This document shows, in pieces, positions 1-64,000 of a stretch of 64,000 bases of DNA. Position 1 is the stretch's first letter. Every line of letters begins with the position of its first letter. Below the pieces are notes generated by a model. The model worked only from the letters and a program-made list of their open reading frames with translations. It made no database searches and was not told the DNA's origin. This stretch comes from Dysidea avara (lineage: Eukaryota; Porifera; Demospongiae; Dictyoceratida; Dysideidae). The position numbers and the translations under genes were made by a program. The DNA is taken from positions 2,730,437-2,794,436 of the forward strand of contig NC_089281.1 in assembly GCF_963678975.1 (NCBI RefSeq). Direction: 5' to 3'.

Positions 1-1290
1 GCCAAAGAGCTCTTCTACACATGCAATCAGTTGTAGTTTCCATGAAGTCAACTAACCTACTCTTCCCATATTAACTCGCTTCTGTAATTGCCTGGGGACA
101 CTTAAAAGCAGACAAATTGCACTCACTTTGACTGCCATCACTATCACGTGTTCTTAAACTGCTGAGTTGAAAGGCAGTGCTTGTTCAGCTTTCTGCTGTT
201 TTTTTTTTTTTTTTTCAGCTCAGTTTTTGCTGCTCAAGCAACTAGAGTAGCTAGCTATTCTGTCTCTATCAGTTTTTGTTTCTATAGTGTTTCTCTCCAA
301 AAGGCATCCTTCATGATCAACATTTCAGCAATAGTTCTCTATAGCTATAGTGCAACTATTTTTGATTCCAACTCACACACTTAAACCTTGACTGTGATAA
401 CTTATTAGAAGTTTTAATTTTTCTGAAAGCTTATCAATTTCTGCCATAAACTACAATACACACTGTGGAGTTTGATCATTTGATCTGCTCTTTTACATCA
501 TTCTCACAGCTAGCACATGCAAAGCGCATTGGCCATGACTAAAATTCTAAAGTCTAGACACTGACTAGCATCTACTTGTACAACAAATTCTATCATTGGT
601 TATTCCCAATAGCACAGTCTCTAAACTAGGAACTAAATCACTGTAACTATTATTTCGTATTATACACTGAACAATAAAAGATAGTAAGGGAGAGTGTCTA
701 ACTAAGTTAGGACACTTTCTGGCAAAATCACTGCATAATTTAAAGGGCGTTCATGGTATATAGAACAAAGGCTTTACCTAAATTTAGCGCCTATAAACAG
801 CAGCTGGTGTATAGCTAGCTAGTGTGTATTTTCAGCTTTAGTCACAACTTGATACTTGAGTAAAAATGCTTCTTTTGCACTTAGAACATTAAATCTAGTG
901 AAATTATTGCTATAAGCATCTCTCAAGTTAACAAAGCTACACGAGGGATGGGCACAGCCCCACAAAAGCTAAAGCTATTTTATACTGATGTTTCAGGACT
1001 AAAAATTTTGATGTAGAGTGATTTTATATGCACACATATCTAAATCATGCTGCTTTCTAAGTGGACTACATTGATCAAGAGTTGTATAGGGATGAATGAC
1101 AACCATGCCTGAGTAGTTCAGCTAGCCTAAAGATAGTATATACAAGATCATCAGGCATGTGCATTTCATGTGCAAAAATATTCTTGCAGGCTAATTAAAT
1201 AATTATGCCCATTCATAGGATAGGGCTGCAGATGTAGTTTTCATATTCAGCATACTATGCACTGTAAAAATTAGTAGCGAATTTCTCTAA
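1..1290. other. Intergenic stretch, no gene recognised
   Basis: AT-rich sequence with a T-run near 200 and many short stop-rich frames. The one short open frame at the left edge is low-complexity and has no family signature. I see no exon, RNA gene or clear transposon end here. Confidence 0.6.
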
Positions 1291-1294
1291 TTTC

Positions 1295-1425
1295 TGCTAC
1301 AATACTGATGTTCACTACTTTTGTAGTGACCTTCACTACATAGTAGTGATTGTCACTATAATAGTGACAGTCACTACAAAATTAGTAGTAAATGTCACTA
1401 CACAAAAATAGTGAGTATTGTGGCA
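1295..1425. repeat. Palindromic MITE-like hairpin
   Basis: Two arms of about 65 bp are imperfect reverse complements. The left arm begins TGCTACAATACTGATG, and the right arm read in reverse begins TGCCACAATACTCACT. Inside, GTAGTGACNNTCACTAC units recur. It looks like a foldback MITE; no target duplication was recognised. Confidence 0.6.
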
Positions 1426-1919
1426 GACATTAGTAGTGACCTTCACTAGTTTATAGAGGATTCTCAATAGTGTTATGTGTGGTGACTGTTCTATTGGAGT
1501 ATTTGACTGACTGCTCTATTAGAGTATCTTGAATTGTTTAAAAAAATTTTTTTTAGGAGGGGCACACGCCCCCTTTTGGTTTTGCCACTGGGTATACCAG
1601 AAGGATTTTTAAGTGGAGCTAAATAATACATGAATTATGTATATAGCTATATATATATAGTCTAGCTACATACCATTTTAAGGGTCAGAATTGGGCTGTG
1701 TGTGCATAGCTAGTAATGTTGACTGCCCAACTGTAAGCCAATACTGCTAGACTAGTGCTGCAGCTGGTCTATATACTGCATCCAAGGATTGTATCATATG
1801 TATGCTGTGTTGAAATTTGAATTAGCTTTGAGCTGAGTGTATAATAGGCAGTTGTCACTTGGATGTCATGCCATGATCAGTCGAGAACTGTCTATTCTAT
1901 CTGTACTTAAATTTGATAT

Positions 1920-3720
1920 TTTACAGGCAGCTGGATAAGTCAGTTGTCTGGACTGGATTCTGGGTGTGAGCCTGTTATTCATGCCGTTCATGAACTATAT
2001 AGTCAACCTGATAGTTACTGATGTTGTTCTCCTCATTCATGCTTCTAATGCCATTAATTCTCTTGCTCGGAATACTGCCCTGATGAACGTTCAAGAACTG
2101 TGTCCTCCTTTCTCTGTGCCCTTAATCAACACATATCGGCAACCAGTTAAACTTTTTGCTGATGGTGAGTCTATTTTATCTACTGAGAGTACTACTCAAG
2201 GTGACCCTATGGGAATGCCTGTGCATGCATTTGGAATTTTACCTTTGATATAGTTCATTAAATTTGGTATGCAGATGATGCTTGTGTCAGCAGTTCTTTG
2301 CAGAATCTCCGTCAGCAGTGGGATGATTAATTGTCACTTGGTCCTGATTATGGATACTGTATTTAAGTGTTGGAAGACAGTGCCACTGCTGATGCCAACA
2401 TTTTCAATGGTATAGGTTTGTAGTGATGGACAAAGATATCTGGGATCAGCTACTAGTAGCTTTGTGTCAGCACAAGTGCATGCGCAGTCCTGGTGTGATG
2501 AGCTATCTTTGCTCACTGACATTGCTAAATCTCAACCTCACGCTGTCTTTTCTTCGTACATTCATGGTTTTGCAAGCAAGTGGACCTTTCTGTGTTGGAC
2601 TCTAATGTTTCCCAACTATTTAAGCCATTAGATCATTTCATAAATACCATTTTCCTTTTTGTTCTGACAGAGCAACCACATGCACATTGTAATGGCTTAC
2701 TTTGAAATCTCCTAAGCTTAGCTTACCTATAAGGGAAGGAGTACTTGGAATTGTTGAACTGTCAAAAGCTGCCATATCCCAGAGTATGTGGCTAACTCAT
2801 TAATAGTCACCACTTCACTTGGTGCCATCCTAACTGGTAGATCATCTGCTACAGTATTGGATGCTCATGATCAAATGTTTATAGCTAAGTCTGATGTTCA
2901 TCATTCTAATCGAGAGCAGACTATATAGAAGACAATTTGATAACATTTACCAGCAACTCTCCACTCCTTAGAAGAAATGTGTTGACTTTGCTAAGGAGAA
3001 GGGTGCTTCTTCTTGGCTTTCAGCAATGCCAATTCAGAAGCATTGGTATGCTTTACATAAATGATATGCTATAGTTATCTGGGACTCACTAATTTCCCAG
3101 CCACCTGTGCTTTTGGGAAGCCTTTTTCTGTTGACCATTCACTTCACTGTTCCTTTGGTGACTTTCCCACAATTAGGCACAATGAATTACATGATGTGAC
3201 AGCTGATTTGCTGTCTCAAGTCTGTTCTAATGTAGCTACAAATTTGAACCACACCTTCAACCACTTTCAGGTGAAACCTTTTCTCATCATACAGCAAATG
3301 CAGATGACCAAACAAAATTGGATATCTCTGCTAAGAGTTTCTGTAACACTCCATGAGTGGCCTTTTTGATGTGAGAGTTTTTAATCTCTTGGCTAAGAGT
3401 CACATAAATATCAGTCTCTTTCTTCTTGCTATCGGAAAAATGAAAATGAAAAGCATGAGTATGAGGAAAGAGTTCGTAATCAACATGGAACCTTTACACC
3501 TCTTGCGTTTTCTTCTGCTGCTGGTGGTGGCATAGGACCTCGCATGGGACCCATCACTAGCTACATTTTACAGACGTTTGGACTCCCTTTTGTCTGACAA
3601 ACTACATCAGTCTTTTAACCAGACGATTTGTTGGAGTTTCTCCTTTTAAGATCAGTGATTATGTGTTTAAGAGATGCAAGATCGTGCTGCTGTCAGTGAA
3701 ATGTCTCTGGCAGTAAGTGA
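1920..3720 (+). pseudogene. Decayed non-LTR retrotransposon reverse transcriptase
   Basis: Several frames in order carry pieces of a LINE-type ORF2. Near 2190-2240 is the TTQGDPMGMP segment of a reverse transcriptase palm. Near 2265-2290 is WYADDACVS, the catalytic YADD box. Near 3100-3360 are FPTIRHNE and FFDVRVFN-like pieces of the C-terminal region, and near 3480-3700 the GTFTPL tail. Stops and frameshifts break every segment, so it is dead. The tail matches the scrap near 11.2 kb, so both come from one family. Confidence 0.75.
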
Positions 3721-4114
3721 AGCCAAAATATAATTTCTTCAGTGAATTTTGTTTTTGTTTTGTGAACGTATTAAAACCAGTCGAGAACTTGTAAATTTTT
3801 TTTTTACTGTGCAGAAATCACAAATGATTATAATGCACAGTGTTACAAAAATTATCCAAAGAAGGGGAATTAACTATATAGGGGGGAAGGGGGTTCCAAA
3901 GTTTAATTGCAGAGGGGGAAAAGGAAAATTTATACGAGTCAATGTTTGTCATCAGTTTCCTGTAGTATCCTTTCTTAATCGCGAATCATTAGGGGTAAAG
4001 TACTCTTTGGGGATATTAATAATTTTATACATCATTACAAGTTTATAGCTCTCTTTCTTCTTTGTTGTAAAGGAGGTAAGTTAAGTGTGCTTAGCAACAC
4101 TAGAGTAACTTGAA

Positions 4115-4640
4115 AACTCATTTAGCAAAATCTGGCCGCTCTTCTCTGTACTGCTTCAATTCTATTAATATTATTTAAGGTATGGGGATCCCATACAGAT
4201 GATGCATATTCAAGCTCTGGCCTGACCATACTTCTGTAGCAGTTACATTTTACAGTGCTTGGACAGTGGCGCAGGTTTCTGTAAATAAAGGCATTGATTT
4301 GGTTAGCTTTATTGGTGATTGTTTGGATATGGTCATTGAAGGTAAGCTTGTTGTCGATGGTGACTCCTAGATATTTGGCAGATGGAACTTCCTTAAAGGG
4401 AGAATTTTCAATATAATACCGCGTGTGCAAGATAGGATTGCGTTGGTTTGTTACTCTCAGGAACTCACATTTCAGGATATTGAATGTCATCTTCCATCTG
4501 TTGGCCTATTGAGCAAGTAGGTCTAAGTCCTGTTGTAAGCTTAAGCAGTCAGCAATTGATGTTATTCGAGAATACAACAATACGTCATCTGCCGGCATAC
4601 AGTTTGATCTTATCGTGGATGGTACAAAAGAATATTTAGT
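4115..4640 (-). pseudogene. LINE reverse transcriptase C-terminal fragment
   Basis: The minus strand encodes the region after the palm: ADDVLLYS, QQDLDLLA, an in-frame stop, NRWKMTFN, then AKYLGVTIDNKLTF and VRPELEYASSVWDPH, all typical of CR1/Jockey-like LINE polymerases. Upstream the KLYADD box is broken by a small insertion and frameshift. It is a 5'-truncated dead copy on the strand opposite to the fragment at 1.9-3.7 kb, and a different family from it. Confidence 0.75.
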
Positions 4641-4734
4641 TACAACTACACATACAACTACACAGCCAAACTACTACTGCTACTACTAGTACTGCTACTA
4701 TATACTACTACTAGGAATACAATCAATCAAGGAA

Positions 4735-5215
4735 AAAGGGGATTGTTATCATCATCATTGTCCTGAACAGCCCAATATCTTAAAATCATTTTAGCATTGC
4801 TTTGCCACAGTGCAACAGAAAGTTGTTGTAATAAATTCTTTCTTGCAAGCTTGGTAGGAACACCGCTTCTAGGGGTGGTACGGTCAGCAATAATTCTTAA
4901 CATTCTCAGGGCAAAAGGGGTCCACACTCCAAAGCACTCCACTACCAAAGGAACAAACTCAGAACCAGCCTTCTCCACAGCTGCCAAATGCTTCTCATCC
5001 TTGGCCAACTCTCCAGCTGCAGCAGCTACCCCAGCACATGCAGCAGAAGAGGAAATGAAAGCAGGCTGAATAGTGCTGCGTACAGAGACGTCGAAGTAAG
5101 CAGAACGTCCGTGTTGAAAATCAGGATGAAAGATATCACCAGGCCGCAGGCCATCATCATATGAAGCCCTCTGTTCCTTAAGGACACCAGGATTCTCTTA
5201 TCGTGGATGGAATTT
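4735..5215 (-). pseudogene. Retroelement ORF C-terminal fragment
   Basis: A minus-strand frame open from about 5215 to 4735 reads LRPGDIFHPDF, AYFDVSVRS, FVPLVVECFGVWTPFAL and a final NLLQQLSVALW plus AKMILRYW. I recognise this as the conserved C-terminal part of non-LTR polyproteins common in sponges and cnidarians. No polymerase domain adjoins it, so it is a truncated insert just upstream of the TRAF-like gene. The family assignment is from memory of related polyproteins. Confidence 0.55.
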
Positions 5216-5506
5216 TCTGACCCTTGTAGCTATTTGGCAGGTCCCTAGTGGGATAGGCTTGGGGATAGCTAGTCTGGGGGTGCGACTAGGGCCATTCACA
5301 GGTGGCCATTCACAGAAAAAGCAGCCGCCAGCGTACCTAGACAACACGCAGCCTTAAAATCGCATCCGGTTACGTGTACTGTATCGGGAAACCACATGCC
5401 ACCGCAACCTGTCATATCCCGTGTATAATTCTGTAGAAATGAAGCGGTGTGGACAGTTTGGAGAGTTCCAAGATAAGTGTGCGAGGCTATCGAATTCCTC
5501 CGCACC

Positions 5507-6916
5507 ATGTCATTTATTCAAGCAAAATTTGGAGATAGATTAGTGATGATCAGAACGTCCCACAGTCGAAAGTCCAGCAGCTCATCCACAGTGACCAGTA
5601 CGCCACGATGTTCGATCCCTGACAAAGACGGTGGGTACTTTTTTGAGTTCGTGGATTCAACGCACAACGATGACTTCTTGTGCAAAATTTGTCTCCTGCC
5701 TAGTCGAGATGCGCAACTCAGCGAATGTTGCGGACACACTTTTTGTAAAATTTGTGTTTACAAGGTAAAGCGTAATAAGTCTTCTGACTCTTACAAAAGC
5801 AAAAGCTGTCCAGTGTGCTGTAACAAAGAATTTCAAACCTTTTCCAACAAGCAAATTGACAGAAAGATTAGGAGTTTGCAAGTGTACTGCTCTAACAGGG
5901 ACAAGGGCTGTGAATGGCAAGGAGAAGTTAATGACATTCAGAATCACCTTGAGAACAATGGTGGTTGTAAGTTTGAGGAAATGATATGCCCAAGTGAGTG
6001 TGGGGTGATTGTACAACGACAATATCTTACTGATCATGTCAAATCAGACTGTCCGTGTCGTAAGGCAGAGTGTGAGTACTGCCATGAAACGGGAGACCAC
6101 CAATTTATAAAGGGTGAACACAAGGAACAGTGTCTAAAAGTTCCATTAGATTGTCCCAACCATTGTGATGTTGAGTATATCCTTCGTGAAGACCTGGATG
6201 AGCACAGGAAAGTGTGTTCACTTGAGTTGGTTAGTTGCAAGTACATGAAGTTAGGATGTGGGGCAAGGATGGCACGTAAAGAAGAGGAAGAACACGGGAA
6301 AGAGAAAATGGAGGAACACTTATTCATGGCGATTGGACGTATTGATCAACTGGAAACTACATCTAATAGTAAACACGTCTATCTTCTTGACCAACTTAGA
6401 ACATTAGAGAATCGCATTTTGCACCTCACCGATAACCTTTGGTCTCAGCATATAGCAGCAATGGCAGCCTCAACTGCTAGCAATACCCATGTTTTACCAG
6501 TGATTGTGAAGATGGACGAATATAGCAAAGTGAAGGCAAACAGAAAACTGTGGTGCAGTCCTAGCTTTTATACACATGTACATGGTTACACAATGTGCTT
6601 GGGGGTCGGTCCTGTTGGATATACAAGTAAAACACATCTCTCAGTTTACCTCTACATCAGAAAGGGAGAACATGATCATCTGTGCTTGCCACTTCATGGA
6701 GTATTCGAAGTAACGTTGCTGAACCAAAGCTGTGACAGTGGACATCACTCAAACAAAATACCTCTAGATCGTTACAACGAAGATAATGCTAGAAGAACAC
6801 CTACGGACATCTCATACAAGGGGTGGGGATTTGTAGAATTCGTCTCTGATAAATGTCTAACTGCTAACTATCTCAAAGATGACAGCATCTACTTTAGAAT
6901 CACTTTTAGTTTGTGA
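5507..6916 (+). CDS. TRAF-like RING/MATH protein, single exon
   Basis: Predicted E3 ubiquitin ligase or adaptor of the TRAF type, which acts in the cytosol below innate immune and TNF-like receptors. The ATG at 5507 sits in a CACCATGT context and gives 469 residues. Residues 59-104 form a C3HC4-like RING (CKIC, CGHTFCKIC, CPVC). About 118-260 are TRAF-type zinc fingers (CSNRDKGCEW, CPNHCDVEYI, LGCGARM). A short helical region near 285-315 probably forms a coiled coil. About 325-469 form a MATH/TRAF-C domain ending YFRITFSL. The frame could extend upstream to 5477 without an ATG, but the internal ATG is preferred. No introns interrupt it, unlike the neighbouring sarcoglycan and NSF-like genes, so it may be a retrocopy-derived or expanded family member. 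Which TRAF subgroup it belongs to cannot be told by eye. Confidence 0.85.
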   Translation: MSFIQAKFGDRLVMIRTSHSRKSSSSSTVTSTPRCSIPDKDGGYFFEFVDSTHNDDFLCKICLLPSRDAQLSECCGHTFCKICVYKVKRNKSSDSYKSKSCPVCCNKEFQTFSNKQIDRKIRSLQVYCSNRDKGCEWQGEVNDIQNHLENNGGCKFEEMICPSECGVIVQRQYLTDHVKSDCPCRKAECEYCHETGDHQFIKGEHKEQCLKVPLDCPNHCDVEYILREDLDEHRKVCSLELVSCKYMKLGCGARMARKEEEEHGKEKMEEHLFMAIGRIDQLETTSNSKHVYLLDQLRTLENRILHLTDNLWSQHIAAMAASTASNTHVLPVIVKMDEYSKVKANRKLWCSPSFYTHVHGYTMCLGVGPVGYTSKTHLSVYLYIRKGEHDHLCLPLHGVFEVTLLNQSCDSGHHSNKIPLDRYNEDNARRTPTDISYKGWGFVEFVSDKCLTANYLKDDSIYFRITFSL

Positions 6917-6925
6917 CACTTAATG

Positions 6926-6965
6926 ACTATTTTGTAAGTACATTACTGTGTACTTACAAAATAGT
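6926..6965. repeat. Perfect 17-bp inverted repeat after TRAF-like stop
   Basis: ACTATTTTGTAAGTACA, a 6-base loop, then its exact reverse complement. It begins 10 bases after the TRAF-like stop codon, so any 3' UTR would carry a strong hairpin. It may be a tiny MITE or a 3' regulatory structure. Confidence 0.7.
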
Positions 6966-7234
6966 ACATTACTATGTAATTATATTATTTGTGAATATCT
7001 TTATGTAATAATACGTATTATACACAAATGCATTAAACACATGAAATCATTATTATTTAATGTATAATTGTAATGGATGAAGGCTCTTCAGTATAAAAAA
7101 GTTTTGACAAAATATTTTAAAAGCTTATGTATAAGCTTGCTAGCTACTTAATTATGTATGGGCACGTAGTTACGTATAGTACACCTACATTCAATGATAG
7201 ACTTCTTTATTACATATTATCTGAAAATGTGATC

Positions 7235-7427
7235 AGATTTGACAAAACCATGCAGGCTTCCACACACATCTAATTCTTCGTCGACTTTAACCATTAACCA
7301 GTCAGTACAATTTTCACATAATTCTCTCATTGCGTTATGCAATAACAGGTCAAAATTTGAAAGTGATAGTTTACTGTTATGGTTCTTAAATCTGGACATG
7401 TGTGGAAGCCTGGTTTTGTCAAATCCA
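7235..7427. repeat. Short MITE with ~33-bp terminal inverted repeats
   Basis: The left end GATTTGACAAAACCATGCAG is mirrored at the right by CCTGGTTTTGTCAAATCC, with GGCTTCCACACA following in each arm. The centre has no coding signature. Target duplication not resolved. Confidence 0.6.
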
Positions 7428-7431
7428 GTCA

Positions 7432-8480
7432 CATAATTATGTTGTTTCTTGAATTTCAGATACATCATCATAGCAGGTACTTTGTGTGGGCTTGGGTCTC
7501 ATCTGTATAACTTATCCATGCATACTCTCTCCATACAAAAATATGCTTTAACAACCGTAACCATTCACTATACTAATCTCCAGAGACATTTTCAGTCACT
7601 ACAAAAGTAGCGATGGCCATAGCCACTAAGTTGTTCTTACATGTAGCTACAGTACTACTGACCATGATTAATTGATATACATGGATAATGCCAGTAGGTG
7701 TATATGCAAGGATAATAATAATACTCTATACATACTGTGTAGTTGCCAGACAAGTAGCTAGTGGTTGCTAGGCAAGTAGCTACACAGCTAGATAATTAGT
7801 TTTAGCTCTAAGACAGTGTTGTGAAGTAATTATTGCATGACATAATGATGAAATCATACACATACAGTACAGTTTCTGAGAATAGCGGATTTCTTTAGAA
7901 GTATCACCGGTATTTTCACTAGTCACTTCATAGTACATTGAGTGTTCAAGGAGCATGTCAACTATTCTAAATAGGGTTAACAATGCATTCATAATCTGTA
8001 TCATACAGTGGAACTTCTCTATTACAGACATTTTGGGACCCAGAATTGTTGGCCACTTTTTGTTGTAATATAGAGGTTTTCTTCTTTCAGAGGTATAAAC
8101 CAGACCTGTTGGGACCAAATTTTTGTCCTTATTATGGAGGTTTTTTTCTACTGTGTCCTTAATTTGGGGAGTTTGTTAAGAGAGGTTGTTACAACACTTA
8201 TACACACGTAACCACTATACATGGAAGCACTAATGGTGTGTGTTGTAGCTATGTGTGTGCATGTGTGTGTGTGTGTGTGTGTCTTTGTATGCCATGTGTT
8301 TGTTCTGCTTGTGTATACAATAGAACAACAACTTCATCATCTTATGTGTAAAATAATTATCACTCAGCAGCCTTATGGTACTCATTGTGTGACTAACTGA
8401 TGGTAGTACAGGAACATACTTTTAAATGTTTAGAGTTTTTTGTTGTTGTTGTAAATAGTACTATATATATAATGCTCTAC
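7432..8480. other. Gene-free stretch with microsatellite and MITE-like pieces
   Basis: No exon is recognised. Around 8009-8200 is a piece starting ACAGTGGAACTTCTCTATT that recurs in altered form near 8800 (ACAGTGGAACCTGTTAATCA) and 10777, suggesting a MITE family. A GT microsatellite lies at about 8250-8282. Confidence 0.5.
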
Positions 8481-8738
8481 ATGGGCCGGCATAGCTAAAA
8501 GTTGATTAACCATATAATTTGTGGCTGTTTATTATATTCTCAGTGTAGTCCCCACTAATTCTCAGAAAGTGTGTTATTATCCATTAATTTTAATTCTAAT
8601 CATGGGCTGCTGGCTGCATAGCTAAAAGTTATTTAACCATATATTTTGTGGATGTTTATTATATCCTCAATGTAGTCCCCACTAATTCTCAGAACTGAAG
8701 CCGTGTTATTATTAATTTTAATCCTAATCATTGGGATG
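8481..8738. repeat. Tandem direct duplication, ~128-bp unit
   Basis: Two adjacent copies share CATAGCTAAAAGTT, TTAACCATATA, TGTGG.TGTTTATTATAT and GTAGTCCCCACTAATTCTCAG in the same order. They differ by scattered substitutions and short indels, so the duplication is fairly old. No coding role is seen. Confidence 0.7.
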
Positions 8739-11129
8739 TATGCATGTAGAGGGTAACTTTAATGCTGACATATTTATACCGGAAGATGTCAATATTGTGT
8801 ACAGTGGAACCTGTTAATCAGGACACTTGACAGTAAGGGCATCTGTGTGATCTGGACACTTGGCAATAGTCACAAACTATCCCTTAGCATGCAAACAGAC
8901 CTGGAAAATCAGGACACCTTGGTCACTTTTGGTTGGTCCCGAGGTGTTCTTAATACATGGGTAGTGCTACATAATAATATGCCTATAGCTATATGATGTG
9001 ATTTCCAAATGCACGTACACTATTTCAGTGCAGCAGCTAATTGTGTGATAACATAGATAGTATGTACTTTCTGAGAGAGTATACTATGTATCTATGATCT
9101 AACAGTGGCCACTTAGCTGGCCGGCATTTATAACTACTTCAAATGTTGTTTACTGTTACAACATAAAATAATGGTAACACAAACAGGGTATATCAGGTGT
9201 ATGTCACAGTGCAGCATATTTGATCCTCCCACACAGTATAATTATGGGTATAAGTTTGTGCGGGGAGCCTGGAATATTGTGCCAACAGCCAGATTGTTCA
9301 AACCTTCTTGTTGTCCTTATCTCTGTAGTTAAGACTTTTGTAATAACCAAATAACGGATCATCATGTAAAACTAACATTAGGCATAATAATTATTGCTGA
9401 TAGTAACAATTATAATAAACTAATGATTTTCATGTTGCAATGTTAGTTATTCATCACATATATAACTCAAATGCCTACATGGATTATTACCAAAATGTAA
9501 CATTAACATGTTGAATTTCTCGTGAAACTTAAATTTCTCAGAATCTGGCTATACATGGGTTCAGGTTGAATATCACTACCAGATTCTCAGAACCCACCAA
9601 GAGGGCAAACCTAATACTTCCTGTACAAAGTGTAGGTAGCTATTCCTTACTACCCCAAACAAAAATTAATGGTTGTACACATTATTGGTCACTTGTACAT
9701 TGATGTACTTATAATACATTGTTAATGGACTGCTAGAAGCTCAGCTGTTGTGTATAGACTATATAGAAGCCTATTGTGTGTAGTGTATATAATTGATCAC
9801 CTTATTATCTAAATTCCATTACCAATGAATTGAAAGTGCTAGGTGTATATACAGCTCCATATAGCTAAACAAAGCTACTTGCCAAGTGTTCTTGAAATTA
9901 ATGGATCAATTTCTACATGCATTTGTGCATTTATTCACCAAGACCACACTCATGCAATGTCTTTTATATTTTGCCTCCATGCATTATTTTACAATTAATC
10001 AGTATAGAACAGTTCATGTGTAAAGCCATAAACCATGCTACAACAATCTATTTATCCTCCAGATGGTTTGATAAATAATCACAGAGCAGCTTGTGAGCAC
10101 CATGTACATATGTATACGAGCTGTTGACAATCTTCAGCATCACTGAATAAAATGTTAGTGCATGCATATATAATTCCTCTTATAAAACCTTTCCAACAAG
10201 CTGTGATGCCAAAATAATTAATTAGAAAAAACCTTCAATTCATCAGCATAATCATGGACATGTCTAAGTCCATGAAAGTACAGTTAAATTCAATTCATCC
10301 GTAAAAGCATCTCAGGCCAAAAAATTAGTATTCAGTTTGTAGCGTACTGGCATAAGAGAAATTTTTGAGGGTCAAAATTTTCATGAATTTTGCGAGTGAG
10401 TATATATATAGCACCACACGTATCACGATTGATTGTTTACAACATAAGAATACAAATATTGCTTTTACACATTTACACAAAAAATTCTTTCCTTAAAAAT
10501 TTTCGGTAGCTATATATATATATATATATATATATTAAAATTTACGTAACTATATGCTTGGTATAGAGAGGGGTACACACTTGAGCCTAAAATGGTCAGT
10601 GTCAGACACACATTGCTATAATGTTTTAACAAGTCCGATATAGACTGGGACCTGTTAATGTGGATGTACAAAAATTGCTGTGACCTGCTCAGAACACATA
10701 GTTGAGAATCTGTGATGTAATGCACTTCCATTGCTTTTAGTGGGGTAAAAGTTTCTGACACATTATTTTCACCTACAGTGGAACTTCTACATAACAAACT
10801 TAAATGATTGTGTGGAAGTTGCCTTTTTCAGATGTAAAATTGTATAGGTAGAGGTCTAAAGGGACTTCAGAAACTACATGCTCTTATACATGAGGTTTAC
10901 AATAGTACAGTTCTTTTTACACAGAGGGTCCTTTAACAGACTGAGGAAATTCTATTTATGCTCAATCAGTGACAAGGAGACTAATTTTGCAGGAATATCC
11001 TGTCACAACAATAATTATTACTCTAAGGTCATCATTGAATTGAAGGAGGGTTGACCATTGTTAGTGGTATACACTAGTTCCTGCATAATGCATTTAACCA
11101 TAGATAATATGATTTAACTCAGTCATGTT
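8739..11129. other. Gene-free intergenic stretch
   Basis: Repeat-rich, AT-rich DNA. It contains a TA microsatellite at about 10510-10536 and further CAGTGGAAC-type MITE fragments near 8800 and 10777. Short open frames have no family signature or splice framework. Confidence 0.5.
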
Positions 11130-11400
11130 ACAGGAAACACGAAATAACAAAGAAGAGAGCTTATGAATTGCAAATCCGTGAAATGGAACACAGTTCTTTT
11201 ACCCCTCTAGTGTTCTCTGCTTCCGGAGGAATGGGCCATGAAGCCAGTGTATTTTACAAGAGATTGGTGAGTTTATTGTCTAACAAATGGAATGACCCTT
11301 ATGCCACAGTATTAGGATGGATTAGATGTAAATTGTCATTTTGTTTGCTGCATTCAGCAATCCAGTGCATTAGAGGAGCGTGATCTTCACAAGGTAATTA
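11130..11400 (+). pseudogene. LINE ORF2 C-terminal scrap
   Basis: Encodes KRAYELQIREMEHSSFTPLVF, GMGHEASVFYKRLVSLLSNKW, LGWIRCKLSFCLL and IQCIRGA. This is the C-terminal tail also seen decayed at 3.48-3.70 kb. It is free-standing and ends soon after, so it is a fragment. Confidence 0.65.
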
Positions 11401-11516
11401 CATCAAAAGTGCTCCTGTGGCCTTGGTACAATCAGAGACTCAGTTTTTGATTTAATTGTTTAACTGTTTATTTGTATGTTCTAATCTAAAAAAAAACTTA
11501 AAATGTCACCTACATG

Positions 11517-11788
11517 CAGTGTTGGGCAGAACGCGTTACTTTCTAAAGCTAGTAATATCTAACGATAGTTACTTTACATAAGTAATGCATTATAAAATAG
11601 CACATTACTAGTCGTTACTGTAATATTATTACTTAATGTAATAACACAGCGCCGTGTAATATGTAATATAATTATTACTAGTTACTTTTAAATTGAAGTA
11701 ATATACGTATAACTGTATCACATTTCATCGCAGTGGCAGTAGAGTAATAAGCAATATATTGCTTTTTAAAAGTATTGGCCCAACACTG
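11517..11788. repeat. MITE with CAGTGTTGGGC termini
   Basis: It starts CAGTGTTGGGCAGAACGCG and ends GGCCCAACACTG, an 11-12-bp terminal inverted repeat. The inside is rich in GTTACT/AGTAAC. These ends are typical of a widespread hAT-like MITE type in animals. Flanking 8-mers CCTACATG and CCACAGTG match only partly, so the target duplication is degraded or absent. Confidence 0.65.
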
Positions 11789-13686
11789 CCACAGTGACTG
11801 GTCACCTAGTTCTATAGTGACCTTGTCAAGGAGATACATGCAGCCACTTACCTATTTCACTACATCACATGAATACTAAAAAATGTCACTTCTACAGTAC
11901 ATGTAGCTTTAATGAAAGTATATCTTTTTAACTGCTATGAGGAAGAACTAAAAGGTTGTTCTTTGCCAGGTTGTAGCTATGACACAGAAAGTGCCATGCA
12001 TGTATGGTAGTCAAGTTATTAGCTACATCAATAACCTCAGTAAAAGATTTGATTCTAAGAATGCACCAGAACACATGTAATTCTTCAAACTTTAGAAGTG
12101 ACACATAAATATATCAATGTACTATAGTAGGTTAGTGATCTCAATGTACTAATAGTTAGTGATGGCTCAACTGTCCATTAGCTAACCACTAGGTGTCTAG
12201 CTAATTAGATCTGTTCAAATGATATTACAATAATATTTTAGTTGCAACATTTTCAACAAGCCATAAATTTATGACTTAGCATCGTAACTGGAGATGATTT
12301 GAATGGTACACATTAGCACTGTTGTTGTGGAGCATTACTGTAAAGGCATATATACCTCAATGGTAACTTACCCCTTGCTTACTAAATACAAGTATAGAAA
12401 TATTATCCGAGAATTAAAATTCTGGAACACAAGAAAGTTCTAATCAAAGAATCAATTCGCAATACTATAACTATAATCATGGTGGCATTTTGGTATTAGT
12501 AGTTTGTAATACAATATACCAAGGCTAAGTACAATCATGATAGTGTGCATATAATATACGATTACTATCTGAAGATTTTATCCAACTAGAATCTATGTAT
12601 CATAAATCCTGCATATTCACTATTCTGTTCACAATTAACATTCAACTTTTCATCAGTGTTCTGCTGAATAATATCTACAGTAGTACACCTGTACTCAGCT
12701 CTATTATACAACACGCAAGTCAGTTTTTCTTTTAAAACTATGTGCACTGTCAGGCTACATCGAAACACCTTGCATGCATACATCAACCATCAGAACAAAA
12801 CAAAAGTACCACTCAGACTATACCCGTAGTATACCAGAACTATAATTATGTATACAATGGAATTTGGTAATGTGGACAACACCAACTGGACACGTGCTGA
12901 GAAAACTTAGGTACTTAGTTACATATGCTGACTTATAACATTACGGCAATATTAATCAGGACAATATTCAGTTTCTGTTATACTTCAAATATAATTTATA
13001 GACTACTAGCATGTAGAGGATAGATTTTTAATAGTAATATCTTAACCCAAGTCTACATGTTAACATGTGGATCATATAGGTATCATAACTCTATGGGAAG
13101 ACCAAGCTGATATTATTTTTCCTAAAGTAGCAAGGTTGTTGTTTGGAAAATAATGCCTGGTTGCTCATCACATGTGTAACATTTACCTATTATAACCATA
13201 ATTACACAGCATGTAAATCAAATTTGACAAGTTCACTTTTAATGACATTTATTGGTAATAAAGAACTATTGATAAGGTCAAGCTTGAGGTGTCAGTGTTT
13301 GCTCTCCCATCATTCTTGGTATCATAAATCTAGTTATGTGTTGTGTATAATTTTCTATATTAGCACTCATGATTAGGCTCAGAAACAACCATACATAGAC
13401 CTGACAAAATAGAACTCTTACAGTCCATAATTATTTTCTGCAAACATCAAAAATTATAAGTACCACTGTAAGTGAATTTAGTAAGCACACCAGAGAGACA
13501 AAGACATCTATGTAATTTGACCAGATGTTGTCTGATATCCGGACATTATCATAAGCCCTGAAGCACTTGCACACCCAGAAAAGTAAACATTATCCCTTAG
13601 CAAACCTTTCCCAGCATTAATTATATCATATCTGAATTTCATTTGTACAGCAACCTTTGCTAAATTACTAGATACAGACAGAAAAA
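11789..13686. other. Gene-free stretch downstream of H6PD
   Basis: No exon or RNA gene recognised. The last few hundred bases before 13687 must hold the 3' UTR of the minus-strand H6PD-like gene, but I could not fix a polyadenylation site with confidence. Confidence 0.5.
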
Positions 13687-16035
13687 TTATTCTAAGCACT
13701 TTTGATTCACATACCAGACAACGTTTGGCTGATGTAGTAGTTTAGCTGCAGGAAGATCTGCTCCTTCCCCTCTCATTAACACCTTCACCACATCACACTT
13801 GCTAACATCGACCGCAAGAACAGCAACACTGCGTCCCAACAAGATTGCTTCTGTGGTCAATGTAATTCTGTCCTTAATCTCAACTGGATGAGACTCAAGC
13901 AATGTAACACGAGTCACTAGGGGATTCGACTGGCTTAAATACTCAGTAACATTCGGGAATAGGGAGGCAACATGACCATCTACCCCTAGTCCAAGTACTA
14001 TCATGTCTAAGGAGTTACTAGATATCATGGAATGTAACTGAGTAGCATAAGTTGGTGCTACATCATGGCAGCTGCCATGCTGTTCTATCATGGGATGAAT
14101 ATTGTTCCTAGGGATGGATACAAATTGTAGCAAATTTGTCTCAATATTTTGTATATTTGAATGAGGGCTTCTGTGGGGTACACACCTTTCATCAACTTGC
14201 CATATATGGATGTGCTTCCATGAAAAATTGTTAAAATTTGTAGCCAAATTTTGGTAAAATATTAAAGGACTAGTGCCCCCTGGTAGAGCAATATGAACTG
14301 AATGTCCATTCGTTTCAGCTTGTGTTGATAACTCTACAAAAAGCAATGATAACTTATCAGCTAATTCAAATTTGTTACCCATAATCACTCGGGAATTACA
14401 CATTTTACTGGCCTCATCTGATTTATCTTGTAACACTTGAAAGGACGATAAATCTTCTTTATCACTCTGTACGGCATGTGTAAAGTACAATCTAGAACCA
14501 ACCCTATTGTATTGCAACAGTTCTATAGTATCTTCAGTGTAAAGTTGTATTTGTGGATTGACTGAGTCAATTTCTGCTAATAGAGGACTCCAAATATTCC
14601 ACAATGCTAATAGCCTTTCTGTGCCAACAAATTCATTTTTATCACCAGTTAATGCAGAATGTAGCAAATTGGTATAAGCATTGTTAGCTATAGAACTAGC
14701 TTCATCGCTGATGTAGTAATAATGTCCACATGCCATTTCAATGTCATCTTTCTTCCAATGTTCACTAGGTAAGATTAAATTACTAAATAAATCTGATACC
14801 AAAATTCCTGGAAATCCAAACTGACCATCTTGAATTATAAAGATTATTTCAGGGCTACAAACAGACGTTGTAAAGAGCTGAGGTGAAACCAAACTGTCCT
14901 TAAATACTACCCTGACATACGATGATTTATTACCTAGGGACTTGCCTGATGTCAGAAACAATGGAACTCCATTCCATTGAGGCAATTTTGAGAACAGTAC
15001 TACACTAGCATACGTTGGTGTCTGGGAAACATTCTGAAGATTTTGTAGCACCCCATCAGAAACTAAGTGGGCTACATAGTCATTATACTGCCCAAGAACT
15101 GTACTATACAGTCTAGGAGGAAACAAACTGTGTAAAAAATGTATCTTGCTTGAGTCTTCACCAGCTATCTGTGTAGGAAGGCCCATTGTCACCAATGCCA
15201 ACATTTCAGACAAATGGTTTTGGAAAACATCTCGGATGATGCCATATTGATCATAAAATTTTGTACGACCACCGCAATCAACCTTCTCTTTGATAGCCAC
15301 CTCAATGTGGCTGATATGATTTGTGTTCCACAGGTCATCTAATATTTCTCTGTTAGCACTCCTAAACGGTAAAATCTGCTTGATACCCTTTTTACCAAGG
15401 TAGTGATCAATCCGATATATCTCTTCCTCTCTTAAGTACTGACTTAACTCTTCATGTAAAGTTACCGCAGATTCTAAGTCACTTCCAAATGGTTTCTCCA
15501 GAAGTACTCTAATCCAGCCCGCACCTTCCTTGGGACGGAAGTAAGTGTTCAAGTACTTGACAATGCCAGCATAAGCATGTGGTGGCACCGACAGGTAGAA
15601 CAACTTACCTACCACACATGAATGACACTGTTCATCTATGCTTTTAAGTTTCTCTGATAATAAAGAATAATCTTCTTCATGCTTCAGCCTGTGATAGGAG
15701 ACCAGTCTGGAAAACTGTGTCTTGTGTGTGTTACATGTTGAAGTTGCTGAACACTTCAGTGTATCCTCCAAAGCTGCGAGAATTTCATCTCCTTTCGATG
15801 ATGGTTCTCTTGAAGATGCAGTAACGCTGATGATTCTACATTCATTGTCAATATCCGACAGCGAAACGTAGTTATCAAAGATTGCGGACCAGAGATACCT
15901 CTTTGCTAGATCCCCCGTAGCTCCCTGCAACACTACGTGTATTTTGCATTCCGTGTCACTAGCTAGACATCCGAGATCGAGTCCGAGAACAAGAGAGAGC
16001 AATGCGGTCACCCGCAAAATAACCGAATGAGCCAT
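13687..16035 (-). CDS. H6PD: H6PD-like GDH/6PGL bifunctional endoplasmic reticulum enzyme
   Basis: In animals this enzyme oxidises glucose-6-phosphate to 6-phosphogluconolactone and hydrolyses the lactone, supplying NADPH inside the ER lumen. The 782-residue frame starts with a signal peptide (about residues 1-25, hydrophobic ALLSLVLGLDLGCLA). GATGDLAKR at 38-46 is the nucleotide-binding loop. RIDHYLGK at 208-215 is the G6PDH catalytic signature with its histidine. From about 540 comes the 6-phosphogluconolactonase half, with ALPGGTSP, IWQVDERCVP, and LGLGVDGHVASLFPN. The length is near that of vertebrate H6PD (about 790). It is uninterrupted by introns. No KDEL-like ER retention signal is visible at the C-terminus (NQKCLE), so retention would need another means. 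It is divergent with the sarcoglycan-like gene. Confidence 0.93.
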   Translation of the reverse strand: MAHSVILRVTALLSLVLGLDLGCLASDTECKIHVVLQGATGDLAKRYLWSAIFDNYVSLSDIDNECRIISVTASSREPSSKGDEILAALEDTLKCSATSTCNTHKTQFSRLVSYHRLKHEEDYSLLSEKLKSIDEQCHSCVVGKLFYLSVPPHAYAGIVKYLNTYFRPKEGAGWIRVLLEKPFGSDLESAVTLHEELSQYLREEEIYRIDHYLGKKGIKQILPFRSANREILDDLWNTNHISHIEVAIKEKVDCGGRTKFYDQYGIIRDVFQNHLSEMLALVTMGLPTQIAGEDSSKIHFLHSLFPPRLYSTVLGQYNDYVAHLVSDGVLQNLQNVSQTPTYASVVLFSKLPQWNGVPLFLTSGKSLGNKSSYVRVVFKDSLVSPQLFTTSVCSPEIIFIIQDGQFGFPGILVSDLFSNLILPSEHWKKDDIEMACGHYYYISDEASSIANNAYTNLLHSALTGDKNEFVGTERLLALWNIWSPLLAEIDSVNPQIQLYTEDTIELLQYNRVGSRLYFTHAVQSDKEDLSSFQVLQDKSDEASKMCNSRVIMGNKFELADKLSLLFVELSTQAETNGHSVHIALPGGTSPLIFYQNLATNFNNFSWKHIHIWQVDERCVPHRSPHSNIQNIETNLLQFVSIPRNNIHPMIEQHGSCHDVAPTYATQLHSMISSNSLDMIVLGLGVDGHVASLFPNVTEYLSQSNPLVTRVTLLESHPVEIKDRITLTTEAILLGRSVAVLAVDVSKCDVVKVLMRGEGADLPAAKLLHQPNVVWYVNQKCLE

Positions 16036-16117
16036 CCGACCGATTTTTGAATGATTTCCCGTATCAATATGTTATTTTGTCCGATAACCGTTTGTTTTGG
16101 CATGATGTTTTGGAGTG
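16036..16117. promoter_or_regulatory. Bidirectional promoter between H6PD-like and sarcoglycan-like genes
   Basis: The two start codons are only 82 bp apart, on opposite strands. Both 5' UTRs and core promoters must therefore overlap here, or initiation lies inside one of the genes. No clear TATA box is seen. This is inferred from spacing only. Confidence 0.6.
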
Positions 16118-19100
16118 ATGACGGATAAGCGCTTTGTAGTCTCGTTACTGTTTTCCTTGTTGCGTCTCTGCATCTCGCAGACAACTGAAGTTCAAGTTGG
16201 AATGTTTTATTATCAGGAACTTGCTCCACAATTGTTTAACTCAACCGGTAAGAAACATGATCTCCCTGCTCCGCCCACAAATTTAAGGTTTTTATTTGTA
16301 TTTTCGTAGGTGAACGAGTTAGTGTGCACTATTCAATTTCAAGCGAACCATTTGCAGGACTCCCCGCTTGGCTGAACTTCTATCAACGAAACAGCTCAAC
16401 GCCTGGGATTTTATACGGCACGCCCACTATACGTGATATTGGAAGACTAGACGTTCAAGTGATAGCAATCAACAGGAACACCTTTGATAATTTAGTGGTG
16501 ATCGTATCTATCGATGTAGCCGAGTATGTGGCAAAAACTGGTAGGTGTACAATAGATATACCCCTGGAGGGTCTGCTGATAAAAAATAAATACTAATATT
16601 AGTAATAATAATAAATAGATATAGCTAGCTAGCGAGGGCCTCACTGTATGTGTAATCTGTGATTACAAAGCAACTTTATCAAGCGTACACTATACGGCAC
16701 AAATGCACTACTGAAAAAGGTCAAAAAATCTGCTTTGTAAGGCCAGTGCACGAATATGCTGCAATTGTGTGGGACCGGCCCCAACCAGATACCGTGACTG
16801 ATGAAAGTTTGGCACAACTTAAGTTTGGCGAATTCTCAAATGAATCAGTATACCAAGCAGGTTAACAGATGAAAATTTGGAAAATTTATAATATTGAGCA
16901 ATGTAAACTGTAAACTAGCTAATTGGCAAATACATTTTAGAGAATTTAGTTTGATTCGCCAAATTTAATCACGCCAAACTTTGTTCATTTATAGTATTGA
17001 GAAATTTAACGAAGTATCATTTAGATTACTCTATCGACTTGTTCATTACTAATAATAACTTTGATGGGATTCTCATGGGAGGCACATTGACGTCACTGAC
17101 CACTGTCATACAAACTGTCCTTCAGTCACCTGATCTACTAGTGGAGAGTGTGGTCCATCCAACATTCAGAGGAGACAGTCTTCCTCTACCAACTAAAGAC
17201 AACGTGTATGAAGGGTAAGTGGACCATGCATGCGTGATTGTGGGTAAACCTTGAAGATATATATATATATTCAGGCATCACAGCTATAAATAAGTAAAAG
17301 ATACATAGGGCCAATACTTCAGTATTGTAGTATTTCGAAATTTTAGTCATGAGCAGTATTTTATCAAATACAGCTTTTATACAAGCCACAACAAGGGAAT
17401 ACATTTACTGTAGTGGTATATACAAGAACACAGCAACACACTGTACGTCAGACTTTTCTTACATTGTTCACAGCGTATATGTGATATTTGGGAATGTACG
17501 AGAAGGCTATGAGAGGGCTAGTTCTGATAACATTACAGCAGTGATGGAGACTTGCAGTCAATCAGACATGGACCTCAGTAATCTTCCACAACTCTTCTAT
17601 TCAGCTCAGCCATTTGATATTGATTGGTGTAAAATGATCGTAAGTATTTTCCTTGATCATGTAGTAATAATTAAATATGTAGTTTCATGGTATTATACCA
17701 TTATTGCCCAGAGTGTTAACATTTTGCTGTTAAAATTAACATTACTGCTATTCCATAACACAAGTATTAAAACTTTGGTCAAAATTTTAATTTCTGATTG
17801 TCCAGTTCGTCAAAATTACTTGTGCTATATAGTTTTGTTAGCCCCCACCTAAAACTGAACAATTGAGTCCAATTAACGATACACGAGTCCATGGCAGCAC
17901 TTTTGTAGTGCCCCACCTACTGTAGCTAGCCACAATCTATCCAGGGAGTGGCTATGAATGGCATCCATTGGTGATACTAGAATAGCAACATAAGTAAATT
18001 ATATGCAGTAGCTTGCTAGCTATGCACCATGTCATAAAGCCTCACAACATTAAAACTGTAGTATTTGAATATGTTTGTACATATCTCAGTACATATAGTA
18101 CATCCTCACTAAGTTCAATTCCAGAATGCTTAACAATTTAAACAGTGTGACTGCTTAATTAGAGTATTTTATCTGTGTAATGTGTGTTCTATTGGAGTAG
18201 TTGATCTGAGGTCTACAGAATTGAGTCCACTGATAGTATAACCACAATAGTGGGTTAATAATAGGAATCACCCGTTTGCAAAATCCTAATAAAACGCACT
18301 ACCTTGGAAAGCATTCACTGGTGGCTTTTTGCAAGGAGTATAGGTCCACTGGTAAGCATCAAGTAAAAGGAAACCGTTAGTGTATTTTAGACTAAACTGA
18401 AATGCCATTTGGAAAGCATGCTACCATTCTGGATAATGATGAAATGAACAAGAGAAGTAGCTAGTGGATCAGCAGGGGCGGATCCAGGGGGGAAGGGCTT
18501 TGGGGGCTGAAACCCCCCCCCCCCCTTCATATTTAGGCTTTACTTGATCAATATGTATAATGAAATTTTGTATTAGCATAATTATATGATCACTAATAAT
18601 ACAAATACTCATAAAACCACCTTATAAACATCTTTCCAAGGTATTATCAGTGGATTTATGCTAAAGTTTATGCAACAAGGACCCGGATCAACATTGGAGG
18701 TGTACAAGATCGAGATACTCTAATAGAGCAGTCAGCTAACTACTCTAATAGAACATTCATTGGAAACATGTAGTTGGTTCTGTTATGGAATTTTTCCAAA
18801 TCCGCCTGCACTTATACATACAATGAAGTGCATTAGTCTGTTTAAAGGGCTTCATTCATGCATCTACTTGTGTAGTTAATATGTATGGCAATACTTAATT
18901 CAGGTACACAATTTCCATTGAAAATGCTCTCAGATTCAATCTTGTATTGTTCAAATTTCAAAATTTTCCACTTTCAACATTATTATTCTAACATGCACCT
19001 ATTCAGTGTTGTGCAATTGTGAGAGGGGTGCATCATGTACTTGGTTGTCTGTACCTACCCAAACTTTTCCATTAGCAAAATGCTTCAGAGAGCCATACCT

Positions 19101-22100
19101 ATAATCTAAAGGCAGTATATAAAATATCACAGGTATGAATTTTATGTGGAAATGTCTCCAAATTGCAGTCTTTTAGCATCTATTTTTCAAAATTTCCTGG
19201 GGGGGCATGCCCCCAGACCCCCCTAGTCCCAGCATGCTTTGCTGGGAATGCTTCACACACCTCTACCCAAGGGATTAGTACCTTGAGTTAGCCCCCCCTT
19301 TTATAAATCCTAGATCCGCCCCTGATCAGGGGGACTCAAAGGGCTCCATGGAACCCCCAGATACCTGCCTGAGTGAGAGCTGCTGACAATTAAGTTTTTC
19401 TTCTATTCAATAAAACTAAAATCAGTTTACAGCAATAATACTTCAAATATCACTTGAAACTGCTATCTTTCTGAGATAGGCAATATCTTTCTGTGATAGG
19501 TGCCTCTAAATATAATGCCCAGGGCCGCCCACAGGGGACGTGGGGGGAGGGGAGGAAACTGAGGCATTTTGCCCTGGGCCCCAGCCACAAAGAGGCCCCA
19601 TCAAGCCTGTTTAAAAGATCAATATACTCTAATAGAGCAGTCAGATTTAGATACTCTAATAGAGCAGTCACGGTATTCTTCAGAGAAGCAGTGTAGCAAG
19701 CTTATGAATAAGGAGATATGGATGGTGAGGGGTAGCTATTGTCATTGTCAGTATGTAATGACCTTTTGTTTTTTTTTGGTCTTCGACTTACAGCTTGGGT
19801 GAAGTTGTGATTCAAAGTGGAAACCTCCTTGCCCCTGGGGCCCCACTTTAACTTTTTGCCCTGGGCCCCTTAATTTCTCTGGATGGCCCTGATAATACTG
19901 TCATTATCTTCTAAAGCTATTGCAGCAACTGTTAAAAACTTCAGTTACATTTCTAAATGGTTAAGATTTAACAGTGAAACATTATTGGGAAGTCTACCAT
20001 TAAGACTGGAACTTCCTCTTTTAGAAGTCTGGATCCGCTGTGCCTGTAGTGAACAGTGTTGGGAACAGCAAACATTCAGAAACGTAAGTAGTTATAAGTT
20101 AACTTTGCTAAAAAAGAACACTTGTCCCTGATGATATTGGACAGCTTACTCAGTGCTGCAACATCTACAACACGTGTCCACGGGTGTACATGTTGTATAA
20201 TACCATATTGCATAATGGTATGTAACTGTACTGTAGCTATGCCTGGACCAGACTGTGATGCAAAATGCATTTAAACATATCGCCAAACTAATTACTTTAT
20301 TTCACATGTGATCCAATCTGGGTCAGACCCAGAGAATTTATAAAGCAGGTCAGACCCAGATAACCCAGACAAATGTGACCCAGCTAGATGACCAGACCTG
20401 GCTGATCACAACCTTCCTTGACAATCTATAAACAGTATAGGACCTAAGTTGTGTTAGTAGCATACCACTAGTCACCTTGTGTATACAGTTGATATAATCT
20501 ATTCAGATTAATTTACCACTAAGTAAACACCCTATCCAATTACTCTAAAAGTAAGGTGTGCAGTATTTATTGACGTTAACTGTTTTGCTAATTGTTCTTC
20601 TTATCACACATTTAAAGTACTGGTGTTGCCTCTATATTATACTTGGGATATGAATGACAACACAGTGAACTCACTGCACATCTTCAGGAATTGTGTATGC
20701 ATACAGTATAATTTATATTGCATGGCATATAGGTAAAGTCATGTTTTGAAATTTACATATAGTTAATAAGGAAGGATTCAGAGGACACTACTGCTTCTTC
20801 CACTACCCAGTCAGTAGCGGAGACTGGTACAACAGCAGATGACTCTACCTCCAGGAATATAGCAATAGTGATCTCGTTTCTCATCTTATTTGTGGTTGTG
20901 ATAATTATTAGCTACTTGGTTATTGGTTTCTGCTACAATCGTTATCAAACACAGTAAGTAATACTACTTGTTGATTAATGCTTTCTGTGTTAGTAAACTT
21001 AAACACATCTACCATTAACGGCCCAACATAAGCTGGAGAATTGACATGTTGATATATCCAATAAAAGTTTGCTACTGAATTGTTAATTTTGGTAATGTGT
21101 AATAATTTGAGAATAGAGTTTACTTTCCGTCACCAGTTTATAAAGGCTTTAGTCCCACTGAACTTCCACTGTTTGTGGTATTAGTCATGTGCATGTATGT
21201 ATGTGCCATTTCTAAGTACAATTTTGAATGTGTTTCTGGAATATTTTACAAGAAGCAATTTAAACATACATGTACATAATACAAGTAAGGAACACTGGTT
21301 ACAGGAGTTTATAAGTGCCAAAGTAAGCTCCTGCTAGTTACAGTACCGCTCAAATGTAACGTCGTCTCGCAAGAGTGCAAGCTATTAAAAATCTTGCTAA
21401 GTAAGGGCATGTCACCCATTTCGCTCACGAATATTCATCCTAAGCAAAACAGGGTGAATAGTCTCAAGCAAATTGGGTGCCGTGTCCTTTAATTAGCAAG
21501 TTTTTTAATCACTCGCACTCTTGTGAGACAACGTTACATTTGAGTGGTACTGTACGTAGCTGCATTTATCAAAAATCAAATATTTTTTTTGCTGTGTGAT
21601 GAAGTAACATGCAATAATTATGGCACATGATTTCTGTACATTAATTTAATATAATACTCTTTTACAGAAGAAGAGTTGATGAATCAGGTAAAAGATACAA
21701 GAAGAAAGAGTTCAGAAAAGATGCACAGTCACTCACACTAGCCAGTGCTCAGATGGAGCTAAGACAGTTGTCCTTCTCTCCTCCACCTGATTATCCTACC
21801 AGTGGAGTACTCACTACTCCATCACCGTAAGAGATTAGCACAGTGTGTCACCAAATACTCTATATACTCATACTCTTAAAATGCTGCTCAGTATAGTGAA
21901 TCTGTTTGGATTAGCCCCATCATTTAGCATCCGTTTTGCTTAAGTAGAACATACAGTCAGTAACAAAACCACTCTAATTGAATAGTCACCATTGAGATGC
22001 ATATGAGAATAGTTTGTCATGAAATGATACAGAATTTTCAAGTACAGCACTAGGATGCATACATATACACTGTATCTTACACCACTTAGTATCACCAGTA

Positions 22101-22800
22101 TGAGTTAGCTAACACTAATAGAACAGTGGCATTAATTTTAAGGAAGTGGTTACTGAACTGATATTTTTTACTTGAGTGTTGTATTGTGCTCATAAGTTTT
22201 TTTATGAGTTTGAGGCGAGCTATAGGGTTGGAGTGAGCACAGCCACCTCCTCGAGCTAGGACGTTTGTTTTGCTTGTTCCAATCCTAGTTTGCATCGAAC
22301 TCACTAAAGCTTACCTTTATAGAGATAGTGAAATCCATCATTATGCCAAACAGGCAAACACCAAACTAACATTAGGGTTAGGGTCAGGTTAATTCAGCTT
22401 TGGTTTCTTCTTCACCTGGGTGTATGTTCTGTTTACTATATACAGGTTACTTCTTGAGTCACATTTATAAGGGAGATGGGTATAGCTGTAGCACAGCTGG
22501 TAGGTAGCATACTGACCTCACACACTGATGGTCCAGGGTTCAAGCTCCAGATGTTTTGTGTGTTTGTGTTTCTTTTTTGCTTTGTTAGTAACTGTTTTGT
22601 CTAAGTATAATTGGTACTAGCTTTTTAATACTTTACTAACCATTCCTCTCTTCAATGTGTATTTCAGGACATCTTCAATTGATGGGTGGAGGTTTGATGA
22701 TCCTCCACCATACCAGTACCCACTTCATCTCATCCAGTCACCTCCTCCATTAAATGATGAACTGACTCTTGAACCAGCAACTGCCACAACATTGTTGTAA
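16118..22800 (+). CDS. Alpha/epsilon-sarcoglycan-like membrane protein
   Basis: Predicted type I membrane protein of the dystrophin-associated complex family. Exons read: 16118-16247, 16310-16540, 16995-17214, 17474-17639, about 19926-20083, 20763-20953, 21668-21826, 22668-22800. A signal peptide leads. Exon 2 encodes a cadherin-like dystroglycan-type domain (PAWLNFYQR, GILYGTPTIRDIG, INRNTFDN). Exons 3-4 carry LPLPTKDNVYEGVYVIFG, then DIDWCKM, matching epsilon-sarcoglycan order. Exon 6 has the transmembrane helix (IAIVISFLILFVVVIIISYL). The tail has SPPPDYP and DDPPPYQYP. All junction phases agree except into exon 5: exon 4 ends in phase 0 and exon 5 needs phase 1. One small exon in the repeat-filled intron is therefore missed, or a boundary is wrong. 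The start is the ATG at 16118; an upstream GTG is ignored. Confidence 0.85.
16806..16980. repeat. MITE in sarcoglycan-like intron 2
   Basis: The ends are inverted copies: left AGTTTGGCACAACTTAAG then TTTGGCGAATTC, right GATTCGCCAAATTTAATC then ACGCCAAACT. TTTGGCG is repeated within each arm. Just 5' (16659-16800) a frame contains RPVHEYAAIVWDRP, resembling a LINE tail, so retroelement debris may adjoin. Confidence 0.6.
18473..19324. mobile_element. Non-autonomous DNA transposon, CAGGGGCGGATCC ends, 5-bp target duplication
   Basis: It begins CAGGGGCGGATCCAGG and ends CTAGATCCGCCCCTG, flanked on both sides by ATCAG. Near its right end is a GGGGGGCATGCCCCC tract. It lies in the sarcoglycan-like intron 4. 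No transposase is encoded in the 852 bp. The element at 47139 has the same organisation. Confidence 0.7.
19520..19891. mobile_element. hAT-like MITE, CAGGGCCGCCCA ends
   Basis: Starts CAGGGCCGCCCACAGGGG and ends CTGGATGGCCCTG. Flanks are ATAATGCC and ATAATACT, a likely 8-bp duplication with two changes. Repeated GCCCTGGGCCCC occurs inside, plus two copies of the ACTCTAATAGAGCAGTCA motif. It ends 34 bp before sarcoglycan-like exon 5, so it may have affected that splice acceptor. Confidence 0.65.
20285..20440. repeat. Fragment of the GGGTCAGACCC repeat family
   Basis: Contains CACATGTGATCCAATCTGGG and several GGGTCAGACCCAGA blocks. They match, in reverse orientation, the terminal region of the element at 28336-28999. 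It is a partial copy in the sarcoglycan-like intron. Confidence 0.5.
21341..21552. mobile_element. Palindromic MITE with TA target duplication
   Basis: Arms of about 90 bp: the left begins CAGTACCGCTCAAATGTAAC, and the right ends GTTACATTTGAGTGGTACTG. Inside each arm follow GTCTCGCAAGAGTGC-like and TAGCAAG blocks. TA flanks both ends, as for Tc1/mariner-type MITEs. It lies in the intron between the transmembrane and tail exons of the sarcoglycan-like gene. Confidence 0.75.
22488..22558 (+). repeat. tRNA-like sequence, probable SINE head or tRNA relic
   Basis: TAGCACAGCTGG fits an RNA polymerase III A box and GGTTCAAGCTCC fits a B box about 45 bases later. The T-stem and acceptor stem do not pair well, so this is not an intact tRNA gene. 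Confidence 0.3.
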
Positions 22801-24339
22801 ATATATCTTAACTAACATAATATGTACTTGTACCTATCATTTAAAATCATACTAGCTCCTTTTTGTTGACTAAAGTTTGGAAGAAATTGAAAATTTGTGA
22901 TGAATCATTATAGTGAAAATTAGCTGCATGGAGCAATAGCTAAATTTAACAAATTTTACTACCAAATTGTTTAATGTACTGATTTCCAAACTGCATGACA
23001 GTGCATGTTACTCTTGCCAAAATGTTTACAATACAAGTATATGTAACAATATGTTTATATGCCTATAGACTATAGTATACGCTGCACTTGAACTTCTTGT
23101 GATGACAAGGAATATTTCACAATTTAATTTTAAAAATCTACATGCAAAGAGAACATTATTTTTTATTTATTGTATACAAATGCATAAACTGTTTAATGTT
23201 GCTGAGTGACGTTGTGCTGGACTGATGCTTGATTGTATAATAATCTTTCTAGATCTATTACTCCATATCCTTGGATCTGTTGAGATAACAATACAATTGA
23301 AGGGGTCAGTGGAAAAAAGGGGTAACCCACATTTTGAGATTTGCCATTTTGTAAAAACAAAATTGCTTGGTTAGGCATGTTAATAATGTTTCCGCAAAAT
23401 TTAACAACAGGGCTTAAAAGTTCAAGTCACAACCAAATTTAAATCTACAGTAATTCAGAAATGTCACAAAATTCTATTTGATGCCCACTACACACCCATT
23501 TTATTTTTCAAATGTGGGTTACTTCCTTTTTCCTCTGACCCCTTCAATTATAAATAGCTAATGTATACATACATAATCTTATAGTTTATCATTGCTACAT
23601 CATACAGTGATTATTCCAATTTTATTACTGTAGCTGGATCATAGATTTTCAAATACAAAGCTTGGAATAAATCAAGTTTGTTAGATACATATGAACAATT
23701 CCAAAAAAACGCTATGCTCTAGCTTAATATAATTACATGCATGTTTCCATTGTTGCATTTTATGTTTGGTACTGTTAATGTTACACCCATGACTATGTCT
23801 TTTGGAAGATACACTCCAATCCATCCTACACACAATTCTGATGTGCTATCCGATTGATCATCCTGTTGTTTTGGTGAAACTTCCTGCAAACTGTCTTCCA
23901 TTTTAAATAATATTTTAGGTATGACCAGTCATCAACCAGTACACTTGTCACCATGTGTTGTAGTACAAATACAGGTGGCTATATATAAGCAAAACTGTCA
24001 AAGTGTTGACAAAAGTTTGACAAAAGCTTGACAGTTAATGTTAAGACAATTAATTTTGTGTAAACTGAAATCTGTATTTGGATATAGTTTATATTGTGGT
24101 CACATCCCATGGTTTCCTAGGTGCACGTAGCTTTTGGAGTGCTATACATGGCAGTGTGATGAATTTCTAATACTAGAATTCAAAACAGGCTACATCAAAA
24201 GCAGAAAAAAGGATGATTGTGAATTACTACAAAGAGATTTACTTACCTTAGAAAACTGGGCACATAAACGTTTTAGCCCTCCTAAGTGTGAATTCCTAAA
24301 GAGTCACTAATAAAAAGCATGTCATAAATTTCTTATATT
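22801..24339. other. Intergenic stretch after the sarcoglycan-like gene
   Basis: AT-rich, no exon recognised. Two reciprocal pieces, GACCCCTTCAATT near 23540 and AATTGAAGGGGTCAG near 23293, form a loose inverted repeat. They bracket about 250 bp and suggest a small MITE. Confidence 0.45.
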
Positions 24340-24770
24340 TTATACAAACATAGATACAAGAAGTGCAGCAGGCCAAATATCTAGGTGTTACCGTAAACAA
24401 CAAGCTAGAACATATTCATATTTTATCTAAGGAAGCAAACTCGGTACTTGGCTTCATTTGACAAAACTTCAATATATAGCTACTTATCCTATAAAAAAGT
24501 CTCGTGAGACCTACCTCAGAATATATATGCATGTACTATCTGGACACCACACTGTATAAGAATGGTACACAAATCATTGAAGCTGTACAAAGGCCAACTA
24601 GATTTACTGTTGACTGTTATTCAAAATACCAAAGTGCTACAAGTATACATGTTACAACAACTTGATTTGTCCCAGAAGAAACCAGCTAAAATTGATGGTG
24701 ATGTACAAAATAATTCATGTACTTGTCTATATCCAGCAAGAATGTCTTGTTATTATAATAGTTGTTAATG
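24340..24770 (+). pseudogene. Decayed LINE reverse transcriptase fragment
   Basis: Encodes AKYLGVTVNNKLEH, the same post-palm motif found at 4.3 kb, followed by frames with stops such as PIKKSRETYLR. Too short and broken to be active. Confidence 0.55.
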
Positions 24771-24917
24771 TACAGAACTCAATATGAGTGTAAACATACA
24801 AATTATTAGAGGTAAGATTGTCCTTAAATTCGTTAAAAGATTCTGACCTAACTACTCATATTGGTAAACTGTTCCACATAGTGGCAATACTAGTCATTAA
24901 TTAGTGTTGCCAGCTAG

Positions 24918-24986
24918 CCTGTATTTTTTTCTTGTGTCATTTGGTCATGAATTTCATGACCAAATGACAAAACAAAAAAATACAGG
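24918..24986. repeat. 69-bp hairpin with 17-bp perfect inner arms
   Basis: CCTGTATTTTTTT pairs with AAAAAAATACAGG at the outside. TGTCATTTGGTCATGAA pairs with TTCATGACCAAATGACA inside, separated by one base. No coding sequence. It may be a minimal foldback element. Confidence 0.75.
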
Positions 24987-25239
24987 GATCATCTGATGGG
25001 AAAAAATGAATATTTGTAACAATCAACCCTAGGCCTGGTGGCTAGTTGGATGAACTTATAGGGATGGCCTCAGGAGATTTTATGGTTGGGGGTAAGTTTT
25101 TACCTACCAAGAAATTATTTATACTGATTCACAGGATAAATGTGTTGACTATTTTTCATGTGCTGTAACAACTTAATGATAACACTTCCCTTTAGCCAGA
25201 CATAAACGATACTCCATTGGCTTGGTATAACAACAGTGT

Positions 25240-26100
25240 GGCCAATATTTGACTACATACACAAAACAAGTGGACCAGCTAACTATACTTGCTAACAACA
25301 CTGCTGCTGTAAGCATTGTTAGATCAAGGTCACTTACCAGAACTACTGCTGTTATCCCTAAGGAAGCAAAACTAAGCCAAGTAACTATACTGAACTGTAG
25401 TTCTCACTTTCATTCGGTTTACTCTGCCATATCAAAACACCTAGAACACCACCATTCAAACACTTTGATGAACAGCATGGCTTTTGTAAGAGAAGAACCA
25501 ACTGCTTTCCATGGTGAATTATATTGCCAAGTGTCTGAATCAAAGAGGACAATGTGACATCCTATACTACTAGTGCCTTTGATCAAGTTTCTTACTTGCT
25601 CTGTGTCACTAACTATTGTTTCATGAAGTGCAAAGATCATGGCTAAAATCATTTGTGAAACACAGATCATGGATAAACCAGTAAAGCGAGGTCCTTTCTG
25701 GTATGCCTTATGCTTTTCATTTAACGACTTCACATGATACCATTTCCTGTCCACAGTTAGTCTAGATCAAAGTGTATGTGAATGATGTTATATTTCCTAT
25801 AACCTTACAACAGGACTTGGACATACTTGTACAATTGGGGATTAGATTGCAGATGACATTCAACATTGCCGAGTTCTTAAGAGTTACTTATCATTGTTCC
25901 AGCCTACATAATCTTACACATAGCTATATTATGTTGAAAAAAAACCCATTAAGGAAGTTAAATCATATCTAAGGGTCGCCATAGACAACAATCTTACCTT
26001 CAGCAACCACAATCAGTCACCAGTAAAGATACTCAGACAGTCATATATAGATTTTTTTTAAATGCCACTTTTGCATCACTGTGACACCTCCGCTGTAGTT
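25240..26100 (+). pseudogene. Decayed LINE reverse transcriptase
   Basis: Pieces in order: ISKHLEHH near 25430, a broken segment MAKIICETQ near 25640, VNDVIFPITLQQDLDILVQ near 25775, LQMTFNIAEFLRVT near 25850 and the start of a VTIDNNLTF-like box near 25980. These follow reverse transcriptase order, with frameshifts between them. It lies just upstream of the NSF-like fusion gene. Confidence 0.6.
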
Positions 26101-26597
26101 GTTTATCATGACAATTAAGTAGTGCTAATTTTCAACCTTTTATTTATTTGAGGTAGCCGCTTGCCTATGGGTATACACCATTAACATATTTGCTCACCAC
26201 AAAACATCAGTACAATGATTGGTGAGATCCAATAAACCCTCATGCAGCTATATAAAGCTGTGCCATTTCGTTTTGTCTCTAAAATGCATGGGAAACCCAG
26301 GAGAAAATTGTACTCTTTTTCAGTTTTACAGCACTGTGCATAGCTACCACACTGAATATTCAACATATAAAAACGTCCAAACCAGTACTGTAATGCCTAC
26401 TTGTGGGGTACAGTGTGTGTCCGAGGTTTCACTTCACCTAAATTATGCATGTAACTACTTCATGTTGCTTTCATCAATAATGTGACGGCTTTTCTCTTCA
26501 GCTGGGAAGTCCCTTCGGATCCTTCTAGAACACGTGATCTGGTGTACTTATATTTTCGAGCACCGTACGTCGCACTCCTGCTCGTACTCCTGCCCTG

Positions 26598-29500
26598 ATG
26601 AGATCTTGGATTCTCATATGTGCCTACTGTAGTTTACTTACATGTGCGTCGAAAGAACAGTGTAACTCTGAGGTGAGAGATATGAGATAAGAACTTTTAC
26701 TGTAGGGCGCGAAATGATCTCGCTGGCCCAGAGCCTATGGCTGGCCCTGGGCAGCAGTATGTACTTCTGTATGTACTCTGACGTGGAAGAACGGCTATGC
26801 CGAACGTTATGAGTTTAAGCAAAAAATCAATCAAAACAGCAGCAATGGGGGCCAGACCGCTTTTCTCTTTTTTTGTCATTAGTCACCTATTCCTCTAGGG
26901 ACCTACAAGAAGGCTTCAATAAACCTGTGGAGCAGGGAAACAGAACATGAACCTGAAAATTATGCTGAATGCAGAAAAAATCCCAGACCAGCTTGCAGGT
27001 CATGTGTGGTCTTTCTTTTGTCGTAGGGTAGCAGAATTTCCCAATGAAAAATACATTAGACCAGGTTTTTCATAGGCTACACCTTCTAGTGTCACATAGC
27101 CAGACCACTACAAAAAGAAAAGGTATTGGTCTGGCTATATGCCTCGCTGGCTGCTTACCTGTATGTCTCTCCTGCGTCATATACTGTACTTGTGTGTGTG
27201 GGTGGTGTTATGTATGCTATTGTCTTTTATCTTCTATATTCTTGTATGCTTAGTTAGTTAGTTGTTGTTTTTGTATCACTCCAACAAGGAGGAATAGCAT
27301 TGTATCAATTGTTGTGTGAGTATAAAATAATAAATCAAATATACTGAAGAGTAAATAGCTAGTGCCCTGAAAGCATTCATAATCTATGATTACGTACATG
27401 TAAATTGTACTGTGGTCAGTTGGTATATGACTGATGAAACAAAGACGTGTTTTTGCCTCTGACATGTTATCTCATGTATATATACTGTAGGACTGCTCCA
27501 GTGAGTCCCAGGCTAAGGGCTGTCACTGGTCATGTAATGATTACCGTGGTGTAGACTACTACATCACAACTGGTACACATGACGTCTCACTACCCAGTCC
27601 ACGTGGTGCAGTGCTGAGGGTGGGGTTGTGTACTGACATCTCATGTGGATCATCACGAAGTAGAGGATGTATAATAGTCCCTGGTGTGGAGCCTGTTAGT
27701 ACTGGTAAGGGAGTCATTGTGATCTTGTGATGTCTTATAGCAGACTGACTACAGAGGGGCCTATTAATATGGCAGCTAAGACAAGAACACTTGTAATTAT
27801 TAAAGGCTGCAGACCATATTATATATTGACTGACCTATGTAGCTAGAAAATGAGGTCATCTTGATAACTGGGATACTTTTGGTTGGTTGCAGGTTCCATT
27901 GTAACTTTTAATGAGTTAGGAAAGGGTGTGGTTTTGATACATTTGAATTTCCAATAAATTCATGCCCCCGAACAAGTGTCAAATTTCTTAGCCTTTTTGA
28001 GTGATATTAAATAGTTTATTACTAACTAGGCCATGAGCTTTAAGAAGTGGCCCAACTCGATAACGAAATAGAATGGCCTTACCAAACTATTTCAAACTGG
28101 CAGTGTAAATCATTGATTGTTGTAAAGAAAAAAAGTGTTAGCAAGTTTCATAAACTTGACAATAAGCTCAAGTAAATCCCATTCCCTCAGCTTGAGCACT
28201 ACTGAAATGATTTGATATATATGGAGTGGATTTATAATGAGTGTAAAATTGTAAGGTGGTAAGGAGAACGGTATGCTGGCCAGTTCTAGTATAGCTGGTT
28301 GGATCACAAGACTCCTGCTTCTGATAATAACGAGTCAGCATCGAAACCTTGTCGGGTCACATTTTGTCAGGGTCATCAGGGTCTGACCCGCTTTAAAAAT
28401 TATCCCCAGATCTGACCCGGATTGGATCACGTGTGAAGCAAATTAGTTTGACGATACGGAAGTGTTTAACGTGTCATAGTCAAGTTCTGGTGCAGCCCAG
28501 GTTCTTTAGTGAGCCACACCCGCTTATCCGGGCGACTGTCTGCAACCTTACGTGCAGCTACGCCCATTTATTGATGTCTGCAGGTATACATGAATCCATG
28601 CTTATGCTTGCAGGCTTATGTGGAGCCACGCCCACTAATCAATTGCTGTTGTACGAGATATGGTCTAGTCTTGCATCAGGCTAGCTTCTTTTGTGAGCCA
28701 TGCCCACTTTTATATCGGGAATGTGTCGTACCGTTTGTAATTACCATGTGTTAGCCATGTGCAAAGCCACACCCACTTGCAGGAAGTGTATCTTGCTATC
28801 TGCAAACTTATGTGGAACCATGCCCACTGACTAGCATCATTAATAGACCTTACCGCTTAGTTTTCATATAGCTACCCTTGTGCTTAATGCGCTAGTCTAG
28901 CACTCAAAACGTAGCCTTTGGCGCATGCCTCACTTTAATTAATCCGGGTCTGACCCAGAATGCTTCCGGGTTAGCAGTAGTGACCCGGTTTCAATGCTGT
29001 AATGAGTTACTATGGAGATAGAAGTGTAGCTCATAGAAGTGTGGAGCAAACATTGTAGCTTCACATATTTAGCTGGAGGAGGTTGGGCTACCACTTAATG
29101 TGATGTCATACACGAACTACATATACAATAGTCAACCACAATGGATTCATACCTGGACCTAAGGCTAATGTCTAGCTTTATTTACAGGAATTTTTAAAGT
29201 ACTGTAGACAATTATTGTGTGTTAAATTCTGTGCTATGACTCTGGGATTTAACATAGTTACCCTGACTTGTTTATTAACCACATTTGGTAACTAGTTACA
29301 TTTGTATTTACTGTTCCTACAGGCCAGAGGGTAGTTTATCAACCACTAGAACAACATATCCCATCAGCTGGACTACAGGTGGTGTATGAAGATGGTGTAG
29401 TGTGTGAAGTGACAAAGAAGCCTCGTAAAACAATCATTAACCTTCCTTGTGATCCTGATCATGATGTACCGGCTACTCCTTCCAGAGCTTATGAGGGAGA

Positions 29501-32500
29501 CAAGCAAACTATCTGTAACTATTATGTAGAGTTTTCACCCAGTAAACTATTCTGTCCTAATATGGTAAGAGGATTAGTAGCTGATACCAGCCCTGTAATA
29601 ACTGCTGGTAAGTTGTGTATGGTGTCTAAGAAAGGCCTACTATACTATGTAATATACCTACTATACTATGTAATATACACGTACATAAGATCACCATCTA
29701 GATAGCCCCCCATAAATGGATAATACAAAGTGACCTGCTTACGGTAGTTTAGTTAACCATCTCTTTAATATGGTCAAAATTTTAAAACAATTTGAACAAT
29801 TTGCTCTGAATCTTCTGATACACACATATGTACGTATGTATGCATACCTAAATACTATTTACGTGAAAATCAAAAATTTTGTTGAAGTGTATGTGTGATG
29901 TGTGTGTAGAGTTTATATGAGGCTCAGATAGTAATTCTTAGCACATGCATCAACACGATCATTTATGGTTTAACATTTGGTATTGTGTATTGTTCATACG
30001 TAGTATCTGGTTGTGAGGACTCCTCACCCAAAAGGACCACCACAAGATGTCACCCCAACAGTGGTACACAGCTTACCATCTATGGTGTTCATTTCTCTTC
30101 ATTGCTATCACCAACAACAGGAGACAGTACCACAGGACACCACAACATTCTCTCTGATTCCTTTGCAGTGTTTATTGGTGACAATAAGTGTCATGATTTA
30201 AAGTATGCCAACGATTTTACACTTGTGTGCTTGTTACCCCCCATGGGTGGGGAAGCACTGGATGTGACACTGAAGGAGGGTAGTGGTAACAAGGCAGTAT
30301 TAACAGGAGCTGTGTCATACAGACAGCTGGTGAACTATCGTCAAATGTTTGACCAGTTTGTATATCATGGGGTTGGTGGGATGAGACAACAAATTGAGGA
30401 ATTGTACAGGAGAGCATTTGCATCTCGTGGTTAGTAGTTGTATTAGAATACATTTTTTAAGTTAAGAAAAGGAGCCATACAAAAGAATCCCATGAGGCCA
30501 TAGACTGGAAAGGGAGAAGACACAAACATTTTGTAATGATTTATGAGAGTTAACCGCAGTGTATGTTAGTGGCTGTGAATTGTATGCTCACAATGGTTAC
30601 AAAATAATAGTTTAGTAGGGTAAATGATTGTTTTTCAACATGGGTAATTGTAAAATGGCATTCTTGCTATGGGCATTAAATAGAAACTATGAGCAAGCAA
30701 TTTCTAACATGCCTATAAGTACCACGAAAACTAACTCTAGCTTCTAGTTACTGTGTGACAGTTGGAAATGCCAGCACAATCTGCTATAAAAGATTATGTT
30801 ACTTTGCATGTGTCCCGATTGGTTCCGTTCCATTCTGTCCAGCCTTTATAACTACCAGTCCTAAATTAAATTTCACGATGAAGTACTGTACAACAACTGC
30901 AGTGTATTTATTTTGAAGCAGTTGTTGAAGTATGTGTGTGTATGTAGTCTTGTAGCCTTCCACACAAACAATTGCCTATGTAGAATGTGTACAACTTTAC
31001 TACGTGAAACCTTTGTAGGCAAATGATTAAAGAAATATGTAATGAAATATGTACATGTTTCAGTCCACATGTGTGGATGTGCACGTATATTACCATAGGA
31101 GGGCAGGTGATTGTGTAATCTGTTTTGTCACCGTGTGTCACTGTAGACATGACAGAAAAAGTGTTACGTCAAGTTGGGGTGGGTCACGTGAAGGGCGTCC
31201 TGTTCCATGGTCCCCCTGGTAATGGCAAAACACTGTTAGCTCGTACCATCGGGAAGATCCTAGGATCATCACAGGTATAGCTGTAGTAAGTAAGAGTAAA
31301 TAACACTTTGTTGTTTACAGTTACTGAGGCTAAACGTCACTTGTACTTGTGCCCTTTTAGGTAAAGATGTTGAATGGTCCTGAGATTATCAGCAAGTTTC
31401 TTGGAGAATCAGAGAGAAATCTGAGGTGCGAATGTGTAGTATAATATTAGTGATACAGGTTTTGCTATTACTGCTATATCATTGTCTGTGTTGTTGTAGG
31501 GGTCATTTTGAAGCAGCCAGGAAGGCTTGGGAGGAATATGGTGACCAGAGTGAAATGTTTGTTATCATCATTGATGAAATTGATGCTATTTGTAAACCAC
31601 GAGGTAACTCACCTACACTGTTACACACCATACAAGCACACCGTAAGCTTAAGAGCATTCAAAGACCATCCTATGCTTTCCCTCACCTTTAAACGTAAAC
31701 AAGACAAATATTTGAAGGTCTGACTGCATCATACAATATGGTAGTACTGTTTCATGGAGGTTTGGGCTTTTTTACCCAGAAACCAGCTTCACATTTCCTT
31801 CATGACAGTTTGGCAGTATTGGGTAGGCATGAGCAAGACCAAAACTGTCTTCAGACCTTCCAACAAGTTTCTGCGAATAGCTGAATTTCTACTAACTGAT
31901 CCAGCTGAGTATAACGTGACAATGGGTAAGGCTACAGGCTTGATTTCTTTACTGTTCAGCGTCGCACATGCCTTTTCACCAACCGTAGTACATACAATGC
32001 ATGCATCATGGATTCCCCTTTGTCCTCCTTTGTGTCCCAGTTCTTTTCGCTGACAACACAAGGTGTTGATTCACGATATAGCTTCCCTGTGGCTGTGTTG
32101 ACCAGCTATCATGCTAAATGCCCTTATTTTCTGTAGCGAGTGGATTGAATTGCAGAGACACTTATTGTACTGTTCTTTGTTTGTAATGCTATGTAATGGG
32201 TGGAGCATAGCTGAAAATAAAGCGTAATGGCCACTTCAGTCTTCAGTAATTGATTGTTGGGATGCCGATTCAGATACAAATTTAATTTTATGTCATGTGT
32301 AGTGTCATTCTGCGGCATGTGTGGGTTTAGTAGTCATAATTATGTTTTTAAAAAGTAAACAAACAAGTAGAAGGAAAAATTAGGAATTAAGTTGCATCAG
32401 GGGATTTATAAAAAGTAGTGAATCAAGAGAGGTTGTTTATACTTGCAGATATACTTAATCCCTAGTTCAGTCTTGGTTATAGACTGAAGTATAGAAATTA

Positions 32501-35500
32501 AATGTCTATTGGTATATATACTCTGCAGGTATAGTCAACTTCTCTTGTTTTAATACTTTTCATGTTTTACTACTGTTTTCCCTTTGATCCCTAATCCAAC
32601 TTAAAATTTTTCCTTTTACTTGTTAAGGTGGTGACCAGAGTAGGTTGGACACGCTTTAAGCACCACTATAACAAATTACTCAAAATACCTTTTGTTGAGG
32701 AGGTTAATACGTCGTGATCTCAGAACAACTCACTGGATCGTCTCGTGTTTTGTTAATGAAATACGTATGTGAAGGCTGGTGAAGTAGTGTACACCAAACC
32801 GCAACTTATTAATTTCACCCGGACTTCAAGCACTGATTACAAAACAAAGTACATTACCTTGAAGTTTACATGAAAGATGATCTGAATATCTAACGATCCC
32901 CACTGTTTTTCAGTTTTGTATTGCGACTATTGAGGATCATGTGAAATACCTAATCAAAGAATGCAATTAAGGTACAGCTCACATGAACGTGTCCAACCTC
33001 CTGGGTGGCAGCTACCCGATTAGCCCAAGTTAATCTTAAGAACCCAATAAGTAACCACAACAGGTTTGTGGCTTCTATGAATAAATTAATGGCAAAAAGA
33101 AACATAACTAGCCTTTTGAAAGGATTGTTGCAGTGAACATAAAGTGTTAATAACCAAGTAGAAGTACCTGTGGTAAGCCACGAATTCATGCGTATCTTGA
33201 TTCACCATGATGCTTGTACGTCTTCATTAATTACCGGGTGCCTATTGCTACCAACTTTATTGCGCATGATAGCCATGATAGCCATGATAGCCCTATCAGA
33301 ACAGTAACTCTCCAAAACAACACACTAGGCGATCAGAAGTTTGACTGATGGCGGGTTAAAAATGTCTCCACAGCTCTATGGATTAATTTTTCAAAACGTA
33401 GTCATGGATCAGAAATATGACTCAGCAAAGTGCACAGATCGCTTTTATACCATGTTCTAATGAAAGATCGTTGAAACAAATTCATACAGCTGGTAAGAAT
33501 GATGAAATTAGGCCCTAGGAAAAGTTTCAAAGACCTAACTAGCATTATTGGCGAGTTATTTCAGGAGAACGGTATTGAATAAAACACCCCGGTATCTCGG
33601 GATAGAATGGGAGCTGGTCCTTAGGTTTTCTTTATAACTTCACTAACTATATAGCTATTTTGCTATTTTGCAAGAGTACAATGAAGTAAGCAACAATTTC
33701 CTTCCCTGTGAAAAGTATGGTGTAGTATTTTTAATTATGTGCGTGGGTTATCGGGTAGCCTCCATCTTAATATAAATTAACTTGGCATTCCATGGATAGT
33801 AGATAGTATAGTATTTGTACATGAACTGACTTTTATCCATCAGAATTTCTATCCTGCAGGTATATATTCACTACACTATGGGTATATACATATTCATACA
33901 TGTCATTCATTGCACATGGACTTGTACCATGACCCAATACTAAACTTAAGCAAATACTCTAATAGAACAATCATCTTTAACTGCAGGTAAATCTGACCAA
34001 TCAGCAGCTGCAGCTGCTTACGACAGTCTTGTCAACCAACTACTGACACTAATGGATGGATTAAAGTTAGTGATATTGTATTGTACATATGTGATTGGAT
34101 TTGCAAAAAGGTACCTTTTTCACACAAAATTTTTGAACTTTTGAATCTACATAACTTTTTCATCATGGCATATAATTACCTGAAATTTTCCATGAGTGTA
34201 GCTACAGTATCTGGCTGCATTTTGATGCTAAGAGCAAGTTAATCAGTACAAGGAGTCAAGTGTTATATCATTTTGTTTGTTGGTATGTAAAATGTGTGGA
34301 AAAGGTACCTTTTCACACATATGTACTACACGTAGTTAACACTAGAGCTGCAGTATATGTAAAATGTGGATATCTAAAACATACATGTTGTCGCTGAATT
34401 ACTTTTTGGTAATGCTTTACAATAATGTTTGGATTTTACTAGCTGAATAATTTAATAGCTACCCATTGGATAGTAAACAAATGGTAAATTTACATGCTGT
34501 CCTGATATCAAACTTTTAACGAATATTTGATTCAAAGATTTAGTCAACTTTATTTATGAACTTTGTTTTTTCTGCAGTGAGATGAACAATATTTTGGTGA
34601 TTGGAATGACCAATCGGATTGAATTATTGGATCCCGCTCTTTTAAGACCGGGAAGGTACACAATAGTTATAGCTATATCATTATAATTTGTTTTGTTGGT
34701 TAGGTTTGAGGTTCAAATAGAAGTTACACTTCCCACAGAAAAAGAAAGGTTGATTGCTTTATTACTACACTACTACAGTATTTCACTTGTATTTATAAAT
34801 ATGAATTAGGCTTGAAATATTTGAGGTGCACACTCGGTCAGTTCAAGAGAGTGGTGTTCTTGATCAAGATGTTAGTCTTGAGGAACTAGCTGCTAATACA
34901 TCACATTTCAGTGGAGCAGAAATTGCTGGTATAGTGAGAGAAGCTGTCTCTTTCTCATTGGAGAGAACAGTAAGTCATTTTCTGTAAAGGATAGTGTTTA
35001 TGTATGTGTGTTACGTTACTACCACAAGGTTATTTACAAATTCAGTTGTGTTGCCTGCCTAGCAATGAGATATAATACAAACTAGGGCTGGGCGGTATTG
35101 AAATTTTGCTATCACGATATATCATGGAAAAAATATCACGATATTACGATATTTTTGACAGGTGCTCTATACTATCAAACTACACCTGCCTACACAAGTG
35201 ACGTAATGCAGCAGCATGAATGGATGTACAAAATAACAACACATGACATGTACCATTCATTGCATTAAGATACAGACATCAGGTAGATTTCAATTTTGCT
35301 ACAATTAAGTGTAGTGGCTTATATACCCAAGTGCATGACATAAATTCAGGAGTTATATAGATATCCATGCATGACTTAAAAGTGCTGATTGTGGCAATAG
35401 AAGCTCATACTCAGTTTTGCATGACCACATTTAATATAATTCTACAATGTGTAAAAATCCACATAATAAGCCCCTAATCACAATGACTAATCTGTTAGTA

Positions 35501-38500
35501 ACTACTTTCATATTTGCATGAATGCTCTATTAGAGTGTACTTGACTGCGTATTGGTGACTGCTCTATTAGAGTATCTCGATATATAGTATCCCCTCTGCA
35601 TGGATCTACAATCTTGATCTTCCCTGGACAGAATCCTTCCCTGGCCTGGAGCTACAACAGCAGCAGTGTGACGTCCCACCATGTTTACAGTAGTCAATAC
35701 GGATCAACACTGTGGTATTCTTGATATCGTGATAATATCATTTCCAAAAAATTTTTGGCGATACTGGTATTGTTTCATCAGGATATCGCGGTTTTACGAT
35801 ATAACCGAGATATTGCCCACCCCTAATACAAACTATTGTTGATTGTTGATCATGTTCGTATGTACGGTGCAGTATGTTACCTACGCAATTACATACACAC
35901 AACCACTTGTACATAGTATGTACGTATTTACCTTGTACTACATAAGTCATAAATGTGTTTTTTTTTATTGCAGACACAGAATCCAGATAACAGCCTTCGC
36001 TTGACATTAAATGATTTTCACCGAGCAATGAACTCTATTGTTCCAGCATACACTAGTTCGCAGGTATGTACTTCATGTTTGTGTAATGATCCCTAATTGA
36101 ACTTTAAAATTCCTAATTTTTCCTTATACTTGTTTGTTTACTCTTTTTTGTAACATTAATTATTATGACTGGTGAACCCGCACATACTGCATCAAAAGAA
36201 AGGATGGCACCATAATTAATGTTTTCGTCTGTACACGCACCCCAGCTATCAATGGTGAAGTGACCATTCCGCTTCGCTTTCAGCTATGTTCACAGCACTA
36301 CAAACGAAGAACAGTGGGAGAAGCATCTCTGCAATCAATCCAGTCACCACGAAGAATACAGACGATTTGTGCACCCCTATTATCTATTACTGACTCTAAG
36401 TGAGGGCCATTACGCTTCACTTTCAGCCTGTCTTACAGCATTACAAACAAAGAACAGTGAGTGCCTCTGCAATCAATCCAGTCACCACAGAAATTATGGA
36501 TGATTCCTGTTTACAAATGTACGGAAGCCATGTATTGCACTACCACGAATTGACACCATGGGTTGTCAGCATAAAGAAAAAGACACTTTGGTATACAAAA
36601 GGCATGTCTCGGGATGAAGCGATGTTGAACAGTGAAAAAATCAAGCCTGTAGTCTTAGCCGTTATCGAGTTATGCTTGCCTGAAGGCATCAGTAGGTTAG
36701 TCAGTAGAAAATTCCATTAAAGGGAGGATTGCATGAAATTTTTGATGTCATTTTTTTTACATCAATATATAGTGTATGTAATGTGTTTAATGTTTGTAAT
36801 ATTTGTTTTTGAAAATAACTAGTGAAAAAGCGAGTAGAAAAACAGGATTCCAAGCCCGTTTATGGCTTCTTCCGTTTTGCGGTCCTGTTACTCATGACGT
36901 CACAAGTGTAAGCGTATTATAGTCACGGGGCTTCCTGCATAGTGTTGTCTCGTGTGTAGTAAGACTTTAAAGACTGTTTTCATACATCCTCTGCCAAGCT
37001 TTGTAATGATATGGCCTTCAGAATCCTCGATGACAATTTGAGCGATACAGCAAGCATCACTAGCTCAGATACCAGTACAATCACCGAGTCATCCAAAGCC
37101 AGTGAGCAAGCTAGCGCAGACATGGAGGAAGAGATGGAACACCTAGTTGACCCATATCAATTCGAACCAGTAGCCAGCGACAGCAATGAAAATTCGTACT
37201 CGGTAGATAGCGAAGAAGATTCCAGCGAAAGGCTACTGAATAAAGACTGGTAAGTCAGAAGCTACTAGCTGGGCTATAAAGCTAGCTACATACTATAGTA
37301 TAGATATTAATGTAGATAGCTACTCTATTATGCTACAGCTAATTATTCATGTATTGTATGTATTCATACAAGGTGCAGATGTGATAATTGTGAAATTATG
37401 CCAACTGCAGTTGAGCTGTTGTCAAATTTATCAGACAGTAGATAAAATAACTGAGACAGGTGCACTGTGTATCACTCAACATGAAGGCTTTGAAGCTGTC
37501 TGTTTGAATGTGTGGGTCCTGCAAACTGCTTGTTTTCAGTATTATCAGCAGTATGGTGATTTTGTAGAAAAATCAGCCAATGAGTAAGTTAAAATAATTT
37601 GTATTTGTTATAATTATCTTGCAGGTAATATTGATTTATAACATATCGACAACTGACAAGATGGTGTTGGGGTTGGCTTGGAAGATCAATGAGAGTAGTG
37701 TTGCCTGCCTGTACTATAACGAAGATACGAAATAAGTTTCCTTCGTCAACACATACAGGATTTAAGTATCCTACAACTGTACCTTCATAATGTTATCTAA
37801 TTACATAATATTATGATAACTATAATAAAATACACTTAAATCATGTTTTAAATCTACTTGAATGACCTTAGCTTTATCTGGCCTTTCATATGCAGATGCA
37901 AGAGCCTCTGGAGTCTTTGGTGCATTGGAACGGTCCTGTTTTTCTCCAGCTGTACAGCATTTTGCTGTTTCTGCCATCAGCTCCTCAATGTAACCTGCCA
38001 AAATGTGCTTGCATACGTGACTGAATACACATGTATCTATTCCTTACCATATGTTGGCTTTACCAAAACTTTTTTTTACAATGTACTCACCCTTCTTATA
38101 CTTAGGGAATACAATGTCATAGCATTCATTACCTTCCTTGGTAACAGCTTGAGGTCTGTTAGCGTTTTCATTGAAATGAAGTGCAGCTAGTTTTAACCTG
38201 CATGTGAGGAAATTTAATTAGTTAAGTAAAAACAATGCAAGTCATCATATACTTCAACAGGTTCGCAAAAGGTATTCTGTTACTGGACAACTATATGTTG
38301 TCATGTCCTGTGTATCTCACAGTGTATCCTACATATCTTAAATCAGATACCACGACCACATAGTTTTAGGTATAACAGAATCCCTTTGATGAAACATTTT
38401 ATGCCTACCTGCATTGCATTCCTAAATATGAAAATGCTACAGACTTGGGTGCAAAATGTATGACATTGTGGAAGGATTCTACAGACGATGTTTGGTATTT

Positions 38501-41500
38501 CGGGGACAGCTTGACCATGTCATTACAAAGATAGGTGTTTGTCAATAGTGCACCCAATTTCTCGCTTGCTTTGGTATCTACACCAATATTAAACAGCATG
38601 CATATAGCTAAGCAATTATAAGAAAAAAATGCTTTAAACTCACGTCTCTTAAACCACTTCTTTCTATCACACCGTCTTAATCTACCATGATCACATTTTC
38701 GAAAATGTCTGGTTCCATAACCACTTTGCCCTAACGACATCTTCATTGCTATCTGCTGTTGAGGAGACACACCAGTACAGGTGGTTAATGATGCTCTTCT
38801 GCCATTCTCCTACTAGCTCACAGCCTTTTTGCTTAGCTAGTTTCTCCAACTTCTTACGCAAACCTGCATGTTTGTTCAGACATGTTTTAATCCTGCACAT
38901 CAGTGAATTACCTTTGGCTACATGCCACACATCATAACGGTGTTTTACAGATGGATACGTTTCACGAAGCCATTTGTTTATTTGCTTATGACGATCTGTG
39001 ATCAGTGTATCCACCTGTAAACCATTATCTCCTAACTATTGCATGCAGTGCAAAAGGCCTTCTTTTTCCATGTGATAGCTCCCTGTAACCTCATTGCTCT
39101 GTATGGGCAGAGTATAGTACCATAATCAGTATTTGCACATGTAGTATACCTGAACTAATTTGATGTCTATCACCTTATTCTTAGTTAACTCAACCATTGA
39201 ATATGACCCAAATTTGGCCAGGACTGTCAGCCCTTCCATCACCTCCAATAATCAGGTGGCTATTGCTCTCCTTCAATTCCCTTAGTAGCCTTTGCTGATG
39301 TTTCTCCCAAATAAAGTCTATAATTGGCTGTAGGTAGTTTCGTTGATGATGAAAAAAGGTTGATGTAGTGATAGTTGGACAATTGAATACTGAAAATAGT
39401 CTCAGTGCCTTTGCAGGTTGTGCACCAGTGTAGAGAATGGCAGCAGAAGTCAAGATGTTGTCTACTGGTGTTCTACCAAAATACGGTTCACTCCTCCACA
39501 CAAATACATGATTGCATTCATGACAGATTTGTCGAATGCAAAGTAGTGATCCATGCACCTTTCTGACTAAACTTGTGGAAGAGCTCCTACAAGCAGTACA
39601 GAGTGAAAAAAGCAGCAATAGAGCTGAATCAAACAACAAGTAGCATTGGTACTTGGCTTGTGAACCAGACTGATCAGAGCAATCTTCAGATCTAGAGTGT
39701 ATAATATTGGTGTTAAGTTTTATTGCTAAATTTGTCAATTGTGGAATACTTACAACATCATACTTTCCTCAGATGGAGCATATGTATCATCAATTCCCTT
39801 TTCAGTAGTGGTAATGTCTGTCTCGTAGAAATCAGCAGCATCCTTAATAGGTGTGGAGGTTAATGGTAGGTGTGATGATGACATATGCATTGGGCTCAAC
39901 AAGTCACATTGTACACCAACATCGTGAACTTCAGGTTTAGCTTGAGTTTCTAGTTGCATGCATAGAATACAGTACGTTAATTTAAAATAGCTATGGGATA
40001 TAGCTATCGGTACCTCATATAGCACTTACCTATAGATATCATTTCAGACATAACCTGTGTGGATGAATTAGTATATTTTGGCTGAATCTCAGCCGCTATG
40101 GTGTTAATGCTACTGCTTCCCAACTGCAAATTACTGGATTCTGGCTGGGTGCCTGATGATACAGTCATCTGCTGTGAATGGCTAAGTCCTGACTGGGTGC
40201 CTGATTCTCCTGTCTGTGGATCACTAATTGGTTCTAACTGGATGCTTGAAGATGCAAGTAGTGCCTCCTCGACAATCTGTATGTTTGATAGTATACCTTA
40301 AGGCATCATTATTGCAATATGCATGGACTACATAGCTACGTGTATAGCTATAGTTATGTCTATAGCTTACTTGCACGGTGTATGACTACGCTTACTCGAG
40401 ATCTCTCTCTCTTTTCAAAGGCTTGCCTTTTCTTTTGTGGCTCATTCCATTCATGGTGTGACGAAATGGCTCGTTTTAGTGACGAGGAAAAACCTTCTAA
40501 TGACTGGGATGAAGCAGAGCTAGAGGGAGTCTCTGGCCTTTAAAAATCGTTGGAATGGCTCCTTCTACTAGTCTACGTCATTTCTGTATTCCAAAACCTG
40601 CTGCTAATTTAGTATCTTTTTCGAAGCAGTCTTTTGTGAAATGCTCGCTGCATAAAACAGATGTGTGAGATGGACCTGTCCAGTTAGCTCTAGTACTTTG
40701 TACTTTTTCCGTCCAAATTGTTCACAAAGTTGGATCCTTAGGGAATAGAAAGCAGCTAATATTTTCTCCAGGTACGTTAGAACAGTCATAAGCCACGCAT
40801 CACTTCGACATTATCTTCACAAACGCTAATATACAACTAACTTACATGGTATTCCAATATCATAGCTTTATACGCTTACACCTGTGACGTCACGAGTAAC
40901 AGGACCGCAAAACGGAAGAAGCCATAAATGGGCTTGAAATCCTGTTTTTCTACTTGCTTTTTCACCAGTAAATTATTTTATTTTCAGAAACAAATCTTAC
41001 AAACATTAAACACATTACATACACTATATATTGATGTAAAAAAAATGACATCAAAAATTTCATGCAATCCTCCCTTTAAATGAAAATTTTTAAAAATTTT
41101 GTAACAATTTATTGGAAGTATTTAGGGTTGTCCTGAAGGCATTTTTGGGCTTGGGCATACCTATCCAATACTACCAAGGCGCCAGGATGGTATTGTGAAG
41201 CTGATTTTAGGGTGATTTTTCTGGCCAGAAAAATCCCAACCTCTAATATACAGTACTACCGTACTGTATGATAACATACAAACCTTAATATTTCTCTACC
41301 TATCTATGTGGCCCAATATCCATCTTTCAATTTTCCTATTTGTAGGTACATATGAATTGTCAAAGTTGAAAAAATGTCTTTCTCTCAAATCCAGTCACAT
41401 GTGTATTGTGGAAACACAATGGTTGTAATCCCTGTCTGGGGTTGCAACCTTCATTACTATCTATGTGAAACACTGTATCCCCCTACACAGTCACACATTT

Positions 41501-44500
41501 TGAGAAAGTATCTACCAGAGGGATATCTGCCATGTGGCTCAGCCCATAGTGAAGTGATCAATACTGCACTAGAACTAGTTCAGTCATTACAACACAACTC
41601 ATTCACTAGACTGAAGTCACTTCTGTTATATGGACCAAGAGGTGAGTGGGTGGATGACTGAACTTTAAGTAGAAATCTTTCTGGCATCTTTAATCATCTT
41701 TTACCAAAGTCACTCCTGTGTAGAAGCCAATGGTATTATTGGCTTTTGTAGTTTTAGTCAATCCTTTAAACTGTTACAACTTTTTATGTGACTTTGTGCT
41801 GAAGTAGCATTTCCAACAAGATTTTTTGTTTGTAAGTGGTTGCTTTATTAGAGTGGTTGTCCAACTTCTTTTGAGTATTGCTATTCAAAGCACATTCAAC
41901 ATGCAGGGACATACAAGTGTGGTACTGCTAAACTGACTATCATTGTAGGGACTGGCAAGACTAGTTTAGCAGTTCACATCTCCACACTGATGATGTTTGA
42001 CTACATCAGATTGATCACAGCTAGTGAACTACTGGCCATACCAGATACACACAAAATTGACAAGATACATCAAGCCTTCACTGAGGCCTACAGGTATGGT
42101 GATATGTACCTCTATAGTACTTTGGTGACTGCAAAATTTGTGAACTTTTAATGTGAATGGTAGGTCACTTAACATACATACAGTAAGACTTACTAATGTG
42201 TTTACATTTATACAAGTGACCTTATTACACAGTGACCTGGTTTTGTGGTTAGGTGTTTCATTAACATAATTGTTGGTTTACTGTAAGTTAATGATTTGTC
42301 ATCTAGACAACTGAAATATGTGGCACAAAGTATTGGTGGTGTGTTGTTCGTTGTGAGAAATTATATTGTGTGGAGTAGATGTGTAGGAGATATAATCTAA
42401 GATGATATACAAGTGTATACTAGTTCCACATACAGGTCAGATGGGGTCAGCATTATCATACTGGATGATATTGATCAGTTGGTGAAACATCTTTACTTTG
42501 GAGAGGGGCGTGCCTCTGTATCACATGATCTGATGCATGCTGTGAGCACACTGATTACAGCCACACCCCCAGTAGGTAAATTCCCTTGTTCTGTGATTGT
42601 GTGACTGTATTTTATGCTGTGCACAGGAGGTACAAGGGTACGTATTGTAAATATGTATCATACAGTGTAGTACTGAATGGTAGGGATCACAGTTTGGGCT
42701 TTCTTGCCAAAAAATGTCAATCAAACACCAGCCTCACTGTTCCTTCATAATAGCTTGACAGTATTGATTAGTCAAAACCAAGCCCAAATATGCTTCAACT
42801 ATGGGCTTGATTTCTTCGCTGTTTTATGTTGTTTTGGCCCAAGATGTGTCTTTTCGCCAACGACAGCAGCTTCAGTACATGCATCATGGACTTTTGTGCA
42901 CATTTGTGTTCCTTTTCTTTCTTCGCTACTGTGTAGGTACCCTATTCTGTAGCTATGAGTGCGGTGTCTAGCTAGTACCTCTTACAGCAGCGTGCAAATA
43001 TTTTGTGGTATCTAAATATGGAAAGTGAAAATTAACAACACCTTGGTATGGTTTCATTATATGAAGAAGATGATGACCAGTATGGAGACACTTGTCGGAA
43101 CCCCAAAAGGCATGTGCCACTGGTGAGTTTGTTATTGTGGTGCAATATGCTGGTTGTCATTTAGCCTCTAGCTTTGCGACTGTGATCAGTCAGTCAGGCA
43201 AGCAGGCCATCGGCCAGGCAGGCAGAAGTTTGGGTTTTTAAATAAATTTTGATACTAGTATAGCTGCAGGTGCCGATGACCTCTCTTGTCATGATCCCTG
43301 CTCAAATGTAAAATTTATTTTTCCTTGTTTACTGTTTGTAATAATGTAGTTCATTACTAGTTACGTAACTCATTGAACCAGTGTATACTGCAACGGAAAC
43401 AATGGTACCAGGCACAATATGAAAATTAATTATGCAATTAAATGTATAATTTTGCTTTGTTTTCCACGTTCCACCATTTGTACAACATTACTAACAAACA
43501 ACAGTATGAGAAGCACTTCTGCAGTAAATCTAGTCATTATGAAAATACGGATGATTCTCGTGATAGCACTGAAGTCATGACACGTCACTATGAATCAACA
43601 CCTATGCTATAATGGGAAAAAAGGAGGACAAAGGTAAGTCCATGATGCATGCATTGTAGCTGCTGTGGTAGGCACATCTTTGATTGAAGCGAGAAAAAAT
43701 CAAGCCCTTTGCCTTAACCATAGTAGATTTATGTAACCGTATAGTAGCTGATTTATGCTTGACAGTTAGTTATTCAAACAGTCGGTAGAAAATTCAGTTC
43801 AATGAAAAAATCATAGAAATTTAGTTGGGGTTACTCTGAAGGTATTTTTGAGCTTGATTATGGTAAACCAGTAGTGCCAAGGTGTGGAGAAAAGGTTTTT
43901 TGGATGATAATTTTGGAAAGGAAAGCCAAAATTTCCATGATCCCTACCTTCCATACTGCCTCTGCTAATTCCATATTCATACACTCTCCAGCTGTGTGGC
44001 ACTGATATATATATCTACAGAAAGAGAACTACTTTATGGCATGATAAGGTCCATGGTTGGACACTTCAACTTTTGCTGTCAATCTATCAAGTTGCAAAGT
44101 ATAACAGCAAATCAACTTGATTGCTTTAAGTGACCCATGTATTTATAATGTACAGAACTCAGAATTGAGCACACAGTACATGTAAACATTTTCTAAACAC
44201 AAAAAGGGACTGCAGTAACATAATATAACTATTCCCAAATTTGTGTATCAAATATAAAAGCCAATGTTAAACAAGATTCATATCAGTCTAATGTAAAGTC
44301 TAATGTAAACTACATAGCATCATATGACTAGCAGTGGGAGTAGTGATATCCCATTATAGACAGAGGGCTCTGTGAGTTGACTATCAGGTAGCCTTTTCTC
44401 TGTAGTTTCTAGTTATAGGACTGTTCCTTTACTGTAGGTATTTGAGGTGTATTGATGGAAGGGAGGGAGGGGGGCAGAGGAGACCCGAGAAGGGGCAACA

Positions 44501-47500
44501 AGTTTTAGATAAGGACTAAGTATATTCTGCTAGGAGACTTCTCCTGTAAGGGAAAAGATGACAAGGAGTGCATCACATCCTATGGACAAGGGAGCATCTA
44601 ACTCTGCAAACAATGAAATTCAATCAAACATGGCTACCGTGTACTACCATATAATGGGAAATTTACGAACAGGAGGAAATCTCATGGATCGGGAACTCCG
44701 GTATCCTCCAGGCTGCTTCATTGCTGCTGATGTATTGAGCATTCTGATACTCAGAGATCTCGTCCACCTGGTCTGAACATAGTGCAAAAGTTGCCTGATC
44801 ACAGCCCTTGTGTATGTATTTCAGTACATACTTGATGGAACTGATGGATATGCATAATTTAACATTGCAGTGGCAGTTTACTTAAGGCTCGCAACAAAAA
44901 CTTATTGTAAGGCACTATCCATCTGTTGTCAATTTCTTCAGTTACCTGAGAGCTTCTCACATTAATGGTGATGGTACTCACCTGTCCACCATCTTCAAGG
45001 CTTATCCTCCTGTACAATGGGTAGCTATCAGTGCCTAGTTGGGTCTCAGATATCAATGATTTGGGGTACTCCTTACTGCACTGGCCAGCAAGGAGACAAT
45101 GGATTGATGCTCCCACAGGGTCCATGTACCATTTTGGACATCACAATCTGGTGCAGTTCAGGGTCAAGTGCTGGATCAGGTGTTTCAGCACAAACAACAT
45201 CTATGTGATCCTTGTGTTCTGGAATCAACCACACCAAGAGGTGAGCATGTGGTAAACCACACTTTTGCCATTCTACTGAGTAAAGTGAAGCCTGTAGTTT
45301 TCCAAAAATCATTTCTGCTTTTAACATCTCTAGCATTTTCTTAAGTTTGAGCCTAAAAACTCATGCTACTAATTCTGGATGATCCTGGGGCTTTAGACCT
45401 GGCAACAGATTGTTTTTAATTTCTGGCCAGTTGGGATTGCATGTCATTGTAATAAACAAATCAGGGTGGCCATATTTCCTAACATAAGTCATGGCATCCT
45501 GTTGACGTTCATGCATGTAACTTGGCCCACCTGTGAATGTTGATGGAAGGATAACCCAACAGCCTACATTGCTAGGGTCCCTGTCCCCATTAACAATTGC
45601 ATCTCGGAGATCCTGATAGCAGTCAGCACGCTTTTGCTCACGCCTAAGAAATTGCAATTGTTCTGTTTCAATTTTGCAGTATGCATCTACCAAGAACTGT
45701 TGGAACAGTTGCTATGCCCTAAGTAACACAGATACATTTTGCTTTACCATAATGTGGTAGCAGTAATACACCAGGGCTGTCAATTTTTTATTGTTAGCTA
45801 GTTTAAGATTGATGTGCCATCCATCAGTACCATGAGAGAAAATCAGTGGGTACTGCAATGGATCATATCCTCTGTGTAGCTCTGAAATATGATGCAAACC
45901 ACCATCCCTGTAGTGTAACACTATGTCCCTGTTGTGTGCATTTCCATTAGGCATCAACACACCCACCTCATCACACATTGGACTATTGTACCTCCTGGCA
46001 TGCTCACCTGTAGGCCTCTTTGTTTCATTGATACTGTGGTTTTCCAGGTTCTTGCAATTCAAAACATCATGTGCTAATATTGTGCACTCACGCATGCACG
46101 GATTTTTAAATTTACGCAGTATACCGGTAAACCATGACATCATCAATAAGGCATAGGTATAGCTGTGAACCTTCTCGTGCTAGTACTTATGGTGATGATA
46201 CTAGATGGCAGATTGTGTGGCAAGAGGAAGTTATGAAATTATCTGATAAAGAAGTGGCCAGTAACTTATGAATTGATCCTACCACTGTGCACAGAATTTA
46301 CATGCTCTTTAGAACAAAAAGAGATGTAAACAAGAACCACCATATCCAGCTGAGAATGCATTTAGAAAGCTGGTACAGTTTTTTCTAGCTCAATTACTGC
46401 TGACAAAGCCAGGAATATATGTTAGAGAAATCCAACTGGAGTTGGTAGGTGTAGTTGTAAGCTTGAGTTGTCTTTGTAAATACTTGCACAAGACTGGCTT
46501 CACCCACCAATGGATGTCCAAATATGCAATTCAAAGAGATGAGGATCTAAGAAAGCAGCATGTTGATGATGTGTCTCTCTATACACTCCTGAAATGATGA
46601 TATTTTTAGGAACTGATAGAAGAGATACTTCAAGAAGAAAAGGATACAGTATGAGAGGAAAACCAGCAAGGAACCAGCAGCTTTTATTCAGAGGTGAACA
46701 TGTTTCAGTCATTTCATTCCTTTCCATTGAAGGAATTTTAGGCTGCAGTATAGTGTGGGATAGTGTGAATGGTAAAATATTTTATGATATAACTCTAAAA
46801 CATTTGGTAAATATTTTGATGGAGTAAACAAAAACAGTGTAGTCATCATGGATAACTGTTTTATTCACCACACAAAAGAAGTAGTTGATGGAATTGAAGA
46901 CACTGGTGCTATCTTGTACTTTCTGCCCTCTTACTCACCAGACTACAATCCCATTGAGAATACATTTTCTAAGGTAAAAACTGTAATGAAAAGTATGGAA
47001 TTAGAGATGCAAGCTTTGGAAGATATTGATACAATAATCCATGCAGCATTCTCATCAGTATCTTCAAATGATTGTAAAGAATGGATTAAAGCATCTGATA
47101 TTTACAGCATGTAAACACATACACACAATAACAATGTTCAGGGGTTAATCTAGGAGGGGTGGGAGGGGGCACAGGCCCCTCCTGGGTTAACTATTGTCCC
47201 CCCCCTAGGTTTATACCTAAAGCCTTGAGAAATGGAAAGGTTTAATTGATCCCAAAGTTGTATAATTGAATGGTCAATATTCAGTGGCATCACAATAAAA
47301 TTTTACCAAAATTGAGTATATTTACACCTAAATTTTCAAAACTTTCCTGGGGTAGCATGCCCCCAGACTCACCTAGAATCCGAAGCGGCTTACTTTGCCC
47401 CCTCTAGCTTAATATTCTGGGTTGAACCCTGATGTTGTAAACACAAATTACAGTGTATACATAGTCACAATAACAACACTTGTCACCACTACTCTCGCTT

Positions 47501-50500
47501 AGTTAAGTTTACACAAAGTCCTGAAAATTTCACCTTTTTGCTCTTTGAGCTCTTCTTCTAAACTACCTTTTCAGCACACTCAATTGACTAAGACGTTTGC
47601 CCCTAATCTCTGCAGCTTTTTCAGGTGGAGGTTGACTTTCACTTGTACTTGCAATAACAGTTTGTTGAAATGAAGGAGACTGTGTAGTACTGACATGTGG
47701 TTGTGATGGGTTGAAGGCTGCCTTAACCAAAGTACTTGCTGTAGAGATAGTGGTTTGCGCTACATCATCATCCATTTGCTTTTGCTTCTTTTGGGCTGGT
47801 GCAACACCAGTAATCAGGGGAGTTCATGGTGGATCTTGTTTACTTGCACGAATACCATTTTGAATCATTCATGTCTATTACTAGATATAGTGCATGCTTT
47901 TCTAATGATTGTACATATCTAGCCATGAGGTGATCACATGCATGATGTCTCAAAATACATAGCATTGAGTGCAAGACTGTATAGGAAATGACTAAGACTT
48001 TAAATAGGATGTAGCTATGTAGCAGGGATTCTAATTAGAAAACACATTATATAATCACATGATCACATGTGTAGTAACTGTTGCTGTTGTGCGTGTAACG
48101 TGTCATCATTATTCTGTTAATCATGCTGAGTCATTCTTCCCGACTGTACGAACTTCGTACTCATCTTTAAGACAGATGTCCAAAGTTATTCATTGACTGC
48201 TGACCTTCAAGATGAGAACCAAGAATACTGTTTATGCATCTTTACTGCCAAAGGGACCCTGGTGTAGGGGGAGGCTAGTGTGTTAAAATGTTAAAGTTGT
48301 GGCATCCACTTGATATCAAGTGAAAATTAGCTAGCCTAATAAGTCTATTAATAATACAATTGGTTTTTGTTAGCGCATGATGTTTTGAATTGCAAGAAAC
48401 TGGAAAACCGCTATAACAACTCTGATGTTTGTTGGGACATCCTGTTGGTCAAATAAGTTCGTAGCCACTTTAAACAGTTGCACATAGTGATTGTCATTAT
48501 GCAATAGCTGGTTGATATTGCTAACTATGTCTGGCCTTAAATCACCAACTATTTGACACCTACCTGTGACTCCTGATTGTCAATGAAATAAATTTGACAA
48601 AATTTTGGAGACTCACCCATTGATGGAACCATTCTACCAATCCGATGGTATACGTACCTGACCCTGTATTTCAAAGGAAGGATTAAAGCCAGGAATTGTC
48701 ACCTCATTACAACCAAAGCTGGTCATTTGAAATGCGGAATTATATTTATGTATGTTTGTCAAAAAATGTTTGCTGTCACTGTCTGTACCTTCATACAGGT
48801 ATTGCAAGAAAGGCTGTGGTTGAGGAATGGTTCCAGTTGGACATTGCCTTTAGAACAGCAAAATGACTCAGTCTGACAGTCTCCCCAGGAAATTTCAACA
48901 CCCCACAATGTGAACACTCTACACTAAGTGTGCCTACATCAGTAGTGTTATAAAACTTGTCTGGCTGATAATTAACGGCCATTAAGCTAGGTAGTCTACT
49001 GGCACTTACTTGTTGTCCGTTTGTCGGCGAGCAGTTGTATCACATTGTGTTCTTCTAATCTGCCATCAAGATCTAGATGGGCAAGATGATGAGCTTCTGC
49101 ATCACGTTGTTGTCTCCTGTCTAGGTAATCTTCACTCAGTAGTCCAGTCTGTTCACACGAGACAGTGGTAGTAGATGCTGCCAGCTGACGTCACTCATGT
49201 TGCCTGTTTACATGCTGCTGTTGCTTCACTGGATCCAGTCTTTGACATTGCTTAGGTCTTTTTGCTTGAGAAGCACGAAATGAAGAAGAACGCTTTCGCT
49301 TTGGCATTTTCACACTTCAAAGATTTTGAATTTGAATGATGTGCCGTAAAATTCTGATCATCAAGTGTAAAAGTTGTGTGACATAAAAAGGTGGGTTTGA
49401 CAGGAATGTAAAAAAAATTTACACTGAAAAGGTTGCCAGAGCAAATAAAGAGAAAAAGGAATAGACTCTACCTGGATTTGAACTTGGGACCTTGTATTTA
49501 TGGAGTGCGTGACCTGCGTGCGTGAGAATTATCTAACAGTACCAGTCAGCCTTAAAAACAATCTTATAAAGGCATGCATAGGTTGACTGGCATAGTTGTT
49601 TACTTGCGGTTTGCATGCGGTTTGTAGAAAGAATTCAAGCGAGTTTTTGCTCTACATCCTTGCACTAAACACCCTGTAAATGATGAGCGATGGCAGCTAG
49701 AAGCTTCATTTAAACGCTAGGTTATTCCTAGATGATGAGCGCTTTGTTTGGTGCCAAAACTGCTTCAATTGATGCAGCAACTGGCAAGAAGAATGCGTGA
49801 ACTCAAATGGAATGCAGACAGACAGATGGACGGAAGATGGCTTTTCAGCTTTATATATATATAGATACTTCACTAACCCCGTTTGTAATGTTAGTAATGT
49901 ATGGATTTACATCTTGCTTGTCCATTGGATTTGATGCACTCCTGGTATGATATGCAAGCCATTCTTTCTAAAGATGATATCAAAGGTTTCCCAGAAAGAT
50001 TATCCAGAAATTAACATGTAAAAATGGCCATAAGGTTCAGATCTGTGATGGCACTATCTCTAAAAATGCATGTCATGAGGAGTGTTATGTATGTCAAAAG
50101 TTTCATGGTTTTTAAAATAATCACATAGTTAGTGGTTTAGTTTGCTACAGATTAGCTCCAATAGTAGGAGTGCAATTAATCCCAAATCACATGGTTTATT
50201 TTTGTAATTACACTGTATAGTAACCAGTGATATAAAAGAATCACAAAAGTGAAATGATATAATAAGTAGCCAATCAAAAAAGTAGCCTATTAAGTGCAAC
50301 AATTATTGACATTGAGCAGCAAATCAAATTGTTAAGTTAACACGTGAAGCCTTTCAAGTGCACCACGTAGTATCGCAAGTGGCCGATCAGTTTTTAAAGT
50401 GCTGTAACAATGATGTTAATTATATAGTTAACTTGAGATATATAGTACTACATGAAGGGTGGTCACCATGTGATTAGTAGGCAATCACACACATTTTTTT

Positions 50501-53011
50501 GTGCAAATTAGGGAATAATTGTACTCAAACTGCTAAAATTTCACCCTGAGCAATTTTGACAGCTACGTGTACAATTATACTCAAATGTGTGTGATTACCT
50601 GTATGAAGTGCACATTTTTAGTTGTGTTGCTATACAGATTTTTGAGGGATGTACTTTTCACAGATTTCATGGTAACAGCAATGTTTCATCCTCGAAAATT
50701 ATTATAATACCTTAAACTTAACACAAAACTGATATTCAAACTCCTTTTCCCTTGTGGCTTCAAAGTGATTGTAGCTACCATCACATAGTAGTAGGGATCT
50801 GCTAAAATGTATGTTGCTGCCCATAAAACCATCATAAACACAATCTATCTGTCGATCTTACACAATGAAAAGCACTTTTTAAGAACTACTAACCCTAGGT
50901 ATAGCCTTACAGAAGAATGAATATTCAGTCGTGGCTGCATATGACTGAAGTTGGAATTAAATCTCCAATAGTAGTTGATGACCTCCCTTGTTTTATTCCT
51001 TGTTATTCCTACTCGAAAGTATGATTAATAATTTTCTTATACTTGTAACATGGGCAATGAAGGCTTTGCCTGATATGTACGCCAGACAACCCAAGGGTTG
51101 AGGGCATACATACGATCCATAGCTGGCTAATAGCCTGCGCCAGGTGATCAATCACTCAAGCAGATACAAGTACAACCACTGGATGTATTGTATATGCATG
51201 CCTGAAACATTTAAATGTGGGTCAGCAGCTGGTATATGCATTCTGGCAATGTTTGGCTATGATTGGCTATGATGAATAAACAAATTATAGAGAATTTTGG
51301 TTACGCAAGTGTAATGTTTTAATCAGTGCTGTTGAATTGTAAAGGCTTAGATGAGTAAGCATGCTTGTAGAGTAGTTATTTCTTGTAGAGTGGTAATTTC
51401 GTGCTATCAGTAGTGTGGATGTGGTCTGTATTCGGAAACGTGTGAAAACACTTGCTATAGCACTACAAAATGCTTTCCGTCTGAGTGGTTCATGGCCAAA
51501 TCAAAGTCATGCATACTATTCACGTGAGTACTAATCAGCGCTTCTAATACTGTTCTTGTAACGCTTTGTGACCAGCTGAACACAGCTGAAAGCAAAGTGT
51601 AATGGCCACTTCACTTTCGAGTCAGTAATTAATAGCTGGGGTGCATGTTCAGACGAAAACATTAACTCTGGCACCATCGTTTCTTTTTATACGGTATGTG
51701 TGGGTTCACCAGTCATAATAATGTTACAAAAAAAGTAAACAAACAAATATAAGGAAAACTTAGGAATTTTAAGTTTGATTAAGGATCATAGAGGGAGGTT
51801 GCCTATACCTGCAGATATACTAGTGAACATTTAATCTCTAATTCAGTCTGGGTATAGGCATTAAGGCCAAAATTGATTTCTGCAATCAATCCGGTCACCA
51901 CAGAAAATACTGACGATTTCCGTAGAGAAGCCATCTATTTCACTATCACGAATTGACACCTTGAGCTATCAGCAAAAAGAAATGGGACACAAAAGAGGAC
52001 AAAGGTAAGCCCATGATGTGTGCATTGTATGTACTGTGATATACCAAAAGGCATATCTCAGGACGAAGTGATATCGAACAGTGACAAAATCAAGCCCATA
52101 GCCTTATCCGTTCTTGAGTTATGCTTGTTTGAGGTATCAGGCAGGCAGGTGGGCAGGCAGGATAATTTATTTTAAATTTCATAACAATTTTATTGGAAGC
52201 ATTTAGGGTCATACTGAAGGCACTTTTGGGCTTGGTTACCTAACCAATACTGTCAAGGCACCAGGATGGTATATGTGAAGCTGGTTTTTGGGTGATATTT
52301 TTGACCAGAAAACCCCAAATCTCCATGATCCCTAATATACAGTACAATATAATTGCTGCCCAGTTGTAGCCCGGGCTACATTCAGATGTGATACAGGTAA
52401 GTTGCGAACTGGGCTATGTTGTGAATGTAACCTGGGAAGTTCCCTTGATCTGAGGTATGAAAGTGTTAAGTGTTACATCTTAATGTAATTATGTACTGCT
52501 TATGATGAGCACACTATACTGTAAACTGTACAACATGCTTCCAGCGAAATACTAGAGTGATGCAACTTATTCCTTCACTACATTCAGGTACTAGTCTACT
52601 AATAGTAGCTACACTAACAGTGAGGGATGTGTTGGGAAACAGTCCAGTATTACAAGGATTGTCTGAACTATTTGCTATACATAAACTGGTTCCCTATCTC
52701 AACACTGAAGGGGCACAGGCGTTCATTAATGCCAAGAACATGCGCCAGTGAGTAACTGTGTGTGTTGTTGTTTATTGTTGAATGTATTCATGTGCTCCAG
52801 GCCTGGAGGAGGATTGGCACTAATTCCCAGTGGAGTAGAGATATCAATGAGAGGTCTACTATATGTACTGGAGTGTGTGTGCACCAGATCATCACTACAC
52901 TCGTGTACTACACTGGACCATATTGAGACCAGCCAACAAACTTTATTGGAGTGTGTTAATCTTCACCGTCATGTTCCTTCTAATGTCACAGTGAATTTCT
53001 TGAATACATAA
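26598..53011 (+). CDS. Secreted-type MRH-IPT-NSF fusion: lectin-like N-terminus on a double AAA+ ATPase
   Basis: Seventeen exons, all phases agreeing, give about 883 residues: 26598-26672, 27491-27704, 29323-29607, 30004-30429, 31147-31274, 31361-31425, 31500-31603, 33987-34065, 34578-34655, 34704-34748, 34810-34969, 35974-36063, 41395-41641, 41949-42093, 42436-42575, 52588-52747, 52801-53011. Signal peptide about 1-18 ([14 protein letters not shown]). About 20-175 is cysteine-rich and MRH-like ([26 protein letters not shown]). About 190-300 is IPT/TIG ([18 protein letters not shown]). Then comes the NSF lead-in GVGGM...YRRAFASR. D1 has Walker A GPPGNGKT 355-362, Walker B D423/E424 and LLRPGR 480-485. 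D2 has GPRGTGKT 663-670 and LDDID 723-727. NSF normally disassembles SNAREs in the cytosol; its N-domain is absent here. No membrane helix is visible. Exon 13's start is the least certain. Confidence 0.85.
28336..28999. mobile_element. hAT-like MITE in the fusion gene's intron 2
   Basis: Ends CAGCATCGAAACC and GGTTTCAATGCTG are inverted repeats. Flanks TAACGAGT and TAATGAGT are an 8-bp target duplication with one change. Inside are GGGTCTGACCC blocks and a run of GCCACACCCACTT-like units at irregular 60-100-bp spacing. No transposase. Confidence 0.75.
31740..32630 (+). repeat. Foldback-ended repeat family, copy A
   Basis: Begins CATGGAGGTTTGGGCTTTTT. It runs through GGCTTGATTTCTTTACTG and AATGGCCACTTCAGTC, and ends in a hairpin centred near 32490. 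There the bases after AGTAGAAGGAAAAATTAGGA are mirrored by CCTAATCC and AAATTTTTCCTTTTACTTG. Copies lie at about 36.1, 42.7, 51.6, 54.8 and 59.7 kb. It is in intron 7 of the fusion gene. Confidence 0.65.
32631..33980. other. Rest of fusion-gene intron 7
   Basis: No coding signature. A short tandem tract of GATAGCCAT units lies near 33270-33295. An ACTCTAATAGAACAATCATC copy of the dispersed motif lies near 33956. Confidence 0.5.
35083..35825. mobile_element. hAT-like MITE with exact 8-bp target duplication
   Basis: Starts TAGGGCTGGGCGGTATTG and ends ATTGCCCACCCCTA. Both flanks are ATACAAAC. Inside, ATATCACGATAT-type blocks near each end extend the inverted repeat. It holds two copies of the dispersed TGCTCTATTAGAGT motif. 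It is in intron 11 of the fusion gene. Confidence 0.85.
36085..36716 (-). repeat. Foldback-ended repeat family, copy B, left part
   Basis: From TGATCCCTAATTGAAC through CAATCAATCCAGTCACCAC, which occurs twice, indicating an internal duplication. It continues to GTCAGTAGAAAATTCCA. It is interrupted by the Kolobok-like element and resumes at 41080. Confidence 0.65.
37011..37790 (+). pseudogene. P2X7 ballast-like zinc-domain protein gene inside transposon (broken)
   Basis: Exon 1 (37011-37248) starts [14 protein letters not shown], followed by an acidic, serine-rich region. After an intron (acceptor near 37372) it reads [16 protein letters not shown] frameshift follows, then [30 protein letters not shown] and YYQQYG. 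A last part from about 37640 reads [31 protein letters not shown] and TGFKYP. The order and the cysteines match the cytosolic zinc-binding ballast of P2X7 receptors and its many free-standing relatives. No channel part is present. One frameshift and stop codons before ITYRQ make it a pseudogene. It may have been a second transposon protein, for example a DNA-binding partner, but its role is unknown. Confidence 0.75.
37815..40811 (-). pseudogene. THAP-domain Kolobok-type transposase (broken)
   Basis: From 40811 downward a THAP zinc finger reads [25 protein letters not shown] and [11 protein letters not shown], with two in-frame TGA stops. Further exons carry [11 protein letters not shown], then at 39738-39190 [29 protein letters not shown] and [10 protein letters not shown], a candidate first catalytic aspartate region. 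Next come [15 protein letters not shown] and [13 protein letters not shown] at 39014-38691, [10 protein letters not shown] and [16 protein letters not shown] at 38770-38405, and a final LAALHFNEN with FPKYKKGEY before 37815. Frames shift several times. These blocks match a THAP transposase family common in sponges, cnidarians and fish. Confidence 0.8.
41080..41322 (-). repeat. Foldback-ended repeat family, copy B, right part
   Basis: Continues the repeat cut by the Kolobok-like element: CAATTTATTGGAAG, AAGGCATTTTTGGGCTTGG, CAAGGCGCCAGGATGGTAT and GGCCAGAAAAATCC. The join restores the order seen uninterrupted at 52180-52340. Confidence 0.65.
42680..43960. repeat. Foldback-ended repeat family, copy C (two pieces)
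   Basis: From TAGGGATCACAGTTTGGGC through ATGGGCTTGATTTCTTCGCT and CATGCATCATGGACTTTTG (to about 42960). A second piece with CAGTAAATCTAGTCATTATG and GGTATTTTTGAGCTTG ends near 43945 at AATTTCCATGATCCC. An imperfect GGCAGGCA tract lies at 43194-43230 between them. It is in intron 15 of the fusion gene. Confidence 0.55.
46160..47114 (+). pseudogene. Tc1/mariner-type transposase relic nested in the Helitron
   Basis: DDE-superfamily transposase. Frames read [17 protein letters not shown], then a stop, and [12 protein letters not shown], an N-terminal helix-turn-helix. Next is [21 protein letters not shown], where a short deletion removes the first catalytic aspartate. [12 protein letters not shown] gives the second aspartate, and [16 protein letters not shown] gives the last acidic position (E). 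Stops and frameshifts prevent activity. Terminal inverted repeats were not resolved. Confidence 0.8.
47139..47431. mobile_element. MITE related to the 18473 element, 5-bp target duplication ATGTT
   Basis: Starts CAGGGGTTAATCTAGGAGG and ends TCTGGGTTGAACCCTG, flanked by ATGTT on each side. It contains TAGCATGCCCCCAGACT, also found near the right end of the 18473 element, so the two are one family. It sits between the Tc1-like relic and Helitron sequence. Confidence 0.65.
49311..51559. other. Part of fusion-gene intron 15 without recognised genes
   Basis: No exon recognised. Near 49450-49530 the minus strand has AAGTTCAAATCC, a possible pol III B box, but no tRNA fold. The rest is AT-rich with no clear element boundary. 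Confidence 0.45.
51560..52345 (-). repeat. Foldback-ended repeat family, copy D
   Basis: Contains AATGGCCACTTCACTTTCG, CTGCAATCAATCCGGTCACC, GCAGGCAGGTGGGCAGGCAG and CAATTTTATTGGAAGC, and ends CTCCATGATCCCTAATATAC. It lies 240 bp before exon 16 of the fusion gene. Confidence 0.65.
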
Positions 53012-54630
53012 TTAGATGCTAGTGTTACAACAAAATGAAATACTTGAATATGATTAGCTGCTTACAAACCTCTAAATGCTACAATCAAAACACAACAATT
53101 GCACACCTATTACACCAGTAATACATGAGTATTAATGGATAGTAAACAGCATACTGATTAGAGGGAGGTATATATGGTGTGGACACTGCATTTTTCAATT
53201 TGAAGACACAAGTCAGGATTTTTGCTTGGGGGCCACAATGTAGAGCCCTCGGGTTACTAAATTCTGAGTAATGCCACTGCTGCAGGGTTCTATTCTAGAT
53301 GGTAACCTAAGGAAATTATGCCTAACTATTGGCTATCAGACTACTGCAGCTATCATGCATGTGTGTGCGCGCGTGCGTGTGTGTGTGTGAGTGAATCTAT
53401 AATGGTACTTATAGTGGCTAGTTTATTTGGGTTAAGGCTTAGTCTGCTGTGTTCATCTCCCTTATAAGGGATAATGTCTATCATCTTGTATACCACACAT
53501 TACATGTAAGTGCTAACCATAAAAACCAACTAATATACATACGCACTGTATGTATAACTCTGGCCAATCAATGTGAGATACTGATTGGTATGTAACATTT
53601 ATACAGTATTTGTATGTCATGCTCCTGTATGTTGATATAACTTATATATATATACTGGTATAGGTTGTCTCTCACATAGTACAATTTTAGCCTAACCTTC
53701 AATATATGTATGTATCATTGTCACACCTCAGATCAAAGGAAAGCCAGTGCAAATATTATATCATGTAATTATTACACTGGTTCAGGAATTTTAATGAGAT
53801 ATATGCACTTATCTCGTTAACTCAAGATATTGCACAGTTATCTGTGCATATATCACAATAACTCATTACAAGATATCCTCAGATATTTTGATGTCCTTTG
53901 CTATCTCTGTGCCATAACATATTGAGATCAATTGTGGATTAAGTTTCTTCGTATGCCCAATGTAAATATATTCGTGAAGCATGCCAGCAGTTTTCCACAT
54001 GTTCAGGTGATTTAGTTGTACCACAGGCACTCATGCTTTGCTTGATATATAAACACAAGGCACCCATAGAAGCGACCTTGTGCAAAGCAAGCCCATGCTC
54101 CTCCATAGGCAGGGCAGATAGCTAAGATGATGCACCCTTTTTTCACTGGCTAAAGAGAAAGTACATTGCAAATTAATAGACAGCTGGGTACGCAATTCAG
54201 CAGCCAAAGCACTTTGTTTCTGTTGTTTGATGGTAATGATCTCCAATATGTTATGGCGGTGAATATCACAAATTGATAGGCTGTTGTTTAGGGATCAATT
54301 CCATTAAGGGAAGAGTCACCTTCAGGGAGGCAACAAACTCATCATCAGAGCACTTCTATAAATATCTAATACCCAGCCCACCAAGCACGTTCTCGTTCAT
54401 TTATGCTGTGATCAGTTAAGGCTGGAATAAACCAGTGAGACAATTCCTCCTCCAGTGGAATAAGGAGAACAGGTAAGTCGGGTATGGTACACATGAAATA
54501 CGTTGAAGTCCATGTACAAAACCACAGTAAGCAGCAGTAGGGTATACCTTTGCAATTTCACTGAGCTGATGAACAGACTTCAACCAGTAGTCCATCTTCT
54601 CCTTCATGTATTGCTCAGTGAAGGAACAAC
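53012..54630. other. Intergenic stretch after the fusion gene
   Basis: Holds its 3' UTR. A GT-rich microsatellite lies near 53360-53390 and TATATATATA near 53643. No second gene is recognised; open frames near 54.0-54.7 kb on the minus strand have no family signature. Confidence 0.5.
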
Positions 54631-54634
54631 TCCC

Positions 54635-54694
54635 CAATGCTGCACTGAGTAATGCTGCACTGAGCAATGCTGCACTGAGCAATGCTGCACTGAG
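54635..54694. repeat. 15-bp tandem repeat, four units
   Basis: CAATGCTGCACTGAG is repeated four times with one or two changes. A minus-strand frame through it reads LLSAA repeats, which I take as chance. Confidence 0.85.
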
Positions 54695-54769
54695 AAGACA
54701 TCTCTATCACATTGACTTCAGTGTAGCACTAGTACTCACTAAGTAAGGATATAGACCGAGTCAAGGATT

Positions 54770-55320
54770 AAATGTCCACTAGTACATCTGCAGGTGTAGT
54801 CGACCTTGTTTTCCTACTCATACTTAAAATTTTTAATTTTTCCTTATACTTGTTTGTTTACTTCATTATTATAACTAGTAAACCCTCACACACTGCATTA
54901 AAAGAAAGGATGGCATGCACCAGAGGTAATGTTTTTGACTGAACACACCCCAACTATCAATTACTGACTTGAAAGTGAAGCGGCCATTATGCTTTGCTTT
55001 CAGCTATACTCAGCCCATTGCATACATAGCATTACAAATGAAGAACAATAAGAGAAGCGCCTCTACATTCAATCCAGTCTCCATGGAAATACAAACAATT
55101 TCCGTTAATGTAGGCAAGCCATCTTGCTATAGCAGCAGGCAGGCAGTCAATTTCATTAAATAAAATTTTTGTAGCAATTTATTGGAAGCATCTTGAAGGC
55201 ACTTTTGAGCTTGGTTATACTTTACTGCCAAGGCACCAGGATGGTATTGTGAAGCTGGTTTTTTGGTGATATTTTTGGCCAGAAAAACCCAAACCTCCAT
55301 GATCCCTAATATACATACAG
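54770..55320 (-). repeat. Foldback-ended repeat family, copy E
   Basis: Starts with CACTAGTACATCTGCAGGTG, then CTTAAAATTTTTAATTTTTC, CATTCAATCCAGTCTCC, a GCAGGCAGGCAG tract and GCACCAGGATGGTATTGTG. It ends CTCCATGATCCCTAATATAC. Confidence 0.65.
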
Positions 55321-55507
55321 TACTACCATACTGTATAATAATTGGAATTGATCTGAAACTTTGATATAGTAACTATAATAACTTCTTCAAAGGTTCTGGA
55401 CAAACATCAAAAGTAGTCTCAAAGTTAAAAGTAACTTTAGAGGCATAATTACTAAGTTAAAAGTGACTTCAAAGTGTCACAAAGCACACAATAGTTGTAA
55501 CATGTAT

Positions 55508-55592
55508 ATTTGTGGTCCACCTGATATGTCTACCCTCAGCCCTTAGGCCATAAAACCTGAGGGCTGAGGGTAGACATATCAGGCAGACCACC
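55508..55592. repeat. Hairpin with ~31-bp arms in the duplicated block
   Basis: GTGGTCCACCTGATATGTCT with CACCCTCAGCCC-like continuation is mirrored by GGGCTGAGGGTAGACATATC and GGCAGACCAC, around an 18-base loop. A degraded second copy is at about 60712-60800, so the hairpin predates the segmental duplication. Confidence 0.7.
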
Positions 55593-55734
55593 CATACCCA
55601 TTTTACAACCATAAAATGTACATATGGTACACACATGCAAAAACATACCATATGTAATGTACATATCAGGAAACATTAGGGATCTCATTATATTTATAGC
55701 AAGATTTCTGTTTTATGGTTGCTCAGGAGAATAT

Positions 55735-55885
55735 TGTATGACACATGTTTCAAAGCTGTTTATGATGAACACATTATACTGCAAACTGTACACTAGTCTC
55801 TTCCACTATACATCAGTGATGTTGCTATAAAGTCAGTTCTTTATAATAGAGCAGTCCAAGCAGTATCTACAAGGGTTGTCTACAA
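55735..55885 (+). pseudogene. Degraded copy of sequence flanking fusion-gene exon 16
   Basis: TATACTGCAAACTGTACA and nearby bases match 52520-52540 just before exon 16. The exon itself is mostly lost, leaving AGCAGTCCAAGCAGTATC and ACAAGGGTTGTCT. It is the first of three such remnants. Confidence 0.45.
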
Positions 55886-56261
55886 CAGTGGGCTGTGGTC
55901 AAGATTAGTTATTAGACTTTTACTCAGGGACCAACCCTCAATAGTAGCCATACTTGAGTGGTGCCACAATTGATTTGGAAATAAGAGCTTAAACATTGTT
56001 TACTGATCAATTTTAAATAGTCACTGCATCGATATTTTGAACAACCATATATAAAATTAACTTTTTATTTTGATGTCATTTAATGTGATTTCATGACCTC
56101 AGAATCTGTTATTGCCATACAAGGTAGACTAGAGGAATCATCCGCCTATGTAGTTAACAACATAACTCATCATCAATGCACACATTTATGTACATATCAA
56201 TTGTTACACACAGACAACGCAGACTATTCTGTGCTCAAGCAGCAGCAGTGGTTGATATACT

Positions 56262-57200
56262 TCACTGTACATACAGTGTTAACTGATCCACTAAGATAGC
56301 TTCATCACCAAAAACTTCATTAGTACAAATCCTCACTTCCACATCATCCATAGTAGCCATATCCAACTCCCTATAGAACCATGGTAGGTTGGGGTTATCA
56401 CAACAAGTGTTACCAGTAGGACAGTCTAAACCATCCCACAAAGGATCAGACAAGTAATGTGTAGCATGATTAGGACGACCACCAGAATTCACTCCACTTT
56501 CACAGTAAAAATTGGAGCCAGTAAAAGCATCTGCAGCTGAGTTGCAATTACAATATGTGTCAATGGTACGAACTTCATATGTCCATATGTGTTGACGAGG
56601 GCTACCATGTGTTATAAATAATGCATCATTGTTGTAGATCCCATCAATGTATCCTTTCTGATAACCTCTAGCCATTCCACAAATTTTTTGGTAACTTATT
56701 CCTTTAGAGGAGAATAGTACAGGATAACATCCAGCATTGTCACTTGGTGATCTACAGAAACTGATGCCATCTTGTGATCTCTTGTTCCATCCAGTTGGAC
56801 ATTCATCTCCTCTGGTAATGTTAACACTAGCAATTCTAGTCCATCCACCAATATTACCACATACTACTCGTTGCTCCATATCACAGTATATACGACGTAA
56901 AGGATTAATGAGTAAATAATATCCTGACCTGTTATGAGTTTGTGGGTTGAGGTCATAGATCTCCTTACAAGAGTCATAAGAAGAAGCTTGTATTCCATGT
57001 TCCATATCACAGTATACACGACGTAAAGGATTAATAAGCCAATAATATCCTGACCAGTTGTGAGTTTGTGGGTTCCAGTCGTAGATCTCCTCACAAGACT
57101 CTCCAGGTAGGAAAGGATGACTAAACTGATAAGTATCACATTGTTCAGTAGCTGTTACTAACTTGCTAGTACAATACAATATTATTACTAGTGCTAACAT
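56262..57200 (-). CDS. Secreted fibrinogen-like (FReD-related) protein, single exon
   Basis: 312 residues with a signal peptide (1-17, LALVIILYCTSKLVTA). Two tandem SCxEIYDxNPQTHNxSGYY...VYCDM units (about 36-110) match the start of a fibrinogen-related domain. Then come GGWTRIASVNITRGDECPTGW, CRSPSDNAGCYPV, GYQKGYIDGIYNNDALFITH, HIWTYEVRTID, DPLWDGLDC, CCDNPNLPWF and a final DDVEVRICT. This C-terminal half matches a secreted, disulphide-rich family of sponges and cnidarians, not the classical fibrinogen fold. It is likely extracellular, perhaps a lectin; the ligand is unknown. The second unit comes from a 126-bp in-frame duplication. A TATA-like box lies 60 bp upstream. Confidence 0.8.
   Translation of the reverse strand: MLALVIILYCTSKLVTATEQCDTYQFSHPFLPGESCEEIYDWNPQTHNWSGYYWLINPLRRVYCDMEHGIQASSYDSCKEIYDLNPQTHNRSGYYLLINPLRRIYCDMEQRVVCGNIGGWTRIASVNITRGDECPTGWNKRSQDGISFCRSPSDNAGCYPVLFSSKGISYQKICGMARGYQKGYIDGIYNNDALFITHGSPRQHIWTYEVRTIDTYCNCNSAADAFTGSNFYCESGVNSGGRPNHATHYLSDPLWDGLDCPTGNTCCDNPNLPWFYRELDMATMDDVEVRICTNEVFGDEAILVDQLTLYVQ
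56875..57126. repeat. 126-bp in-frame tandem duplication within the fibrinogen-like gene
   Basis: The block starting TCCATATCACAGTATA recurs exactly 126 bp on, at 57001 (TCCATATCACAGTATACACG). It is a multiple of three, so 42 residues are duplicated in frame. The paralogue at 62.1 kb has only one unit. Confidence 0.85.
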
Positions 57201-57259
57201 TCTGTCATCAAGGTCAGACTAAGTACTGTGAACTGTTTCTGTATGTCTTTGGATCATGT

Positions 57260-57266
57260 TTTTATA
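57260..57266 (-). promoter_or_regulatory. TATA box of the fibrinogen-like gene
   Basis: On the minus strand the sequence reads AGTATAAAAACATG, about 60 bp before the ATG at 57200. The same block is kept before the 5' remnant at 59.2 kb and, as TATAATAA, before the pseudogene at 62.3 kb. Confidence 0.5.
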
Positions 57267-57681
57267 CTGTACTCCCATGCATCACATGCACACTTGTAAA
57301 GCTGCATTTCCTAATTAGAATGGAATGTGATCTAAATGCAGTATTGTAGTAGCAGGGTTAGATGAGCTGGGGTTAGAGTTACCTCCCCTTCTATGATAGT
57401 AGTTTATGGCTAATTTTTAATTATGTATATGTTTAATGTTTAATTTCCTTCAAAAGGTTTGAGCTTTGGCAGGTTTAATGGGAAATGTGGATAACTGCAA
57501 CTACACTTTACTTCAATTGTGGGATATGAGTTGCATGGATACTACTTTTTCCCTATTAGACTTTATTGTTCTCCTCGCCAGAACTAGGTTCATAGACTCA
57601 AGCGGCTATCATTACTAAATGGAGGGACTGCCAGTTACAATGCGAAGTGTGAAGCATAACTGAGTACAACACTCCAAGAAA

Positions 57682-58600
57682 ATGAAAAGAAAAATAACTC
57701 TATATAATTCCCCAGTGGTACAGGAGCTGGAAGACAGCACCACTTCTGACTACATTTGTGACAGATGTGCTGATAATGCGAAGGACCTTATTCAATGTAA
57801 ATGGTGTGAGATGTGGCTATGTAGCAAGTGTGAAAATGTACCATCCGAGATGATATACTATATCAAACAACACAGTGAGTTGAGAACACATTGATTCTGT
57901 GAACTCTGCAATAAGTTAGCACTTCATGCAGTTGAGACCTATAGTCATAATTACCAAAGATTACAACTTGTTTTAATGCTGGATACAATGGTCAAGTCTC
58001 TAAACAAAATGTATATAGCTAAGACATTAAATGAGACTCAAAGTTCTTTCTCAAACCTCTGTAAGGTTATGAGGATAAGGCAATGGCTTGGTGTTACAAT
58101 TGAAGTTTGCAATGAGGGCGATGGAAGAAGGTGGCGTTGCATCCAAACTTAGGTTGTATTCATCTGTGTAAATGATCAAGTTGTAAGTATTGTTAATGAA
58201 ATTGGTGATCGAGATAGGAGAAGACATAACCGTATGTTTCATAGCTTTCCCAAACCTGTACAGTCTTCTGTCCAGGAAAGGGTTTCTGCTGATACTGAGA
58301 TGGTTGAGGGATTAATAAAAGACAAGTTATCAGTTTCTGACACTGAGATTTGTAAAGTATCAAGGCTTGGCTAAATAGGGAAAATGTTCCAAGATCTGAA
58401 TGGGCTTGTTTAAAATGTGCTTCAAGACTCCTCCTGTTTCAAATTTGAGCTGAACCACACCCAGCCATGCGTTTTCGAAGTTTGTCTTAGTTTCTTTGTA
58501 TTTTTCTTCTTTATTATTAATTACTAGGTAGGCAGCACAGCTGATTTGCCTAGGATGTAAAATCAACATTAGTGCAGTGCATGTTACAATCAATAAGAGT
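57682..58600 (+). pseudogene. Decayed LINE ORF1-like gene with PHD-type finger
   Basis: The first frame reads CDRCADNAKDLIQCKWCEMWLCSKC, a PHD-like zinc finger. After a stop comes FCELCNKLALHAVE. Later pieces include RDRRRHNRMFHSFPKP and DKLSVSDTEICKVSRLG, which resemble the RRM-like region of L1-type ORF1 proteins. Stops divide it. I read it as retrotransposon ORF1 debris rather than a host gene. Confidence 0.55.
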
Positions 58601-59114
58601 ATGTATGCTACAATTACTAATTGTGAAAAAAGTTACAGTATGTATGTGTTACATAAAAAAAAGTTAGCTATAGTGTGTATGTTACAATTACTAATTATAA
58701 AAGGTAAATTACAGTATGTATGTCACAATTACCAATTATAAACAGTAAGTTACAGTACACATATACAACTACTAATTGCAAAGAGTCATAAAGTTACAGT
58801 GCATATGTCACAATTAACAGTAAGTTACGATACGTATGTTACAATTACTAATTATTAACAATAAATAACTTACATAATTGATTTGTAAAACAATTTAGAG
58901 TACTAGCTTTGATAGCAGAGATAGGTAATAAGTTCCAATCACAAAAAGTGACTATTATGATAATGATTAGATCTATAGCAGTACGTATGTTAAATGAAAA
59001 GGATGTTGGAAAATCTACAGTGGCAGTGGTTGTGATGTAGGTTGATATTTCTAGTGATATTAAATTATGAAGTCCTTGGTATAGGATTGTGAGCCTTGAA
59101 ATATGTCTTCTAAT
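58601..59114. other. Irregular GTTACAATTACTAATTA repeat tract and spacer
   Basis: From about 58600 to 58870, units like TATGTTACAATTACTAATTA and AAAGTTACAGT recur at irregular 50-70-bp spacing, an imperfect minisatellite. No gene. Confidence 0.5.
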
Positions 59115-59460
59115 GTTTAGTGTAGGATAGAAAGGATGACTAAACTGTTAAGTATCACATTGTTCAGTAGCTGTAACTAACGTGTTAGTATAGTACAATA
59201 ATATCACTAGTGTTAACATTCTGTCATAACAAGAACTGTAAACTGTACGTCATTGATCATATTTTTATACTGTACTCCCATGCATCACATGCACACTTGT
59301 AAAGCTGCATTTCCTCGTTAACGAATATTAGAATGGAATGTGGTCAGTATAGCTTCCATTTTCTCTAAATACAGAATTGTAGTAGTTTATTGGCTAATAG
59401 TTTTAATTACGTATGTGTTTAATTTCTTTCAAATGGTTTGAACTTTGGTAGGTTTAATGG
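59115..59460 (-). pseudogene. 5' remnant of a fibrinogen-like gene copy
   Basis: Holds the start of the coding region (frame near 59218 reading MLTLVILLYYT) and about 200 bp of promoter. They match 57095-57440. The body of the gene is missing, so only the signal peptide region survives. Confidence 0.65.
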
Positions 59461-59685
59461 GAAATGTAGACTGATACACTTTTAAATGAAAGACTATGTA
59501 TGGCAGCATTTCTCCAAGGTTCACCTGTGCCCCTGTATAAATGTGTTACTACCAAGATAAGTATATATACAATTGACTGCAGTTGATTTGCACATGCAGT
59601 GGCTGGTCATGATATCACACAGTACACCATATTCAGCTTCATGACACATTATATACATGTGGACGGATTATGATTTTGTTACATT

Positions 59686-60570
59686 AGGGATCATGAAGAG
59701 CTGTGCTTTTCTAGCCAAAAACTAATTATCTCCCTTTATAACAGCTTGGCAGATTTGATTAGGCACAGCCAAAGTTGGTTAGGCACAGCCAAGGCCAAAA
59801 TGTGTCTTCAGACTAATTCCAAACCCTTTCATCTATGGAATTTTTAATATTTTATGCTAACTGACTGACTAGCTTGATTTCTTCACTGCCGCTTCATCCC
59901 AAGATGTTCCTTTTCACCAACTGCAGTACAATATGCACGTTATGGACTTGCCTATGTCCTCCTATGTGTTCCAGTTCTTTTTGCTAACAATGCAAGGAGT
60001 CGATTTGCAATAGCGTGATGAGGCTTCTGTGATGGCTATTATGCCTATCAACCATATTTTCTGTAGCAACTGGATTGATTGCAGAGATGCTTCTCGTACT
60101 GTCCTTCATTTGTAAGGCTGTGTAACAGGCGAAGCGTAGCTGAAAACAAACCACTGTTGCATAATTGATTGTTGGGGTACATGTTCTGATGTAAAATTAC
60201 TTTTATAACATTCCTAATGCCATTTTTTTTCTTTTGTTGCAGTATGCACTGGTTCAGTTGTTATAATTAACAAGTAGAAGGAAAAATTAGGAGTAGGGAT
60301 CAAAGAAAAAAAGTTGTGAAACAAGGGAGTAGTTAAAATGTAGTAAAACAAGGAAGGTTGCATATACCTGTAGATATACTAGTGCACATTAAATTCCCAT
60401 AAACTTCAGTCTATAACCATGACTCCACTAGTATATCTGCAGGTATAGGCAACCTTCCTTGTTTCACCACTATTTTCACCACTTATTAACTACTCCTTTG
60501 TTTCAAAACTTTCTTTGATCCCCTATTCTAACTTAAATTTTATAGTTTCTTTCTACTTGTAATAATAGGT
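59686..60570 (+). repeat. Foldback-ended repeat family, copy F (most complete)
   Basis: Starts TTAGGGATCATGAAGAG, passes GCTTGATTTCTTCACTGCC and TGATTGTTGGGGTACATG, and reaches a terminal hairpin at about 60268-60570. There TACCTGTAGATATACTAGTG is mirrored by CACTAGTATATCTGCAGGTA. Confidence 0.7.
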
Positions 60571-60949
60571 TCAGCCACTTCTTCAAAAGTTCTAGACAAA
60601 CACCAGACCACATCAAAAGCACTCTCAACCACACCAAAGGCTCCTAAACGTATAGTTACTAAGTTAAAAGTGACTTCAAAGTGTCAAATAACACGTAACA
60701 TGTGTACTTGTGGTCCACTTGATATGTCTACCCTCAGCCTGCGGGCTGCAAAACCCGAGGGCCAATTGCAGACGTAATATTATTATCAGGAAGACCACCC
60801 ATGCTCATTTTACAACCATAAAATGTACGTATGCACATGCAAAACCACATACCTGAACATATCAGGAAACATTAGTGATCTCATCATTATAATTTATAGT
60901 AAGCTTCCTTTTCTATGGTTGCTCAGAAGTATTATTTTATGATACATGT

Positions 60950-61205
60950 TTATGATGAGCACATTATATTGCAAACTGTACACTAATCTCGTATTATCAA
61001 TGATGTTACCAGAAAGTCGATTCCTTCATTACATTAAGATACTAGTCTACTAGCTACACTAACAGTGAGAGATGTGACGACAGGGAGCAGTCCAATATTA
61101 TAAGGATTGTCTGAACTATTTGTTATACATAAACTGGTCCCCTATTTCAACACTGAAGGGGCACAAGCATTCATTAATGCCAAGAACATGTACCAGTGTG
61201 TAAAT
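60950..61205 (+). pseudogene. Duplicated, broken copy of NSF-like fusion exon 16
   Basis: Bases 61040-61200 match 52588-52750: ACTAGTCTACTAGCTACACT, GGATTGTCTGAACTATTTG, CATAAACTGGTCCCCTATTT and GCATTCATTAATGCCAAGAA. The acceptor AG region is altered (TTAAGATACTAG) and indels plus a stop break the frame. No exon 17 follows. Confidence 0.8.
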
Positions 61206-61479
61206 CAAGTTTGAATAGTTGCTGCATCAATATTTTGAACAACTAGGTATATAAAATTAATTTTTGATTTTAATGTCACTTAATATGATGTCATGACCTC
61301 AGAATCTATTATTGCCATACAAGGTAGACTATGAATGTCTAGTTAACAACATAACTCATTTATAATTACCAATGCACACATTTATTTACATATCAATTGT
61401 TACACACAGACAACACAGACTATTCTCTACTCAAGCAGCAGCAGTGGTTGGTATACTTCACTGTATGTACAGTGTTAAC

Positions 61480-62256
61480 TAATCCACTAAGATAGCTTCA
61501 TCTTCACTAGTACAAATCCTCACTTCCACGTAGCTATATCCAACTCCCTATAGAACCATGGTAGGTTGGGGTTATCACAGCAAGTGTTACCAGTAGGACA
61601 GTCTAAACCATCCCACAAAGGATTGGACAAGTAATGTGTAGCATGATTAGGACGACCACCAGAATTCACTCCACTTTCACAGTAAAAATTGGAGCCAGTA
61701 AAAGCATCTGCAGCTGAGTCGCAATTACAATACAGTATGTGTCAATGGTACGAACTTCATGTGTCCATATGTGTTGATGAGGGCTACCATGTGTTATAAA
61801 TAATGCATCATTGTTGTAGCTCCCATCAATGTATCCTTTCTGATAACCTCTAGCCATTCCACAAACTTTTTGGTAACTTATTCCTTTAGAGGAGAATAGT
61901 ATGGGATAACATCCAGCATTGTCACTTGGTGATCTACAGAAACTGATTCCATCTTGTGACCTCTTGTTCCATCCAGTTGGACATTCATCTTCTCTGGTAA
62001 TGTTAACGCTAGCAATTCTAGTCCATCCACCAATTTTACTACATACTACTCGTTGCTTCATATCACAGTATACATGACGTAAAGGATTAATAAACCAATA
62101 ATATCCTGACCAGCTGTGAGTTTGTGGGTTCCAGTCATAGATCACCTCACAAGACTCTCCGGGATAGAAAGGATGACTAAACTGATAAGTATCACATTGT
62201 TCAGTAGCTGTTACTAACTTGCTAGTACAATACAATAGTATTACTAGTGTTAACAT
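61480..62256 (-). pseudogene. Frameshifted fibrinogen-like gene copy
   Basis: Same signal peptide and domain order as the 56262-57200 gene, but with one SCxEIYD unit. The frame is intact for about 180 residues to VRTIDTYC. A 5-bp insertion near 61733 then shifts it. The remaining C-terminal DNA is still present (DPLWDG, CCDNPNLPWF in another frame), with deletions near 61505-61535. Recent loss is likely, since the two copies are otherwise very similar. Confidence 0.85.
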
Positions 62257-62410
62257 TCTGTCATCAAGGTCAGACTAAAGTACTGTGAACTGTTTCTGCA
62301 TGTCCTTTATCATGTTATTATACTGCGTACTCTCATGCACACTTGTAAAGCTACATTTTGGCTGGCAATGGTATTACACAGTACACCATATTCAACTTCA
62401 TGATATACAT

Positions 62411-63800
62411 GCAGGGGTGTAGCTAGAAAATTTGGGTGGGCATACATGATGCCCTGTATTCACATGAAACACACTCCGAGAGGCATTATCAAAATTATAT
62501 AGTGTATATATGCACACAAGATCTACAACTAGCTAGTGTTAAACAAATGATGCTGCGTGCAAATAAAAACAACCAGCCATATAACCATAAAAACCATGTG
62601 TTTTATATACTTGCAGGTAGCTATCCTGGAACCATTTAGTCCCACCAGGTGATAAACAGCAGTGAAAATCATGTGACATCATGTCAACCTGTCTCAAGAA
62701 ATATGGCCACTGTAAAGCGTTAATAATAATAATAATATAATATCTATTAAACACATCACACTGGCACCATAAACTACAATCACTAGCCATGACAGAGTAT
62801 ACATGCAGCCCACATTAAAACTGATAAAAACTAGGTCCAGGCCTAATTGTAAGCTAGGGTGGTAAACATTGACAGTACAGTACAGTGCAGTCTGCCAAGT
62901 GGCTGAGAAAATGATACATATTCTAAACAGTTAAGAGAGAATTTCATGTTGGGGAATTAATGTGTGATAGCTAGCCTGGCTAGACTACACTACAGTTGTT
63001 TCATAACAGAGTCGGTAGCTACCACACATAGTGTATTATAGTATCCATACAAAAACTTGACCTTAGGTGATTGTAGAAAGTTATTTGTCTGCTTTACATA
63101 CCAGGCTTCATTGTTTTTGCTTGACACTTCTCGGAACACTTCCCTTCGCACCTTTTACGAACAGTTCAGGCTCAGCAAGTCATATCTATTGGCACCATCC
63201 TATCTTACTGGACACCATACATATTCTCACTACAATAGCATAATCTGAGTATGAGTGTGTAGACTTCCCCTGCTAATCTTCCAAATAATGTTAATACACT
63301 CTATCTACTCTCCAGTAGTGTCATACTGATACTGCTAAAAGGTCCTCAGACACTATGCAGCATCATCAAACTATTGAATTGAAATGCTTCAAAATTTCAG
63401 CTTAACTACTGTCTGTACACTAAGTGGCACATATCCAGGTACAATTTACTAGTACAGGATGTTTATGCCTAAACATATACTGTACATACATCTATTAATG
63501 TGGACAGTCGAGAAGACTATAATAGTTTCTTGCATGGCTGCAGGTTAGTAGCAGAATTCTGCAACACATGGGGTCATGGCATTAGATTATTTTTCATTAA
63601 GGTGAATGGCAGTCTTAATTATGTCTAGTGTGTAAACTAAATGCTGTAGACAATTAGCATTAATTTTTCATCTGTTATAGCACTTAAAGTTATTTTCATT
63701 GTAAAGTGACTTTCAAACAGCACTAGTACTGTTTTAGACACCACTTAGTTTGTTAAACTTCAAAAGATTTATGACATGTAGCTCCATACATAATAATGAC
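62411..63800. other. Stretch without recognised genes
   Basis: A CAGGGGTGTAGCTAGAAAAT start near 62413 may be a MITE end. No exon or RNA gene seen. Confidence 0.4.
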
Positions 63801-63804
63801 TCTA

Positions 63805-64000
63805 ATAGATTCACAGACATGGTATAGCTACATTAACAGCGAAGAATATAATATGTATGATGGGCAGTAGTCCAGGCTTGTATAAATGATTTGCTGCATA
63901 TAAAACGATCCCCATATAATGTGTGTGTGTCTTGTATATTGTTGAGTGTATTTATGTGTTACAGGCCTGGAAGCAGGGTTAGCATTAATTCCCAGTGAAA
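63805..64000 (+). pseudogene. Third degraded copy of fusion-gene exons 16-17 (runs off window)
   Basis: GGTATAGCTACATTAACAGC and GGGCAGTAGTCCAGGC resemble exon 16. TGTATTTATGTGTTACAGGC then GGGTTAGCATTAATTCCCAG matches the exon 17 acceptor and start at 52785-52832. Exon 16 is shortened and broken. The right edge cuts the copy. Confidence 0.65.

Follow-up and report, generated by a model that had tools for sequence, protein, structure and literature searches.

An MRH-like and IPT front end joined in frame to a probable NSF-type motor paralogue in the sponge Dysidea avara

The gene model considered in this study joins extracellular-type domains to an ATPase of the NSF type, and the question it raises is one of topology: are extracellular-type domains at work in the cytosol, or is an NSF motor at work in the lumen? 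The model spans positions 26598-53011 on the forward strand of the window, that is, the whole 64-kb stretch of DNA that was analysed (positions are 1-based within it; G+C content 37.7%). Its exons were found by reading the sequence and were joined by script, with borders picked by eye and NSF as the guide, so that the compatibility of their phases is partly a product of construction. The sequence-only reading had proposed 17 exons giving one protein in compatible phases. The rebuilt model bears this out, with all 16 introns (48 to 10,012 bases long) bounded by GT and AG, all phases compatible and a single frame of 851 codons, every one of them open. The splice sites are intact, some of the donors being weak (e.g. 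gttgat and gtgcga). The protein length of about 883 residues given in that reading has been revised to 851 aa, the longer product being obtained when exon 13 is started at an in-frame alternative acceptor, 41395, and not at 41491. The 32 extra residues have a coding score of -4.4 bits, match no Pfam family and lack a counterpart in the NSF alignment, which is why the acceptor at 41491 was preferred. As a statement about the DNA sequence, the fusion is very probably real.

The two halves of the protein meet inside exon 4 (30004-30429), which encodes an IPT/TIG domain and continues in frame into the end of the N-D1 linker and the D1 lead-in. One frame of this exon is free of stops over 142 codons, for which the chance is 9.7e-5 at the stop frequency of the window, and stops number 6 and 9 in the other two frames. 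Residues 205-288 form the TIG domain, which is followed by 25 residues and then, in the last 20 codons of the exon, by the lead-in GVGGM...YRRAFASR (residues 314-333), which aligns with Sec18 and NSF; the GIGG of the NSF N-D1 linker, as given in PMC3646813, is GVGG here. A degenerate DNA pattern for the lead-in occurred once in the window and in none of 100 shuffles. It had been stated earlier that the IPT domain runs without interruption into the NSF lead-in and that exon 5 continues to Walker A. Both statements stand, the first by virtue of a common exon and one stop-free frame and the second by the GPPGNGKT motif in exon 5 (31147-31274) of the same model.

An error of assembly that merged two genes is very improbable, for although the join is known from one assembly, it falls within a single open exon, keeps the frame, coincides with a domain boundary and is adjacent to the GxGG conserved in the N-D1 linker. 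The earlier assertion that two merged genes are not involved holds for the IPT-to-NSF join, given the common exon and frame, while a shorter product may still start within exon 4 or 5. Met codons are present close to the 3' end of exon 4 and where exon 5 begins, as would suit a locus with two products: an upstream promoter would give an MRH/IPT protein, a short D1-D2 protein would be made from a second promoter or a start codon inside exon 4 or 5, and the fusion would be rare or absent. Such an arrangement is unlikely, as a single open frame of one exon encodes both the IPT domain and the NSF lead-in.

The IPT/TIG assignment is firm at the level of sequence similarity, exon 4 scoring 28.5-29.5 bits for Pfam TIG against a curated cut-off of 20.9. 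Its two cysteines (254 and 267) are 13 apart, and two central cysteines are described for plexin IPT domains in PMC6374515. The IPT domain of the fusion resembles those of Plexin/Met-type proteins in this feature, but the rest of the protein does not: no Sema, PSI, GAP or kinase domain was present among the Pfam matches listed, and no membrane segment was found between IPT and D1, where the best 19-residue hydropathy is 0.24. A PSI-like domain considered at residues 22-40 had no Pfam match and was rejected. When the protein sequence of exon 4 was searched against the PDB, 10 weak matches (E of at least 0.1) were returned, with proteasome subunits at the top and no IPT protein; the exon 4 DNA had no match in phages, and an AlphaFold model of exon 4 alone (pLDDT 32.1) was unusable. 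Exons 3 and 4 are both phase 1-1 exons, which are typical of shuffled extracellular modules.

The second half of the protein is firmly identified from its sequence as NSF D1 and D2. Among the best 60 of 233 PDB matches to residues 312-851, Sec18 (339.8 bits) and NSF (331.6 bits) were at the top, and the best chain of another kind reached 289.3 bits. The Sec18 and NSF alignments cover D1 and D2 in a single stretch, from residue 314 to 759 or 757. With D2 alone, Sec18 (88.9 bits) and NSF (87.4 bits) were followed by Cdc48 at 43 bits (best 60 of 96 matches). p97/Cdc48, likewise a double-AAA ring unfoldase, matched significantly yet with clearly lower similarity, above all in D2. The PDB chain 9ox9, named as a vesicle-fusing ATPase, scored 268.4 bits and fell among the p97 group, which we take to be a matter of naming. 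The 25 NCBIfam families listed, of 47 matched, were ATPase-type models, all of them below their cut-offs.

The D1 domain is distributed over exons 5 to 12. Following Walker A in exon 5, the pore loop KFLGES is found in exon 6 (31361-31425) and Walker B (IIIDEIDAI) in exon 7 (31500-31603); exon 9 (34578-34655) encodes sensor 1 (VIGMTNR) and the arginine fingers (LLRPGR), exon 11 (34810-34969) the lid (AAA_lid_3, 35.8 bits) and exon 12 (35974-36063) the end of the domain, with exons 8 (33987-34065) and 10 (34704-34748) also belonging to D1. The residues at NSF positions K266, D328, E329, N374, R385 and R388 are kept, Y294 in the pore loop is replaced by F and the sensor-2 residue E442 by A (the roles of these residues in NSF are given in PMC6160233). 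The catalytic set of D1 is present, comprising Walker A, the acidic pair of Walker B, sensor 1 and both arginine fingers, together with an aromatic pore-loop residue. The D2 domain starts in exon 13 (41491-41641) and has its own Walker A (GPRGTGKT) in exon 14 (41949-42093), both Walker A motifs of the protein being retained, and a Walker B-like IIILDDID in exon 15 (42436-42575). It continues through exon 16 (52588-52747) into exon 17 (52801-53011), which carries the stop codon and lies beyond the aligned part of NSF; from its position and by comparison with the known NSF C-terminus, exon 17 is presumably the D2 C-terminus. By its parts, the protein should work like an NSF-type motor.

Most likely, judging from sequence divergence, the gene is a diverged NSF paralogue and not the housekeeping NSF. 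Over D1 and D2 the protein is 41.0% (178/434) identical to NSF and 40.6% (176/434) to Sec18, with only 28.8% identity to NSF in D2, whereas NSF and Sec18 are 60.0% (266/443) identical to each other; a housekeeping animal NSF would be expected to be at least as close to mammalian NSF as the yeast protein Sec18. The order of D1 and D2, the Walker motifs, sensor 1, the arginine fingers and the GxGG end of the linker are shared with NSF/Sec18. The differences lie in the pore and sensor-2 substitutions and in the front end, where MRH-like and IPT modules stand in place of a double-psi N-domain. The SNAP/SNARE-binding N-domain of NSF was not found, its best E values being 0.28 for the protein and 4.2 for the whole window, in agreement with what had been expected of the fusion. 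As this defining domain was sought and not found, the protein does not qualify functionally as a full NSF-family member.

A probable MRH-like domain, recognized from its sequence, precedes the IPT domain, with its first half in the cysteine-rich exon 2 (27491-27704) and its second half in exon 3 (29323-29607). Cysteines are concentrated at the front: residues 1-300 contain 18, the presumed signal peptide accounting for 3, whereas residues 301-851 contain 6. Pfam gave nothing before the TIG domain, in exon 2 or elsewhere, even at E 10, and a PDB sequence search of the front end returned no MRH protein. A home-made MRH profile, made from nine mannose-6-phosphate-receptor repeats, scored 19.6 bits with the exon 3 open reading frame (ORF) and 16.2 bits with the fusion, scores that were reached by none of 20,000 shuffles of exon 3 (best 10.4) and none of the 394 other ORFs of the window (best 8.1). 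With CD-MPR added to the profile, the corresponding values were 19.6 and 15.9 bits, and again none of 20,000 shuffles reached them (best 10.5). The profile is matched only in part, and the conditional E per domain is 0.0015 for the exon 3 ORF and 0.03 for the fusion. Profile comparison gave exons 2-3 a probability of 61% (31 columns), while the IPT part, used as the control, received 2%. The MRH lectin of the sequence-only reading is made probable by this profile, the shuffles and the cysteine spacing, but it lacks a Pfam match and is weaker than had been stated.

The likeness to CD-MPR and CI-MPR concerns the cysteine spacing and the Arg and Tyr positions of the second half of the MRH domain. 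The four cysteines of this half are spaced 15-22-13 here and 13-22-12 in CD-MPR, and in both proteins an Arg lies 8 residues before the second and a Tyr 2 residues after the third of these cysteines (R131 and Y163 here). CD-MPR has two Glu residues, 8 and 7 before the third cysteine, the first of which, by the numbering we assume, binds the sugar; only the second is Glu here (E154). The acidic sugar-binding residue may therefore sit one position off, and Q98 is a mere candidate for the essential Gln, so that the placement of the essential Gln and Glu, unlike in MRH lectins, is uncertain. Among the MRH proteins, which in the ER include OS-9, XTP3-B and glucosidase II beta, the comparison covered CD-MPR and CI-MPR; the four mannose-binding residues (Gln, Arg, Glu and Tyr) of glucosidase II beta are named in PMC9266668. 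An AlphaFold model of exon 3 alone was poor (pLDDT 47.4). The Foldseek search made with it gave 113 matches at E <= 10, the best with E 1.1 and none at E <= 0.001, with no MRH protein among the best 50 of the 113, and is uninformative given the quality of the model.

Only one frame of exon 2 is free of stops, with a codon score of +7.5 bits compared with -5.4 and -4.3 in the others. This frame opens immediately behind a stop codon and contains no Met, and some upstream exon is therefore required. The candidate is exon 1 (26598-26672), the least certain of the exons, which provides a start codon and a stretch that resembles a signal peptide and is predicted from its hydrophobicity to be one. 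It holds the most hydrophobic 12- and 15-residue segments of the protein, while its 19-residue segment ranks only 27th. The best 19-residue hydropathy in the whole protein (1.51) is found in D2, and the sole segment preceding D1 among the top 25 of this length has a value of 1.26, at residue 263. The codon score of exon 1 is -0.4; another frame scores 1.7 but contains a stop. Read literally, the model would send the whole protein into the secretory pathway and place a lectin-guided AAA+ motor in the lumen. The C-terminus is FLNT and not a retention signal of the KDEL type, so a resident of the ER would need another anchor or would be secreted. There are two N-glycosylation sequons, one of them inside D1, compared with a mean of 5.1 in shuffles, 9.6% of which had as few.

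The same observations bear on a cytosolic protein, in which exon 1 is not a signal peptide (or not the true first exon) and an NSF with a swapped N-domain drives the same motor with new partners. This would fit the want of a retention signal and of a membrane segment, the small number of sequons and the lack of codon support for exon 1. NSF and its relatives are cytosolic, and IPT domains are also found inside cells, in transcription factors. Nonetheless, the cysteine-rich MRH-like exons and the plexin-type cysteine pair of the IPT domain would be hard to fold in a reducing compartment, and the upstream start that exon 2 requires has a candidate that looks like a signal peptide. A cytosolic location is considered rather doubtful.

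The best explanation, to which we assign a probability of about 0.42 for the mechanism as a whole, is that the gene encodes an NSF-family paralogue in which the N-domain has been swapped for MRH-like and IPT modules and which would act as a luminal motor. The putative signal peptide of exon 1 would take the protein into the ER, where its cysteine-rich front would fold. An NSF-like hexamer would then bear six MRH/IPT arms above the D1 pore, and these arms are predicted to bind glycoproteins, the MRH-like domain through mannose and the IPT domain through protein contact. Powered by ATP hydrolysis, D1 would thread the bound glycoproteins through the pore, with D2 keeping the ring together. The result would be a glycan-guided motor for unfolding or disassembly in the secretory lumen, with possible uses in the quality control of glycoproteins or the dismantling of adhesive complexes. 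In the ER, MRH lectins direct glycoproteins towards folding or degradation (PMC6331979, PMC6272264), and lectin arms that feed glycoproteins into an NSF ring may, by analogy, be envisaged.

According to PMC7140721, no AAA+ proteins other than torsins are known in the ER lumen and perinuclear space, and a luminal NSF would add a second type. Torsins would offer a precedent for an AAA+ protein of the ER lumen if the present protein is luminal. They differ from it in that torsins are described as having no arginine finger and a non-canonical Walker A (PMC7140721), whereas here Walker A is standard and both arginine fingers are present.

Parts of the 3' end of the gene have been copied further downstream on the same strand. 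A broken copy of exon 16 with its 5' flank lies at 60937-61203; its exon part (61041-61196) is 90.3% identical to exon 16, the 5' flanks are 80.9% identical, and with one stop and small indels it is considered a pseudo-exon. The differences between exon 16 and this copy are spread evenly over the codon positions (5, 5, 5), which gives no more than a weak hint of selection on exon 16. At 63824-64000, cut off by the end of the window, is a fragment that matches intron 16 together with the beginning of exon 17 and shows only faint similarity to exon 16; more copies may lie beyond 64000. Block duplication downstream of the gene, which includes the broken exon 16 copy, is seen between 60577-62358 and 55381-57309 and between 60937-61203 and 52489-52755, and related minus-strand ORFs within it (56265-57218 and 61669-62274) have no Pfam match but look fibrinogen-like by eye. 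A weak match to exon 17 at 16152-16241 (E 0.002 and 0.15) was taken as chance. The introns also contain transposons. The one in intron 12 (36705-41092) has inverted ends of about 220 bases that are 90.6% identical and a MULE-type transposase match on the minus strand (38694-39035) below the Pfam cut-off. Intron 15 holds pieces of Helitron_like_N together with a DDE_3 transposase, at 45076-45711 on the minus strand and 46570-47111 on the plus strand, the upstream piece of DDE_3 being below the cut-off.

These copies and transposons show a mobile locus, which leaves room for a young or decaying chimera that arose by local duplication and has no settled function. The gene model itself is unbroken by them, with its open codons and intact splice sites, and the retention of the D1 catalytic residues would be unlikely in such a chimera given the divergence from NSF, all of which makes this origin quite improbable. 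Other genes, which mark the window as animal DNA, were recognized upstream in it: a TRAF-type ORF with zinc fingers and a MATH domain (5477-6913, plus strand), a 794-codon ORF (13690-16071, minus strand) with a hydrophobic start in which G6PD and 6-phosphogluconolactonase are fused, as in ER hexose-6-phosphate dehydrogenase, and an alpha/epsilon-sarcoglycan domain (16261-16593, plus strand), which probably extends downstream as part of an apparently multi-exon gene upstream of the NSF-type gene.

To our knowledge, no MRH lectin carries an ATPase. A description of an MRH/IPT/NSF fusion was not found in the titles and opening parts of abstracts of the open-licence literature, a body that excludes most subscription journals, and the novelty of this domain order is provisional. 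Searches of viral, bacterial and archaeal contigs with the whole protein gave 6 pattern matches per collection, none of which was confirmed, a result that is uninformative on animals; the NSF lead-in pattern was not found in the same viral and bacterial/archaeal contigs, and Rfam gave no matches.

Beyond the reading preferred here, that of a luminal NSF-family paralogue, it is possible, if somewhat doubtful, that the protein represents an independent second AAA+ machine of the secretory lumen or cell exterior, a ring motor derived from NSF in which built-in mannose-type lectin and IPT modules would select the substrate and glycan recognition would lead directly to mechanical unfolding or disassembly. 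If this is true, there would be no need of an adaptor chain of lectin, ubiquitin ligase and p97, as in the known quality control of the ER. Few components of membrane traffic are as conserved as NSF, whose substrate is determined by its N-domain; an exchange of this domain in nature for IPT and lectin-like modules would make a rare case of a ring ATPase re-aimed.
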